A DNA stretch of 64,000 nt from Companilactobacillus allii (GTDB taxonomy: Bacteria; Bacillota; Bacilli; Lactobacillales; Lactobacillaceae). Positions 1 to 64,000 of the stretch are shown here, piece by piece. The notes beneath the pieces were generated by a model that ran no database searches, was not told the origin of the DNA, and saw nothing but the letters and a program-made list of their open reading frames with translations. A program made the translations under genes and the position numbers. The stretch's first letter is position 1, and each line of letters begins with the position of its first letter. The stretch spans positions 610,053 to 674,052 of the forward strand of contig NZ_CP019323.1 of the NCBI RefSeq assembly GCF_001971585.1, given 5' to 3'.

Positions 1-1378
1 CTAAACAGAATTGTGAGAATAGTTGTGTGATCAACTCATCCGGATAGCTCTCACCAGTTATTTCACCTAAAGTATCCCAGCATGATGTCATGTCGATCTG
101 TACTAGATCAATTGGCATACCAGCCTGAATCCCAGAAATAACATCATTAAGATTGATCTTTGCTTGGCGTAATAGCCCTGCTTGTCTAGCACTAGTGATT
201 ATAACGTCAGTGCTACTATCTTCAATTCCTGCATTAAAAATCTTTCCGATTGTTTGTTTTATTGTATCGATACCATCATTTTTAATCGCTGATGTAACAA
301 TGATTATGTCGTCATCTTTCAGTTGTGAAACATTTTTTGGCGTTATAACGGGTATAAGGTCGTTCTTGTTAAAAATAATGATGCGGCGTTTATCTTTTGT
401 TGCATCTAATAATTCAATATCATCAGATTCTAACTCACGACTAGAATCCAAAACTAAAATCACTAGGTCAGCTTCATTCAAAGCCTTGATAGAACGCTCT
501 ACTCCAATTTTTTCAACCTTATCTTGTGTATCACGGACTCCAGCTGTATCAATGAGTTTGAGTGGAACACCGTCAATATTTACATATTGCTCAACAACAT
601 CTCGAGTAGTTCCGGCAACGTCTGTCACGATTGCTTTATCTTCATCAAGCAAACGATTCAAAAGACTCGACTTACCAACATTTGGCTTACCAACAATTGC
701 CGTTGCTAGACCATGTTGGAGAATTTCACCAGAGTCTGCTGTTTTCAATAAACTATCAATATTGGACCCAACTAACTTAGCCTTTTCCAACAACATCTTG
801 GTAGTCATTTGTTCAGTATCATACTCTGGATAATCAATATTCACTTCAACTTGTGCCAATGCATCAAGTATTTCTTGACGTAAATTAGAAATCAAATGGT
901 TCAAATTACCATCCAACTGATTCACAGCAACTTGCATTGCCTTGTCTGTTTTGGCACGGATCAGATCCATAACTGATTCAGCCTCAGTTAGATCAATTCT
1001 CCCATTCAAGAAAGCACGCTTAGTGAATTCACCTGGTTCAGCCATACGTGCCCCAGCACCGATCAATAACTGCAAAACCTTGTTGGTCGGTACGATTCCA
1101 CCATGAGTGTTGATCTCCACGACATCTTCTCTAGTGAAGGTCTTAGGCGCACGCATAACGGATACCATGACTTCATCAACTAGACTTTTATCGGTTGGAT
1201 CATATATATGACCATAGTTGATCGTATGTGTAGCAACCTTGGTTAAATTCTTGCCTTTATAAATTTTCTTAGCAATATCTATTGCTTGATCACCTGAAAG
1301 TCTAACAATTGAAATACCGCCTTCCCCAGGTGGTGTTGAGACAGCTGCAATAGTGTCATATTCAGTTACTGTTGGCAT
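1..1378 (-). CDS. mnmE: tRNA modification GTPase MnmE (3' end cut)
   Basis: With MnmG this GTPase modifies U34 of certain tRNAs (cmnm5U pathway). Reading the minus strand, the protein starts [20 protein letters not shown], the standard MnmE N-terminus (TrmE-N, tetrahydrofolate binding). A G domain follows, with P-loop GKPNVGKSS near residue 230, then GTTRD and DTAG. The frame runs off the window at ...SQFCL, so only the last residues of the conserved C-terminal F-C-(I/L)-G-K and the stop are missing. An upstream SD (AAGGAGAT) supports the ATG at 1378. It is separated from yidC by a terminator, and no jag/khpB gene lies between them. A large open frame on the opposite strand is only its antisense shadow. 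Confidence 0.97.
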
Positions 1379-1409
1379 AATAATCTCCTTAATTTCTAAT
1401 TTTGAGCAC

Positions 1410-1453
1410 AAAAAAAGTGCGTAATCCGCCCCAAAAGACGGAAAAGCACTTTG
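1410..1453 (-). terminator. rho-independent terminator after yidC
   Basis: On the minus strand the stem AAAGTGC/GCACTTT continues inward with TCCG/CGGA pairing and is followed by a run of seven T. It ends the rpmH-rnpA-yidC unit before mnmE. Confidence 0.85.
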
Positions 1454-1528
1454 ACTACTTTTCTATGTATATAACAATTTAAAAAACAAATTCTCAAACA
1501 TCTTAACTAGATTTGTTTCAATTGTCAA

Positions 1529-2371
1529 TTATTTACGACGTTTATAGACACGCTTCTTAGCTTTTCTAAGTTTACGTTCCTTTTCACGTTCTTCTTCTTC
1601 TTTTTCTCTTCGTTCACGACGATACTTGAAGGGATTTTGGAAAGCCAATGTCTGCAATACTTGGAATGCATTAGTAACAACCCAATAAATAGTGATAGCT
1701 GATGGGAATGTTAAAGCAGGAACAAAGATAAAGATCGGCATTACATACGTCATAATCTTTGTTGTAGCATTTTGTGTTGGCTGAGAGTAACTAGAGATGT
1801 AGGTACTCAAGAAAGTAAATAAGGCAGCCAAGATAGCCATTATGTAGTAAGGATCAGCTTTACCCAATTGCATCCATAAGAAACTACCATCACGCAATTG
1901 TGTTGTTTTGTAAATTGCTTGATACAAAGCAAACATAACAGGCATCTGAACAGCTAGTGGTAAACAACCAGCGACCGGGTTAACTCCGGCTTCACTATAA
2001 AGTTTCTGAGTTTCTTCTCTTAATTTCTGTTGTGTGTCAACATCTTTTGCTGAATATTTATTTTGCAGTGCCTTCATTTGTGGCTGGATCTGCATTTGTT
2101 TATTCATACTTCTGATTTGGAACCAGTTAAGTGGCAATAAAATAACTCTAATTACGATAGTAAATAGCACAATTGCCCAACCATAGCTGTTCCCAACAAG
2201 AGATGCTAACCACAGAATAAATCTTGAGAAACTATAAAGAATATAGTGATCCCAAAATCCAGTGCTCTGACTAGTAATCGGCTCATTTAGGTTAGAACAA
2301 CCGGCTAAAACTAGAACCACACTCAATAAGAGTGCAACACCTAAGTATTTCTTTAAGCTTTTTTTATTCAC
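1529..2371 (-). CDS. yidC: membrane protein insertase YidC/Oxa1 (lipoprotein form)
   Basis: Inserts and folds membrane proteins, alone or with SecYEG. The 280 residues begin with a lipoprotein signal, a hydrophobic stretch ending LAGC with Cys25 as the lipid-modified residue, as in Gram-positive SpoIIIJ/YidC1. Five membrane segments of the Oxa1 fold follow, including the PVAGCLPLAVQMPVMFALYQ signature around residues 130-150. The C-terminus is a highly basic tail (RRERREKEEEE..., KAKKRVYKRRK) suited to ribosome binding. The gene lies 29 bp downstream of rnpA in the conserved rpmH-rnpA-yidC order. Length and start are normal for the family. Confidence 0.96.
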   Translation of the reverse strand: MNKKSLKKYLGVALLLSVVLVLAGCSNLNEPITSQSTGFWDHYILYSFSRFILWLASLVGNSYGWAIVLFTIVIRVILLPLNWFQIRSMNKQMQIQPQMKALQNKYSAKDVDTQQKLREETQKLYSEAGVNPVAGCLPLAVQMPVMFALYQAIYKTTQLRDGSFLWMQLGKADPYYIMAILAALFTFLSTYISSYSQPTQNATTKIMTYVMPIFIFVPALTFPSAITIYWVVTNAFQVLQTLAFQNPFKYRRERREKEEEEREKERKLRKAKKRVYKRRK

Positions 2372-2400
2372 CTTTTACACCTATAAGTCTATATATTTTT

Positions 2401-2742
2401 CTACCCTATTACCTTACCCAATTTTAGTAAGTGTACGATATTTTTCTTTGTCTCAAACATGTCTAAATCAACAGATGGTTTCCTTGCGATAATCAAAAAA
2501 TCCAATTCTGCTGGTAAATCAGGTTTCAATTCCAATAAAGATTGGCGCACGTATCTCTTGATACGATTACGTCCAACAGCAGTATGGGAAACCTTCTTAC
2601 CTACTGAAAGTCCGACACGAAAATGTTTTTGGCCAGTTTTTGGCATTTGATACAAAACAAAATTCCGATTTGCACATGACTTTCCCTTTGAATAGACATA
2701 TTGGTACTCATTTTCTTTTTTAATGCGATAACTTTTTCTCAT
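2401..2742 (-). CDS. rnpA: ribonuclease P protein component
   Basis: The protein subunit of RNase P assists the catalytic RNA in removing the 5' leader of pre-tRNA. The 113 residues start [20 protein letters not shown] and carry the family signature [12 protein letters not shown] near residues 57-68, with the expected basic surface. It is co-directional with rpmH upstream and yidC downstream. A hairpin with a T-tract lies between rpmH and rnpA, so rnpA probably depends partly on read-through from the strong rpmH promoter. Confidence 0.95.
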
Positions 2743-2778
2743 ATGTCACCATAGTCTCTTGAGTCTTGTTTTTATAAT

Positions 2779-2806
2779 AAAAAAAGACCACCAAAATTTA
2801 GTGATC
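2779..2806 (-). terminator. terminator/attenuator between rpmH and rnpA
   Basis: Minus strand: GATCAC pairs with GTGGTC (one G-U pair) around a 9-nt loop and is followed by seven T. The stem is short, so partial termination that lowers rnpA expression relative to rpmH is more likely than a full stop. Confidence 0.55.
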
Positions 2807-2814
2807 CTTCAAAA

Positions 2815-2955
2815 CTAAGCTGATAATACTTTTCTACCCTTTTTGCGGCGTCTTGCAAGAACCCTGCGACCATTACTTGTACTCATTCTTTTCATGAAAC
2901 CATGGACGCGTTCACGATGACGCTTCTTAGGTTGATATGTTCTCTTTGTAGTCAT
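2815..2955 (-). CDS. rpmH: 50S ribosomal protein L34
   Basis: Large-subunit protein L34, 46 residues, translated by hand from the minus strand: it begins [20 protein letters not shown] and ends [12 protein letters not shown], a clear match to the family. The start at 2955 has the SD AGGAGG 7 bases upstream. It is the first gene of the rpmH-rnpA-yidC cluster and reads away from oriC. Confidence 0.98.
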
Positions 2956-3099
2956 TCAATAAACCTCCTGACTTTTATACTTTTAATAAATTTAATTCAC
3001 TTCTTCAGACAATTGCTCGTATATAATACCATGCTTTTGCTTCAATTTAAATACCAAATTTTCCATTAGTAGAAGTTTTAGCAAAATACTTTTAAACAT

Positions 3100-3385
3100 T
3101 ACGTCCTGTGGATAATTTGTGGATTAAGTTATCAACATTTTTTGTCCACAACTTCCTTAACAAGTTTTTCCAACGAGAATTTTTGCTGTGAACTAGTTAT
3201 CCACAGGTTTAAAATTCAAGTTGTAAAGTTACTTAGTCCTTTGAGCCTAAAGGGTTTCTAATCAAGCTTTTTGTGGATAACTGTGTTAATAACTCGAAAA
3301 GTGCACAATAATCCACAAGCGGTCTTCTTGTTGATAAACACATTGTTAAAATAATTAAATTTAAACATCTGTTCTGTGGAAAACT
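3100..3385 (+). other. oriC, upstream DnaA-box cluster
   Basis: The rpmH-dnaA interval contains many DnaA boxes. Perfect TGTGGATAA/TTATCCACA copies are at 3107-3115, 3197-3205 and 3272-3280. One-mismatch or degenerate copies are at 3118-3126 (TGTGGATTA), 3129-3137 (TTATCAACA), 3142-3150 (TTGTCCACA), 3309-3317 (TAATCCACA) and 3329-3337 (TGTTGATAA). This corresponds to the incAB-type half of a bipartite Firmicute origin and would also autoregulate dnaA. No gene lies between 2956 and 3461. Confidence 0.92.
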
Positions 3386-3461
3386 TTTTTATAGAATGAT
3401 AAAATATAAACTGTCTTTTTTCCGTGAAAAATTAAGAATAAATTAGATTGGGGGGAAATCT

Positions 3462-4841
3462 GTGCAAAACATACATAATTCATCCGACGCCTCAATGACT
3501 GACTTTTGGAATTACTTTAAACAAAAACTCAAAGAAAATTTGACTCCAGTAAGCTTTAACACTTGGGTTGGAAGTGCTGAGCCTTTATTTATTGAAGGAA
3601 ACGACATCCACATTGCTGTTCCAACTGAACTCCACAAAGACTATTGGGAACGTCACTACGCTGAAGAAGTTGCCATATATTCTTACAAGTTTAATGGCAT
3701 TGAATTAAATCCTATTATCGAAACACAAGAAGAGCATGCAAAAAAGGAGCAACCTGAAAATATTGCTCCGAAACAAACAAATAATAATGACTCTGAAAAA
3801 TCAGGTCATGTTTTCCACAATTCTCATTTAAATCCAAAATACACATTTGATTCATTTATTACTGGCTCTGGAAACCAAATGGCCCATGCAGCAGCACTTG
3901 CAGTTGCCGAAGAACCCGGAGTCATCTATAATCCACTATTTATCTACGGTGGTGTGGGACTTGGAAAAACCCATTTGATGCAGGCAATTGGTCATCAAAT
4001 GATTAAGATTGAACCCGGTGCCAAGGTTAAATATGTCACGAGTGAAACTTTCGCTAATGACTTCATCAATTCAATTCAAACCAGAACTCAAGATGATTTC
4101 CGTCAAGAATATCGAAATGTCGATCTACTATTAATAGATGATATTCAATTTTTCGCTGAAAAAGAGGGAACTCAAGAAGAATTCTTCCATACTTTCAATG
4201 AATTACACGACAACGGCAAACAAATAGTCATGACATCTGACCGTTTGCCAAACGAAATTCCAAAGTTACAAGAAAGACTGGTATCACGCTTTAAATGGGG
4301 GCTTTCTGTCGACATTACTGCACCAGACTTAGAAACTAGGATCGCTATTTTACGTAATAAAGCAGAAGCCGAGCACCTTGAAATTCCTAATGACACACTT
4401 TCATACATAGCGGAACAAGTTGATACTAACGTCCGTGAACTGGAGGGTGCATTGATCCGTGTTCAAGCATACTCAACCTTGAAAAATGCCGATATTACTA
4501 AGTCGATTGCAGCTGATGCTTTGAAATTATTCAAATTGTCTAAAGAGAAAAAGGGTCTTTCAATTGCTAAGATACAAAATAAAGTTGCCAAATATTATCA
4601 TGTATCTATTAATGATCTTAAAGGTAAAAAACGTGTCAAAACAATCGTTGTTCCTCGTCAAATAGCTATGTATTTATCACGAGAATTAACAGACCGTTCA
4701 TTGCCACAAATTGGGATGGAATTCGGTGGTAAAGATCACACAACAGTCATGCACTCATGTGATAAAATAGCTGAGTTAGTTGTTAGTGATAACGACATAA
4801 AGATGGCCATCAATGAATTAAAGGATGAACTGAGAAATTAA
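3462..4841 (+). CDS. dnaA: chromosomal replication initiator DnaA
   Basis: AAA+ ATPase that binds DnaA boxes, opens oriC and loads the replicative helicase. 459 residues: domain I (about 1-85, FWNYFKQKL), a short linker rich in N/E/K, the AAA+ domain with Walker A GGVGLGKTHL and Walker B LLLIDDIQF, and C-terminal domain IV with the DNA-binding signature GGKDHTTVMHSC. The GTG start at 3462 has SD GGGGGAAA 5-6 bases upstream; the next Met at codon 12 has none. It is flanked by DnaA-box clusters, so autoregulation is expected. Confidence 0.98.
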   Translation: MQNIHNSSDASMTDFWNYFKQKLKENLTPVSFNTWVGSAEPLFIEGNDIHIAVPTELHKDYWERHYAEEVAIYSYKFNGIELNPIIETQEEHAKKEQPENIAPKQTNNNDSEKSGHVFHNSHLNPKYTFDSFITGSGNQMAHAAALAVAEEPGVIYNPLFIYGGVGLGKTHLMQAIGHQMIKIEPGAKVKYVTSETFANDFINSIQTRTQDDFRQEYRNVDLLLIDDIQFFAEKEGTQEEFFHTFNELHDNGKQIVMTSDRLPNEIPKLQERLVSRFKWGLSVDITAPDLETRIAILRNKAEAEHLEIPNDTLSYIAEQVDTNVRELEGALIRVQAYSTLKNADITKSIAADALKLFKLSKEKKGLSIAKIQNKVAKYYHVSINDLKGKKRVKTIVVPRQIAMYLSRELTDRSLPQIGMEFGGKDHTTVMHSCDKIAELVVSDNDIKMAINELKDELRN

Positions 4842-4843
4842 CT

Positions 4844-4907
4844 TGTTGAAAACTTTCTGAGTTATTAATACTTTTCCACATGTGTTAATAACAGGAAGTT
4901 TTCAACA
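4844..4907 (+). repeat. long palindrome between dnaA and dnaN
   Basis: TGTTGAAAACTTTC (4844-4857) is complementary to GGAAGTTTTCAACA (4894-4907) with one mismatch, and inside it GTTATTAATAC pairs with GTGTTAATAAC with one wobble. The tip holds the near DnaA box TTTTCCACA. There is no T-tract, so it is not a simple terminator. The outer arms resemble degenerate DnaA boxes (TGTTGAAAA/TTTTCAACA). Confidence 0.8.
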
Positions 4908-4927
4908 GCCATTTAGCATTTCTATAG

Positions 4928-4990
4928 TTATCCACAGAATCAACAGCACCTACTACTACTGCTATATATATCTTAATTAATTAAAAGAGG
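4928..4990 (+). other. oriC unwinding element with DnaA-trios
   Basis: A perfect DnaA box TTATCCACA (4928-4936) is followed, after a short GC-containing spacer, by five in-phase triplets CTA CTA CTA CTG CTA (4950-4964) and then an AT-only tract (4963-4985). This is the basal unwinding arrangement described for Bacillus: DnaA box, spacer, DnaA-trios (3'-GAT-5' on the opposite strand), then the duplex-opening region. It places the melting site between dnaA and dnaN. Confidence 0.85.
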
Positions 4991-5001
4991 GAGTTACATA
5001 A

Positions 5002-6138
5002 ATGAAATTTTCAATCGATCGTTCAAAATTCGTAAATCAAACCACTAATGTCCAGCGTGCAATTTCAACAAAAACTACAATTCCAATACTTACTGGGATG
5101 AAATTAGAACTAACTGAATCAGGATTAAGAATTACTGGAAGTAACTCCGATATTTCTATCACTTCTTTCATTGCACAAGATGATGCTGACAATGATTTGA
5201 CTATCGAAAGTACTGGCTCAATAGTTCTACCAGCTAGATTCTTTAACGAAATTATCAAGAAACTTCCTGGTGACAATTTTGAACTAGAAGTATTAAATAA
5301 TAATCAGACATTAATTACATCCGGAGTTTCCGAATTTACGATCAACGGTTTGGATGCAAATAACTATCCTCACTTACCAGAGGTTGAAACTGACAATCAA
5401 CTAATATTTCCTACTGACTTATTTAAAGAAGTCGTCAATCAAACAGTTATTGCTGTATCAAATCAAGAGAGTAGACCAGTTTTAACAGGTGTTAATTTCA
5501 TTATTAATAATGATGGATTGACTTTGGTCGCAACTGACAGTCACCGTTTGTCACAAAGAAAGATCGATATAACAAGTGATGAAGAATATAACTTGATAAT
5601 CCCCGGAAAGAGTTTGACTGAATTAGTTAGAACTATTAATGATTCCGTTAAAGAAATATCACTATCAATATCTGAAAACCAAGTATTATTCAGTTTTGAC
5701 AATGTCATGTTCTATTCACGACTACTAGATGGCCGCTATCCTGAAACTGATCGTTTGATTCCAGAAGACTCAAATACACGTTTAACTTTTGATACTAGTA
5801 ATTTACTAGCTTCAGTTGAACGTGCTTCGCTACTTTCACATGAAAGTAGAAATAATGTTATCAAGCTTGAAATCAAGTCAGTAGACAAGAAGGCTACACT
5901 TTATGGAAATTCTCCAGAAGTAGGTACTGTTGAAGAAGTTCTTGATTTTGAAAATCTTGAAGGCGATGATTTGGATATTTCGTTTAATCCTGACTATCTA
6001 AAAGACGCTTTGAGATCATTTGGTAGTAATACAACAATTGAAATGAGTTTTACATCACCACTTCATCCATTCACATTGCGTCCAGTGGATGATAAAGACA
6101 ATTTTGTACAGCTGATTACACCAGTTCGTACCTTCTAG
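5002..6138 (+). CDS. dnaN: DNA polymerase III sliding clamp (beta)
   Basis: The ring-shaped processivity clamp tethers polymerase to DNA. The 378-residue length matches the three-fold repeated clamp fold. The N-terminus MKFSIDRSKFVNQTTNVQRA, the LTGVNF and ATDSHRLS segments in the middle domain, and the C-terminal LITPVRTF (family L-(I/M)-x-P-V-R) are all typical. The ATG has SD AGAGGGAG. It follows dnaA across the oriC segment and is closed by its own terminator, so it is not co-transcribed efficiently with yaaA-recF-gyrBA. Confidence 0.98.
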   Translation: MKFSIDRSKFVNQTTNVQRAISTKTTIPILTGMKLELTESGLRITGSNSDISITSFIAQDDADNDLTIESTGSIVLPARFFNEIIKKLPGDNFELEVLNNNQTLITSGVSEFTINGLDANNYPHLPEVETDNQLIFPTDLFKEVVNQTVIAVSNQESRPVLTGVNFIINNDGLTLVATDSHRLSQRKIDITSDEEYNLIIPGKSLTELVRTINDSVKEISLSISENQVLFSFDNVMFYSRLLDGRYPETDRLIPEDSNTRLTFDTSNLLASVERASLLSHESRNNVIKLEIKSVDKKATLYGNSPEVGTVEEVLDFENLEGDDLDISFNPDYLKDALRSFGSNTTIEMSFTSPLHPFTLRPVDDKDNFVQLITPVRTF

Positions 6139-6157
6139 ATCACTTTTCGAATGAATT

Positions 6158-6191
6158 TAGCCCAGAACATTTCGTTCTGGGCTATTTTTTT
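6158..6191 (+). terminator. terminator after dnaN
   Basis: TAGCCCAGAAC / GTTCTGGGCTA stem of 11 bp with a 5-nt loop, followed by T-rich sequence. Confidence 0.93.
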
Positions 6192-6307
6192 ACCATATTC
6201 CATTTTTAAGGCTTGATTTTTGCCATAAGAGTTTTTCTAGACTTTTTTAGTGGGTGGATACTGGAATTGTCAAAAATTGCTTAGAGGTGCTCTAAATTAC
6301 GTTTAAG

Positions 6308-6336
6308 TTGTTTTTTGACTTAAAAACAACTATAAT
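6308..6336 (+). promoter_or_regulatory. promoter for yaaA-recF-gyrB-gyrA
   Basis: -35 TTGTTT (6308-6313), 17-bp spacer, -10 TATAAT (6331-6336), placing transcription start about 40 bases before yaaA. A TTGACT at 6315 is too close to the -10 to serve as its -35. Confidence 0.65.
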
Positions 6337-6383
6337 TACATTATGTCTTTAAATGGTATAAATCTAATAAATAGGGTGTTAAT

Positions 6384-6593
6384 ATGTCGAAAAAAATTAA
6401 AATTGATACTGAATTTATCACATTGGGTCAGCTACTTAAGGATGCTGGAATCATATCAACTGGTGGCCAAGCTAAGTGGTATTTAAGAGAGAATTCAGTA
6501 AGCCTTAATGGTGAGGCGGAAAATCGCCGTGGTAAAAAACTACGTACAGGCGATGTAGTTGTAGTTGATGATCAGAGTTTTGAAATCGAATAG
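6384..6593 (+). CDS. yaaA: S4-domain RNA-binding protein YaaA/YlbI-type
   Basis: A 69-residue protein that is essentially one S4 RNA-binding domain: ITLGQLLKDAG, then GGQAKWYLRE and NGEAENRRGKKLRTGD, a loop typical of the YaaA group found between dnaN and recF in Firmicutes. The likely role is RNA or ribosome binding; the substrate is not known. The stop codon abuts the recF start, so translation of recF is probably coupled to it. Confidence 0.93.
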   Translation: MSKKIKIDTEFITLGQLLKDAGIISTGGQAKWYLRENSVSLNGEAENRRGKKLRTGDVVVVDDQSFEIE

Positions 6594-7715
6594 TTGTATA
6601 TAAAAGATCTCAGACTTAGAAACTATCGTAACTACGAGTCTTTAAATATTAGTTTTTCACCAAACATTAATGTGTTTTTGGGACATAATGCCCAAGGTAA
6701 AACAAATTTATTAGAGGCTATGTATTTTCTAGCTTTGACCAGAAGCCATCGAACGTCTAATGATAAGGATTTGATCAGATGGGGTAGTGATTTTTCAAGA
6801 ATCTCTGGATTAGTGATCAAAGATAATACCAGTAAGTTAAAGTTAGATCTTGTCGTTAGTAAGTCAGGTAAAAAAGCAAAACTAAATAATATTGAACAAC
6901 GTAAATTATCTAGTTACATAGGAAATTTGAACGTTGTTTTGTTTTCTCCGGAGGATTTATCGATTGTCAAAGGCAATCCTGGGATCCGCCGGAAATTTAT
7001 TGATATGGAATTTGGTCAGATATCCAACCAGTACTTACAAACTGTGAGTCAGTTCCGCTCAGTTTTGAAGCAACGTAACGCATATTTGAAAAAACTTCAG
7101 CATCATCAATCTAAGGATTTAGTTTACTTAGAAGTTTTATCTGATCAATTGGCAGGGTATTGTGCTGAGGTTGTAAGAACTAGACTTGATTTTTTAGGAA
7201 AACTTCAAGGACATATTGAAAAGATCCATGATCAGATCAGTGATCATCAAGAAATCCTAAAAATTAAGTACTCCAGCTTTTATGACAGCACTGATAAGAC
7301 TGTTGAAAATATTTATGATATTTATAAGCAGGCTTTCAAAGATAACACGCAAAAAGAAATCCAGCGAGGTGTGACTCTATTTGGTCCACATCGTGATGAT
7401 ATTAAATTTTTGATCAATGATAAAAACGTTCAAGATTTTGGTTCTCAAGGTCAACAAAGATCGGTTGCACTAAGTTTGAAATTAGCAGAAGTTGAATTGA
7501 TAAAAGAGCAGGTTGGTGATTATCCAGTTTTGTTGTTGGATGATGTTTTATCTGAATTGGACCAAAAACGTCAGACACATCTGCTTTCATCAATTGGAAA
7601 TGGTATTCAAACTTTTATTACAACGACTTCACTTGAGGATGTTGATCAAAAAATTGTTAAAAATCCAAATATTTTAAATATTACTAATGGAAAAGTTCAA
7701 CAGGAGGAAATTTAA
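6594..7715 (+). CDS. recF: DNA replication and repair protein RecF
   Basis: SMC-like ATPase that helps load RecA at single-strand gaps with RecO/RecR. 373 residues. It starts (TTG)[16 protein letters not shown], then Walker [15 protein letters not shown] near residue 30, the ABC-type signature FGSQGQQRS near 283 and Walker [13 protein letters not shown]. The TTG start directly follows the yaaA TAG with no spacing and no convincing SD, which suggests coupled re-initiation. Its stop shares a base with the gyrB ATG. Confidence 0.97.
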
Positions 7716-9667
7716 TGGCTGAAAACAGTAGAAAAGCTGAACTAGATAAACAAGAAGAACTAGCTGAAGAATATGACGCTAGCCAAATTCAAGTCCTTGA
7801 AGGGCTTGAAGCTGTTCGTAAGAGACCGGGTATGTACATCGGTTCTACTAGTAAGCAAGGTTTACATCATCTTGTTTGGGAAATTATCGATAATGGTATT
7901 GATGAAGCCTTGGCTGGCTTTGCAACAAAAATCGATGTAACTGTTGAACCAGATAATTCCATCACCGTTTTTGATGATGGTCGTGGTATTCCCGTTGATA
8001 TCCAAAAGAAAACTGGCAAACCAGCTTTAGAGACTGTTTATACTATTCTTCATGCCGGTGGTAAATTCGGCGGTGGCGGATACAAAGTCTCTGGTGGTCT
8101 TCACGGTGTTGGTGCCTCTGTTGTTAACGCTTTGAGTAGTGAGTTAGATGTAGTTGTTACTCGTGGCGGTAAGAAATATGGTATCGATTTTGAACGAGGC
8201 AAAGTAAAACATGCGATGCACATTGTTGGTGATGCTGATGAATATGCACATGGCACTCTGGTCCATTTTGTTCCGGATCCTGACATATTTACAGAAACAA
8301 CAGTTTATGATGACAAGGTTTTGACAACTAGAATTCGTGAATTGGCATTCTTAAATAAAGGTCTAAAACTTACATTTACTGACAAACGTTCTGATACTGC
8401 TGAAAAACTAGTCTTCCACTATGAAGGTGGTATTAAGAGTTATGTTGAGTATATGGATAAGGATAAAGAGGTCGTTTTTGACGAACCAATCTATCTAGAA
8501 GGTATTCAAGACGGCGTTACAGTTGAAGTTGCCTTGCAGTATACTGATGAATTCCATACTAATTTGATGACTTTTGCTAACAACATTCATACATATGAAG
8601 GTGGTACTCATGAGGTTGGTTTTAAGACCGCTTTAACTCGTGTTATCAACGATTATGCGCATAAGAAGAAGTTCTTGAAGGATACTGAGAAATTATCTGG
8701 TGAAGATGTTCGTGAAGGGATGACGGCTGTAGTTAGTGTTAAGCATCCAGATCCTCAATTTGAAGGTCAAACTAAGACAAAACTTGGTAATTCAGATGCT
8801 AGAACTATTACTGATAGATTGTTCAGTGAGCACTTTATGAAGTTCATGATGGAAAACCCTGATACAGCAAAGAAAATCGTTGAGAAGGGTAGTTTGGCTA
8901 CTAAGGCTAGACTAGCTGCTAAACGTGCTCGTGAAGTAACTAGAAAACAAAATGGTCTAGAAATCAGTAATTTACCTGGTAAGTTGGCTGATAATGCAAG
9001 TAAAGATCCAGCAATCTCTGAGATATTTATTGTCGAGGGTGATTCAGCCGGTGGTTCTGCTAAAACAGGACGTTCTCGTTTGACTCAAGCTATTTTACCT
9101 ATCAGAGGTAAGATCTTGAACGTTGAAAAAGCTTCAATGGACAAGATCCTAGCTAACGAAGAAATCAGAACTTTATTTACAGCTATGGGAACTGGTTTTG
9201 GAGAAGAGTTTGATATTTCTAAAGCAAGATATCACAAAGTTATTATTATGACTGATGCCGATGTCGATGGTGCTCATATTAGAACCTTATTATTGACACT
9301 ACTTTACAGATATATGAGACCAATCGTTGATGCAGGATATGTATATATCGCTAAGCCACCTTTGTATCAAGTTCGTCAGGGTAAGATGATGCAATACTTT
9401 GATACTGACAAAGAAAAAGATGAGTTCGTATCACAATTACCAGCAAAACCAGAACCAAAGATCCAACGTTACAAGGGTCTTGGTGAAATGGACGCTGATC
9501 AATTATGGGATACAACTATGGACCCAGATAAGAGAAGATTGGATCGTGTTAAACTCGACGATGCAATCGAAGCTAACAAGGTCTTCTCAATGTTAATGGG
9601 TGACAAAGTTGAACCTAGAAGAATCTTTATTGAAGATAATGCGAAATACGCTGAAGTAGATTATTAG
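7715..9667 (+). CDS. gyrB: DNA gyrase subunit B
   Basis: ATPase subunit of type IIA topoisomerase, which introduces negative supercoils. 650 residues: GHKL ATPase ([36 protein letters not shown]), transducer, TOPRIM domain with EGDSAGGSA and DADVDG, and C-terminal [19 protein letters not shown] lies within the recF end and the start overlaps the recF stop (TAATG). Length matches Gram-positive GyrB. gyrA follows 24 bp later. Confidence 0.99.
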
Positions 9668-9691
9668 TTTTTAGGAAAGGGAAAAAAGTTA

Positions 9692-12241
9692 ATGGACGAT
9701 AGAAGAATAGCAAATGTTAATTTAACGGAAGTAATGAAAAAGTCTTTCGTGGATTACGCTGCCAGTGTTATCGTATCTCGTGCACTTCCAGATGTACGTG
9801 ATGGATTAAAACCAGTTCATCGTCGTATCTTATACGGTATGAATGAATTAGGCGTTACACCTGACAAGCCATATAAAAAGAGTGCCAGATTCGTTGGGGA
9901 TATTATGGGTAAGTATCACCCACATGGGGACTCAGCCATATACGAGTCAATGGTTAGAATGGCACAAGATTTCAGTTATCGTTATCCATTAGTTGATGGA
10001 CACGGAAACTTTGGTTCTATTGATGGTGATCCGCCTGCTGCTATGCGTTATACCGAAGCTCGTATGAGCAAAATGGCAGTTGAAATGTTGCGTGATATCA
10101 ACAAAGATACCGTTGACCTTGTTCCCAATTATGATGGTGAAGAAAAAGAGCCAATGGTCTTGCCAGCTCGTTTCCCTAACCTTTTAGTGAATGGTGCAAC
10201 CGGAATTGCCGTTGGTATGACAACAAATATTCCATCACATAATTTAAAAGAAGTTATTGATGCGCTACATATTTTGATGCGCAACCATGACGCTACGATT
10301 GCTGACTTAATGAAGGTTATCCCAGGACCTGACTTCCCAACTGGTGGAATCATCATGGGTAAATCTGGAATTAGAAAAGCTTATGAACACGGAAAAGGAA
10401 CCATTATGCTCCGTGCCAAAGTAGACGTTATAACTAAGAAGAACGGTGCAGAACAAATCATCGTTACAGAGTTACCATATATGGTAAATAAGGCTAACTT
10501 AGTAGAACGTATCGCCGAACTTGCTCGTGATAAGAAGCTTGAAGGTATCACTGACTTAAATGATGAATCCGATCGTGAAGGTATGAGGATCGTCATTGAT
10601 ATTCGTCGTGATATGAGTGCTTCAGTTGTTTTGAATAACTTGTACAAGTTGACGCAACTACAAATTTCTTATGGTATCAATATGGTTGCAATCGTTGATA
10701 AAACACCTCGTGTTCTATCACTTAAAGAAGTCTTGTTGTATTACTTGAAGCATCAAGAAGTTATTATTAGACGTAGAACTGAATATGAATTACGCCGAGC
10801 TCAGGCCCGTGCACATATTCTTGAAGGATTGAGAATCGCACTTGATCATATTGATGAGATCATCAAGGTCATCAGAGGTTCTCAAACATCTAGTGTTGCC
10901 AAACAAACATTGATGGATCGTTTCGAATTATCTGACAAACAATCACAAGCTATCTTGGATATGCGTTTGGTTCGTTTGACAGGCTTGGAACGTGAAAAGG
11001 TTGAAGCAGAATACCAAGATCTATTAGTAAAAATTGCTGAATACAAAGATATTTTGGCAAAACCAGAACGTGTTGATAAGATCATCTATGATGAATTGCT
11101 TGAAATTCAAGAAAAATTCGGTGATCCTAGAAGAACTGAAATCCGTGCTAGTGAAGTTGCTAATATCGAGGATGAAGATTTAATCGAAGAAGAGAACATT
11201 CTAGTTGTCTTGACACACAAAGGTTATATCAAGCGTTTGTCCACGGATGAATTCCGTGTTCAAAATCGTGGTGGCAGAGGTGTTCAAGGAATGGGTGTTC
11301 ACGATGATGACTTCATCGAACACATGATTTATACATCAACTCATGATCGTCTATTATTCTTTACTAATACTGGTAAGGTATATAGGACTAAGGGGTATGA
11401 AGTTCCTGAATATGGTCGTACTGCTAAGGGAATTCCAGTTATTAATTTATTGAACATTGAAAAAGGTGAGACGATTCAAACGGTTATTAACGTTGATCGA
11501 GATGTTGACCGTGAGAACTCATACTTATTCTTTGTTACTAAATTTGGAACTGTTAAACGTACACCAGTGACTGATTTTGCTAATATCAGACATTCCGGAC
11601 TACGTTCTATCACTCTAAAAGATGGGGATGAGCTTGATAATGTCTTCTTAACTAACGGAGATAAAATCATCTTTATCGGAACACACAAGGGTTACGCTGT
11701 AACCTTTAGAGAAAGCGACGTCCGTCCTATGGGAAGAACTGCGGCTGGTGTTCGTGGAATTAAACTACGTGAGGAAGATTACGTTGTTGGTTCATCTATC
11801 GTTGAAAAGGGTGAAGAGGTCCTAACTATTTCTGAAAAAGGTTATGGTAAGAGAACTTCTGTTGACGAATATCCTGTTAAAGGACGTGGTGGTAAAGGTA
11901 TTAAGACTGCTAACGTTACAGAGAAAAATGGCCCTATAGCCGGTGTTACAGCTGTTGATGGTGATGAGGATATTATGCTTATTACTGATAAAGGTGTAAT
12001 GATCCGTTTTGGCGTTGATAGCGTGTCACAAACTGGACGTGCAACTTTGGGTGTTAGATTGATCAAGGTTGATGATAATTCGATCGTTTCAACTATGGCT
12101 AAGATCCAAGAAGAAGAAGTAGAGGAAAATGAAGAGACATCAACTGATGTTAATACTGATTCCAATACTGAGACAATTTCTGAAGAAACAAAATCAGATG
12201 ATGATTCTAGCGATGAGACATCTGATGGTGACAATAATTAA
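9692..12241 (+). CDS. gyrA: DNA gyrase subunit A
   Basis: DNA cleavage and rejoining subunit. 849 residues: winged-helix/tower domain with catalytic Tyr120 in [10 protein letters not shown], quinolone-pocket residues Ser81 and Glu85 (HGDSAIYES), hence no classic resistance substitution. The C-terminal beta-pinwheel carries the GyrA-box-like [10 protein letters not shown] near residue 527. After the pinwheel there is an acidic tail of about 40 residues rich in E, D, S, T and N, a species-variable feature. SD GGAAAGGGAAAA precedes the ATG. Confidence 0.99.
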
Positions 12242-12250
12242 TTAGAAGCA

Positions 12251-12316
12251 AAAAAACGTTTCTGCGTAATTTGATTATGTATCGTTCAGGATACGTGTCA
12301 GGCAGAAACGTTTTTT
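12251..12316 (+). terminator. terminator after gyrA (bidirectional form)
   Basis: AAAAAACGTTTCTGC and GCAGAAACGTTTTTT form a 15-bp stem. The long loop holds a second small hairpin (GTATC/GATAC). Confidence 0.9.
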
Positions 12317-12441
12317 ATTGAAATTTATTATGGTATTCACTGAAAGTTTATGATAAAATTTAACATTGTGAGTATAAAATGTAGTTAATTTATGCTCCTT
12401 GTTCTTTCAGTAGAACCATTAGACCATAAGGAGGTGCAGTT

Positions 12442-12732
12442 ATGACACATTACGAAATTACATATATCATCAAACCTGATATTGAAGAAGAAGCTAAGAA
12501 GACTCTTATTGATCGTTACGACAAGATCATTACAGACAACGGCTCATCCGTAATCGACTCAAAAGACTGGGAAAAGAAACGTTTAGCATACGAAATCGCT
12601 AATTACAAAGAAGGTATTTACCATATTGTAAATGTAAATGCTGAAAATGATGACGCTATCAACGAATTCGACCGTCTAGCAAAGATCGATGAAAACATGC
12701 TACGTCACATGATTATCAAACGTGAAGACTAA
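12442..12732 (+). CDS. rpsF: 30S ribosomal protein S6
   Basis: Small-subunit protein that binds the central 16S domain together with S18. 96 residues, beginning [20 protein letters not shown], with [10 protein letters not shown] and ending [11 protein letters not shown], as in the family. SD AAGGAGGTG. It is first in the rpsF-ssb-rpsR operon. The 125-bp leader could carry the S6:S18 autoregulatory site common in this operon, but I could not define it by eye. Confidence 0.98.
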
Positions 12733-12734
12733 TT

Positions 12735-12750
12735 TGTTTCACGTGAAACA
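12735..12750. promoter_or_regulatory. parS chromosome-partitioning site (ParB/Spo0J)
   Basis: TGTTTCACGTGAAACA is a perfect 16-bp palindrome identical to the Bacillus parS consensus. It lies in the 36-bp gap between rpsF and ssb, about 8-10 kb from oriC. It would nucleate ParB and recruit SMC. It does not replace the ssb SD, which follows it. Confidence 0.95.
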
Positions 12751-12768
12751 CTTTAAGGAGGCAGACAT

Positions 12769-13353
12769 ATGATTAATCGAGTTGTATTAACTGGACGCCT
12801 GACACGTGATCCTGAACTAAGATACACGTCTAGCGGGGCTGCCGTTGCTAGTTTTACAGTAGCAGTAAATAGAACATTTACTAATGCTCAAGGGGAACGT
12901 GAGGCTGATTTTATCAACTGCGTTATCTGGAGAAAATCTGCTGAGAACTTTTCAAATTTCACTAATAAGGGTTCACTTGTTGGAATAGATGGACGTCTTC
13001 AAACACGTTCATATGAAAATCAACAAGGTCAAAGAGTCTATGTAACCGAAGTTGTTGTTGAAAACTTCTCATTGCTAGAATCAAGATCCGAAAGTGAGAA
13101 GAGAAATACTGGTTCATCAAATAATAATTTTGGTGATAACAATAAGAGCAACAACAGTAATCCCAATCAAGCTCCATATAATAATCAACAAAATCAATCA
13201 AGCCAGTCGCCTTTTGGCAACAACAATTCAAATAATAACAATAATCAATCTAACAACAATAATAACAACAGTAACAACTCAAATAATATGAGCGATCCAT
13301 TTGCTGACAACAGTAAACCAATCGACATATCAGATGACGACTTACCATTCTAA
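12769..13353 (+). CDS. ssb: single-stranded DNA-binding protein
   Basis: Coats single-stranded DNA and recruits partners. 194 residues: OB fold 1-110 ([34 protein letters not shown]), then a long linker made almost only of N, S and Q from repeated AAC/AAT codons, then the acidic partner-binding tip [18 protein letters not shown]. It sits between rpsF and rpsR in the usual operon and directly after parS. Confidence 0.98.
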
Positions 13354-13372
13354 TATAGAAGGGATGACTAAA

Positions 13373-13609
13373 ATGGCACAACAAAGACGTGGCGGACGTA
13401 GAAGACGTAAAGTTGACTTCATCGCAGCTAACCATATCGATTATATCGATTACAAGAACACAGACTTACTTAAGAGATTTATCTCAGAACGTGGTAAGAT
13501 TTTGCCAAGACGTGTTACAGGCACAAGCGCAAAAAACCAAAGAAAGCTTACAATCGCTATCAAGCGTGCAAGAATTATGGCTTTATTACCATTCGTTGCA
13601 GAAGACTAA
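13373..13609 (+). CDS. rpsR: 30S ribosomal protein S18
   Basis: Partner of S6 in the 30S platform. 78 residues from ATG 13373: [20 protein letters not shown] to ALLPFVAED. The frame stays open further upstream into ssb, but GAAGGG is 9 bases before 13373 and sits directly against the in-frame ATG at 13364, which favours the later start. Last gene of the operon; a terminator follows. Confidence 0.97.
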
Positions 13610-13621
13610 TTTTAATTAAGT

Positions 13622-13650
13622 GTCGAGACTTTTGTCTCGGCTTTTTTTTT
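13622..13650 (+). terminator. terminator after rpsR
   Basis: GTCGAGAC / GTCTCGGC stem, 4-nt loop, then nine T. Confidence 0.93.
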
Positions 13651-13753
13651 ACTTAAAAATCCAAAAGATAGTTATTATATCTCGGTATTATTTTCTCAAT
13701 AAATAGTTGTCGGCTGTGATAAAATTAAGAGGTATATCTAAGAGGGGACTAAT

Positions 13754-15763
13754 ATGAAAAAGATAAAATCTAATTTGCGTTTCTTCCTTTCTCGAGTTGA
13801 TTACTCAACACAATTAACGGCAATCTCATTAGTTGTTATGTTGATTTCAATATTTGTAGTTGGACTGATACACGGCTCTATAAGCGGTTACATTCAGTCT
13901 CTATTAGTCGTTATTGCATTTGTCTTATTTGTATACTTATTTTTACTTCTAGGAGAAAAAGCTGGTAAGTATACTAATAACTTGCAGTATCGAATTGACC
14001 GAGGAACGGATAACAGTTTTGTCGAGTATCCGTTGGGAATTATGCTTTATGATGATGATAAACAAGTACAGTGGGTGAATCCTTACTTTGTTGAGAAGAC
14101 AGGAATTGAAACTGTATATAGTACTAATATCTCTGATATTTCATCCGAATTAACAACATTTGTTGATAGTGACGATGAAGAGGACGAACATGGTAAATAC
14201 CGTACGATCCAAATCGGAGATAAGTATTACTTGGTACAGGTCCAAACTGAATTGAAAGTTATCTATTTTATGGATATTACTCATTATTCAAAAATTGAGA
14301 AACGATATGAAAAAAATCGTTCAGTTATAGGACAAGTCTATCTAGATAATTATGCTGAAATCACGCAATCAATGAGTGATCGAGATATTTCTAATTTGGA
14401 TAATTATGTTACTAACGAACTATCCAATTGGGCATCTAGAGAGCAGATGTTTTTGAAACGTATCGATGATGATCATTTCTTCATTGTTGCTTACACTGGT
14501 AAGATTTTTAAGATGGAAGAAAATGGATTCAAAATCCTTGATATGATCCGAGAATATACATCGCAGCAAAATGTTCCATTGACCTTAAGTATGGGATTTT
14601 CCTACGGGGTCGATGATTTGAATTCATTGAATGATGAAGCTCAAAAGAATCTTAATTTGGCGCTTGGCCGTGGTGGAGATCAAGTTGTTGTCAAAGAAAT
14701 CGGACAAAAAGCCAGATTTTATGGTGGTAATACCGACCCTATGGAAAAGAGAACACGAGTTCGTGCTAGGATGATCAGTGAAGCTCTTCAAGAATTGTTG
14801 AAGGATAGTGATCAAGTCATCGTAATGGGACACTCACATCCAGATATGGATGTGGTTGGTTCGTCTCTTGGTATTAGAAGAATTGCCTTGATGAATAATA
14901 CGCCATGTAAAGTGGTTATTGATCCCAAAACAATTCATACAGATGTCAGTCGTTTGTTGCAATTGATCAATAAGGATCCAGCTATTAAAGATGATATTGT
15001 GACTCCAGAGGAATCTTTGAATCTTAGAACACCAAATACTTTGATAGTTATGGTCGATCACTCTAAGCAAAGTATCTCGATCAATCCCAACATGTTCAAC
15101 TTACCAAATGAAAAAGTTGTGGTCATTGATCATCATAGACGTGGAGAAGAGTTCCCAGAGAATCCAATGCTGATTTATATCGAGCCATATGCGTCATCTA
15201 CTAGTGAATTGATTACTGAAATGTTAGAATATCAACCTAAGAATAAAAAGGCTATAGAAAAGATTGAGGCTACTTCACTATTAGCCGGAATTACCGTGGA
15301 TACTAAGTCATTTTCATTAAGAACAGGTACTAGAACGTTTGATGCCGCTAGTTACTTACGTTCTGTTGGTGCGGATGAAGCCTTGATCCAGAACTTATTG
15401 AAGGAAAATATCGACAGTTTCATCCAAAGAAATCATTTGATCGAAACTATAACAATGGTCGGTGGTAATATGGCGGTCTGTTTTGGAGAAAATGATCGTT
15501 CATATGATCCAGTTATCGTTGCTCAAGCAGCGGATACATTGTTATCATTGAATAATGTTGAGGCATCGTTTGTTATTAGTAAAAGACCTGACGGACGAGT
15601 TGGAATCTCTGCAAGAAGCTTAGGTAAAATAAATGTCCAAGTTATTATGGAAAAACTTGGTGGTGGTGGTCACTTAACTGATGCAGCAACACAAATTGCG
15701 GATGCTACAGTTGACCAAGCTAAGGATCAGTTGATCGATGTGTTATCTGATTACCAGAAATAG
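13754..15763 (+). CDS. gdpP: cyclic-di-AMP phosphodiesterase GdpP
   Basis: Membrane enzyme that hydrolyses c-di-AMP to pApA, affecting wall stress, osmolyte uptake and beta-lactam tolerance. 669 residues: two membrane segments (about 20-40 and 45-67), a PAS-like domain (about 85-175), a degenerate GGDEF domain (about 180-320), then DHH with GHSHPDMDVVGS (metal-binding Asp364 and Asp366), VDHSKQ and VIDHHRRGEE, and DHHA1 with GGGGHLTDAA. It precedes rplI and dnaB as in other Firmicutes. SD AAGAGGGG. A small hairpin lies between its stop and rplI. Confidence 0.97.
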   Translation: MKKIKSNLRFFLSRVDYSTQLTAISLVVMLISIFVVGLIHGSISGYIQSLLVVIAFVLFVYLFLLLGEKAGKYTNNLQYRIDRGTDNSFVEYPLGIMLYDDDKQVQWVNPYFVEKTGIETVYSTNISDISSELTTFVDSDDEEDEHGKYRTIQIGDKYYLVQVQTELKVIYFMDITHYSKIEKRYEKNRSVIGQVYLDNYAEITQSMSDRDISNLDNYVTNELSNWASREQMFLKRIDDDHFFIVAYTGKIFKMEENGFKILDMIREYTSQQNVPLTLSMGFSYGVDDLNSLNDEAQKNLNLALGRGGDQVVVKEIGQKARFYGGNTDPMEKRTRVRARMISEALQELLKDSDQVIVMGHSHPDMDVVGSSLGIRRIALMNNTPCKVVIDPKTIHTDVSRLLQLINKDPAIKDDIVTPEESLNLRTPNTLIVMVDHSKQSISINPNMFNLPNEKVVVIDHHRRGEEFPENPMLIYIEPYASSTSELITEMLEYQPKNKKAIEKIEATSLLAGITVDTKSFSLRTGTRTFDAASYLRSVGADEALIQNLLKENIDSFIQRNHLIETITMVGGNMAVCFGENDRSYDPVIVAQAADTLLSLNNVEASFVISKRPDGRVGISARSLGKINVQVIMEKLGGGGHLTDAATQIADATVDQAKDQLIDVLSDYQK

Positions 15764-15808
15764 AGAGTGAGAACTCTCTTTGTATTCTAAATATATGGAG
15801 GATTTATT

Positions 15809-16264
15809 ATGAAGGTTATCTTTACTCAAGATGTTAGAGGAAAAGGCAAAAAAGGTGAGGTTAAAAACGTTGCCGCAGGATATGCTCAAAACTTTTTAAT
15901 TAAAAATAATAAGGCTATTGAAGCAACTAAGGCTAACATGGCTAAATTGTCAGCTGAACACAATCGCGAAGAAAAGGATTTCCAGGCTGAATTAGAAGAA
16001 GCTAAGAAGTTCAAGGCAGAAATTGAAAAAGATACTACAGTTGTAGAGATTCAATCCAAAGCTGGAACTGATGGAAGATTATTTGGTTCAGTTACTACTA
16101 AGAAAGTTGCTGAAGAACTTGATAAGCAATATGGAATGAAGGTCGACAAACACAAAATGGAACTCCCAGAAGGAGCTAAAGCACTTGGCTACATAAATGT
16201 ACCAACAAAGATTTTTGATGGTGTAGAGGCTACTATAAGAGTACATATAGTTGAAAAGAGCTAG
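15809..16264 (+). CDS. rplI: 50S ribosomal protein L9
   Basis: Elongated large-subunit protein. 151 residues with the N-terminal signature [20 protein letters not shown], a long central helix (about 40-75) and a C-terminal lobe with [21 protein letters not shown]. It lies between gdpP and dnaB; the dnaB start is 6 bases after its stop. Confidence 0.98.
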
Positions 16265-16270
16265 TATTGA

Positions 16271-17650
16271 ATGAATAATGATATAAATACACGGATACCG
16301 CCCAATGACAAGGATGCTGAACAAGCTGTCTTAGGGGCGGTATTTCTAAGTCAAGATGCATTAGTTGAATCAATGGAATACGTCGAGTCAAAAGACTTTT
16401 ACCAACATGCTAATCAATTGGTATTCCAAGCCATGGTCAATTTGAATGACCGTGAAGAACCAGTCGATGTTGTGACGGTTCAAAATGAATTAGATAAGAT
16501 GAATCAAATAGAAGACATTGGCGGAGTTGGCTATCTAGCTGACTTGGCCAATGCTGTCCCAACAGCTGCTAACACGGCTTACTATGCAAAAATCGTTAAG
16601 AATAAAGCCGTCCTAAGAAGATTGATCAATGCTGGTACAGAAATTGTCAGCCGTAGTTTTGAAGAGGACGACGATCTTGATACTATTATTGATAAATCTG
16701 AACGTGACATTATGGAAGTGTCAGAGAATCGAAGTAACAAAGGATTTCGTAAAATTTCAGATGTTGTTAAGTCATCGTTTGAAGAAATCGATAAGTTATA
16801 TGATCAAGATACAGATGTCACAGGATTATCAACTGGATATAAAGATTTGGACGCTTTGACAACTGGTTTACATAAAGATGAGCTAGTCATACTGGCAGCT
16901 CGTCCTGGTATGGGTAAAACAGCCTTTGCACTGAACTTGGCACAAAATGCCGCAACTAAGGATCAAGCTACAGTAGCGATATTCTCACTAGAAATGGGTG
17001 CGGAACAGTTAGTTAATCGTATGCTTTGTTCAGAGGGAAGTATTGACGCTAATGCACTTAGAACCGGACAATTAGATGAGAATCAGTGGAATAGTTTAGT
17101 TGTGGCGATGGGAAGTTTATCAAAGACAAATGTCTATATTGATGACACTCCAGGTTCAAAAATGACTGAAATAAGATCAAAATGTCGAAGACTTTTAAAA
17201 GAAACCGGCAAACTTGATTTGGTTATCATTGATTATTTACAATTGATCGAAGGTACCGGTCAAGAGAATAGACAACAAGAAGTGTCTGTTATTTCCCGTA
17301 ATCTAAAAAAATTAGCAAAAGAATTACATGTGCCAGTAATCGCGCTATCACAGCTTTCCCGTGGTGTTGAAGCCAGACAAGATAAGAGACCGATGTTGTC
17401 AGATATCCGTGAATCTGGTTCAATTGAACAGGACGCTGATATTGTTGCCTTCTTATATCGAGATGATTATTATCGAGATGAAGATGGTGATGGTGAAAAT
17501 AGTGAACCCGAAAATCAAGAAGACCAAGATGTCGGCGAAGTTGAAGTTATCGTCGGAAAAAATCGTTCAGGTCCAAGAGGAACGGCAAAGCTATTGTTCG
17601 TGAAATCGTATAATAAGTTTTCGTCGATAGCCAACATACCCGAAAACTAG
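16271..17650 (+). CDS. dnaB: replicative DNA helicase (DnaB family)
   Basis: Hexameric 5'-3' helicase at the fork (called DnaC in Bacillus). 459 residues: N-terminal collar domain (RIPPNDKDAEQAVLGAVFLS), a linker helix, then a RecA-fold domain with Walker A AARPGMGKTAFALN near residue 217, Walker B LVIIDYLQL, and QLSRGVEARQDKRP. The SD is weak, and the 6-bp distance from rplI suggests coupling. Its stop TAG is the junction with palindromic element A. No intein or truncation. Confidence 0.98.
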   Translation: MNNDINTRIPPNDKDAEQAVLGAVFLSQDALVESMEYVESKDFYQHANQLVFQAMVNLNDREEPVDVVTVQNELDKMNQIEDIGGVGYLADLANAVPTAANTAYYAKIVKNKAVLRRLINAGTEIVSRSFEEDDDLDTIIDKSERDIMEVSENRSNKGFRKISDVVKSSFEEIDKLYDQDTDVTGLSTGYKDLDALTTGLHKDELVILAARPGMGKTAFALNLAQNAATKDQATVAIFSLEMGAEQLVNRMLCSEGSIDANALRTGQLDENQWNSLVVAMGSLSKTNVYIDDTPGSKMTEIRSKCRRLLKETGKLDLVIIDYLQLIEGTGQENRQQEVSVISRNLKKLAKELHVPVIALSQLSRGVEARQDKRPMLSDIRESGSIEQDADIVAFLYRDDYYRDEDGDGENSEPENQEDQDVGEVEVIVGKNRSGPRGTAKLLFVKSYNKFSSIANIPEN

Positions 17651-17766
17651 AGCGTGTCGAAAGACGGTAGCTCCTGAGCATTACCTAACTGCTGATGGTA
17701 TCAACGAAGTTGGTGCAATCAGTAGTTAAGTAAGCGCAGGGAGTTGTCTTTCGTAAACGCGTTTAC
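17649..17766 (+). repeat. palindromic stop-linked element A (divergent member)
   Basis: Starts AGAGCG overlapping the dnaB TAG. The outer stem CGAAAGAC/GTCTTTCG (17658-17665/17746-17753) encloses an internal loop with GAGCATTA ... TAAGCG. Then comes an inner stem TTACCTAACTGCTGAT with ATCAGTAGTTAAGTAA. Architecture and loop motif match elements B-E, but both stems differ in sequence while remaining paired. The 3' flank has the family CGCGTTTA. It occupies nearly all of the dnaB-purA gap. Confidence 0.75.
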
Positions 17767-17817
17767 ACCACTAACGAACAAATCCCAAAAAACAAAGTGC
17801 AAGAGGAGAAATTGGAT

Positions 17818-19107
17818 ATGACAACAGTTGTTGTAGTAGGAACCCAATGGGGCGACGAAGGTAAAGGAAAGATTACTGATTACTTTAGTGGAGAAGCTAA
17901 TATTATTGCTAGATATCAAGGTGGAGACAATGCAGGTCATACTTTGAATATTGATGGACAAGTTTATAAATTACGATCAGTTCCATCAGGTATTTTATAT
18001 TCAGATAAAACTAGTGTTATTGGTAACGGAGTAGTTTTGAACCTTGAATCTCTAGCTGATGAATTGAAACGTTTGAACGAACAAGGTGTCAATACAGACA
18101 ATTTGAAGATCTCAAATCGTGCTCAATTAATCCTTCCTTACCATATCCAATTAGATAAGTGCCAAGAAAAATCACGAGGTAATTCTAAAGTTGGTACTAC
18201 TAATCGTGGTATTGGACCCGCTTATATGGATAAAGCTGCCCGTGTTGGTATCAGAATGGCAGATATTTTGGATAAAGATATCTTTAAAGCAGAACTAGAA
18301 GAAAACCTTAAACAAAAAAATGAAATGTTCACTAAGATTTATGGTGTTGAAGCCATGAAGTTTGATGATATTTTTGATAAATTTTATGAAATCGGACAAA
18401 GCTTGAAGGATCGTGTGATTGATACTTCAGCTTACTTAAATAAAGAATTAAAAGCTGGCAAGAACGTATTATTTGAAGGCGCACAAGGAATCATGTTAGA
18501 TATTGACCATGGTACATATCCATACGTTACTTCATCTAATCCTGCTGGTGGTGTTACAACTGGTGCTGGAATTGGTGCACCATTGATCGATAATGTTATC
18601 GGTGTTGTTAAGGCCTATACATCACGTGTTGGTGCTGGTCCATTCCCAACAGAGCAAGATAACGAAATAGGAAACTTCTTACGTGAAGCCGGACATGAAT
18701 ATGGAACAGTTACACATCGTCCACGTCGTGTTGGTTGGTTAGATACAGTAGTATTGCGCCATTCAGCCAATGTCTCAGGTGTGACACATCTATCACTTAA
18801 TTGTCTTGATGTTTTAACTGGATTGAAAGAAATCAAAGTATGTACAGGATATGATTTGAATGGAAAAGTCATTGATGAATATCCAGCAAACTTGAATATC
18901 TTGGCTCAATGCAAACCAGTTTATAAGACATTTGAAGGTTGGAGTGAAGATATCACTCAAGCTAAGAGTTTAAGTGATTTACCTAAACAAGCCCAAGCAT
19001 ATCTAGAATTCTTGAAGAGCGAATTAGGTGTTGAATATGCAACAGTTTCAGTTGGACCTGATCGCGAACAGACTATCGAAGTTCATGACGTCTGGGATAG
19101 AGCGTAA
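17818..19107 (+). CDS. purA: adenylosuccinate synthetase
   Basis: Joins IMP and aspartate using GTP, the first committed step to AMP. 429 residues from ATG 17818, with N-terminal [16 protein letters not shown] (P-loop and catalytic Asp), [14 protein letters not shown], and C-terminal [12 protein letters not shown]. The frame is open 7 codons upstream, but AGAGGAGA lies 9 bases before 17818 and homologues begin at this point. It is preceded by element A and its stop TAA falls inside the outer stem of element B. Confidence 0.97.
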
Positions 19108-19227
19108 CAATACACGGGTAATTTCCGAGCATTAACCTAAATAGTCCTAGTAATCACGACGTGATTACTAGGACTATTTAAGTTAAGCGGAAGAAATTGT
19201 GTATTGTTACGCGTTTGCGAAGCAAAC
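19099..19227 (+). repeat. palindromic stop-linked element B
   Basis: Begins AGAGCG inside the last codons of purA and includes its TAA. Outer stem CGTAACAATACAC/GTGTATTGTTACG is a perfect 13 bp (19103-19115/19199-19211). The internal loop is TTTCCGAGCATTAACC opposite TTAAGCGGAAGAAATT. The inner stem of about 20 bp is TAAATAGTCCTAGTAATCAC and its complement. A 3' mini-hairpin GTTTGC-GAA-GCAAAC follows. Confidence 0.9.
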
Positions 19228-19326
19228 AAGGAATAATAAGTAAGTAGTAGATGAACAAGAACCTAAGAAAAATTATATGTATTACATGTAAAGTAGATTG
19301 AAGCATAAATATAACTGCCTAAAATA

Positions 19327-19378
19327 AAAAAGGCTAGGACAAGAAATTTTTAAAATTTCTAAGTTCTAGTCTTTTTTT
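19327..19378. terminator. bidirectional terminator between purA and ABC exporter
   Basis: AAAAAGGCTAGGAC...AAATTT pairs with AAATTT...GTTCTAGTCTTTTTTT; A- and T-tracts on both sides suit both strands. It closes the minus-strand ABC operon. The rest of 19228-19395 shows nothing else recognisable. Confidence 0.8.
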
Positions 19379-19395
19379 CGAATAAATCAATACCA

Positions 19396-20172
19396 CTAAT
19401 TATTATGGTTATAAGCCAAAACAGTCAAAGGTGCAAAAATCACAACGATTCCAATTCCGAATAACAATACTAATAACGCTTCATTAGTCCAACTACCAGT
19501 TGCCAAAATCTGTCTAATAGCAGTGATGACATAGGTTATTGGATTCATATAGGCAATAAATTGCATAGTTTTTGATAATGTCTTGATAGGAATAAAAGCA
19601 TTGGATAAGAACGACAATACTAACATAATAGTCAATGAAAGACTTTGAATAGCTGTTGCACTTTTAACTAATAGTCCCAACAAAACGAAGATCCATGAAA
19701 TTGCCCAACCAGTAAATATAGCAAGTAATCCACTTACGATTACCCAACCAAGACCAGCAACTGGACGCCAACCCATTAAATAACCAGTTGATAGAGCAAC
19801 GATGGTCGCAAGTACTAAACGAAAAATATCAGCAAAGAGTTGTCCAGCTAATGGTGCAATGTGTGCAATCGGTAATGATTTGAATCTATCAAAGACACCA
19901 GAATCCAGATCCTCTCTAATCTGTGAACCAGATCCAGAGGCTGCTGACAACATTGTTTGAATTAATATTCCTGGAACAATTGTTGGCAGATAACTTTGGA
20001 CATTACCAGAGATAGCACCTCCAAATAAATATCCAAACATCAGCATGAACATAACGGGTTGAATAATCACATCCATGAATCTGTCGGGATTGTGAAATGT
20101 CTTTAACAGATTACGATAGGCCATTGTAGCGGTGTTCATAATTAAATTACCACGGTTTGTTTTTACTTCCAT
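19396..20172 (-). CDS. ABC-2 type transporter permease (DrrB-like)
   Basis: Membrane half of a drug or lipid exporter with the ATPase encoded just upstream. 258 residues, six predicted membrane segments, and the ABC-2 pattern VMFMLMFGYLFGGAI near residue 45 plus SFLSNAFIPIKTL and MNPITYVITAIRQIL near the C-terminus, typical of the daunorubicin-resistance DrrB group. SD GAGGA precedes ATG 20172. It lies 18 bp after the ATPase, divergent from a MarR gene that probably represses it. The substrate cannot be inferred. Confidence 0.9.
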   Translation of the reverse strand: MEVKTNRGNLIMNTATMAYRNLLKTFHNPDRFMDVIIQPVMFMLMFGYLFGGAISGNVQSYLPTIVPGILIQTMLSAASGSGSQIREDLDSGVFDRFKSLPIAHIAPLAGQLFADIFRLVLATIVALSTGYLMGWRPVAGLGWVIVSGLLAIFTGWAISWIFVLLGLLVKSATAIQSLSLTIMLVLSFLSNAFIPIKTLSKTMQFIAYMNPITYVITAIRQILATGSWTNEALLVLLFGIGIVVIFAPLTVLAYNHNN

Positions 20173-20190
20173 AATTAATATTCCTCTTTC

Positions 20191-21123
20191 CTAATTCTTT
20201 CCTACTGTTAAATTCATGAATACATCATCCAAAGATGGTTCTTGAACGGTTAAATTACTGATAGCAATTTTAACTTTTTGTAATGCTACTAGAAGTGGTG
20301 CTAACTGATCAATATTATGTAAAGTAGCACTCAATTGTTGACCGGTAACACTGATTGATTCTCCCAATTGATCCTTTACTAGTTTTATAGCTGTATTTAT
20401 TTTTGAATTATCATTAATAGTGAAGTTCAACTTTGTTCCACCTATTTGTTTCTTAAGTTCTTCAGGAGTTCCGATTTTTACCAATTTACCGTGATCAATC
20501 ACGGCAATTCTATCTGCTAATTGATCGGCCTCGTCCAGATATTGTGTCGTGAGTAAGACTGTTGAGCCTTGTGCAACCAGTTTTCTGATTGTATCCCACA
20601 TTTGAGTTCTAGTTCGTGGATCTAGTCCCGTTGTTGGTTCATCTAAGAAAATCAAAGCTGGACGATCAATTAAACTGACTGCTAAATCCAGTCTTCTACG
20701 CATCCCACCTGAAAAGTCCTTGAGTGGTTTATCGGCTGAATTTACTAAAGAGAATTTAGTTAATAATTCCTGTGTACGTTGTTTAGAAGATGCTCTAGAT
20801 AGTTCATTTAATCTTGAAAAGATCATCAAATTTTCTCGAGCGGAAATATCTTCATCAATCGAAGCATATTGACCAGTTAAACCAAACATTGATCGAGAGA
20901 GTCGACCTTCTTTAACAGAATCGTGACCGAATATTTTCACACTGCCACTAGTTATCTTCAATAATGTGGTTATCATTCTTAAAGTCGTTGTTTTACCAGC
21001 TCCATTTGGCCCTAGTAATCCAAATACTTCACCTTTCTTCACATTAAATGAAATATCGTCGACTGCAGTTTTATTACCATATTTTTTTGTTAAATGATTA
21101 ACTTCGATAGCATTCATTACCAT
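20191..21123 (-). CDS. ABC transporter ATP-binding protein (DrrA-like)
   Basis: Cytoplasmic ATPase of the exporter. 310 residues: Walker A LLGPNGAGKTTTLR near residue 38, Q-loop, signature DFSGGMRRRLDLA, Walker B LIFLDEPTTGLD, H-loop, then a C-terminal DrrA-type extension (about 220-310) ending in the family-typical EPSLDDVFMNLTVG. Two Met codons lie near the start (21123 and 21117); AGAGGT favours either. First gene of the minus-strand pair, with operator-like palindromes in its promoter region. Confidence 0.93.
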   Translation of the reverse strand: MVMNAIEVNHLTKKYGNKTAVDDISFNVKKGEVFGLLGPNGAGKTTTLRMITTLLKITSGSVKIFGHDSVKEGRLSRSMFGLTGQYASIDEDISARENLMIFSRLNELSRASSKQRTQELLTKFSLVNSADKPLKDFSGGMRRRLDLAVSLIDRPALIFLDEPTTGLDPRTRTQMWDTIRKLVAQGSTVLLTTQYLDEADQLADRIAVIDHGKLVKIGTPEELKKQIGGTKLNFTINDNSKINTAIKLVKDQLGESISVTGQQLSATLHNIDQLAPLLVALQKVKIAISNLTVQEPSLDDVFMNLTVGKN

Positions 21124-21152
21124 AATTGTTATTACCTCTTCAGTTTTACTTG

Positions 21153-21229
21153 GTTAATCAGGTTACCTGATTAACTACATTGTAAGGGCACCTGATTAAT
21201 TATGCAAGTATTTTGTCAGCCCACCTGAC
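21153..21229. promoter_or_regulatory. probable MarR operator cluster
   Basis: A perfect palindrome GTTAATCAGG-TTA-CCTGATTAAC (21153-21175), a second copy of the half site CCTGATTAA (21191-21199), and a weaker pair GTCAG...CTGAC (21215-21229). All lie in the 155-bp divergent gap between the ABC exporter and the MarR gene. The shared CAGG/CCTG-ATTAA motif is what a dimeric winged-helix repressor would bind. Confidence 0.75.
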
Positions 21230-21278
21230 TATCTTTTAAAAAACCAACCGGTATAATAATCTTTGGAGGCTAAAAAAT

Positions 21279-21794
21279 ATGTCTAACTTACTAAAACAAA
21301 AGAACGCAGCAGGTAAACTAATAGAGTTTGGGATGGTACGTCACACAGTAGACAACATGTATCATAGAGACTCTGATGAAAATGAACATCGTCCAACATT
21401 TCAAGGACAAGGCAAAATATTATTAGCATTGTCACAAAATGATGGAATATCTCAAAAACAACTAGCCACAAGCCTTGATCTAACAGCACAGTCAACCGCT
21501 GAATTCGTAAATAAACTAGTCAAAAAAGGGTTAGTTACAAAAGAAAAGTCAACAAGTGATAAAAGAATGACAGTCATTCGATTGACTAATGCTGGTCGTG
21601 AAATAGCAAATAAAGAATCAAAAGAAATCCCCGAATTTTTAGATGTATTGACCGATGAAGAACTAGATCAATTCGCCAATATCTTAACCAAGATAAATTC
21701 AAGACTCTACGAAGAAATACATTCCAATAATTCAACCCTGTTTCAGAAGACACAAAGAGTGATTGAGAACCATTTGCGTGATTGGTTTCTTTAG
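21279..21794 (+). CDS. MarR family transcriptional regulator
   Basis: 171 residues. The winged helix includes ILLALSQNDGISQKQLATSL, a recognition helix AQSTAEFVNKLVKKGLV and the wing KSTSDKRMTVIRLT, followed by a dimerisation helix. It is divergent from the ABC exporter with palindromic sites between them, a usual arrangement for a ligand-released repressor of an efflux system. -10 TATAAT at 21252-21257 and SD TGGAGG. The ligand is unknown. Palindromic element C begins 7 bases after its stop. Confidence 0.92.
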   Translation: MSNLLKQKNAAGKLIEFGMVRHTVDNMYHRDSDENEHRPTFQGQGKILLALSQNDGISQKQLATSLDLTAQSTAEFVNKLVKKGLVTKEKSTSDKRMTVIRLTNAGREIANKESKEIPEFLDVLTDEELDQFANILTKINSRLYEEIHSNNSTLFQKTQRVIENHLRDWFL

Positions 21795-21800
21795 AGACGA

Positions 21801-21911
21801 GAGCGCAACAATACACGGGAATTTCCGAGCATTAACCTAAATAGTCCTAGTAATCACGACGTGATTGCTAGGACTATTTAAGTTAAGCGGAAGAAATTGT
21901 GTATTGTTGCG
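21801..21911 (+). repeat. palindromic stop-linked element C
   Basis: Starts AGAGCG. Outer stem CGCAACAATACAC/GTGTATTGTTGCG (21805-21817/21899-21911) is perfect. Compared with B, the T to C change in one arm is matched by A to G in the other, so pairing is kept. Internal loop and inner stem are the same as B except for one base. Confidence 0.9.
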
Positions 21912-22163
21912 CGTTTAATAAGCAAGTTTGAGAAGAAAAAATAGGAGCTCAAAAGTATCAAAGGCCGTAAAAACAGTAAGCGGAAGAAATTGTGTATTGT
22001 TGCGCGTTTAATAAGCAAGTTTGAGAAGAAAAAAAGAGGAGCCCCAAAGTATCAAAGACCATAAAACCAGTAATCAGAAGAAATTGTGTATTGTTGCGCG
22101 TTTACGATTCAGAGCGTTGAACAGAGAAAATTGTGTATTTTCACAAGTTTACGACAAGTTTGA
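21884..22163 (+). repeat. tandem copies of the element C 3' arm
   Basis: TAAGCGGAAGAAATTGTGTA with its tail (TTGTTGCGCGTTTAATAAGC...) recurs at 21884, 21977 and, degenerated, 22071, giving a period of 93-94 bp. A last worn copy (GAGAAAATTGTGTATTTTCA) is near 22124. Only the 3' arm and its tail are repeated, not the 5' arm. Open frames here are not credible genes. Confidence 0.85.
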
Positions 22164-22172
22164 AAAAATCAA

Positions 22173-23108
22173 TCAATTCCGAGTATCAGTAGAAATAATC
22201 CCACGTTGGAATTGAATGAACTTATTGTTATTTCGATCATAAGTCAAAGTATAATAATAAATTTTATTTTTGGTCTGTTGCTTCAAGTAAATCCGTGAAT
22301 ATCTAGGTACGTCAGATAATTGATAACCCACGATACCAAAGTTGGTCACACGTGAATTGGAATTTCTGGCCAGATTATATAAACCATTATTACTATTGTC
22401 AGCATCTAACCCTAGATTCAAGGACAATTGGTTGAAGTCACCAGGGTCAGTCGCATTAGTCATAGTTAAATTTGAGTTAATAATAGTAGTTTTAACTCGT
22501 TGTATAAATGACTTAGCCTGATCTATTCCAGAACTCCCTAGTTCAACATCTGCAAGCACATATTTTGGTGGATAGAGGTTAGTCTTGGTATTCAGATACT
22601 TAGCAGAAGTGATATCTTCACCACTGTAATACAATCTGTAACGATAGCTAACGATATTCTTAGTGTCGTCGTAACGATTGCAACTTATAGTTATATAGTT
22701 ACCATGAGTGTCTCTACCAAAGTTAAGTAGTGTCATCTTGAAAATATAACGGTGGGACTTTTTATTGATTCGCTTAATCAAAGACTTTTTTTGATCCGTT
22801 GATAAAAAGTCTAAAGATTTGTTGTTCTCATATTCCTCATTAATAGTAGCAACTAGACCAATGGCTTTTTCCTTAGTCTTCTCCATATCACCAGTTTTTA
22901 GTGAAATAGACTTTGGAGTAAGACCGTCATCAATATTTTTAGGATTAACGATCAATGAAAAGGGAATTGTTAAGCTAGAAATTTTGTCTACAGTTTTATT
23001 TTTAATATTATAGATGTTGAAACCGTAGGTAATTACTACAATTAGAACTAATCCTAGTAAAATAAACCATTTGATGTATTTTTTATTTAATTTTTTCAAA
23101 TTTTTCAC
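22173..23108 (-). CDS. membrane-anchored extracellular protein, unknown function
   Basis: 311 residues, not recognised. It has a short basic N-terminus (MKNLKKLNKKYIK), one membrane helix at about 13-32, and then a soluble domain rich in N, D, K and Y that should lie outside the cell. No lipobox, LPXTG or catalytic motif is visible. It is divergent, across 64 bp, from another single-pass unknown protein that sits in front of a class A PBP, so a role at the cell envelope is plausible, but this rests on context only. Confidence 0.7.
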   Translation of the reverse strand: MKNLKKLNKKYIKWFILLGLVLIVVITYGFNIYNIKNKTVDKISSLTIPFSLIVNPKNIDDGLTPKSISLKTGDMEKTKEKAIGLVATINEEYENNKSLDFLSTDQKKSLIKRINKKSHRYIFKMTLLNFGRDTHGNYITISCNRYDDTKNIVSYRYRLYYSGEDITSAKYLNTKTNLYPPKYVLADVELGSSGIDQAKSFIQRVKTTIINSNLTMTNATDPGDFNQLSLNLGLDADNSNNGLYNLARNSNSRVTNFGIVGYQLSDVPRYSRIYLKQQTKNKIYYYTLTYDRNNNKFIQFQRGIISTDTRN

Positions 23109-23172
23109 CCTTTATAAGTGTGTTACTTTAATATATATAATATACAAAAGATACGTCCATTTGGAGAAAATA

Positions 23173-24459
23173 ATGAAAGATAAGAAAGATTTAAGAGGTA
23201 GCAAAGATTATATGCTTATCATAAGTGCAGCTGTTGGTATCATAACGGCTGTAATATTCTTTGTTATGCTTTCAAGAGGAGTTGTAAATGCCGTCGTTAC
23301 TTCTAAGATATCTGATCAGTATCAAGATAAGGAATTGGAAGTATTGAAGACTGATCTTGATTATCATTCATTGAATGTAATTGGGAAATTGATCGATGTA
23401 TCTGATGGTCACGTTATAACAACTAGTAATGTTAAGAAGTACAAGGAGTTAGAGACATACATAAGTGCTAGAAAGAAGCGCTCTTCAGATATTTCTGCGT
23501 TGTATGATGGCAAGAATAATTATAAAGACGATGTGACAAATGATAAGATCAATAATCTTGATAAAGACTTGTTAAATGAAAAGAACCAAGATGTTTACCA
23601 GAAATTGCGAAATAAGCTGGATACGATTCAAATTTGGTATGAACAGACACAAGATGCAGACAAGTATATCTCTAAAGTCTGGAATAAATTCAATGATGAT
23701 AATTCTAGTCTGACTTTTAAAAAGGTTTCAATGTCTAGTACATACTATAAATTAATCAAAAATAAATCCATCAAAAAGCAATGGGCAAGTGCCGTAGAAC
23801 AAATGCGTGATTATTACTCTAATCACAAAAATGAAAGTACTCAAGTCGCCGCCGCAAAGCAAGAATTAGAAGAATTGAAGAACTCACCATTAACACAGAA
23901 GTATACTCCAGCTAAAGTAGACATTGTTTCAAGTCTGAAATTCTCAAGCGATGCCGAAGATGCACTAGTTGCGGCTGGATTAACCGGTAAGTATGTTTTG
24001 TATTATGATTCAAGTTCCAACAATCTTGCTCTAATGACCAAGACAGGTAATAAGTACGTTGCACAAGATGGATACATCAACGTTACTAGTTCTAAAGTAT
24101 CCAAAGGTAAATATACTATTAAACGCCTAGTTTCAGCTGGCTCAAATGATGCAATCGTTACAGATAGTAATAGTGATAGTTTTGGTCAATACATAACCAA
24201 TGCTACTGATGATGATTTATCTGAGTTGGATATATCAGATGCTGACAATACTACTGCTGATTTTAACTCAGCTACACCAGTATTTTGGTTCAAGAATAAC
24301 AGTGATTTAACAAGTTCAATTTACTTTGCGAGTGGTGAATCGATCGGATTCATCTATGCGGGTGGATCTAGCTATGATAACGGAATGCAGATCAGTTCAT
24401 CTGACTTATCAAGCTTGAAATCTGAAATTTCAACCGGCATCACATTTTATGTTAATTAG
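23173..24459 (+). CDS. single-pass membrane protein upstream of PBP, unknown function
   Basis: 428 residues from ATG 23173, chosen because TTGGAGAAA lies 6-8 bases upstream; the frame is open 34 codons earlier without an SD. A cytoplasmic start (MKDKKDLRGSKDY) is followed by a membrane helix (about 14-37). A helical, charged extracellular region (about 45-255) probably forms coiled coils, and a beta-rich C-terminal domain (about 260-428) contains GKYVLYYDSSSNN. The overall layout recalls wall-synthesis partner proteins, but I recognise no family. The PBP gene starts 8 bp after its stop, so the two are almost certainly co-transcribed. Confidence 0.78.
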   Translation: MKDKKDLRGSKDYMLIISAAVGIITAVIFFVMLSRGVVNAVVTSKISDQYQDKELEVLKTDLDYHSLNVIGKLIDVSDGHVITTSNVKKYKELETYISARKKRSSDISALYDGKNNYKDDVTNDKINNLDKDLLNEKNQDVYQKLRNKLDTIQIWYEQTQDADKYISKVWNKFNDDNSSLTFKKVSMSSTYYKLIKNKSIKKQWASAVEQMRDYYSNHKNESTQVAAAKQELEELKNSPLTQKYTPAKVDIVSSLKFSSDAEDALVAAGLTGKYVLYYDSSSNNLALMTKTGNKYVAQDGYINVTSSKVSKGKYTIKRLVSAGSNDAIVTDSNSDSFGQYITNATDDDLSELDISDADNTTADFNSATPVFWFKNNSDLTSSIYFASGESIGFIYAGGSSYDNGMQISSSDLSSLKSEISTGITFYVN

Positions 24460-24467
24460 AGGTCATT

Positions 24468-27110
24468 ATGCGGGAAACTAAATTAAGGAAAACACATATA
24501 AAAAAGCATAGAAAATGGCCATGGGTCATTTTGACTATTCTATTATTGATAGTCGCTTTGATCAGTTTGTTTTGGGCCAAATACGGATATGACATCAAGA
24601 ATAATATTGCTGATGGTTATTCGTACAGTCAAGGACTAACCAAGAATGACTTTAAACCAAAGAATAGTACCGTTATATACGATCGTAACGGTAAGACTAT
24701 CAAAAAATTGTCCCAATCAAGTTCTAATTATACATCGATAAATAAGATCAATAAAAACATTACTAAGGGACTAGTTTCCGTGGAGGATCAGCGTTTTTAC
24801 ATTCATCATGGTGTCGATCCGTATGCAGTATTGCGTTCATTTGTGGCAAGACTGTTCCATAGAAGAATTGAGGGTGGATCTACTCTAACTCAGCAATTAG
24901 TCAAAAATGTAGTTTTAAAAGATCAATCACAAACAATCAATCGTAAACTCAAAGAAATGGTTATTGCCCAACAATTGGAGAAGAAGTTTACTAAGAAGCA
25001 AATTCTGGAGTTTTACATCAATGATGTCTATATGGGACATGGTTCATATGGTTTCAGTAGTGCGGCTAATTACTACTTCTCACAAGATCAAGATAGCTTA
25101 TCTATTGATAAAGTAGCTATGCTTGTCGGCATCCCTAATAACCCAGTCTATTATGATCCAATCAACTACCCCAAGAGATCAGTATTGCGTCGAAATATGG
25201 TTCTATCTATATTTTATAAGAATAAGTTAATAAGTAAAAAGACATATGATAAAGCTAGGAAAGCCCCATTAGGACTGAAAGTCAATGAGCATAAGTATGA
25301 TAATGATGTTTCAAATAACTATGCGCTGAGTTATGCAGTTTATAATGCGACTGAAGAGTTAATGAAATCATCTGGCTTCAATATAAAATATAACTTCGAT
25401 ACTGCGGCTCAAAGAAAGAAGTATGATTCACAATATCAACAAGCCTACGAGCGAGCTCATGGTGAATTGATGGAAGGTGGATATAGTGTGCACACAACTA
25501 TTGATATGGATATTCAAAATCAGGTCGAAAGTATTATTCAAAAGCAATATGCATCATATACTGGTAGGGATGCACATAATAAATTAACACCGCAAGTATC
25601 TAGTACCGTTATCGATAATAAGACTGGGGATGTTTTGGCCATAGTTGGTGGACGAACGACTGAAACTGATCAAGTTAATCGTGCAATCAGTGGTTACCGT
25701 CAACCCGGATCAACAGCCAAGCCACTAGTTGCCTATGCACCAGCCTTTGAACGAGGATATTTGCCACAAAGTACCGTAGTTGATTCAGCCGTCAGCAATA
25801 TTAGTAATTGGTACAGTGGCTATACTGGAAAAACTACACTGAGACATGCACTAGAAAACTCTATAAATACCGTCGCCTATAAATTGGCGCAACAAGATAC
25901 TAAACATACCTATTATGATGATTTAACTAAGATGGAATTCGCAAGATTAACTCCTAAAAAAGTCACCCCTGGAGATAATAATCCACGACTGGCATTGGGA
26001 AGTTTCACGAATGGTACAACAACAACAGAGATGGCTTCAGCATATAGTTCATTTTCACGTAATGGACAATTTATCCATCCAAGTAACTTAACGAGCATTT
26101 ATGATACGACAAATGAACGCTATATTTATCAAAATACGCATTTGAAGAAGAAAGTCTATACAGCAAACGCCAGTTATATGATGTTAAATACCATGCAATC
26201 AGTTATTACTGATGGATTGGGTAAGGCAGCGGCATTGGATAATTATAGTCACACCGCTGGTAAGACAGGTACAACTGATGATACTAAGGATTCATATTTT
26301 GTTGGGATGACTAAGGACTTCACGATTGCTAACTGGACAGGAAACGATATACCGTCCACTTTGACATCCTCTGAGCAATCATTACCAATGGCTACCTTCA
26401 AAGCTGTTGGGGAATATTTGGTTGATCAACTAAAAGAATCAGATACTGACTTTAAGAAGCCAAGTACTGTAAAGGTCAGCGGTGATAATTTAAGCGTTGT
26501 TAAGAGTACTAAGAAACCAAGCATTCAAGACGTGATCGATACTAACTTTGATAAGTATAATAAAGACCAAGAAACTAAGAATTCAGATCGTTTGTATAAT
26601 CTAGACTATCGAATAATCTACCATCTGACTAAGAAAGAAGAATATAGTCGTGAGGGTAAGGTTCAAAAAGCGATAGATAAATATAACGAGTCACCAATAG
26701 AGAAACAATCTCAATATGATAAGAAACTAGATCAATTGCAAAAGATACGTTATCTGAATGTTAATGTTAAACGACAAAGTGCCAAAATCGAGTTTAATAA
26801 TCAGATCCTAGAGTTACAAAAAGATCTCAACTTGAAACAAGCCATGTTCCAGTCTGAAAAAGACAATAAGAAGATCTCCGGTTATGAAGCACAAAAAGAA
26901 GAACTAGAAGATCAAAGAGACCAAGAACGAAGCGATAAAGTAGCCGAGTTACAAAAACAGTACGATACACAACTAGACAAGGTCAAAAGTGCTTATAAGA
27001 ATGACGATTCAGATAAAGCAGATCAGAAACAAAAATTAGTTGATATTATGAATGAGATTAGAAGTTATGGTGGAAGTGCACCGGATTTGAAAGTTAATAT
27101 CTCACAATAA
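24468..27110 (+). CDS. class A penicillin-binding protein (PBP1A family)
   Basis: Bifunctional peptidoglycan glycosyltransferase/transpeptidase anchored in the membrane. 880 residues: basic N-terminus, membrane helix 17-37, GT51 domain with catalytic Glu106 (SVEDQRFYIHHG) and EGGSTLTQQLVKN, then the transpeptidase with Ser415 and Lys418 (PGSTAKP), SIN at 465-467 and KTG at 599-601. After residue 690 the usual C-terminus is replaced by about 190 residues of charged, probably coiled-coil sequence (QKEELEDQRDQERSDK). SD GAGGTC; co-transcribed with the preceding single-pass protein. Element D begins 6 bases after its stop. Confidence 0.95.
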   Translation: MRETKLRKTHIKKHRKWPWVILTILLLIVALISLFWAKYGYDIKNNIADGYSYSQGLTKNDFKPKNSTVIYDRNGKTIKKLSQSSSNYTSINKINKNITKGLVSVEDQRFYIHHGVDPYAVLRSFVARLFHRRIEGGSTLTQQLVKNVVLKDQSQTINRKLKEMVIAQQLEKKFTKKQILEFYINDVYMGHGSYGFSSAANYYFSQDQDSLSIDKVAMLVGIPNNPVYYDPINYPKRSVLRRNMVLSIFYKNKLISKKTYDKARKAPLGLKVNEHKYDNDVSNNYALSYAVYNATEELMKSSGFNIKYNFDTAAQRKKYDSQYQQAYERAHGELMEGGYSVHTTIDMDIQNQVESIIQKQYASYTGRDAHNKLTPQVSSTVIDNKTGDVLAIVGGRTTETDQVNRAISGYRQPGSTAKPLVAYAPAFERGYLPQSTVVDSAVSNISNWYSGYTGKTTLRHALENSINTVAYKLAQQDTKHTYYDDLTKMEFARLTPKKVTPGDNNPRLALGSFTNGTTTTEMASAYSSFSRNGQFIHPSNLTSIYDTTNERYIYQNTHLKKKVYTANASYMMLNTMQSVITDGLGKAAALDNYSHTAGKTGTTDDTKDSYFVGMTKDFTIANWTGNDIPSTLTSSEQSLPMATFKAVGEYLVDQLKESDTDFKKPSTVKVSGDNLSVVKSTKKPSIQDVIDTNFDKYNKDQETKNSDRLYNLDYRIIYHLTKKEEYSREGKVQKAIDKYNESPIEKQSQYDKKLDQLQKIRYLNVNVKRQSAKIEFNNQILELQKDLNLKQAMFQSEKDNKKISGYEAQKEELEDQRDQERSDKVAELQKQYDTQLDKVKSAYKNDDSDKADQKQKLVDIMNEIRSYGGSAPDLKVNISQ

Positions 27111-27115
27111 GCGTA

Positions 27116-27243
27116 AGAGCGTAACAACACACGGGAATTTCCGAGCATTAACCTAAATAGTCCTAGTAATCACGACGTGATTGCTAGGACTATTTAAGTT
27201 AAGCGGAAGAAATTGTGTGTTGTTACGCGTTTGCGAAGCAAAC
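27116..27243 (+). repeat. palindromic stop-linked element D
   Basis: Starts AGAGCG. Outer stem CGTAACAACACAC/GTGTGTTGTTACG (27120-27132/27215-27227) is a perfect 13 bp. One base differs from B in each arm, and the changes are compensatory. Internal loop and inner stem match B and C; the 3' mini-hairpin GTTTGC-GAA-GCAAAC is identical to that of B. Confidence 0.9.
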
Positions 27244-27467
27244 AAGGAGAATAAAAGAAAACGGAATATGACATTAGGTCTATTAAAAATGAAACACAAA
27301 AAATTATATATCATTACAAGTCGAAGCAAACAAAGAAAAGAGAAAGTATATAACAAGAGATTATCAAGCAACATAATTGATGAGAGCTTTTAACAAAACA
27401 GAAAAAACTAATATGCCATTAAACATTGAAGCAAAGCACACCGAAAAAACCGTGCCACATAAGCATC
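27244..27467. other. intergenic stretch, nothing recognised
   Basis: AT-rich sequence between element D and the next promoter. A 41-codon frame from ATG 27268 has no SD at a usable distance (AAGGAG lies about 19 bases away), so I do not call it. Confidence 0.6.
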
Positions 27468-27495
27468 TTGTCTTCTGTAATGCATATGATAATAT
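27468..27495 (+). promoter_or_regulatory. promoter for the membrane protein at 27525
   Basis: -35 TTGTCT (27468-27473), 16-bp spacer, -10 TAATAT (27490-27495); leader of about 25 bases before the SD GGGGAG. Confidence 0.6.
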
Positions 27496-27524
27496 GAACT
27501 TGATTGGTTATAGGGGAGAAAAAA

Positions 27525-28484
27525 TTGAAAAGAATAATCTATAGTACGTTTTTGACCATCATGATATTCTTTGTCGGATTCGTTGTTTCAAAACTGGATA
27601 CTATAAAGTACAGTAACTTGATGAATAGATTCAATATGAGTGATGATGCTTTGATTCTAAAGTCAAATTCACATCAAGATATTCAAAACACTATAACAAG
27701 TGTACATGATGCTAAGTTAAAGAATTATAAGTTGATTTTTTTAGAAGATAAGCATGAGAGCATGGGATACGTCTATAGTGACCATTCTATAAAGGATCTA
27801 CCTATAGTCTCTGGAGATAGTTTCAATAAGAAAGTCTTTAACTCGCAAATAGTCTTTGCCATCCAAGGAACTTCTTCAAAATTAGAAGATTATAAACCAC
27901 AAAGTCAAAACTACATTAAACACAACGGTAATTATATTTCGGTTATTGGAAAAATGAACTTTCCCAGTGCTGATATTTTGAATCGACAGACGTTGATATC
28001 ATTATCTCCTAGACAAAATAACGCAGACGTCTTGTTAAAAAACGTAGCCATAGCCGTTGATGGTGGAATTGTAAATTCTAAAAAGGGATATCATAAGTTA
28101 AAGAAAATTCTGAAAGTTTCAGATACTCAAAAATACAGACGACATAATATAAGTGCCTTTGATAAACACCAACTTGTGATGTTTAGAGTTGTGTTAGTCT
28201 TCATCGTGGTATTAATAGGTGGGATTGAATATCTTGCTTTGACGCCTATTAAGCATGATTTGAAGAATGCCAAATTAACTGGTGACTTGAAGAATAATTA
28301 TCGTAATGGATTGTTACTGAAGTATTATCTGTATAGTGTGATACCTTATGGAATTAGTTATTTTCTTATAAATTTTAGGTTCATGATTGTTCGACATTAT
28401 ATCGTTAATACTGTTATGGTGTTTTCGATTTTGATGATGATCGTTATGGGATTGGTTAGGTTGAATTTTTCTGAGGATTCTTAG
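27525..28484 (+). CDS. FtsX/MacB-like orphan membrane protein
   Basis: 319 residues from TTG 27525, with GGGGAG 6 bases upstream; an earlier TTG at 27504 lacks an SD. It has an N-terminal membrane helix (about 5-25), an extracellular domain of about 190 residues, then three membrane helices (about 212-232, 260-282, 290-312). This is the layout of one FtsX-type permease half, as in the DUF1430 protein at 50249, but the second half and any neighbouring ATPase are absent. Possibly a decayed or specialised member; function unknown. Confidence 0.6.
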   Translation: MKRIIYSTFLTIMIFFVGFVVSKLDTIKYSNLMNRFNMSDDALILKSNSHQDIQNTITSVHDAKLKNYKLIFLEDKHESMGYVYSDHSIKDLPIVSGDSFNKKVFNSQIVFAIQGTSSKLEDYKPQSQNYIKHNGNYISVIGKMNFPSADILNRQTLISLSPRQNNADVLLKNVAIAVDGGIVNSKKGYHKLKKILKVSDTQKYRRHNISAFDKHQLVMFRVVLVFIVVLIGGIEYLALTPIKHDLKNAKLTGDLKNNYRNGLLLKYYLYSVIPYGISYFLINFRFMIVRHYIVNTVMVFSILMMIVMGLVRLNFSEDS

Positions 28485-28499
28485 TGATCGTGATATGAA

Positions 28500-28600
28500 G
28501 TATAAACTTGCTCTTCTTTATTTGCTTCTCAAATTTGCTGAAACGTGACACAAACACAATTTCTTAGCTCTTCTTCTTTATTTATCAAACTTGCTGAAAC
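28500..28600 (-). repeat. tandem copy of the element E 3' arm
   Basis: On the minus strand AAGAAATTGTGTTTTATATC of element E, with tail ACGTTTCAGCAAGTTTGA, is repeated as AAGAAATTGTGTTTGTGTCA with ACGTTTCAGCAAATTTGA, a period of about 57 bp. The same 3'-arm-only duplication is seen after element C. Confidence 0.8.
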
Positions 28601-28714
28601 GTGATATAAAACACAATTTCTTCCGCTTAACTTAAATAGTCCTAGCAATCACTTTGTGATTACTAGGACTATTTAGGTTAATGCTCGGAAATTACCCGTG
28701 TTTTATATCACTCT
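28601..28714 (-). repeat. palindromic stop-linked element E
   Basis: Minus orientation. AGAG and the following TGA form the end of the permease gene at 28708. Outer stem GTGATATAAAACAC/GTGTTTTATATCAC is a perfect 14 bp with a sequence unlike B-D. The internal loop TTTCCGAGCATTAACC and inner stem TAAATAGTCCTAGTAATCAC are shared with B. Confidence 0.9.
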
Positions 28715-30159
28715 AGTGTTGGGCCATTGGTCCTTTTAGCAATAGCTGGAAGAATCAAGCCTAATAGAATGAAGATAATAGGTGTAGCGATATTAAGTGC
28801 TAACTGGAACCACCATGATGATGGGTCACTTGACATGTTCATCTTTGGTACCATTCCCATGATACATGCAAAGGCTGTAAGTAAGAATGTCCATAGGCCG
28901 AATCCAAAGCCTACGTACTTATTCTTAACGAACATGTAGTCTGACTTGTACTTATCTAAGTTCAATGTCAAAAGCATGTATGCTAGAAATACCCAAAGGT
29001 AACGCATTGGCATAACGATTGAATTAAGATTAAGCATCCAATTGTATAAGTCATTCATTCCGTTGATACCAAGTGCTGGAACGATGATCAAGACTGATAC
29101 TAGGATTGCTGTCATGTAGTAACCATTGATAGCAATTCCTTTTTTGTTCTTTCTACTTAAGAAGTTAGGGATGTATTTCTTATCAGCATCGTCTAGTAAC
29201 ATACGAAGTGGCGCATCGATTGAAATTGCCAATGCAGCGGCTGAAGCTAATGTATTAGTTAGAGCAAATGCCCAAACAAACAAATTACCAACATGGAAGC
29301 TGTTACCAAGGAATTGGAAGGCCTGATAAGCACCATTAGCCATCAAGTCAGCAGGTATGTGGTTTGAATCGACGATCATCCCAATCGCAAATGATCCTAA
29401 AACTGCTGAAACAGCAACCATAACGGCCAAAATAATCATACCTAGTGGAAATTCTCTTGAAGCATTCTTAGTCTTATTAACGTAAGGTGAGATTTTCTCA
29501 GATCCACCTACCGCAAAAACTAACATGGAGATAGTTGTGAAATACTGTAAATCAAATTTCGGTATGTAAGTGTGAATATCAGTCATGTTAGGTGTAGCAA
29601 CTTGCACATGAGTGATAAAAGGAGCACTTACTCCTAAGATAATGAACAACATTGACATAAGAAACATCGCAATCCCTGCGATACTACCAATATTATTCAA
29701 TGTGGCAACACCCTTACTTGCTATCCAAACAAAGGCAAGGAATATTACCAAACTAAGCCCCTGTACTACAAGGGGAGATACATTATTGACAAATGAGCCG
29801 TTACCCTTAAATAACCAGCTCAAACTGATCATAATGATCTGTGGTTTCTGTGCTAAATATGGTACGTGAACCACCCAATAAGTCCAAGCAGCGAAGTAAG
29901 CTAGTTTGTTGTTTGAAAGCATCTTGATCCACGAACTAACTCCACCACCAGAATTTTGAAACGCTGATCCTAATTGTCCCACCATTAAAGTGTAAGGAAC
30001 AAAGTATAAGACCATGATTAAAATCCAAGAAGTTACAACAGCTAAGCCTTGATTAGCAAAGTTATTGATAACATTATTCAAACCCCAGACAGAAGTAAAC
30101 CCAACCAAAGCAATATTCCACCATCTGAAGGCTTTTGCATTATTCTTTGTTTCTGGCAT
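28708..30159 (-). CDS. APC family amino acid permease
   Basis: Secondary transporter of amino acids or amines. 483 residues with about 12-13 membrane helices. The first-helix region WNIALVGFTSVWGLNN and the conserved FAVGGSEKISPYV in helix 6 place it in the APC superfamily, near the glutamate/GABA-antiporter-like group. Substrate not assignable. SD GAGGAGG. Its last codons, LE and stop (CTAGAGTGA), lie inside palindromic element E, as if the element had replaced the original gene end. Confidence 0.9.
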   Translation of the reverse strand: MPETKNNAKAFRWWNIALVGFTSVWGLNNVINNFANQGLAVVTSWILIMVLYFVPYTLMVGQLGSAFQNSGGGVSSWIKMLSNNKLAYFAAWTYWVVHVPYLAQKPQIIMISLSWLFKGNGSFVNNVSPLVVQGLSLVIFLAFVWIASKGVATLNNIGSIAGIAMFLMSMLFIILGVSAPFITHVQVATPNMTDIHTYIPKFDLQYFTTISMLVFAVGGSEKISPYVNKTKNASREFPLGMIILAVMVAVSAVLGSFAIGMIVDSNHIPADLMANGAYQAFQFLGNSFHVGNLFVWAFALTNTLASAAALAISIDAPLRMLLDDADKKYIPNFLSRKNKKGIAINGYYMTAILVSVLIIVPALGINGMNDLYNWMLNLNSIVMPMRYLWVFLAYMLLTLNLDKYKSDYMFVKNKYVGFGFGLWTFLLTAFACIMGMVPKMNMSSDPSSWWFQLALNIATPIIFILLGLILPAIAKRTNGPTLE

Positions 30160-30263
30160 AAAAAAAAATCCTCCTCATAGATAAGCATTGAAACTGGATT
30201 ATGGTTTCCAATACTCTACGAAGAAAGATTATACATTAAACATATAGTAATTGTGTTCAATTT

Positions 30264-30719
30264 TTATATTTTTGATTTTCTGAAATAGATGATTCCACGA
30301 ACAACTGAGATGAGATATTGAGCAGAAAATAATCCGACCGCCAAAAATGCCGCGATCAAAAACGTTGTAATGGCTTGTTCAAGAGAGGCGATGAATCGGT
30401 TCTGGACCATATACAGTATAGTTCTATAAGCATTACCACCTGGAACGAGATTAACTAAACAAGGGATATAGATGATATTTTCAGGAAGTTTGAATTTCCT
30501 TGATAAGTGGTATGCTAATAGACCAATTATTAAAGCTCCAATCATATTTGCCAGCAAAATATTCACATGAGCGTATGTTTTCAATACCCAAAAAGCAGTC
30601 CAACTTAAAGAACCAGTAATGCCAATAATTCCCGCGGCCCTATGAGGTGCATTGGTGATTAAAGAAAAGCCAATTGCAGAGGCTGCACTCAAAATAATAT
30701 GTAATAAAAGTTCAAGCAT
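30264..30719 (-). CDS. threonine/serine exporter, small subunit (ThrE C-terminal part)
   Basis: 151 residues, four to five membrane helices, DUF3815-type, with VNLVPGGNAYRTILYMVQNR matching the PG-rich loop of ThrE_2. It works with the DUF1212 subunit encoded 15 bp upstream; fused in Corynebacterium ThrE, split in most Firmicutes. SD AGAGGAAG. Probable export of threonine/serine or small peptides. Confidence 0.88.
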   Translation of the reverse strand: MLELLLHIILSAASAIGFSLITNAPHRAAGIIGITGSLSWTAFWVLKTYAHVNILLANMIGALIIGLLAYHLSRKFKLPENIIYIPCLVNLVPGGNAYRTILYMVQNRFIASLEQAITTFLIAAFLAVGLFSAQYLISVVRGIIYFRKSKI

Positions 30720-30734
30720 GTCTTCTTCCTCTTT

Positions 30735-31484
30735 CTAAAAAATAATTAAGGCTGTTGCGATACCAAATCCAATACTAGTAGCGACTAAAACGGCATCAAG
30801 TATCTTAACCGCACCACTTAAGGCATGTCGCATGACCAATTCACGAAAAGCGTTGGTAATTGCAACTCCGGGAACTAGTGGCATAACAGCTCCAATAATA
30901 ATATTGTGATAGTTATTAACTAAGTGAATGTCTTTTAAGATGATTCCCAAAAGAGCAATTGTGAATCCAGAAATGAATAAGTCGACATAAGGTAGTGGAG
31001 ATATCTTTGATAAATAATATGAGATGGCATAACCGATCAATCCAACGATGAAACAATAGATAAAATAATGTACTGGCATGGTAGAGATCAGCATAGGGGC
31101 CATTGAGACCAATCCAGCTCCAAAGGCCTTTAAGTAAAACGGGAAATCAGTCGTATGTTTATCGCGATATATTTTGTCTATTTCATGTGCGAATTCTTTT
31201 GGAGTCATGACGTGACTAGCGAGTTTTCGTGACATTGTATTGATGTCATCGATCATTTGTAAATTAGTACCACCAAGATTGGATTTTATAAACTTTGAAG
31301 TTTCACCATCCACTTCAATAAAAACGGCAGTTACAGTGACATAACAATTAACACGATGGCCCAGTGAGTAGCCGATCCTAGAGATAGTGTCCTCAATTCG
31401 ATAAGATTCAGCGCCACCATTGATCAATAGATAGCCAGTTTCTAAGCAAACCTCGGAAACTCTTTGGTAACTCATTTTCCGCAT
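30735..31484 (-). CDS. threonine/serine exporter, large subunit (DUF1212)
   Basis: 249 residues. A cytoplasmic N-terminal part of about 115 residues (LLINGGAESYRIEDTISRIG, the ThrE signature) is followed by five membrane helices including VMPLVPGVAITNAFRE. Paired with the DUF3815 gene downstream to make a split ThrE. SD AAGGGGG supports the first of two nearby ATG codons. Divergent from the LCP gene. Confidence 0.9.
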   Translation of the reverse strand: MRKMSYQRVSEVCLETGYLLINGGAESYRIEDTISRIGYSLGHRVNCYVTVTAVFIEVDGETSKFIKSNLGGTNLQMIDDINTMSRKLASHVMTPKEFAHEIDKIYRDKHTTDFPFYLKAFGAGLVSMAPMLISTMPVHYFIYCFIVGLIGYAISYYLSKISPLPYVDLFISGFTIALLGIILKDIHLVNNYHNIIIGAVMPLVPGVAITNAFRELVMRHALSGAVKILDAVLVATSIGFGIATALIIF

Positions 31485-31580
31485 GGAACTTGCCCCCTTG
31501 TTTCGTATTCTCTAACTTATATAGTAGAAAAAAGTTTCTTGAATTAAAGTATAACGTCAAATTGATTTTTACAAAGTGAT

Positions 31581-31608
31581 TTGACAGAATTGATTAAACT
31601 TTTATAAT
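31581..31608 (+). promoter_or_regulatory. promoter for the LCP gene
   Basis: -35 TTGACA (31581-31586), 16-bp spacer, -10 TATAAT (31603-31608). It leaves a 5' leader of about 125 bases in which I see no clear structure. Confidence 0.75.
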
Positions 31609-31740
31609 AGTCTTCAATGCATTTGTATGCTTATTTTAATATTTTTGGAATAAATAAGACTGTATAAATGTATTCTTTCTATATATAATGAGTTAAGTAA
31701 CAATATATAGTATTTTCAGATACACTAATTGGAGTTTAAT

Positions 31741-32994
31741 ATGGACAATAATAATAATATGTCTAGAGCACAACGTAAGATTTCTAGAAATTCGGCTTTG
31801 TCTAACGGCAATGGCGGTGGTAGTGGTAAGCATCCATTCTTGAAAGTATTGGGGCTGACACTTATGATAGTCTTCTTTGCTGTTGGTGCTTACGGATTCA
31901 GATTGTACGCCCAAGCGCAAAATTCTCTAGGGAATACCTACAAGGCACTTGATGGCAAGTCTCCTTCTGCTAGGATTAGTGACAAGAAACCCGTCTCTAT
32001 TCTGTTGCTAGGAGTTGATACAACTGATAACGGAGTTAGGGATTCTGAGAAAGATTATCGTGGTAATTCGGATACGATGATTATTGTAACGGTCAATCCT
32101 AAGACTAAAAAGACAACTATGGTTTCTGTACCTCGTGATACTATGACCCAGATTTGGAAGGGCGTTGGCAGTAACACTAAGAAAATCGCCAAGATTAATT
32201 CAGCTTATAATATTGGTAATGAAGAAAGTGCTGTCGTAACAACGGAGAAACTATTGAATGTACCAATCGATTATTACGTCAAAGTCGATTTCAATTCTTT
32301 GAAGAAAATCGTTAATGCCGTTGGTGGAGTAGATGTTAAAGTTCCTTTCAGTTTTTCATACGGAGATACCGGTGAAAAAGAATCACACTTCAAGAAAGGC
32401 AAGATGCACTTGAATGGTAAACAGGCTCTGGATTATTCTCGTATGAGATATGAAGATCCAGAAGGTGACTATGGTAGACAAAAACGCCAAAGACAAGTTA
32501 TAACTGCTATTATCAAGAGTGCGGCAAGTGCTAAGACATTTACACGCTATCAAAAGGTATTGAATAGTATCTCTAATTCAATGACAACTAATTTGAGTTT
32601 TACTGATATGCAATCAATGTTTATAAACTATAGCAGTGCAGCTAAGAATATTGGATCAGATCATCTTCAAGGTTATGGTTCAATGATCAATGGCTCGTCA
32701 TATGAAATTGCTTCAACTAAAGAATTACAACGAGTATCTAATAAATTGAGGAAACAATTAGATTTATCACAAGAAACTTTGAGTAATCATGAAACAAAAC
32801 TTAATAAGTACAATGAGAAACTTGGGTTCTCGTTTGAGTATGCTGGTACGCAAACTCAAAATTATGTAACTACAATAAGTACAACGACTTCTAGCAATAG
32901 TAGTGTCGGTAGCACTGGTAGTACAAATAGTGGTGTTGGAACGGAAAATGAAAGTCGATTCACTGGGAGTGGTTCCGGTCCATCTAACTATTAA
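31741..32994 (+). CDS. LytR-CpsA-Psr family cell-wall ligase
   Basis: Attaches teichoic acids or other anionic polymers from a polyprenyl carrier to peptidoglycan, outside the membrane. 417 residues: cytoplasmic N-terminus, membrane helix about 38-58, then the LCP domain with SILLLGVDTTDNG, RGNSDTMIIVTVNP (Arg-Asp pair for pyrophosphate), MVSVPRDTM and QALDYSRMRYEDPEGDYGR. The tail (about 375-417) is low-complexity G/S/T/N. The ATG at 31741 has GGAG 6 bases before it; the in-frame TTG at 31729 overlaps that SD. Monocistronic between its promoter and a terminator. Confidence 0.94.
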   Translation: MDNNNNMSRAQRKISRNSALSNGNGGGSGKHPFLKVLGLTLMIVFFAVGAYGFRLYAQAQNSLGNTYKALDGKSPSARISDKKPVSILLLGVDTTDNGVRDSEKDYRGNSDTMIIVTVNPKTKKTTMVSVPRDTMTQIWKGVGSNTKKIAKINSAYNIGNEESAVVTTEKLLNVPIDYYVKVDFNSLKKIVNAVGGVDVKVPFSFSYGDTGEKESHFKKGKMHLNGKQALDYSRMRYEDPEGDYGRQKRQRQVITAIIKSAASAKTFTRYQKVLNSISNSMTTNLSFTDMQSMFINYSSAAKNIGSDHLQGYGSMINGSSYEIASTKELQRVSNKLRKQLDLSQETLSNHETKLNKYNEKLGFSFEYAGTQTQNYVTTISTTTSSNSSVGSTGSTNSGVGTENESRFTGSGSGPSNY

Positions 32995-33015
32995 TTAAAT
33001 ATAAAATACACATGA

Positions 33016-33047
33016 GGGCTGAAACCTGTATTTGTTTCAGCCTTTTG
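33016..33047 (+). terminator. terminator after the LCP gene
   Basis: GGCTGAAAC / GTTTCAGCC 9-bp stem, 8-nt loop, then TTTTGTT. Confidence 0.92.
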
Positions 33048-33076
33048 TTATGGTTAGAAGATTAAGGAGATTTAAT

Positions 33077-34618
33077 ATGAGTGTTTTAGAAGTACATGAT
33101 CTAACTCAGCAGTTTTTGGATAAGAAACTGTATGATGATGCAAGTTTACAAGTTAATAAGGAAGATCATTTGGGGATAACTGGTCAAAATGGAGTTGGTA
33201 AGTCTACTTTTATCAAGATTTTGACTGGTCAGATTGAACCTGATGAAGGCAAGATCACTTGGCAAAAGCATCTTACTGTCGGTTATTTGGATCAGCAAGC
33301 CAAACTTGTCTCAGGGATGACGATAAAAGAATACCTACAGACAGCCTTTGCAAACCTATATGAAGCAAATGACAAATTAACAGATATATATATGAACAAT
33401 CCAACCGATGATGATTTGGAAAAAGCCGGAAAACTCCAAGAGATTCTGGACGCAAATAACTTTTATGAATTGGATACACAAATAGAACAAGTAGCTACTG
33501 GACTAGGACTAGATGCAATCGGCTATGATCATGATGTGTCTCAACTCAGTGGGGGACAACGTTCAAAGATTATTTTGGCGAAGATTTTGTTAGAGAAACC
33601 AGACATGATCCTATTAGATGAGCCAACTAACTACCTGGATACTAATCATATCGAATGGTTGTCAGCTTATTTGAATGACTTTGAAGGTGCCTTCATCGTT
33701 ATTTCCCATGATTATAATTTCTTAGATAAGATAGTTAACTGTGTAGCAGACATTGAATTTGGTAAAATCACCAAATATACCGGTAATTTGAAACAAGTTC
33801 AAAAGCAAAAGTCTGCCAATAAAGAAACATATATGAAAGCTTATGTTAAGCAACAAGAAAAAATTGCTAAAACAAAAGCCTATATCAGAAAATTCAAGGC
33901 TGGTACTAGATCAAAAAGTGCAAAGAGTCGTGAAAAGCAATTGTCACATATGGACGTTTTAACACCACCTGGTAATAAAAAGATTGGTAGTTTTGGATTT
34001 CCATATCAAGAAATACCAAGTTCTCGAATGCTTCTAGAAGTAAATGACTTAAAAATCGGATACGATAAGGCCTTATTTGAACAAGAACTCAATTTCTCTA
34101 TTGTAAGTGGAGAAAAAATGGTCATCAAAGGATTCAACGGTATCGGTAAGTCTACATTGATCAAAACTCTATTAGGACAGATCAAACCTATATATGGTGA
34201 CTTTGATTTTTCTGAAGTAGCAAAGATCGGTTATTTCAAGCAGGATCTAGTTTGGAAGAACAATATGGAAACTCCATTTCAGATCGTAAGTCGAGATCAC
34301 CCAGACAAAGATGGAAAAGAAATAAGAAGAGTACTGGCTAGAACTGGATTAACTAATCAACAGATCATGTCTAACATCAGATCTTTATCCGGTGGTGAGC
34401 AGACAAAAGTTAAGTTAGCCGACTTAATGTTTGATCCAACCAACTTCTTATTCATGGATGAGCCAACTAATCATTTGGACGATGAAAGTAAAGCCGCTTT
34501 ACGAAAAGGGCTTAGAAACTTTGATGGATCAATGATCCTGGTTACCCACGAAGAGGATTTCTATAGTAGTGACTGGATAGATAAGGTACTAGATATCGAA
34601 GAAATCAAAAAAAATTAA
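33077..34618 (+). CDS. ABC-F family ATPase
   Basis: Soluble tandem ATPase, of a family that acts on ribosomes (translation factors or antibiotic protection). 513 residues: NBD1 with GQNGVGKST, LSGGQRSK and LLDEPTNYLD; a basic linker of about 80 residues (KQQEKIAKTKAYIRKFKAG); NBD2 with GFNGIGKST, SLSGGEQTK and MDEPTNHLD. No membrane segment. It resembles housekeeping YkpA/YbiT-type proteins more than known Vga/Lsa resistance types, though I cannot rule that out. Start 33077 has AAGGAGA; an in-frame extension upstream runs through the preceding terminator. Confidence 0.92.
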   Translation: MSVLEVHDLTQQFLDKKLYDDASLQVNKEDHLGITGQNGVGKSTFIKILTGQIEPDEGKITWQKHLTVGYLDQQAKLVSGMTIKEYLQTAFANLYEANDKLTDIYMNNPTDDDLEKAGKLQEILDANNFYELDTQIEQVATGLGLDAIGYDHDVSQLSGGQRSKIILAKILLEKPDMILLDEPTNYLDTNHIEWLSAYLNDFEGAFIVISHDYNFLDKIVNCVADIEFGKITKYTGNLKQVQKQKSANKETYMKAYVKQQEKIAKTKAYIRKFKAGTRSKSAKSREKQLSHMDVLTPPGNKKIGSFGFPYQEIPSSRMLLEVNDLKIGYDKALFEQELNFSIVSGEKMVIKGFNGIGKSTLIKTLLGQIKPIYGDFDFSEVAKIGYFKQDLVWKNNMETPFQIVSRDHPDKDGKEIRRVLARTGLTNQQIMSNIRSLSGGEQTKVKLADLMFDPTNFLFMDEPTNHLDDESKAALRKGLRNFDGSMILVTHEEDFYSSDWIDKVLDIEEIKKN

Positions 34619-34636
34619 CTTTTTTGCAAAAAGTAC

Positions 34637-34665
34637 TTGCAAAGGTCAGGTCGCAATAGTAATAT
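34637..34665 (+). promoter_or_regulatory. rrn promoter P1
   Basis: -35 TTGCAA (34637-34642), 17-bp spacer, -10 TAATAT (34660-34665). A GTCGCAA/TTGCGAC inverted repeat overlaps the start region. Confidence 0.7.
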
Positions 34666-34752
34666 ATATCTTGTTGTTGCGACAGTGCAACGGCGACAAC
34701 GTCTTGAGAGCTTCCAACTCGATAGACATTGAAAAATTATTTTAAAAAGTTC

Positions 34753-34781
34753 TTGACTTATAGTTGACTACTTGATAAGAT
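34753..34781 (+). promoter_or_regulatory. rrn promoter P2
   Basis: -35 TTGACT (34753-34758), 17-bp spacer, -10 TAAGAT (34776-34781), about 180 bases before 16S. The tandem P1/P2 layout is usual for Firmicute rrn operons. The leader to 34959 holds TTTGAAAACTGAACAAAG, resembling processing/antitermination leader sequence. Confidence 0.75.
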
Positions 34782-34959
34782 AATTGAGTCGCTTGTTAAG
34801 AAGTTCACTTCTTGACAGACAGTAGACCTTTGAAAACTGAACAAAGTTTTAACAATCAATTGTGTAGGCCTTTTAATTAAGGTTAATTTGTAACAAAGTA
34901 ACAAGAAACATTGACGAAGTCAATGTTCGCTAGTTTTTAATTTTTGAGTCACAAACTTT

Positions 34960-39624
<4,665 letters not shown>

Positions 39625-39702
39625 AGTAAGTGGTTCGAAGTGTTTCTTATAATAATTCATATTAAACTTAATATCTAGTTTTGAAGGTACGAGTAGCGAA
39701 TA

Positions 39703-39819
39703 GTGTGGTGGTAATGGCAAGAAGGATACACCTGTTCCCATGCCGAACACAGAAGTTAAGCTTCTTCACGCCAAAAGTAGTTGGTGGGAAACTACCCGCG
39801 AGGATAGGTAGCTGCCACG
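39703..39819 (+). rRNA. rrf: 5S ribosomal RNA
   Basis: About 117 nt. The GTGTGGTGGT start pairs with the GCTGCCACGC end, with the conserved CCCATGCCGAACACAGAAGT loop. It completes a 16S-23S-5S operon with no tRNA gene after it; a terminator follows 11 bases later. Confidence 0.95.
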
Positions 39820-39830
39820 CAATTCGTTTA

Positions 39831-39859
39831 GAGGACTGTTAATTCAGTCCTCTTTTTTT
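39831..39859 (+). terminator. rrn terminator
   Basis: GAGGACTG / CAGTCCTC stem, 6-nt loop, seven T. Confidence 0.95.
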
Positions 39860-40069
39860 GTCTCTAAAATGTAATATAAATAGTGTATACATATTTAATA
39901 ATAGGCGTAAAATGATTTAATGATATAAGTGTATTAAGAATTTCTTTAATCATATTAAAACACACAGTTTCTGGCAAAAAATCACTTTAATTAAATTGCT
40001 TTGTCAGCTAAAATAATTTTGAATTTTAAATAATTATTTTATTAATAAAAACAAGTCGATTTTTTACTA
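39860..40069. other. AT-rich intergenic stretch
   Basis: No gene, strong hairpin or repeat recognised between the rrn terminator and the promoter of the Mga-like gene. Confidence 0.6.
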
Positions 40070-40078
40070 TGATATAAT
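40070..40078 (+). promoter_or_regulatory. extended -10 of the Mga-like gene
   Basis: TGATATAAT carries the TGN-TATAAT extended -10 motif; no good -35 is visible. Transcription would start about 18 bases before the SD. Confidence 0.5.
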
Positions 40079-40102
40079 TAATTTAACCTGGGGGTGGCGA
40101 CA

Positions 40103-41716
40103 TTGGATAGTTTTACTGACTTATTTTTATCTAAATCGGAAATAGAAAAGATTCAATTATTCAACAAAATCAAACTTATTAGAACCAATCAATTGGCTAG
40201 TGCTGATTTAATTGGTACATATCGTAACCGCAATATTGTTGTCAAAGATATTAATCTTCGTAAGGCTGCTTATCAAATGAATAAGAGCTATGGAAGTGTT
40301 TACAATACCTTTTTAGGTATTCAAGAAGACTTCAATGATATTTTGGGGAAGAAAGATTATTCTGTTGAAGAAATGTTCAACGAAACACGTGATGGCTATC
40401 ACGCATATTTAACTACAAGATCAGATGGTTATTTATTCTTAGATGCCATTGTTAAGAGTAAGGAAACATCATTTAAGCAATTTTATACTGACCTAAATAG
40501 TAGTAAGGCAACAGTACTGCGTCACTTGAAGCCAGTTCGTGGATATTTGAAGCGTTTTGGAGTTCGTATTGCATATGAACCAATGCGCTTTGTCGGCGAT
40601 GAGGAAGCGATTCGTTTGGCTATTGCCGCTTTATACTGGAACGCTACAAGAGGTTACATATGGCCATTTGAGGACTTTACAAAGGAAACTGCTTACAGGG
40701 TAGTCGATATTGCTCTTGATAAATATCGTATGAAGCCTACTAATCAAATTACTAAGCTTTTTTATGCATTTGTAGTTATGTCTCATCTATATAGGATCAT
40801 TGATGGAAACCATATGCAGAATATGGATGCTTTAAACGTTATTAATTATCCTTTCCCTAACATTTTTGAGGGTGCCAGTGAGATGTTAGAAGGTGACGGC
40901 GGTAGTGAGAAGATCAAAGAATTGAAACGTGCAATAAAAGAAGATGTTAGTTATGAGGAGCAAATGTTCCAATCAGCTGACTTCTATATTCTTTTGATGT
41001 GTGTTCCGACTACATTTGAGGTCTCAGATGAATATTTGCAGTCTGTATCCAAGCAACTTGTAAGATATAATCCATTGTTCGCCAACTTTATTGACGACTT
41101 TTTGGAACTTATTCCTATCGATGTAGAACAAACTATCTCAGATATGGCATTGTCCCACAAAGAATTTTTGCGTTATAAATATAATTTAACGACATGTATT
41201 ATTGGCGTATTGGCACTAGATCGCAATTATATTGAGATACTTAATTTGTACTCTGGATTTGGTGATGCAATTAGTAAAATCAATGATGAGAATCTAGAAA
41301 GTAAAATTGGCTCAACTGTTCAACATTTAATGCTTCGTGATAAATATAGTTCTCTAAAAGGTAAATCCAAGCCTATTTCTGAAGCAATTTATGCGATAGC
41401 TTATAGATTCTTCTCACTATATAATAAAGATATTCAGGTCAAAATTTATCTAGAACTTGAATCATTCTTCCTAGTGTACTCAGACCTTTCAGTTACACTC
41501 CAATCATTACCATATACAAAGATCGTCAGTGATCCTAAAGATGCTGACATCATTGTTACAGCAAATAGTGACGATTTACCTGCTGACGAAATGAACGATG
41601 ATATCTGTATATATCATTGGATGTATAACGGTGTCGATGGACAAATGGGTGGACTACTAAATCTTATTTATAAGATCTGGACTGAAGAGAAAGTTACTCA
41701 AAATCCAAAGCTTTAA
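40103..41716 (+). CDS. Mga-like helix-turn-helix regulator
   Basis: 537 residues, a probable transcription activator of the Mga/AtxA type. N-terminal HTH regions (SSKATVLRHLKPVRGYLKRF near residue 125 is a likely recognition helix) are followed by a large helical, PRD-like middle. A C-terminal part with DADIIVTANSDDLP resembles an EIIB fold. Start: GGGGGTGG precedes TTG 40103 at a proper distance; the in-frame GTG at 40094 lies inside that SD. Not in an operon with ribosomal RNA. The likely target is the downstream MFS operon or its leader RNA, from position only. Confidence 0.72.
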   Translation: MDSFTDLFLSKSEIEKIQLFNKIKLIRTNQLASADLIGTYRNRNIVVKDINLRKAAYQMNKSYGSVYNTFLGIQEDFNDILGKKDYSVEEMFNETRDGYHAYLTTRSDGYLFLDAIVKSKETSFKQFYTDLNSSKATVLRHLKPVRGYLKRFGVRIAYEPMRFVGDEEAIRLAIAALYWNATRGYIWPFEDFTKETAYRVVDIALDKYRMKPTNQITKLFYAFVVMSHLYRIIDGNHMQNMDALNVINYPFPNIFEGASEMLEGDGGSEKIKELKRAIKEDVSYEEQMFQSADFYILLMCVPTTFEVSDEYLQSVSKQLVRYNPLFANFIDDFLELIPIDVEQTISDMALSHKEFLRYKYNLTTCIIGVLALDRNYIEILNLYSGFGDAISKINDENLESKIGSTVQHLMLRDKYSSLKGKSKPISEAIYAIAYRFFSLYNKDIQVKIYLELESFFLVYSDLSVTLQSLPYTKIVSDPKDADIIVTANSDDLPADEMNDDICIYHWMYNGVDGQMGGLLNLIYKIWTEEKVTQNPKL

Positions 41717-41727
41717 TTTTAAATTGG

Positions 41728-41756
41728 TTGCAATTTTTGTGAAAACATATTATGAT
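41728..41756 (+). promoter_or_regulatory. promoter of the structured RNA / MFS operon
   Basis: -35 TTGCAA (41728-41733), exact 17-bp spacer, -10 TATGAT (41751-41756); predicted start near 41763. Confidence 0.75.
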
Positions 41757-41762
41757 GTAGCT

Positions 41763-41935
41763 TGTGCGATGAGTCGAGAGCCATCGAATTTGGATGGCAT
41801 TCGTGGTAGGGTATCAAGCACTACTCGCAGGATTCGCGGGCGATATCTTCAGAAATTGTTGTGAACCAATTATCTGATTACTCATAAGAGTACTACCGTA
41901 AACCATGGTTGATTTTTATACCATGGTTTTTTTAT
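41763..41935 (+). ncRNA. structured leader or sRNA ending in a terminator, family unknown
   Basis: From the promoter start to an intrinsic terminator (AAACCATGG/CCATGGTTT, then T-run, 41900-41933). Pairing seen by eye: ATGAGT (41769-41774) with ACTCAT (41880-41885) closes a multi-branch domain. Inside are the hairpin GCCATC/GATGGC (41780-41785/41793-41798), GTGGT/ACTAC, a short CGC/GCG hairpin, and CAGAAATTG/CAATTATCTG (about 41850-41877). The MFS SD lies 20 bases after the terminator, so it is either a riboswitch-like attenuator or an independent sRNA. I do not recognise T-box, SAM, purine, TPP, FMN, lysine, manganese or guanidine signatures. Confidence 0.6.
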
Positions 41936-41965
41936 TGGATAAAAAAATATAAGAGGTGAGAAAAG

Positions 41966-43159
41966 ATGCGAGCTCAAAGAATTTGGTTATTAATTTTGAA
42001 CATTACTTTTAATATGGTGATGGGATTTATATTGCCGGTGAATACAATTTTTATTCACAAAAACTTACATGAATCATTAACTACCGCTGGATTGGCTTTG
42101 ATGATTTATTCAGCCTTTATGATGGTCGGTAATGCTATTGGTGGTGTGACGTTTGATCGTTTTTCAAGGCGTGGGACACTTTATGCGGGATACATTATTG
42201 CTGTAGGATCACTATTAGGCATGTCCATTCATCATGTGTGGCCGACTTATGCAATAATGCTTGTAATATTAGGCTTTGGTATGGGATTATCGTACACGGC
42301 GATTAATGCATATACAGCCTTTATTGCGGAGCAAATGTCAGGAGATAGTCGGGTTATTTTTAATAATATGTATTTAGCCGCAAATATTGGTATTGCTATT
42401 GGTTCAACTGCGGTAGGATTCATTTTTAAGCTTAGTATCTTTTTGACCTTCTTTATTCCAGTATTATTATTTGTGTTGTGTATTGTAATTTTGATTTTTA
42501 GAGGAAATTTGTTAGACCAAGAAAATGAGGCAGAATTAGAAAAGAGTGCCACTAGAACATATATTACTGAGGAAGTTGATCCAAGAATTAAAATCGGGGA
42601 TTCCAGATTCAAAATTAATTTGATCATTATTTGTGCGGCTATTTTTGCAGTTTGGTTGGGATATTCTCAATGGGATAGCAATATGTCGATATACATGTTG
42701 AATAAAGGTTTCTCAACACGTCAATATGGACTTGTCTTCACGTTTAATGCTGCCTCATTACTGATTATTCAACCAGTGATGAATCGTGTCGTATCGAAGT
42801 TCTTTAAGCTTTTAAAGAATCAGATCCTGCTAGGAACAGCTATTATGGGCTTGTCATTTTTGATTTTACCTAAGGCACAAACTTATTTGATGTTTATTAT
42901 CAGTATGTTGGTTCTAACTATTGGTGAATCAATGGTATTCCCAACCATTCCAGCTTTATTGAGTAAGATGTCGACTAATAAGAATCGTGGAACTTTCCAG
43001 AGCTTTTATAGTATTTTTGGTTCTTTAGGTAGAGCTTTAGGACCTTATGCGGGTAGTTTAGTGATTACTATGTTGTCATTTTCACATTTATTTATTATTA
43101 TTACTGTGATGATGTTGATTTTTGCATTTGCTATGATTGGCGTTAAGGAATTAGAATAA
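41966..43159 (+). CDS. MFS transporter
   Basis: Major facilitator efflux or uptake protein. 397 residues, 12 predicted helices with a central loop at about 180-215. The motif-A-like GGVTFDRFSRRGTLY lies in the 2-3 loop, and the early P and G residues of drug-efflux MFS are present. Substrate unknown. SD AAGAGGTGAG. First gene of a tight five-gene operon and preceded by a structured RNA with a terminator, so probably controlled by attenuation. Confidence 0.88.
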   Translation: MRAQRIWLLILNITFNMVMGFILPVNTIFIHKNLHESLTTAGLALMIYSAFMMVGNAIGGVTFDRFSRRGTLYAGYIIAVGSLLGMSIHHVWPTYAIMLVILGFGMGLSYTAINAYTAFIAEQMSGDSRVIFNNMYLAANIGIAIGSTAVGFIFKLSIFLTFFIPVLLFVLCIVILIFRGNLLDQENEAELEKSATRTYITEEVDPRIKIGDSRFKINLIIICAAIFAVWLGYSQWDSNMSIYMLNKGFSTRQYGLVFTFNAASLLIIQPVMNRVVSKFFKLLKNQILLGTAIMGLSFLILPKAQTYLMFIISMLVLTIGESMVFPTIPALLSKMSTNKNRGTFQSFYSIFGSLGRALGPYAGSLVITMLSFSHLFIIITVMMLIFAFAMIGVKELE

Positions 43160-43187
43160 GAACGTGAAAAATTAAAAGGAGAGAGTT

Positions 43188-44087
43188 ATGACAATTATTA
43201 TTATCGTTATATTGTTATTGCTAGCCGTTCTAATTTCGAACGCTCTTTTTTTATATCTACAAAAAAGAGGTTCCAACGCATTGAATGGTTCAGCACCAAA
43301 GATCAAACGTGATAGTGGTCTTGATGAGCGTACGGATGAATTTTTGAAAATGGATAAAGAAAAATGGATTATTGATTCTAAGTTTAATGGGAATAAACTA
43401 GTCGCATGGTTCACTAAGAATAAAAATTCTAAAGTAACGGTCATATTGGTTCATGGTTTTGCAGTGGATCATACTTCACTAGATATACATGCTCAGTTAT
43501 TTAATCATCTAGGATACAATGTTTTGCAGATAGATAATCAAGCCTCTGGTCAAAGCGCTGGTAAATACATGGGGTATGGTTATATAGAAAGTCGTGACTT
43601 ATTAGATTGGATCAGTGAAGTAAATCGGAGAACGGATGATAAAATCGTATTGTTTGGAGCTTCTATGGGTGCGGCAACAGTTATGTTGACATCTGGTGAG
43701 AGTTTACCTGATAATGTGTTAGCAGTGATCGAGGATTCAGGATATACTAGTGCGGAAGATATTCTCAGCTATCATTGTAAGGATCGTTTCCATATCAGAG
43801 GTTTGTGGCTGATCAAGGGAGCATCTGTGATATCGAGAATTCGTGCTGGATTTTTTTATGGTCAGGCCGATTGTACTAAGGCATTAGAGAAATGCCAATT
43901 ACCAGTATTATTTATGCATGGGAAAAATGATTTTACGGTTCCATTTGAAATGGAGAAAAAGTTATCCACCTGTGGAAACTTTGACAGAATGATTTATTCT
44001 AGTAACGGAGTTCATATCCGAAGCTATTATATAGATTCTGTTAAATATCAAGAAACTGTGGAAAACTTTTTGAGCCATTATCTTTAG
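43188..44087 (+). CDS. membrane-anchored alpha/beta hydrolase
   Basis: 299 residues. N-terminal membrane anchor (about 3-24), then an alpha/beta-hydrolase domain: oxyanion segment VILVHGFAVDH, nucleophile elbow FGASMGAA (Ser), late acid in MHGKNDFTVPFE (Asp) and catalytic His in SNGVHIRSYY. Similar in layout to Bacillus YqkD-type proteins; likely an esterase or peptidase-like enzyme at the membrane. SD AAAGGAGAGAG. In the MFS-TauE operon. Confidence 0.85.
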   Translation: MTIIIIVILLLLAVLISNALFLYLQKRGSNALNGSAPKIKRDSGLDERTDEFLKMDKEKWIIDSKFNGNKLVAWFTKNKNSKVTVILVHGFAVDHTSLDIHAQLFNHLGYNVLQIDNQASGQSAGKYMGYGYIESRDLLDWISEVNRRTDDKIVLFGASMGAATVMLTSGESLPDNVLAVIEDSGYTSAEDILSYHCKDRFHIRGLWLIKGASVISRIRAGFFYGQADCTKALEKCQLPVLFMHGKNDFTVPFEMEKKLSTCGNFDRMIYSSNGVHIRSYYIDSVKYQETVENFLSHYL

Positions 44088-44096
44088 GAGGAAAAT

Positions 44097-44570
44097 ATGA
44101 AAATTGTAATTAGCGACTTTATTGAAAAGGTAACAGAAGGAACATTTGAACAAAATAGTTTACAAATAAGTAAGGATGATTTGTTACAAGAAAGTACTTG
44201 GTCAATTGAAAAGGCTAAAGAACAGATTACTAAGGATCTAGCAGACAATAAATTGTCACAAGTCATGATCCATGTGGCTGATTCAGAGTTTGATATTGAT
44301 TATTATATTGAAACTGGAGTTATCAATTTACCATTTGATGATGGCAAGAAAGTAACTCATTTCTTCGATGACGATGTTGAAGCTGAGACAAAGATATATC
44401 TGTCAACTCGTTGTGATTATTTGAATGCATCAAAGTTTCATATTGATTTGATTTCAGAAAAAGACTTGAGTGAAGATGAAATAAAGAAAACTATGAGTAT
44501 AATGAAAGAGAACTATGAAACTTCTTCTGAAAATTTCAGTAAGAAAGATGAATTAGAGAAAGAAGAATAA
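44097..44570 (+). CDS. small acidic protein, unknown function
   Basis: 157 residues, acidic, no membrane segment. The C-terminal 30 residues are highly charged and helical (SSENFSKKDELEKEE). Not recognised; a conserved lactobacillus hypothetical type is likely. SD AGGAGG; 9 bp after the hydrolase and 2 bp before the TauE gene, so clearly in the operon. Confidence 0.75.
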   Translation: MKIVISDFIEKVTEGTFEQNSLQISKDDLLQESTWSIEKAKEQITKDLADNKLSQVMIHVADSEFDIDYYIETGVINLPFDDGKKVTHFFDDDVEAETKIYLSTRCDYLNASKFHIDLISEKDLSEDEIKKTMSIMKENYETSSENFSKKDELEKEE

Positions 44571-44572
44571 TT

Positions 44573-45415
44573 ATGAATTCAATGATGCTACTATTGGTAA
44601 TGGGGATAGCAGCAGGGTGTCTTGGTGCCATTTTGGGAATTGGTGGAGGAATGATCATTACTCCAGTTTTGACCGTTATGATGGGAATGGATATTAAATA
44701 TGCCATTGGTGCTAGTATTATCTCTGTTATTGCCACGAGTTCTGGTTCTACTATTGCTTATTTGAAGGATGATATGTTGAACCTGCGTGTTGCGATGTTT
44801 CTTGAGATTGCAACGACTGTAGGAGCAATTATGGGGGCACTTTTAGTTGGGGTGTTCTCTAGTACTTTCTTATACGTTTTATTCGGATTCTTCCTATTAT
44901 ATTCAACATATAATATGATCCGTAAGTTAATGGACAAAAAAGGTGAGTCAATTTATACAGGCGATGATAAGATCGTTAGTAAATTAAATTTGGCTAGCAC
45001 TTATTATGATAAAGCTGAGCAAAAACAAGTTGATTATTCAATGAAGAATGTTCCTGGTGGTTTTATCATGATGTGGGCTGCTGGTCTTGCTAGTGGATTG
45101 TTGGGTATTGGTAGTGGTGCTTTTAAAGTTATCGCTATGGATACCATCATGAAGATGCCACTCAAACCTTCTAGTGCAACAAGTAACCTTATGATGGGTG
45201 TTACAGCTGCTGCTAGTGCCACAGTTTATTTCTTTAATGGTTCGATAAAGCCTGATATAGCTGGACCACTTGCTATAGGTGTTTTAGCGGGTGCCTTAAT
45301 AGGCGCACGTGTTATGCAAGTTTTGAAACCTAGAATTATAAGAATGATTTTTATTCCTATTATTTTATACATGGGAGTACAAATGGTCCTTAAAGGATTT
45401 GGGGTGAACCTATAA
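44573..45415 (+). CDS. TauE/SafE family sulfite/anion exporter
   Basis: 280 residues, about eight membrane helices in two repeats. GAILGIGGGMIITPVL in the first half and GLLGIGSGAFKVIAMD in the second are the duplicated TauE/SafE (DUF81) signature. Probable export or uptake of sulfur-containing organic anions. Its stop overlaps the ATG of the DUF1634 gene (TAATG), its regular partner. Confidence 0.92.
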   Translation: MNSMMLLLVMGIAAGCLGAILGIGGGMIITPVLTVMMGMDIKYAIGASIISVIATSSGSTIAYLKDDMLNLRVAMFLEIATTVGAIMGALLVGVFSSTFLYVLFGFFLLYSTYNMIRKLMDKKGESIYTGDDKIVSKLNLASTYYDKAEQKQVDYSMKNVPGGFIMMWAAGLASGLLGIGSGAFKVIAMDTIMKMPLKPSSATSNLMMGVTAAASATVYFFNGSIKPDIAGPLAIGVLAGALIGARVMQVLKPRIIRMIFIPIILYMGVQMVLKGFGVNL

Positions 45416-45801
45416 TGGCTGACAAAACAAATAAAAGCAAACAAAGTATGCATGAAGAAACAAGACAAGTTGAGTTGGTTATTGGTAAGATTCTACGTGT
45501 CGGCGTTATAACGTCTGCAATTGTTATATTGATAGGAATCGCTATGTACTTTATGAATGGCGGTGGCGGATATGATAATGGCTTCCCTAAGAGATTTGCA
45601 TCAATTTTTTCTGGAATAGCTGCTGGTAAATCATATGCGGTTATTATGCTAGGAGTTTTCCTATTGATACTTACACCAGTACTTCGTGTTGTTGTATCTA
45701 TCTATGCGTTTTATAAAGAGAATGATAAGTTGTATGTGATCATTACCACCATAGTTTTAATAATTCTAGTATTTGCTATGATGTTAGGATATAGAAGTTA
45801 A
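45415..45801 (+). CDS. DUF1634 membrane protein
   Basis: 128 residues, three membrane helices (about 24-43, 68-92, 102-125), N-terminal cytoplasmic KSKQSMHEETRQVELVIGKI. DUF1634 proteins are routinely encoded beside TauE/SafE transporters, probably as an accessory subunit. Last gene of the operon; element F begins 9 bases after its stop. Confidence 0.88.
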   Translation: MADKTNKSKQSMHEETRQVELVIGKILRVGVITSAIVILIGIAMYFMNGGGGYDNGFPKRFASIFSGIAAGKSYAVIMLGVFLLILTPVLRVVVSIYAFYKENDKLYVIITTIVLIILVFAMMLGYRS

Positions 45802-45809
45802 AATGTGAC

Positions 45810-45937
45810 AGAGTGTGACAGAACACGTTCAGTTTTCGTTTATAAGCCTAAAAGGCCGGTATTTACGTATGTAAATATCGGTCTTTTAGGCTTATATTGA
45901 GAAAATTGTGTTCAGTCACACGTTTTCGTCAGAAAAC
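45810..45937 (+). repeat. palindromic stop-linked element F (second subfamily)
   Basis: Starts AGAGTG. Outer stem GTGTGACAGAACAC/GTGTTCAGTCACAC (45813-45826/45908-45921, one mismatch). The internal loop CGTTCAGTTTTCGTTTATAA faces TATTGAGAAAATTGT, and the inner stem is AAGCCTAAAAGGCCGGTATT and its complement. A 3' mini-hairpin GTTTTC...GAAAAC follows. The loop motif is shared with G and H and differs from A-E. Confidence 0.88.
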
Positions 45938-46005
45938 AAGTTATGTATCACAACAACCCTGACTTATAGGGAAAAATCGCATTTATGAATAATTAGCGTC
46001 AAATA

Positions 46006-46036
46006 TTGAGACATGCGAAAACGTCTGTTTTATAAT
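46006..46036 (+). promoter_or_regulatory. possible promoter of the helicase operon
   Basis: -35-like TTGAGA (46006-46011) and -10 TATAAT (46031-46036) with a long 19-bp spacer, about 30 bases before the SD. Confidence 0.4.
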
Positions 46037-46074
46037 TGGTAGTGATTTGTTAATACACTGGAAAGGAGCACGTT

Positions 46075-48454
46075 ATGGCGACTAGAATTGGTATCAGACA
46101 ATTAGTGGAATTCGTTCTACGAAAAGGTGATTTAGTTGAGAATAAGGATAGTCAAAATACAGCTCTGGCTGGTGCAAGAATCCATCGCAAACTTCAAGGT
46201 GAACATGGAATCGACTATGAAAGTGAAGTTTATTTGAAGAAGACGGTCACTATGAATGATCAAGATTATGTTATCTCTGGTCGAGCAGATGGTGTTGAGA
46301 CAAGTGATGATTCGTTATTGATTGAAGAGATCAAGACGTCTGATCAAGCGTTTGAAGACATATCAGATAACACTCATGATTTGTACTGGGGCCAGGTCAA
46401 GGTTTATGGTTATTTGTTGTTGGAAGATAATCCAGACTTTGATGAGGTCACACTTGAATTGACCTATGTTCAAGCTAATAAAGAAAAAATAACTAAAACT
46501 AAAAAAGTCTTTAAAAGAGCCGAACTAACAAAGTTTTTTAAAGAGTTAATTAAAGAGTATGAATATTGGCTGACGTTACGTGCTAACTTACGTCACAATC
46601 GTAACGAGTCAATCAAGAAGTTACCATTTCCATTTTCACAATTTAGAACGGGACAACACGAAATGGCGGGTGCAGTGTACAAGACTATTTCATTGCAAAA
46701 AAGACTATTTGTTGAGGCACCGACTGGGACTGGTAAGACTATTTCGACCATGTTTCCAGCTATTAAGGCCATGGGTGAAGATAAAATCGAGCGTCTATTT
46801 TATTTAACGGCCAAGCAAAGTACACGCCACGTTGCTGAAGATACGGTTGAGTTAATGGAGAATGACGGATTAAGGATCAAGTGTATAACACTGACGGCTA
46901 AGGATAAGATTCGTTTTCCTGAAGAACAAAATGTCGATCCAGAAGATAATCCATTCATGATTGGTTATTATGATAGATTAAAGCCGGCATTAAAGGATTT
47001 ATTAACACATGAAGATTTAATAACTAGAGTTGTAATAGAGAAATATGCCATGAAGCACACGATTGATCCTTTTGAATTCTCACTAGATACCTCGTTGTTT
47101 TGTGATGTTATTATTTGTGACTATAATTACTTGTTTGATCCACTAGTATATCTTCAGAGGTTCTTTACAGAAAAAAAAACTCGAGAATTTCTTCTTGATC
47201 GATGAGGTCCATAACCTAGTAAGTCGCTCCCGTGATATGTATTCAGCACAACTATCGGATAGTGGTATTTTCAATTTACTGAAACAAGCTAGAGCAATCA
47301 AGACCCAGTCTAGTGAGGATTTTCAGAAACAGGTCAAAAAAATACGTAAGGAATTTAACGGAATAAGTAAATCTTTGCAAGAAGAACAGTTAACTGAACA
47401 AATAACTCCAGAACCGCCAGAACAAATGCTGCGTGTGTTGCGTAAATTCACTGACTTTATGGGAGATTGGATGCAACAACAAAAGCCATCAGACTTCTTG
47501 GATTCTGCCAAGGACTTTTTCTTTGATTGTTTGACGTTTGTCAAAATAGGTAATCTCTATGATGAAAGCTATCAAACTAGAGTGGTAAAAGAGGATAAGC
47601 ATGTAACTATTAAGCAGTTGTGCTTGGATCCGAGTGGCTTTTTGAATCAGTCATTAAATATGGGAGCTGGAGCTGTATTATTTTCGGCCACATTATCTCC
47701 AATGGATTACTATCAAAATGTCTTAGGTGGTAAGGATAATAGTCTGGCTTATCAATTGCCATCACCGTTCCCGCCTAAGAATCAGGCCATTTTAGTGACC
47801 CAATATATTAGAACTACTTATCATGAAAGAGAGAATAGTCAATCGGCCATAGTGGCTAGTTTGTATGCTCTAATTTCCGCTAAGAAAGGCAATTATTTGT
47901 TTTTCTTCCCTTCATATGGATATTTACAGCAGATAAAAGAAGCTTTCTTGGCGCTTCACCCAAAGATCAAGATAGTAACGCAGGAAAACAATATGGATAA
48001 TCAAGCCAGAGTGGATTTTTTAAATCAATTCCAAAAGGATCCTAAGGAAACATTGATAGGGTTATGTGTCTTAGGTGGAATATTCTCAGAAGGAATAGAC
48101 TTACGTGGCGACAGGTTAATTGGTGTGGCTATTGTCAGTGTTGGGTTACCTGGCTTAAGTGCTGAAAACAACTTGATACGTGATTACTATGATCAAGATG
48201 GTGGTAAAGGATTTGCGTATGCATATCAATTACCAGGGATGAACAATGTGTTACAAGCAGCTGGTAGATTGATCCGGAGTAGTCATGATACTGGAGTGAT
48301 CTTATTGTTAGATCAAAGATTTGCTAGCAGTCGCTATACTGAATTATTCCCACCACATTGGCAGTATTTCAAAAGAGTTCGTTCCATTGATCAATTGTCT
48401 AATACAATCAATAACTTCTGGCAGATAACCGAGGATAAGAATAATGAAGACTAA
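46075..48454 (+). pseudogene. Cas4-like nuclease/Rad3-type DNA helicase, frameshifted
   Basis: Two overlapping frames (46075-47205 and 47195-48454) join into one 792-residue protein if one A is removed from the A9 run at 47171-47179, giving ...FFTEKKLENFFLIDEVHN. N-terminal PD-(D/E)XK nuclease of RecB/Cas4 type: GRADG, LIEEIKT, GQVKVYGY (about 75-130). Then helicase Walker A APTGTGKT near residue 218, DEVH split exactly at the break, and C-terminal SFII motifs (SATLSPMDY, GGIFSEGIDLRGD, QAAGRLIRS). The FeS-domain cysteines expected around PEDNPFMIGYYDR and IDPFEFSLD are not present. The second half has no SD of its own. Read as a frameshifted gene, a slippage-rescued gene or a sequencing error. 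Confidence 0.8.
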
Positions 48455-49160
48455 ATTAACTAAGAATCTAGAGAGTACGTTATATCAATATTGTTATGAG
48501 CAAGGTGCATATGTGGTTGAAGAAGTATCTATGCCAGATAAAAAAGGTATTGTTGACACACTCAGCTATCAGCAATTACCCGATGGAACAATAGAGTGGC
48601 GCTGTTATGAGTTGAAAGTTACCAAGTCAGATTTTCATTCCAAAGCTAAACTTTCGTTTATCGGTAACTACAATTACTTTGTCTTTCCGCAGAAACTATA
48701 TGATGAAATAAAAGATGAAATACCTGCACATATCGGCGTTATGATATATCGAGCTTTCGATAAGAAGGCAATGGATCTAGCACCTCAGACCCTACGAACA
48801 CCGGGATTTCTAACAATTGCCAAAAAGGCACAATACCAAGAACTCCAAGTTGATGAAAAATCTTTGACATCACACTTTGTGGCTTCATTATTTCGTGAAG
48901 TCGACAAGGCCAAACGAGTTGAAAAAGGTTTGCAGTTGTATTCAGATGACCAGTTATATAAGGAAATGCGAAAACGTGATAAAAAAGGCTATGATATTTA
49001 TAAGCCAAATAGGAATGTCTATGATAGATACGTGGATGATATTAAAGATGATGCCATAACGGCGTTACAAGAAGAGTTAGATGCTAGAAATGGGGAATAT
49101 CAAGAGTTGAAACTAGAACTTCAGGATATACAAAGCCCAAATTTGGAGGATAAGTTATGA
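48444..49160 (+). CDS. PD-(D/E)XK-like protein (Sce7726/MmcB-type position)
   Basis: 238 residues. The N-terminal 110 residues look like a small restriction-endonuclease fold: GIVDTLSY (Asp), a strand with WRCYELKVTKSDFHS giving E-x-K, then NYNYFVFPQKL. This matches the layout of Sce7726- and MmcB-like nucleases, but I cannot name the family firmly. The C-terminus is charged and probably coiled coil (ITALQEELDARNGEYQELK). It starts inside the helicase gene (11-bp overlap) and overlaps the Sce7725 gene by 4 bp, so translation is coupled. A DNA repair or defence role is inference from context. Confidence 0.65.
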   Translation: MKTKLTKNLESTLYQYCYEQGAYVVEEVSMPDKKGIVDTLSYQQLPDGTIEWRCYELKVTKSDFHSKAKLSFIGNYNYFVFPQKLYDEIKDEIPAHIGVMIYRAFDKKAMDLAPQTLRTPGFLTIAKKAQYQELQVDEKSLTSHFVASLFREVDKAKRVEKGLQLYSDDQLYKEMRKRDKKGYDIYKPNRNVYDRYVDDIKDDAITALQEELDARNGEYQELKLELQDIQSPNLEDKL

Positions 49161-50074
49161 TTTATTATCCTTATTTACGTGGAAGAATGTATGATCTGTT
49201 GGCTCTTAAAGCCTTATGTGAGAATGAACAATTAGGAAAAAAGATAGTTCCAATAATAGAACCAGTCCGTGATTCAAAAGAATTGCAACAAACCGTACAA
49301 GTACTGATCGATTCTACTCAGCCTTTTGGTATAATTGCTAATCCACAAGTTAGTTTGTATGGATTAAATGGAGAAGCCAAGTTATATCCACTACCTAAGC
49401 TATCTAACTTGTCATTTTTCCACCCTAGTGCGATATTAGCACCGGATTTTAGTAGCGATTTTTTGCAAACGAATAATGACCAAGAGAGTCTATTGATTGC
49501 TAAAAATTATCAGCTATTAAAAGCTTATGAGAATACTAGAGTTTTGAAACACGTTAGTGGAGTGCTTATTCCAGAAGAGGCAAGGTTACATGGTTTAGTT
49601 AGTGATAAGGCGATTTCTTTGACTGATCCGTTAGCGTTTGTTGAGCATGTGGCTGATTATAATAATCTTGTTGATGAATACTTTGAACCAGCCAGTTGGT
49701 GGGGACAAGTTGATAATTACAATGGATTTGGCGACTATTCAATGGTTGGGAGTCACTACTTTGATAAAGGGATGCCGTCTCGTGCTATTGCTATACACAT
49801 TATTTATGTTACCAAGGATGGAAGTCTTAGGATACATCACTTCGTTTCAGATAGTAATGAAACTATGGGCGGGCAAAAGGTCAAGTTCTTTCAAGCTCTG
49901 CATAAATTGAGTGATTGGGTACCAACTCATTTAAATGGCATAAATGATACACCAGCATTGCAAGAATTAATGGCGTATCAAGCAAAGGATAAGTTCCCTG
50001 GGTTAGGAAATATAAAAAAGTTATCATTGATGCATCATTTGCAGCTGATGCATAGATTGTTGGATATAAAATAA
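49157..50074 (+). CDS. Sce7725 family protein
   Basis: 305 residues. The N-terminus YYPYLRGRMYDLLALKAL and VPIIEPV are characteristic of the Sce7725 family, often encoded with a Sce7726-like partner; biochemical role unknown. Mid region WWGQVDNYNGFGDYSMVG and C-terminal LGNIKKLSLMHHLQLM. No membrane segments. Last of the helicase/nuclease operon (4-bp overlap with the previous gene); its stop TAA lies in the stem of the terminator. Confidence 0.75.
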   Translation: MIYYPYLRGRMYDLLALKALCENEQLGKKIVPIIEPVRDSKELQQTVQVLIDSTQPFGIIANPQVSLYGLNGEAKLYPLPKLSNLSFFHPSAILAPDFSSDFLQTNNDQESLLIAKNYQLLKAYENTRVLKHVSGVLIPEEARLHGLVSDKAISLTDPLAFVEHVADYNNLVDEYFEPASWWGQVDNYNGFGDYSMVGSHYFDKGMPSRAIAIHIIYVTKDGSLRIHHFVSDSNETMGGQKVKFFQALHKLSDWVPTHLNGINDTPALQELMAYQAKDKFPGLGNIKKLSLMHHLQLMHRLLDIK

Positions 50075-50120
50075 CGCTCTAGGATTCCTCATTTAAGGGG
50101 AATTCTAGAGCGTTATTTAT
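50069..50120 (+). terminator. terminator of the nuclease-helicase operon
   Basis: AAATAACGCTCTAG...TTCC pairs with GGAA...CTAGAGCGTTATTT. The stem includes the stop codon, and its 3' arm contains AGAGCG, the start motif of the palindromic elements. Confidence 0.88.
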
Positions 50121-50248
50121 ATCCAACAGTTGTTTTCTGAAAAAATATATTTTTTTACATAATCTTTACAACAAATATATATATATTATATATGTAATTG
50201 CTATTATAGAATTGTTCCAAAATAAAAGAATACGGAGTAGTGATTTTT

Positions 50249-52300
50249 ATGAGGGTCACAAAAATATTCTTAGTAGTTATCTTCTTGGCGGGTACAATTG
50301 TATCCGCTTTTCTAGTTAAACAAATAGAATTAGATGGTATTACAAAAGAACGATATTCCATTGATCGATACTATACACCAATTAAAATCAATGATTTTTC
50401 GACTAACGCATCAGATGAATTGAACTCTGGATCTCTAAAGCCATTTATGGAAAAAGCAGCTAAGGATGAGAGTGTTAATTTAATATTTAGAAGTTACAAC
50501 TACGTTTCTGGAACTAATAGGGACGGGTCTATTAACTATGGTAAGACGTTGTTTAATACTTATGATTACTTATATAAGACTACCGAGAAAACAAAACTAA
50601 GTGATTTTTATGATCTCAAAAAATTCAAGATGAATAATAAGGTAGTGGACTTCACAACAAAAGATCAGAAATTCCATTTGTATAATATGAATAATTTGGG
50701 TAGTCATGCTAATGGAATATTTTTGATTGAAACAAAGAATAAAAGAGATGTAAATAATTTCAAAACAAGGTTAGTTTCAGTGACAAAAGCAAATCTTAAA
50801 ATAACGAACAAAGATATTTCTACGTCAATAGTTTTACCTAAACCTGAATTGAAATTACTAGGTAAATATTATAAATTTCTGATATTCTATGCTATTTTTT
50901 ACATAATTCAATTGGTGTGGTGGTCAATTGTTAAATCCAAAGACATAAAGGTTTTAAAATCTGAAGGTATAACAAATTTTAAAATTTACAATGAGCTTAT
51001 CGGATACAATTTCTTGATCACTCTGATTAGTACATTCGCCTTGTTGTCGTTTATTGTAATCAAACACTTTTCGTTTTATTTTCTTTTAGTTGAATGTCTG
51101 ATTTTTTTGTTTTGTTATATAGCAGGTTATATATCGGTTTCTGTAATTAAACTTTCTAACTTTGAATTTAGTTCATCAGAATTAGGTAAATTTCAAAAAA
51201 GTGAAGCCTACATTATTTTAGGAATTAAGATTATTATCTCTTTTGCGTTTTTGATGATGTTATTTCCCATAGTAAAAAATGTTCAATATGTATTCAAACA
51301 AAATCATACGACAAGTAATGAATATAGCAATAATACTGCCGTTCTTTATCCAATGCATGTTGGAGATCAAATAATTGATATGACCAATAGAAATGAGCAA
51401 GCTGAGGAAATCAACTCGCGGAGGATTTCTAGAATAGTTGATAAAAATGAGGGTCAATCGTTTCGTGTCACTTCGCAATCTGATGGTTCACAATTAATAA
51501 CTGCTAATTATAATTACCTGAAAGAAAATCCGATAAGAAATACTAAAAATGAAATCATTAAATTACCATCGTCAGATAAAATATTGATTCTTATTCCTAA
51601 ATCATTAGAGTTATCGAGTAAAAAAATTAAAAAAGATATTCTTGGAAAACATTTTGATAATGTAGAAACTGCAATTATCAATAATGTTCAAAATTTCAAA
51701 GTAGATGGTAAAAATGAAAAATTTGTGAATGCGTCTATGTTCATTATTAGTTCATACAATAGAACTAATGATTTATTCATCAATGAAGTTAATTCTCCAG
51801 ATGGTGGAGGAATTGAAGATGCTGTCAGATTCCCATTAAAGGGAAAAAGTACTAAAGTAAAATACGATAAAATGCTCCGAGATTTACAAAAAAATAATCT
51901 TCAATATGTTCACCCTACGCTAGTGAAATTGTCAGAAGTAAGTCAAGTAGACCGTGAAAAAGTCATGGGTAGTGTGGCACTTTATAGTACAGAATTAATA
52001 TCTTCTTTTATGTTTATTTTACTATCTAGTGTCATTAGTTATTCATTATTAATAACTTCAAATAAGAAAAAGTACATGATAAAAAGAGTTTTTGGATATA
52101 GTAAATTAAGTACATATTTGAAATTTCTTATTATCCCTATGTTAGAAAGTTTAGTTCTACTTATGTTGTCCATTAAAAATCTTGATTTCTCAATATATAC
52201 ATCGATTGGATTTTTGATGATCATTAACTATCTAGTATTATTCACTATCATCAAAATTATGGATAAAAAAAATATCAAAGAATTATTTAGTGAGGTTTGA
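50249..52300 (+). CDS. DUF1430 bacteriocin-associated ABC permease
   Basis: 683 residues. N-terminal helix (about 5-24), an extracellular domain, three helices near 205-305, a second four-helix block with another extracellular domain (about 320-545), and C-terminal helices to 675. This is the double FtsX-like plan of DUF1430/'bacteriocin-associated integral membrane' proteins, considered immunity or export factors. ATG 50249 has CGGAG 11 bases upstream; the in-frame GTG at 50240 is too close to it. The ATPase gene follows with a 2-bp gap. No bacteriocin precursor was found next to it. Confidence 0.8.
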   Translation: MRVTKIFLVVIFLAGTIVSAFLVKQIELDGITKERYSIDRYYTPIKINDFSTNASDELNSGSLKPFMEKAAKDESVNLIFRSYNYVSGTNRDGSINYGKTLFNTYDYLYKTTEKTKLSDFYDLKKFKMNNKVVDFTTKDQKFHLYNMNNLGSHANGIFLIETKNKRDVNNFKTRLVSVTKANLKITNKDISTSIVLPKPELKLLGKYYKFLIFYAIFYIIQLVWWSIVKSKDIKVLKSEGITNFKIYNELIGYNFLITLISTFALLSFIVIKHFSFYFLLVECLIFLFCYIAGYISVSVIKLSNFEFSSSELGKFQKSEAYIILGIKIIISFAFLMMLFPIVKNVQYVFKQNHTTSNEYSNNTAVLYPMHVGDQIIDMTNRNEQAEEINSRRISRIVDKNEGQSFRVTSQSDGSQLITANYNYLKENPIRNTKNEIIKLPSSDKILILIPKSLELSSKKIKKDILGKHFDNVETAIINNVQNFKVDGKNEKFVNASMFIISSYNRTNDLFINEVNSPDGGGIEDAVRFPLKGKSTKVKYDKMLRDLQKNNLQYVHPTLVKLSEVSQVDREKVMGSVALYSTELISSFMFILLSSVISYSLLITSNKKKYMIKRVFGYSKLSTYLKFLIIPMLESLVLLMLSIKNLDFSIYTSIGFLMIINYLVLFTIIKIMDKKNIKELFSEV

Positions 52301-52302
52301 GT

Positions 52303-52959
52303 GTGGATATAGTAGAAATAGAAAATCTAGAAAAAAAATATCGAAAAAACTCAGTTATTAGAAAAATGAATCTGACGATTCCTGACCATAAAATTGTCGC
52401 TATATATGGTGATAGTGGGTCTGGAAAAACAACTCTGTTAAATATTATTGGTCTAATCGAAAAATTTGATAATGGTGAAGTTACTTTATTTCAAAAGAAA
52501 ATTTCAAATATCTCTAAGAAAGAGAAATTGCAAATTTACCGTCAAGACATATCCTTCATCTTTCAAAACTTTGGATTAGTCGATAGCAAAACAATCTATT
52601 ATAACCTAGGTATCGCCATGCGTTTCAGTTATCCAAGAATGTCAAAAAATGACAAGGAAAAGTTGATGTTGGATGTTTTACATAAATTGAAACTTGATAA
52701 TCTCTCTTTGAAGACTAAAATTTACAAATTATCTGGTGGTGAACAACAAAGAATAGCAATAGCTAGAGTTATACTAAAGGGATCTAGATTGATATTAGCA
52801 GATGAAGCAACTGGATCACTAGATCAAGCAAACAAAGAAGACGTTATGAATATTTTTAAAGAATTAAAAAATGATGGAAAGACCATTGTTATTGTCACTC
52901 ATGATCCCTATGTCATAGAAAATAGTGATATTTCATATGACATTAAAAATCTTCAATAA
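52303..52959 (+). CDS. ABC transporter ATP-binding protein (LolD/MacB type)
   Basis: 218 residues: Walker A YGDSGSGKTTLL, Q-loop FIFQNFGLVD, signature KLSGGEQQRIAIARV, Walker B LILADEATGSLD and His switch VTHD. It belongs to the group powering FtsX-like permeases and clearly partners the DUF1430 protein. GTG 52303 is preferred, with GTGAGG 7 bases upstream, over TTG 52297, which overlaps the upstream stop. Confidence 0.9.
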   Translation: MDIVEIENLEKKYRKNSVIRKMNLTIPDHKIVAIYGDSGSGKTTLLNIIGLIEKFDNGEVTLFQKKISNISKKEKLQIYRQDISFIFQNFGLVDSKTIYYNLGIAMRFSYPRMSKNDKEKLMLDVLHKLKLDNLSLKTKIYKLSGGEQQRIAIARVILKGSRLILADEATGSLDQANKEDVMNIFKELKNDGKTIVIVTHDPYVIENSDISYDIKNLQ

Positions 52960-52983
52960 AAACAATAGATATGTGATTCAAAC

Positions 52984-53094
52984 GTGCGTCAAAAAACAAT
53001 TTTCCGTTTAATACAAAAAAGCAGACATTCATTTACGTGAATATCTGTTTTTTCGTATTATAAACGAAAACTGAACGTATTTTGACGCACTCTA
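52984..53094 (-). repeat. palindromic stop-linked element G (second subfamily)
   Basis: Minus orientation, starting TAGAGTGCG where TAG is the nrdF stop. Outer stem GTGCGTCAAAA/TTTTGACGCAC is a perfect 11 bp. Internal loop CGTTCAGTTTTCGTTTATAA faces TTAAACGGAAAATTGT. The inner stem, about 20 bp around TTTACGTGAA, has a sequence unlike F or H. Confidence 0.88.
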
Positions 53095-54120
53095 CTTCAA
53101 TTTTCGAATCTTATTAAACAATTCTCCACCGTTATTTTCATTAGATGAATCGTCATTCAAACCAATATCATAATCGCTATCTTTCATAGCTTCAACTTGT
53201 CCCATTAAGTAGCCGTTACCTACTTGTGAGAAGAAGTCATGATTGGTTGTTCCTGTTGAAATACCGTTCATAACGATAGGATTAACATCTTCAGCGTTAC
53301 CATCGGGGAATAATGGAGATTGTCCTAGGTTCATCAAGGCTTTATTGGCGTTATAACGAAGGAATGTCATAACTTCTTCTGTCCAATTAGTACCTTTGTA
53401 TAATTCATTAGTATATTTCTCTTCATTGTCATATAACTCGTAAAGAAGGTCATACATCCAATCTTGCATTTCTTCTTTCTTATCATCTGATAATTCGTTG
53501 AATCCTAGTTGGAATTTATATCCGATATAAGTTCCGTGAACTGATTCATCACGAATGATCAATTTGATGATCTCGGCAACATTGGCGAGTTTGTTATTAC
53601 CTAGGTAATAAAGTGGTGTATAAAATCCTGAATAGAACAAGAAACTTTCCAAGAAGACACTGGCTACTTTCTTTTGTAGTGGTGTGCCATTTTGATAAAT
53701 ATTATTGACAGTTTCGGCCTTTTTCTGAAGATATTCATTGTGATCGGTCCAATCGAATATTTCTTCGATTTCTTCTGCAGTGTTTAAGGTACTGAAAATA
53801 GAAGAATAACTTTTGGCGTGAACTGATTCCATGAATTGGATGTTATTGAAAACAGCTGTCTCGGCTTGAGTACGAGTATCTTTTAACATTGCTTCGATAC
53901 CATCTTGTGATTGTAAAGTATCAAGTAGTGTCAAACCACCAAAGACGTGTCCGACAACTGTTTGTTCAAGTTTACTTAGTGTTCTCCAGTCATCCATATC
54001 GTTTGATAGTGGAATACGTGTATCCAACCAAAATTGAGAAGTTAATTTCTCCCAAGTTGCTTTATCTACTACATCTTCCAGTTTGTTCCAGTTCATGGCT
54101 TTGTAATACGTGTCGACCAT
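53092..54120 (-). CDS. nrdF: class Ib ribonucleotide reductase beta subunit NrdF
   Basis: Radical-generating subunit (dimetal-tyrosyl). 342 residues. Metal ligands and radical tyrosine are visible: GGLTLLD (Asp), FMESVHAKSYSSIF (Glu, His, Tyr), FLESFLFYSGFY (Glu) and IIRDESVHGTY (Glu, His). Last gene of nrdHIEF, 12 bp after nrdE. SD AGGAGGA. Its TAG is the first part of palindromic element G. Confidence 0.97.
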   Translation of the reverse strand: MVDTYYKAMNWNKLEDVVDKATWEKLTSQFWLDTRIPLSNDMDDWRTLSKLEQTVVGHVFGGLTLLDTLQSQDGIEAMLKDTRTQAETAVFNNIQFMESVHAKSYSSIFSTLNTAEEIEEIFDWTDHNEYLQKKAETVNNIYQNGTPLQKKVASVFLESFLFYSGFYTPLYYLGNNKLANVAEIIKLIIRDESVHGTYIGYKFQLGFNELSDDKKEEMQDWMYDLLYELYDNEEKYTNELYKGTNWTEEVMTFLRYNANKALMNLGQSPLFPDGNAEDVNPIVMNGISTGTTNHDFFSQVGNGYLMGQVEAMKDSDYDIGLNDDSSNENNGGELFNKIRKLK

Positions 54121-54132
54121 AGTTGAATCCTC

Positions 54133-56298
54133 CTAAATTGAGCAGCTTTCGCATTCGTTGCTTCCGATTTCATCGTTATTTTCTGTAAATGTACGAATAT
54201 AATACAATGACTTGATACCTTTGTAATAGGCATAGTTACGTAAAATACTTAGATCACGTGTAGTTTGTTTAGGATCTGTCTTCCATTCATAAAGACCTTC
54301 AGGGATGATAGAGCGAACAAAAAGTGTCAAACTCATTCCTTGATCAATGAATCTTTGTGCTGAAGCATAGATGTCTATAACTTTTCTCATGTCAGTATCA
54401 TAAGCTGATTTATAGTAACCGATGGTATCGTTACTTAATAGTGGAGCTGGGAAGTATAACTTACCGTTTTTCTTCTCTTGTCTCTCTTCAACTAGTCTAG
54501 TAATAGGTTGCAAACTAGCGCTTGTATTATTGACATATGAAATAGAACCAGTTGGTGCAACTGCTAAACGGTAGTCGTTATATAGTCCATCACGTTGTAC
54601 ATCAGATTTAAGATTTGCCCAGTCATTTTGATTAGGAATCTTAATACCGGCGAATAATCCTTTAACAATATCTGACTTTGGACCGAAGTCTTCAGCTAGA
54701 TATTTGTCGAAGTATGAACCATTTGCGTAGTCAGAATTCTCAAAGTTAACGAAGTTTTCGTTACGTTCTTTAGCAATATGATTACTCTCTACTAGAGTCC
54801 AGTAGTTTAGTAACATGAAGTAAATCCCGATGAATTCGATTGATTCTGGTGAACCGTATTCGATATGATTCTTAGCTAGATAAGTATGTAACCCCATAGC
54901 ACCAAGTCCAACTGAATGACTCATTTTATTACCGTGAGCAACAGTTGGAACAGCAGTAATATTGGATGCATCACTGACGAATGTCAAAGCTCTAAGCATA
55001 GAACGAATTGATTTACCAAAGTCAGGACTTTCCATCATATTCAAGATATTAGTTGAGCCAAGGTTACAACTGACATCTGTACCGAGTTTGATGAACTCTT
55101 GTGCATCATTTAATTCTGAAGGAATCTGAACTTGTTGAATCTCAGTACATAGATTACTCATGATAACTTTACCGTCGATAGGATTATCACGATTGGCTGT
55201 GTCAATGTTTAAGACATAAGGATAGCCGGATTCTTGTTGAAGTTTACTGATCTCATCTTCAAGTTCACGTGCGTTGATCTTGTACTTTTTGATCCGATCA
55301 TCAGCAACCATATTATCGTATTCTTTAGTGATGTCGATATATGAGAAAGGAACACCGTAAACACGCTCTACTGAATAAGGGCTGAACAAATACATATCGG
55401 AATTGTTTTTTACAAGTTCGTAATACTTGTCAGGAACGATTACACCAAGTGAAAGAGTCTTAACACGGACTTTTTCATCAGCGTTTTCTTTTTTAGCTGA
55501 AAGAAAATCAATAATATCAGGGTGGAATACGTTTAAGTACACAGCACCAGCACCTTGTCTTTGACCAAGTTGGTTACTGTAACTGAAACTATCCTCAAGT
55601 AACTTCATAACTGGTAGAACACCAGATGATGAATTATCAATTCCCTTGATAGGTGAACCAGATTCACGAAGGTTTGATAAAGTAATACCAACACCCCCAC
55701 CGATCCTTGATAATTGTAAGGCAGAGTTGATCGTACGACCGATGCTGTTCATGTCATCAGTTACTTGTAAAAGAAAACATGATACATACTCACCACGGCG
55801 TTTTCTGCCGGCATTAAGAAAAGATGGTGTAGCTGGTTGATAGCGTTGCATGATCATCTCAAATGCTAAAGTAGTTGCTTGGTCTTGGTCACCATTTGCG
55901 AATAATAGGGCATTAAAAAGAATACGCATTTCGTAATTCTCCAAGTACAGATCACCATCGTTTGTCTTGATGACATATTGATTAAAGAATTTGTATGCGG
56001 CCATGAATGATTGGAATTCAAATTTTTGATCTAATAGTGATTGATAAAGCTTGTCGATGAATTCAAAAGGATACTTATCGATAACTTCTCTTTCGATATA
56101 ATCATTTTGGATGAGATAGTCAATGTGTGACTTAAATGAATCAAATTTCATAGTATTTGGTTCAACGTTCTCAGCAAAGAAAGCTTTAACAGCTTCTCTA
56201 TCCTTATTCAATGGAATTTTTCCATCAACTGGAATATTGATTTCGTTATTTAGTTTGAAGTAACTTACTTTAGTTACATCCAGATTATTTAGTCCCAA
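54133..56298 (-). CDS. nrdE: class Ib ribonucleotide reductase alpha subunit NrdE
   Basis: Catalytic subunit reducing ribonucleoside diphosphates. 721 residues. Substrate-loop cysteine in EYVSCFLLQ (near 175), active-site NLCTEIQQ (Asn-x-Cys-x-Glu near 390), radical-path tyrosines near 690, and the C-terminal redox pair ECESCSI. The TTG start at 56298 overlaps the nrdI end by 14 bp and gives the length of homologues. Confidence 0.97.
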   Translation of the reverse strand: MGLNNLDVTKVSYFKLNNEINIPVDGKIPLNKDREAVKAFFAENVEPNTMKFDSFKSHIDYLIQNDYIEREVIDKYPFEFIDKLYQSLLDQKFEFQSFMAAYKFFNQYVIKTNDGDLYLENYEMRILFNALLFANGDQDQATTLAFEMIMQRYQPATPSFLNAGRKRRGEYVSCFLLQVTDDMNSIGRTINSALQLSRIGGGVGITLSNLRESGSPIKGIDNSSSGVLPVMKLLEDSFSYSNQLGQRQGAGAVYLNVFHPDIIDFLSAKKENADEKVRVKTLSLGVIVPDKYYELVKNNSDMYLFSPYSVERVYGVPFSYIDITKEYDNMVADDRIKKYKINARELEDEISKLQQESGYPYVLNIDTANRDNPIDGKVIMSNLCTEIQQVQIPSELNDAQEFIKLGTDVSCNLGSTNILNMMESPDFGKSIRSMLRALTFVSDASNITAVPTVAHGNKMSHSVGLGAMGLHTYLAKNHIEYGSPESIEFIGIYFMLLNYWTLVESNHIAKERNENFVNFENSDYANGSYFDKYLAEDFGPKSDIVKGLFAGIKIPNQNDWANLKSDVQRDGLYNDYRLAVAPTGSISYVNNTSASLQPITRLVEERQEKKNGKLYFPAPLLSNDTIGYYKSAYDTDMRKVIDIYASAQRFIDQGMSLTLFVRSIIPEGLYEWKTDPKQTTRDLSILRNYAYYKGIKSLYYIRTFTENNDEIGSNECESCSI

Positions 56299-56659
56299 AG
56301 TTATTCACTACTTTCTTGAAGTTTTCTACGTCTTTATTTGTACCGTTAAATTCGAATTCGAATACAACGGGAACATCTAGTCCTTTGGCAATGTCGTTAG
56401 CTGTGTGATTGTAAAGGGTGTTGAAGTTACGATTGCCACCACCAGCTAATCCAACACAGTTCTTGGCGTTGTCTTTATACTGCAAGAAATCTACGACAGG
56501 GTCCATCATATCATCGTCATATGCCGGAACGATGAGAATAAAAGACCGACCCATTTCGTGGAACGGATCGGCGTCGTTAATTTCATATCCATTTAAACCG
56601 GTCTTTGAAACGAAACGTCTGGTTTGACCGGTAATTGAGTAGTAGGCTATTTCAACCAT
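56285..56659 (-). CDS. nrdI: flavodoxin-like NrdI
   Basis: Supplies oxidant for manganese cofactor assembly in NrdF. 124 residues with the flavodoxin-like start MVEIAYYSITGQTRRFV (FMN phosphate loop) and GLAGGGNRNFNTLYN. Start overlaps the nrdH stop by one base (TAATG). Confidence 0.94.
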   Translation of the reverse strand: MVEIAYYSITGQTRRFVSKTGLNGYEINDADPFHEMGRSFILIVPAYDDDMMDPVVDFLQYKDNAKNCVGLAGGGNRNFNTLYNHTANDIAKGLDVPVVFEFEFNGTNKDVENFKKVVNNFGTK

Positions 56660-56889
56660 TAGTTAGCTAGTGCTTTCAAGCTATCTGGGCGGAAACCGAC
56701 GATTGGGTCGCTATTTTCAGGCATAACTACTGGTACGCTTTGAAAACCCTGTTGTTTTAAAATGTCTAGATATTGAGGCTCTTTATTAATATTATGTTCT
56801 TCAAAGTTGATGTTGTGTTCTTTGAGATATCTCTTTGTCATTTTGCATTGCATGCAGTTGTTTTTACTATATACGATTATATTGTTCAT
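56659..56889 (-). CDS. nrdH: glutaredoxin-like NrdH redoxin
   Basis: Electron donor to NrdE. 76 residues from ATG 56889: NNIIVYSKNNCMQCKMTKRY with the CxxC active site CMQC, and GFRPDSLKALAN at the end (NrdH GFRP motif). The frame is open 11 codons upstream, but GAGGGAG precedes 56889 at a proper distance. First gene of nrdHIEF. Confidence 0.94.
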   Translation of the reverse strand: MNNIIVYSKNNCMQCKMTKRYLKEHNINFEEHNINKEPQYLDILKQQGFQSVPVVMPENSDPIVGFRPDSLKALAN

Positions 56890-56970
56890 GTGGTCCACTC
56901 CCTCGAAATGTAATTCATTCACTAGTATAAAACATTCAATATACCAATACTAGTAATTGTTCTCATAAAA

Positions 56971-56986
56971 GTACTATATATGGTAT
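56971..56986. promoter_or_regulatory. candidate NrdR box upstream of nrdH
   Basis: GTACTATATATGGTAT resembles the 16-bp NrdR box (acaCwATATATwGtgt). A weaker AT-similar copy may lie near 56932-56947, but the spacing of about 39 bp is not the usual 31-32. The rest of 56890-57173 holds no gene. Confidence 0.45.
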
Positions 56987-57173
56987 TTTAAATAGATTGG
57001 TATACATCATAGTGTGGCTGTATCGACCGTTCCAGCGCTTTTTGTCTAGTGAATAATATTCTGATTTTTATTAAAATTTGATGTTTCGTGGTAAAATTAC
57101 CGTAATGACTATTATAGGTTTTTCAGGTAAAATTACAAATAAGAAAAAGCAATAAACTAGTAGGGAGAAAATT

Positions 57174-57806
57174 ATGAATTCTTGGAATTTTGTGGGAATT
57201 ATCGCATGGCTATTAGTGATTGCGCTATTAGTACTTGTGGTATTTAATATTAGAAATCGTCATCTAAAAATATTAGTTGTTCAAAAGAATGGAATAACTT
57301 GGAAAACGATCACTGTAGATTTTATCGAGATACTTGTGGTTATTTTTGCAGTTAGTGGGATGCTTTATACAACTTTGTTCTCAAGGGTTGATTTGAAAAA
57401 TAAAGCTGACATTGAGATGACTTATAAATATGAACCAATGATCGTTCAGACTACTGATGATGGTCAAGGTTATTATGTAAAGATCGATAAGAAAGATAAG
57501 CATAGTGATAATGACGTCTATCAATACTGGGTAAATAATTCGACATATTCTGTATCAAGTCGTAATGCAGCAATTTCAGATGCTACATTGCCATTTAACG
57601 TTTCAGGGATGAGGATTAGTTGGCCAATGAAGAAGATCACAAAGATGGATGCAAAGTATCAACAAGCTTATGTGATCACTGCACATGCAAAGTATAAGAA
57701 TAACTTCTCAAATGGCTTAGGATTAAAAGCAGGCAGATTTGCGATGGAGTATCGTGTACTACGTGTGCCAGCTAGATCATTTATTAATGTGGAGAATGTA
57801 AAGTAG
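57174..57806 (+). CDS. LVIS_2131 family membrane protein
   Basis: 210 residues. Two N-terminal membrane helices (about 5-26 and 48-68) frame a short loop (NRHLKILVVQKNGITWKTIT). An extracellular domain follows (about 75-210). The pattern matches the lactobacillus LVIS_2131 family, of unknown role. SD AGGGAGA. Its TAG is shared with the start of palindromic element H. Confidence 0.78.
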   Translation: MNSWNFVGIIAWLLVIALLVLVVFNIRNRHLKILVVQKNGITWKTITVDFIEILVVIFAVSGMLYTTLFSRVDLKNKADIEMTYKYEPMIVQTTDDGQGYYVKIDKKDKHSDNDVYQYWVNNSTYSVSSRNAAISDATLPFNVSGMRISWPMKKITKMDAKYQQAYVITAHAKYKNNFSNGLGLKAGRFAMEYRVLRVPARSFINVENVK

Positions 57807-57917
57807 AGAGTTTCTAAACGCTCAGTTTTCGAGTATAACCTAAAAAGAGTCCTAGTATTCACGCAAGTGAATGCTAGGACTCTTTTAAATTAAACGGAAA
57901 AAACTGTGCGTAGAAAC
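57805..57917 (+). repeat. palindromic stop-linked element H (second subfamily)
   Basis: TAGAGAG starts on the stop codon. Outer stem GTTTCTAAACGC/GCGTAGAAAC. Internal loop CTCAGTTTTCGAGTATAA faces ATTAAACGGAAAAAACTGT, as in F and G. The inner stem CCTAAAAAGAGTCCTAGTAT partly resembles that of B-E (AGTCCTAGTA), linking the two subfamilies. Confidence 0.87.
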
Positions 57918-57939
57918 AAAATTATATTATAATTTTGTT

Positions 57940-58143
57940 CTATTCTTTAATTTTCTTAATACTTACAACGATCTTGTTGTTTAATTCTGTTTTATTAGAA
58001 TCATCTTTAGGATCATTCTTTACGATTTCCATCAAAGCTGAGTGCTCATAGACCTTTTCAACTTTACCTTCAAATGGATAATCCATATCTTCATCCACGT
58101 TACACTTGTAAATTTCTCCGACTTTCAAATCTTCTATTTTCAT
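57940..58143 (-). CDS. small KOW/DUF2187-like protein
   Basis: 67 residues, charged, probably a small beta barrel: KIEDLKVGEIYKCNV, FEGKVEKVYEHSALMEIV, KIVVSIKKIKE. The 'effect of binding on a barrel' pattern recalls KOW-like or DUF2187 proteins; assignment uncertain. SD TAGGAGAT. Monocistronic. Confidence 0.65.
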   Translation of the reverse strand: MKIEDLKVGEIYKCNVDEDMDYPFEGKVEKVYEHSALMEIVKNDPKDDSNKTELNNKIVVSIKKIKE

Positions 58144-58227
58144 ATGTATAAATCTCCTAGGATTTTTTACTTAACAGACTAGTATAATAATATAGTAGAA
58201 GAAATAATTCAAATATAGGACACTTTT

Positions 58228-58785
58228 ATGGGAAAAAAAATTATTGTTATAACCGGTGCCAGTGGTACAGGGAAGACTACTATCAGTCAATATTTAAAAG
58301 AAAAATATAATATTCCAATTGTAATCACTCATACAACTAGATTGCCACGGGTTGGAGAAGTGGATGGAGTGGATTATCACTTCGAAACGGATGAAACTTT
58401 TAAAAAGAACCACTACTTAGAACAAGTGGAATACTCCGGATATCACTATGGCTCGTCTCAGGAAAGTTTGAATGCAATGTGGAAAAATGTTGATGTGGCC
58501 AGTATTGTTGTTGATACAGCTGGTGCAATTTCTTATGAGAAGAAGTATGGGGACCTAGCAGTGATCATATTTTTAAAGCTTGATCTTGATACTGTCGCAA
58601 ATAGATTACGTGATCGTGGGGATGACCCAGATAGAGTACAAAGACGAATAAACAGTGACGAATTTAAACGAGATCTGGTAATTCCGGTAGAATTACGTAA
58701 CAAATCATATGAAATTGTTAACAAAACCATCGAAAAAACCGAAGAAAAGGTCGATAAAATAGTAAAAAGTATAATTATCAAGTAA
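58228..58785 (+). CDS. guanylate kinase-like P-loop kinase
   Basis: 185 residues: P-loop ITGASGTGKTT, THTTRLPRVGEVDGVDYHF (GMP-binding region of guanylate kinases), HYGSSQESL, and lid RLRDRGDDPDRVQRRI. Probably GMP phosphorylation. It is shorter and more divergent than the housekeeping Gmk, which normally lies near rpoZ/priA, so it may be a second guanylate kinase-like paralogue. Confidence 0.82.
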   Translation: MGKKIIVITGASGTGKTTISQYLKEKYNIPIVITHTTRLPRVGEVDGVDYHFETDETFKKNHYLEQVEYSGYHYGSSQESLNAMWKNVDVASIVVDTAGAISYEKKYGDLAVIIFLKLDLDTVANRLRDRGDDPDRVQRRINSDEFKRDLVIPVELRNKSYEIVNKTIEKTEEKVDKIVKSIIIK

Positions 58786-58802
58786 TTTGATTATTCACAA
58801 AT

Positions 58803-58841
58803 AGGCTATCAACGCTGATATAACAGCATTGGTAGCCTTTT
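58803..58841 (+). terminator. terminator after the guanylate kinase-like gene
   Basis: AGGCTATCAACGCTG / CAGCATTGGTAGCCT with one mismatch, then TTTT. Confidence 0.85.
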
Positions 58842-59000
58842 AATATTGTGAAGAAAAAAGTGTAACATTCTTATACAATTGCTGTAACAATTCTGCAATA
58901 TTCAGAGTGTATTATAGTCATCGTTGAGTGATAAGGAAATATAATTTAAGAAAATTTAATAAATAAAAAAAACAATTAACCATTACGGGGGATTTTCATT

Positions 59001-59732
59001 TTGAATAATAAAGTTAAAAAGAGTCTTATTTCATTTACAGCTGCTGCTTCACTTGCAGTTACAGGTTTAGGCGTTTCAAATGCAACAACAACACATGCTG
59101 CTACAACTGTTGCCGCACCAAGTGCTGTAACTACAAGTTCAATGACTTTGCTTTACTCTACACCATCAGCATCAGCTAAGACTGTTGGCCGTGCACTTGC
59201 TGCTAACACTTCATGGGCCGTTGGTAAAGCTGTACAAGATGACAGTGGTAATACTTTCTACTATGTTGCTACAAACGAATGGGTTAAAGCATCAGATGTA
59301 ACTGACTCATCAGCTGTTACTGAAGCTGCTGCAGATACAACAACTACAGATACAACTACAGACAACTCACAATCAAGTGTTGATTCTGTTATCAGTACTG
59401 CTAAACAATACTTAGGTACACCATACGTATGGGGTGGTAAGACTCCTTCAGGTTTTGACTGTTCAGGATTTACATCATATGTATTCCAACAAGCAACAGG
59501 TAAGAGCATTGGCTCATATACTGTAGCTCAAGAATCAGCCGGAACAAAAGAAGCTGTTTCACAAGCATCAGCCGGAGACTTATTATTCTGGGGTGGCCAA
59601 GGTTCTTCATATCACGTTGCTATCTACTTAGGTAACAACCAATACATCGCCGCACCACAACCTGGTCAATCAGTTAAGATCTCAAGTATCTCAGGTTACT
59701 TCATGCCTTCATTCGCTGTTAAGGTATTGTAA
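59001..59732 (+). CDS. secreted NlpC/P60 peptidoglycan endopeptidase
   Basis: 243 residues. Signal peptide ending near ATTTHAAT (about residue 33), an SH3/SLAP-like domain (about 45-102, TLLYSTPSASAKTVG, EWVKASDV), a T/D/S-rich linker, and C-terminal NlpC/P60 with catalytic Cys in DCSGFTSYVF and His in SSYHVAIYLG. Cleaves stem peptides. TTG start with GGGGGA 8 bases upstream. Frequent preferred codons suggest high expression. Monocistronic. Confidence 0.92.
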   Translation: MNNKVKKSLISFTAAASLAVTGLGVSNATTTHAATTVAAPSAVTTSSMTLLYSTPSASAKTVGRALAANTSWAVGKAVQDDSGNTFYYVATNEWVKASDVTDSSAVTEAAADTTTTDTTTDNSQSSVDSVISTAKQYLGTPYVWGGKTPSGFDCSGFTSYVFQQATGKSIGSYTVAQESAGTKEAVSQASAGDLLFWGGQGSSYHVAIYLGNNQYIAAPQPGQSVKISSISGYFMPSFAVKVL

Positions 59733-59764
59733 GATAAATTAAATTCAAAATAAAAATCACTTAT

Positions 59765-59788
59765 GACCGCCTTTGGCGGTCTTTTTTT
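59765..59788 (+). terminator. terminator after the NlpC/P60 gene
   Basis: GACCGCC / GGCGGTC 7-bp stem with 3-nt loop and eight T. Confidence 0.94.
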
Positions 59789-59826
59789 GTACAATTTGAT
59801 AGTATAGAAGACATAAGAGGTAAATT

Positions 59827-60489
59827 ATGGAAAAATTATTAGAAGAAGCAATGAAACTTATTAAGCCCAAAATGATAGTTAGTTTTGGCGGTGGCAATAC
59901 AGTAGGTAGATTAATGAAAGAAGTTGCTAAACAGAACTTAGATATCACGGTCTGTACACCTTCAGAAGTGACTAAACAGACTTGTTTAGACCTTGGATTC
60001 TTTGTTAAAGAATTGGATCAAGTTGATCACATAGACTTAGGATTTGATGGATGTGACTCACTAGATAAGAATCTTAACGCCTTGAAGAGTAATGGTGGTA
60101 TTCATGTATTTGAGAAGATTTATGCAAGTATGGCAACTAACTATGTGATTCTAGGTCCCAAAGAACGCATGCAAGAACAACTGAGTTCTGATGTGTTCTT
60201 GAGTCTAGAAGTGATTGAGCCTGCCATTGATCAAGTGGTTGATTATGTTAAGAAACTAGGTGGTAAAGTTAAAGTACGCCAATCTAGTGACATTGCAGGT
60301 ATGGTTAGGACAAAACTTGGCAATGGATTAGTAGATTGTTACTTTGATAATTGGGATAAGATAGATGACATTAATCAAAAGTTAAGTGGCTTCAATGGTG
60401 TTGTAGGAACATCATACTTCCACAATCTTGTTACTTTCGCATTGTTATCTGACGGTGATAAAGTTATTCAAATAGGTAACGCAAAATAA
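59827..60489 (+). CDS. ribose-5-phosphate isomerase A-like protein
   Basis: 220 residues. RpiA fold: SFGGGNTVGRLM (phosphate loop), FDGCDSLDKNLNALKSNGG at the position of the family DGADE...K-GGG, then EKIYASM. Asp residues and the basic Lys are kept, but the Glu of DGADE is Ser and the GGGG loop is NGG, so this is a divergent RpiA. It may isomerise ribose-5-phosphate/ribulose-5-phosphate or a related sugar phosphate. SD AGAGGTAA. Monocistronic, facing a GPH sugar symporter gene. Confidence 0.75.
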   Translation: MEKLLEEAMKLIKPKMIVSFGGGNTVGRLMKEVAKQNLDITVCTPSEVTKQTCLDLGFFVKELDQVDHIDLGFDGCDSLDKNLNALKSNGGIHVFEKIYASMATNYVILGPKERMQEQLSSDVFLSLEVIEPAIDQVVDYVKKLGGKVKVRQSSDIAGMVRTKLGNGLVDCYFDNWDKIDDINQKLSGFNGVVGTSYFHNLVTFALLSDGDKVIQIGNAK

Positions 60490-60490
60490 A

Positions 60491-60541
60491 TAGCGTGCTA
60501 AGACACAATTTTTCCAATCAATTGTGTTTTGGCACGCTATT
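60491..60541. terminator. bidirectional terminator between rpiA-like and GPH genes
   Basis: AGCGTGC...GACACAATT pairs with AATTGTGTT...GCACGCT. T-rich on the plus strand, A-rich before it. The ACACAATTTTTCC sequence resembles the 3' arm of the palindromic elements. Confidence 0.85.
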
Positions 60542-60548
60542 TTATATT

Positions 60549-61874
60549 CTAATTAGTTATTTTAGAAATTTCAGTTTGAATTTTAGTTTCATTATATGCA
60601 AGTAAGACTACGAACATGACAACATACAAAACAAGTGGAATTATTGCGAAATTAAGATTGATTGCTGAAATTGTGGAAGCTGATTGTGGCTTGTTGGAGA
60701 CGTAACCAGTTAACTGCAATGATTCAGCGGTGACTAATCCTCCTAATCCTAAACCAAGATTGACGCCCAGGTCATCAGTTGAGGCCAGCACACCTTCAGC
60801 CTGAATACCCATAGCTGTCCCGTATCGTATCGTGTCAGCAATCATAATGGAAACCAGTCCGATTATGAATCCATTACCAATAGAATTGACAAAGATGCCG
60901 ACAAACAAGACTGGTACGCTTTGGCTATAGGCTGCTATGGTAATGATGATCTGACCAACAAAGGCAGTCACAATACCACTTAGCATCGTATTCTTCTTAC
61001 CGATCTTACCGGATACAAAGTAGATCGAAACGACACCGATCAAAGCTGTCAAAGTAAAGCTGTTAGCCAGTGAAACCAAAGATTCATTTTGCAGGACATA
61101 TTTGAAATAGTAGATGATGGTCTGATTCTTGATAGCCGTCGTCATCCAATATAGGAAGATAACCACTGAGATAACTATCCAAGGCTTATTTTGTTTCATC
61201 ATACCCCAGACTTCGGAGAGTGGTTGATGATTTATTTCATCATTGGTGAATCTTTCACGGACATGGAAGAAGGTATTTAGGATCAATATCAAAGATATTA
61301 TCCCAAATAAGGCAATTGTAAGTAAGAAGCCCTTTTGTTGATTACCACGTCCAAAGAATGCAACCAGCGGTATGGTGAATGTTGCGACGATAATTTGAAC
61401 AGAGCTACCGAAGAATTGTCTGATGACACCTAGTAAGGTAGTCTCTTTTTCGTTCTCGGTCATAGTTGGTAGGATCGATGTAATAGGTAAGTTCACAGCC
61501 GTGTAGAAGAATCCTAAGCCAAGATAAGTTATATATGCCCAAGCTAATTTACCAAAGTGTGGTAAGAAGTTCGGTGTCACAAAGGTTAGGATTGCGAAAA
61601 CGACATATGGGAAAGAAAACCATAGGAAAAACGGTCTACTTTTGCCCCATCTAGAGTGCGTGTGATCGATCATTACTCCAATCAGTAAACTCTCAAAGAC
61701 ATCAGCTGTTCTTGCTACAACGAAGAGAATAGCCACCTCATTAGGCGTTAAACCGAAAACATCTGTGTAAAAGAAGAGCAGATACATAGTCATCATTTGA
61801 AAAACTAAGTTGTCTGCTGCATCACTTAATCCATAGCTAAGTCGCTCTGGTACTGAGGTTTGCCATTTATGCAT
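60549..61874 (-). CDS. GPH family sugar:cation symporter
   Basis: Glycoside-pentoside-hexuronide symporter. 441 residues, 12 helices. ERLSYGLSDAADNLVFQM at the start and DHTHSRWGKSRPFFLW in the 2-3 loop are the GPH signatures. No EIIA-like domain at the C-terminus, unlike LacS. Substrate not assignable; glycosides or pentosides likely. Follows yagU by 8 bp on the minus strand. Confidence 0.9.
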   Translation of the reverse strand: MHKWQTSVPERLSYGLSDAADNLVFQMMTMYLLFFYTDVFGLTPNEVAILFVVARTADVFESLLIGVMIDHTHSRWGKSRPFFLWFSFPYVVFAILTFVTPNFLPHFGKLAWAYITYLGLGFFYTAVNLPITSILPTMTENEKETTLLGVIRQFFGSSVQIIVATFTIPLVAFFGRGNQQKGFLLTIALFGIISLILILNTFFHVRERFTNDEINHQPLSEVWGMMKQNKPWIVISVVIFLYWMTTAIKNQTIIYYFKYVLQNESLVSLANSFTLTALIGVVSIYFVSGKIGKKNTMLSGIVTAFVGQIIITIAAYSQSVPVLFVGIFVNSIGNGFIIGLVSIMIADTIRYGTAMGIQAEGVLASTDDLGVNLGLGLGGLVTAESLQLTGYVSNKPQSASTISAINLNFAIIPLVLYVVMFVVLLAYNETKIQTEISKITN

Positions 61875-61882
61875 TTGCCCAC

Positions 61883-62395
61883 CTACTTTTGTTCAGTCAG
61901 TCGACGATATATCTCTGCGCCAACTACGTCGTTGGTCCACATCCAAGCAATGTGACCTAGTGCTTCAGATAAATGCTCTTCAGTAGGTTGGTCTGAAGGT
62001 GATGGTACAGTCTTCATCAAAGGCATGATACCGATATGGAAGGCTACCCAAATGGCTAATCCAAAGATCGAACCAGAACCGGCCCTGATGTAAGGTTTGT
62101 ATTGAGCTAAAACTTCATAAATAATAGCGAATGAAGTTGAGAAACCAAAGTGCATCAAATAACTGACCCAAGGTAATTTCTCACCTGAATAAGTATATGT
62201 GGCATGCGTCCATTTTTCAGGCATACCAAATTGTTGAAGTAATTTTTGTGGAGGATTAGTTGAGTTACGTTTTGCATCTCTTGGTGGTAAGATGTTCTCC
62301 CAACCAAGCTTGACCAATCCAGATGCCACTCCGGCAGTTGTTCCAGCAATAATTGCTGCCTTCAAGTTCTTCTTTTGTTCACGAGATAATTTCAT
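61883..62395 (-). CDS. YagU family (DUF1440) membrane protein
   Basis: 170 residues, three to four membrane helices. AGTTAGVASGLVKLGWENILPPR, typical of YagU/DUF1440, is near the start and ALGHIAWMWTNDVVGAEIYR near the end. In E. coli YagU contributes to acid resistance; here the role is inferred only from family. SD AGGTGG. First gene of a two-gene unit with the GPH symporter. Confidence 0.85.
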   Translation of the reverse strand: MKLSREQKKNLKAAIIAGTTAGVASGLVKLGWENILPPRDAKRNSTNPPQKLLQQFGMPEKWTHATYTYSGEKLPWVSYLMHFGFSTSFAIIYEVLAQYKPYIRAGSGSIFGLAIWVAFHIGIMPLMKTVPSPSDQPTEEHLSEALGHIAWMWTNDVVGAEIYRRLTEQK

Positions 62396-62490
62396 AATTG
62401 TGCCACCTCAATTCTAATATAGGTTCATTATAGGACAACTACTCAGATATCTCAGGTGATAGGTCTTAAGCATCATAGATTCTTCATACT

Positions 62491-62774
62491 TTATTACTTA
62501 TTTATTCGTAGTTTCCCAGTTAATTATTCATAATTTGACGTTATTATTTAAGCATAGTCAAAAAGAAATAAGAGGTGACAGGATGGACCAACAACTTTAA
62601 TTCAAATGATATTACCCGTAAATATTTTCTTATAAACTCACAACAAATAGAAAAACCCTTTATATATTAATCCCTATAAATTAAATTTTATTTAATCCCC
62701 CCTTAATTAAATAAAACCCCTATATAAAAGCATATAACACATAAAATATATTTCCCCCCTGATATATATTTTGA
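62491..62774 (+). repeat. C-rich direct repeat R1 (candidate small RNA unit)
   Basis: About 280 bp matching R2 at 63541-63794. Conserved 5' block (TTTATTCGTA...TTTAAGCATAGTCAAA), conserved SD plus start (AGAGGTGA..., ATG 62583) opening a 5-codon frame MDQQL, then AT-rich sequence with islands ATCCC, ATCCCCCC, AACCCC and TTTCCCCCC before GATATATATTTT. A terminator at 62779-62820 follows, so a plus-strand transcript of about 250 nt is possible. No other gene in 62396-62798. Confidence 0.7.
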
Positions 62775-62778
62775 AATC

Positions 62779-62820
62779 AAAAAACAGACACCTTGCCTCT
62801 ACTGCAAAGTGTCTGTTTTT
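62779..62820. terminator. bidirectional terminator between R1 and the unknown gene
   Basis: AAAAAACAGACAC / GTGTCTGTTTTT, 12-13 bp stem with T-tracts on both strands. Its minus-strand 5' arm lies in the last codons of the gene at 62799. Confidence 0.88.
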
Positions 62821-63368
62821 CTAACTTTTGGATCAAAACTGGAGATCAATGTATTTAATTCTTTTACAGTTTCCTTAGGATGATATGTAAAATCTCTAGA
62901 GGCATCCAAATAGATTCTCTCCTTATTCTTTAAAATAAGTTCAACACCTAGGGGATTTTTAATCATTGACATACGAGAATAAAAAATACCATATGCAGTT
63001 GAAACAGGTAACATGAAATCTAATGATTTTAACTTTCCGGTAGATCCAATTATTTGAATACTAATAACATCGTTTATAGAAATCTCTTTCATTTTAGTTA
63101 TATAAGGGAAAATCATCATAACTAGTCTATTACTATATTTATCAATATTATTAAATTTAATAATATTCGAATTATATTCCCAGTAGCTAAACAGTCCTGG
63201 TAAATTGAAAAAGTAATATCCATTAAATAAAATTACGAAGAATAATATAAAGATGGCAAGACCAATATATTTTGAAAAGATGTTTCCGAAGGCCAGTCCA
63301 AATATGGAGGATATTAGAATACTTATTAATAACGGTCTAAAATTAACTTTTTTTCCAAATTTCAACAT
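62799..63368 (-). CDS. two-helix membrane protein, unknown function
   Basis: 189 residues. Two close membrane helices near the N-terminus (about 12-30 and 33-55), then a soluble PH-like or DUF-type domain (VISIQIIGSTGKLKSLDFML, LILKNKERIYLDASRDFTYH). Not recognised; layout recalls small membrane proteins with a cytoplasmic bPH2-like domain. Lies alone between direct repeats R1 and R2, on the strand opposite to their reading direction, with base composition more AT-rich than its neighbours. Confidence 0.6.
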   Translation of the reverse strand: MLKFGKKVNFRPLLISILISSIFGLAFGNIFSKYIGLAIFILFFVILFNGYYFFNLPGLFSYWEYNSNIIKFNNIDKYSNRLVMMIFPYITKMKEISINDVISIQIIGSTGKLKSLDFMLPVSTAYGIFYSRMSMIKNPLGVELILKNKERIYLDASRDFTYHPKETVKELNTLISSFDPKVRKTDTLQ

Positions 63369-63540
63369 TATTTTTACCTAGATTCATGATTATTTTTGAC
63401 TTTACTGCTTCCTTAACCAAATCTAATGTAACATTTGGAAATAAATATTGTTTAAAAATATCCTTAATGCCATATATATTGTCCTGAACGGCTTTATGAC
63501 AGATTGATTTTACAATTCCTCACAAATTATTCACAAATAG

Positions 63541-63794
63541 TTATTGATTTATTCGTACTTTCCCAATTAATTATTCATAAATTAACGTTATTATTTAAGC
63601 ATAGTCAAATAACAAAGAGGTGAACGAATGGTAATGATAAATATCAAAAGAAACATCCTTTAAACATAAAATAGATAAAAACTTAAAAATTAAAATCCCT
63701 ATAAATTAAAAAACTTTTATTTAATCCCTATTTAAAACAACCCTCATACAATACACAAGTAAAAATATATTTCCTCCCCGATATATATTTTAAA
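63541..63794 (+). repeat. C-rich direct repeat R2 (candidate small RNA unit)
   Basis: Partner of R1. The 5' block, AGAGGTGA plus ATG (63628) and the downstream islands (ATCCCTATAAATTAAA, TTTAATCCC, TTTCCTCCCC-GATATATATTTT) are conserved; the short frame is now 11 codons, MVMINIKRNIL. Followed by a terminator at 63858-63886. 63369-63540 and 63795-63857 show nothing else. Confidence 0.7.
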
Positions 63795-63857
63795 AGAATT
63801 TTAAGAACATCAAATTATCAGAAAGAGAGAATAGATCATGTAAATAATAAGAAAAGG

Positions 63858-63886
63858 AACTCGTGCCGGAAGACGCGAGCCTTTTT
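63858..63886 (+). terminator. terminator after R2
   Basis: CTCGTG...CGCGAG stem with a GU pair and C-rich loop, followed by five T then GTTTT. It lies just before the Fic gene promoter (-10 TATAAT at 63893-63898). Confidence 0.7.
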
Positions 63887-63936
63887 GTTTTGTATAATGA
63901 AATTATAGAAGACAAAGTAGTTTGTGGAGGATAGTT

Positions 63937-64000
63937 ATGGCTGAATTCGAGGATAAGTATAGATTAACTGACAAGGAAAATATATTTATTGCCAAAAAGA
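63937..64000 (+). CDS. Fic family protein, 5' end only
   Basis: Only 21 codons are in the window: MAEFEDKYRLTDKENIFIAK. The stretch LTDKENIFIAKK followed by helical sequence is typical of the N-terminus of lactobacillus Fic proteins, which transfer AMP or other groups to target proteins, often as antitoxin-controlled enzymes. SD GGAGGA. The catalytic HPFx motif would lie beyond the edge, so the call rests on similarity of the first residues only. Confidence 0.55.
   Translation, partial: MAEFEDKYRLTDKENIFIAKK

What the first reader, a model, noticed from the sequence alone, without database searches (positions are those of the whole stretch)
17649..57917. A dispersed family of eight large palindromic elements with shared architecture
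Elements A (17649), B (19099), C (21801), D (27116), E (28601, minus), F (45810), G (52984, minus) and H (57805) share one plan: AGAG start, outer stem of 8-14 bp, asymmetric internal loop with conserved motif, inner stem of about 16-22 bp, and often a 3' mini-hairpin. The outer stems differ (CGTAACAATACAC, GTGATATAAAACAC, GTGCGTCAAAA, GTTTCTAAACGC) yet always pair. Conserved pairing with diverged sequence points to selection for a folded RNA or DNA cruciform, not just recent copying. I know no named lactobacillus repeat like this.
Basis: partly seen in the sequence, partly recalled or inferred. Interest (0 to 1): 0.85.

Follow-up and report, generated by a model that had tools for sequence, protein, structure and literature searches.

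The report
Hairpin repeats parked at stop codons
Lactic acid bacteria carry a large, apparently unnamed family of about 118-base hairpin repeats that sit on the stop codons of genes, often supplying part of the stop signal, and keep their folded shape while their sequence changes.

Summary
They belong to a family with at least 152 places in this genome, found in 82 of 151 sampled Lactobacillaceae genomes and 27 genomes of other Lactobacillales families, but in none of the 198 other genomes of a phylum sample. Rfam has no match at its own thresholds. Across seven genera, 33 of 35 consensus pairs change on both sides, above shuffled and slid controls. Of 149 matches, 133 follow a same-strand gene; in 105 the stop ends within 12 nt of the first base, and in 37 exactly on the second base, so the element supplies the AG of TAG in 36. 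G-U pairs outnumber A-C mismatches, so the gene-sense strand is probably the folded one. Best reading: a dispersing, transcribed 3'-UTR hairpin, REP-like in behaviour but not a REP. Function is inferred. A terminator role is supported in this genome and not in other Companilactobacillus. No mobility enzyme was identified.

The parts
17649..17764 (+). Element A, at the stop of dnaB; the TAG stop ends on the element's second base
   Evidence: CM 84.4 bits (missed by the capped genome search); fold z -8.05; DnaB domains
19099..19216 (+). Element B at the end of purA; the reading frame ends on a TAA inside the element's outer stem
   Evidence: CM 125.4 bits; z -12.68; purA by Pfam
19217..19235 (+). 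3' mini-hairpin tail of B (GCGAAGCAAACAAGGAATA)
21800..21916 (+). Element C, after a MarR-family gene
   Evidence: CM 120.5 bits; z -12.39; Pfam
21926..22154 (+). Three 3'-half 'tail' copies behind element C, at spacings of 93, 94 and 47 nt; the first two have the same outer-stem sequence as C, the third differs
27116..27232 (+). Element D, after a penicillin-binding transglycosylase/transpeptidase gene
   Evidence: CM 121.4 bits; z -14.03; Pfam
27233..27247 (+). 3' mini-hairpin tail of D
28597..28714 (-). Element E, at the end of an amino acid permease gene (minus strand); the stop codon lies inside the element
   Evidence: CM 120.2 bits; z -11.52; Pfam; stop position
28518..28554 (-). Extra 3'-half tail copy behind element E
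   Evidence: family D11
45810..45925 (+). Element F (type 2), after a DUF1634 gene
   Evidence: CM 114.8 bits; z -14.08; Pfam
52980..53093 (-). Element G (type 2) at the stop of a ribonucleotide reductase small-chain gene (minus strand), TAG = T + AG of the element
   Evidence: CM 96.3 bits; z -8.41; row 663032; Pfam
57805..57923 (+). Element H, at the stop of a 210-aa gene with no Pfam family; TAG = T + AG of the element
   Evidence: CM 84.3 bits; z -11.62
60489..60540 (-). Collapsed derivative: outer stem only, inner stem lost, followed by a T-rich stretch
   Evidence: CM 23.9 bits, E 0.011; sequence

Best explanation
These are copies of one order-wide family of dispersing hairpin repeats of Lactobacillales. 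Each copy starts exactly with AGAG, usually on or within a few bases of a gene's stop codon and in the gene's orientation, so it becomes the first part of the mRNA's 3' untranslated region. It folds as RNA into a long stem with a variable, compensating outer stem, conserved internal loops (GAGCATTA / TAAGCGSAG core) and a variable, compensating inner stem. SHOWN by sequence: family, structure conservation, sense-strand bias, stop-codon position, tandem, nested and plasmid copies. INFERRED: that it is transcribed; that it acts like REP elements near stop codons (shielding the 3' end of the mRNA, meeting the terminating ribosome, and in some genomes helping or replacing the terminator); and that it spreads as a non-autonomous element through an enzyme not yet identified, probably one that handles the folded single strand. 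Where it lands in the stop codon (T|AA) its own AG rebuilds a stop, TAG.
For: Copies: 149 matches at E<=0.01 at 148 places (one place matched on both strands) with only 150 candidates scored; element A and three more own places were missed there, so at least 152. Spread: 82/151 Lactobacillaceae genomes, 21/40 genera; 36/198 genomes of the order, 27 of them outside the family, some with a single weak match; 0 of the 198 other genomes of the phylum sample. Structure: 93.8% of cells paired vs 63.8% in shuffles and 38.0-46.5% in slid controls, 33/35 pairs with double changes. Strand: G-U 148 vs A-C 27; sense strand more stable in 107 of 149, antisense in 41. Position: 133 same-strand, 12 opposite, 4 with no gene, of 149; 105/133 within 12 nt of the stop; 37 exactly at +2, against 9 of 141 neighbouring genes within 12 nt on the 3' side. 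Other species, leading units only: 51 of 64 same-strand in Companilactobacillus, 46 of the 51 within 12 nt; 19 of 26 in other genera, 12 of the 19 within 12 nt. An annotated E. faecium CDS ends on the element's second base (in a second plasmid the nearest gene ends 124 nt before it). Empty sites: dnaB ends TTAAATAG or TTAATAG in 21 of 30 genus loci shown, while intact occupied sites read TAG|AG. Dispersal: left edge, tandem units of different sequence, three elements nested in hairpins of others, C. allii and Enterococcus plasmids. REP precedent near stop codons: passages of PMC12306157.
Against: No expression data were available. Canonical terminators are depleted behind elements in this genome (6/116 vs 33/83 controls within 100 nt) and in other genera (3/26 vs 26/68 within 150 nt), but not in other Companilactobacillus (30/61 vs 57/135), so a terminator role is not general. 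Y1 transposases do not track copy number, the genome has no reverse transcriptase match, and left and right flanks show no general inverted repeat, so the spreading mechanism is unknown. An excess of G-U could partly come from C-to-T change on the sense strand. Many orthologous stops are occupied in several species (34 filled or remnant vs 59 empty ends by a simple motif rule, mostly from loci that were fetched because they hold elements or purA; purA alone gives 14 and 23), so part of the distribution may be old inheritance. Genes were called mechanically as ORFs of 80 codons or more.
Confidence: 0.6

Rival explanations
1. They are U-tract-poor transcription terminators that replaced the ordinary terminators of their genes.
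For: In this genome only 6 of 116 element-bearing gene ends have a canonical terminator within 100 nt behind the element, against 33 of 83 control ends. In 28 genes with an empty ortholog, 16 have terminators in at least half of the empty orthologs, but only 3 own copies have one behind the element. The outer stem ends in CGTTT(T). A collapsed copy at 60489-60540 looks like a compact terminator.
Against: In other Companilactobacillus the ordinary terminator is as frequent behind the element as at control ends (30/61 vs 57/135; visible at purA in several species). The U-tract is only 3-4 nt. Some elements in Levilactobacillus follow what looks like a complete terminator.
Confidence: 0.35
2. Purely selfish single-strand DNA elements (IS200/REP-like): the hairpin is conserved because a transposase or recombinase must recognise it, and the stop-codon position is a safe landing site with no mRNA function.
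For: Left edge at AGAG, nested insertions, arrays of unlike units, plasmid copies, patchy copy number from 1 to at least 89 in the genus.
Against: No enzyme found: Y1_Tnp in 16 of 31 genus genomes, absent from high-copy G002, G006, G008, G015, G020 though present in the own genome and in high-copy G017 and G018; no element within about 2 kb of the own Y1 gene; RVT_1 absent from the own genome. Tolerance alone predicts a wide spread of distances behind the stop, not a spike at +2.
Confidence: 0.3
3. Ancient 3'-UTR RNA elements, vertically inherited and homogenised by gene conversion, with little or no movement.
For: Orthologous stops carry elements in different species.
Against: Near-identical copies in the genome (32 of 149 at 95% or more), insertions into other elements, copies on plasmids, and genus members with very few.
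Confidence: 0.12

Closest known systems
REP / BIME elements with RAYT transposases (PMC2817692, passages; PMC12306157, passages)
   Same: High-copy extragenic palindromes, some close to stop codons, in arrays, structure kept by compensating change; REPs within 15 nt of a stop are reported to reduce translation.
   Different: REPs have a GT(A/G)G head and a short GC-rich palindrome, and their RAYT gene is flanked by two inverted REPs. These have an AGAG head, about 118 nt, internal loops, a fixed orientation to the gene, and no RAYT link found here.
Efa-1 of Enterococcus faecalis (PMC2267715, passages)
   Same: 163 nt, 65 copies, intergenic, two adjacent stem-loops; the family found here also occurs in Enterococcus.
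ERIC/RU-1 (127 bp) and YPAL/RU-2 (168 bp) of enterobacteria (PMC2267715 passages; PMC2759123 search listing only; the pairing of the names is recalled)
   Same: Long imperfect palindromes of similar size, dispersed between genes, MITE-like.
   Different: Other phylum; no stop-codon anchoring seen in what I read; sequences not compared.
Intrinsic terminators
   Same: Hairpin at the gene end, in the sense direction.
   Different: Far longer, conserved internal loops, only 3-4 T behind the stem, and in some species a separate terminator behind it.
Integron attC sites (recalled, no call)
   Same: Variable stems with conserved extrahelical bases, directly behind stop codons, in tandem arrays.
   Different: These sit behind unrelated chromosomal genes such as dnaB and purA; no integrase was sought.

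Membership tests
REP (RAYT-associated) | GT(A/G)G head followed by a short GC-rich palindrome | tested here: not met
   Alignment of 63 copies starts AGAG in nearly all rows, with a 118-nt hairpin; definition from PMC2817692 passages
REP (RAYT-associated) | A Y1 transposase gene flanked by two inverted copies | tested here: not met
   Own Y1 locus: 0 element matches in 4401 bases; no Y1 match in five high-copy genus genomes, four of them draft assemblies
REP (RAYT-associated) | High copy number, extragenic, palindromic | tested here: met
   149 matches; 133 behind a same-strand gene, 105 of these within 12 nt of its stop
Any Rfam 15 family | Score at or above the gathering threshold | tested here: not met
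   Only rRNAs in the window. A permissive scan of 17000-29000 gave six hits, none at gathering; one (MIR3932, E 8.3) lies on the inner stem of element E, opposite strand
Intrinsic terminator | GC-rich hairpin followed by a U-tract of about 7-8 (recalled) | tested here: not met
   Stem followed by TTT or TTTT only
Intrinsic terminator | Ends transcription of the upstream gene | tested here: inconclusive
   Canonical terminators depleted behind elements in the own genome and other genera, not in other Companilactobacillus; no RNA data
Efa-1 | Sequence similarity to the E. faecalis family members | not testable with these tools
   Family sequences are in a supplementary archive; supplement look-ups were capped at 0
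ERIC / RU-1 | Sequence similarity to the ERIC consensus | not tested
   No ERIC sequence was fetched; enterobacteria were not searched with the model
RT-mobilised elements | Reverse transcriptase gene in the genome | tested here: not met
   RVT_1: 0 matches in G000; 9 of 33 genomes in all, among them high-copy G006, G008 and G018

The most novel reading that the evidence does not exclude
A stop-codon-targeting mobile element: an order-wide family that inserts into or right behind stop codons in one orientation, rebuilds the stop with its own AG, and turns itself into the gene's 3' end, acting as a portable 3'-UTR module or terminator. Its targeting would have to read translation or transcription ends rather than a DNA sequence motif, because the base before the element is not fixed while the distance to the stop codon is.
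Probability: 0.25. Interest if true: 0.9.

Novelty: new variant of a known kind. Interest (0 to 1): 0.72.

Why it matters
A structured repeat with more than 150 copies in this genome, present in about half of the sampled Lactobacillaceae genomes and not matched by Rfam, changes how gene ends should be annotated in food and gut bacteria: stop codons, C-terminal residues and 3' ends of many genes are partly supplied by the element. It offers natural filled and empty gene pairs to test what a hairpin at the stop codon does to mRNA and protein output, and a sharp puzzle in target choice: how an element finds stop codons.

Tried and rejected
Direct chance similarity: rejected by covariation and slid controls. 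A known RNA family: Rfam at gathering over the window and permissively over 17000-29000, nothing convincing. RAYT or Y1-driven REP: see the membership test. Retrotransposition: no RVT_1 match in the own genome. Insertion into palindrome centres as a general rule: flank inverted repeats of 7 or more nt in 12 of 149 against a control mean of 9.65; three nested cases are clear. First terminator counts (7 of 133 behind elements, 2 and 3 of 133 in its controls; 12 of 124 vs 21 of 94 control ends within 150 nt) used stricter hairpin rules and were followed. A general terminator role: weakened. Phage origin: one type 1 query against phages found nothing; the two viral contigs that matched the pattern did not match the covariance model. 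Literature: seven searches looked for a description and one for REPs at stop codons. Their listings, which for searches showed only part of the papers found, named no such family in lactobacilli; the library holds open-licence PMC papers only.
Full report
OBSERVATION. The eight elements are present as described. Each folds far better than shuffles of itself (z -8.05 to -14.08, 0 of 200 shuffles). A covariance model made from 63 copies (alignment A2, which includes the eight) finds these eight in the window at 84 to 125 bits; for seven of them the opposite strand scores only 36 to 63 bits. Two weaker matches remain, a collapsed copy at 60489-60540 (E 0.011) and 58766-58880 (E 0.33). A second model from seven genera finds the same eight.

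FAMILY IN THIS GENOME. DNA searches with element D gave 67 matches and with element F 56, tails and both strands included, with only 40 candidates scored each. The model gave 149 matches at E<=0.01 with 150 candidates scored; one place is matched on both strands, so these are 148 places. Element A and three places listed (C1:398464, 1313380, 1317291) are not among them, so the genome holds at least 152. There are two main types. Type 1 has AATTTCCGAGCATTAAC...GTTAAGCGGAAGAAATTG; type 2 has GTTCAGTTTTCGTTTATAA...GGAGAAAATTG. Element A and many relatives have a third form, AGCTCCTGAGCATTACC...AAGCGCAGGGAGTTG.

TAXONOMY. Named records place the family in Companilactobacillus and six other Lactobacillaceae genera: Levilactobacillus, Lapidilactobacillus, Ligilactobacillus, Pediococcus, Lacticaseibacillus and Latilactobacillus. 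The scan stopped at 120 stretches, 80 of which were listed. Five of the listed pattern hits, in unrelated phyla, look like chance and got no model match. With the seven-genus model, 82 of 151 Lactobacillaceae genomes and 21 of 40 genera match at E<=0.001, many of them at the limit of 24 scored candidates. Across the order 36 of 198 genomes match, 27 of them in other families, from single weak matches (E 6.8e-4) to the limit of 18. Plasmids of Enterococcus (56 records), Lactococcus (13) and others carry copies at 60-80% identity to an unnamed relative's element. Among 199 genomes of the phylum sample only the window's own matches. The window's genus is most likely Companilactobacillus: two C. 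allii plasmids carry type 2 copies at 83-85% identity, and the element positions of its same-genus genome G043 coincide with those of C. insicii DSM 29801 loci at several places. The genome itself was never named to me.

STRUCTURE. In the 63-copy alignment 31 of 35 pairs have changes on both sides and 96.9% of cells are paired, against 81.6% in shuffles. In the 64-sequence, seven-genus alignment it is 33 of 35 pairs and 93.8%, against 63.8%, with 0 of 500 shuffles reaching any of the five measures; sliding the partners by 1-3 columns drops pairing to 38.0-46.5%. The alignments were made by MAFFT without structure, although the structure was derived from them. The core internal loop GAGCATTA / TAAGCGSAG stays in most rows while the stems on either side vary. 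G-U exceeds A-C in paired columns: 148 vs 27 across genera and 86 vs 41 within the genome, leaving out columns rich in G-U; the sense strand is the more stable in 107 of 149 copies and the antisense in 41. That favours a functional gene-sense strand, though C-to-T bias on the sense strand could add to it.

POSITION. For all 149 matches I read the flanks. A gene on the same strand ends nearby in 133, an opposite-strand gene lies upstream in 12, none in 4. Of the 133, 105 have the stop's last base within 12 nt of the element's first base, and 37 have it exactly on the second base. All 37 have T before the element; in 36 the stop is TAG made of T plus the element's AG. On the 3' side 9 of 141 neighbouring genes lie within 12 nt, so the anchor is the stop codon. 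Leaving out tandem followers, 51 of 64 leading units in other Companilactobacillus follow a same-strand gene, 46 of them within 12 nt of its stop; in other genera 19 of 26, 12 of them within 12 nt. In one Enterococcus faecium plasmid the annotated gene ends on the element's second base; in another the nearest gene ends 124 nt before it.

EMPTY SITES. At dnaB, 21 of 30 displayed genus loci have no element and read TTAAATAG or TTAATAG; the other nine hold an element or a remnant, and intact ones read TAG|AG. At purA, elements with different stems sit at the stop in several species, twice in tandem in some. Among own genes with the stop at +2 and an empty ortholog, 6 of 12 ortholog ends have the same C-terminal length and 6 differ by 1 to 4 residues.

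DISPERSAL. 32 of 149 copies have a neighbour at 95% or more, identity times coverage. Among 71 near-identical pairs at distant places (not independent), identity falls to 0.38 at the base before AGAG and stays at 0.25-0.48 over the next nine, while on the right it fades over about 40 nt. Head-to-tail arrays hold units of different sequence, and some of identical sequence. Three type 2 elements sit inside the hairpins of other elements, with right end CACAACCCC. 3'-half tails repeat behind full copies, often with the same outer stem. No mobility enzyme tracked the elements.

FUNCTION. In this genome canonical terminators are rare behind elements: 6 of 116 within 100 nt against 33 of 83 control gene ends, Fisher p about 1e-9. 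For 28 genes with at least one empty ortholog, 16 have a terminator in at least half of the empty orthologs and 3 have one behind the own element. Other genera show the same (3 of 26 vs 26 of 68 within 150 nt) but other Companilactobacillus do not (30 of 61 vs 57 of 135). So the element probably becomes part of the 3' UTR, and in some genomes it may stand in for the terminator. REP elements within 15 nt of a stop codon are reported to reduce translation, and REPs to stabilise mRNA (passages of PMC12306157). By analogy I expect this element to act on the mRNA 3' end and on terminating ribosomes; this step is inferred.

NOVELTY. Rfam 15 has no match at its thresholds. The literature searches named above listed no description in lactobacilli. 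PMC2267715 (passages) lists Efa-1 of E. faecalis, 163 nt, 65 copies, intergenic, two adjacent stem-loops; it may be a member of this family, but its sequences could not be compared. I file this as a new variant of a known kind: dispersed extragenic palindromes, with an anchor at the stop codon and a self-supplied TAG that I did not find described in what I read.

Noticed in passing
window 60489-60540 (minus strand): A collapsed element that keeps only the outer stem, right behind the stop of a minus-strand gene and followed by a T-rich stretch; it looks like an element turned into a compact terminator.
   Followed up: partly
window 21926-22154: Three 3'-half copies at spacings of 93, 94 and 47 nt behind element C, the first two with about 50 nt of shared spacer; how 5' halves are lost while 3' halves multiply is unexplained.
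   Followed up: partly
window 58766-58880: A weak full-length match to the model (16.7 bits, E 0.33), perhaps a decayed element or chance.
   Followed up: no
L107 (G010), dnaB and purA ends: Both sites hold collapsed remnants with the hairpin deleted (AGAGCGTG joined to TTTCAG, and GAGCGTGTCAAAACGCATTTT).
   Followed up: no
L110 (G017) and L108 (G020), purA ends: Short forms of the element in which the long inner stem is replaced by a small loop.
   Followed up: no
L145, L159, L160, L191 (Levilactobacillus), L163 (Lapidilactobacillus), L146, L194 (Companilactobacillus): Some elements start directly behind the T-run of what looks, by eye, like an ordinary terminator instead of a stop codon, so both landing sites seen are 3' ends of genes or transcripts.
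   Followed up: partly
plasmid records CP069367.1, CP069368.1, CP069369.1: Three records labelled Klebsiella pneumoniae from the same kind of sample carry Enterococcus-like elements; possibly mislabelled or mixed assemblies.
   Followed up: no
L346-L349 (G348, G247; one of them matches an Aerococcus record at 77%): Elements of a divergent form lie beside another repeated intergenic sequence (CCAAGGTCTCTCGCCTAGCGAG and variants).
   Followed up: no
   Followed up: no
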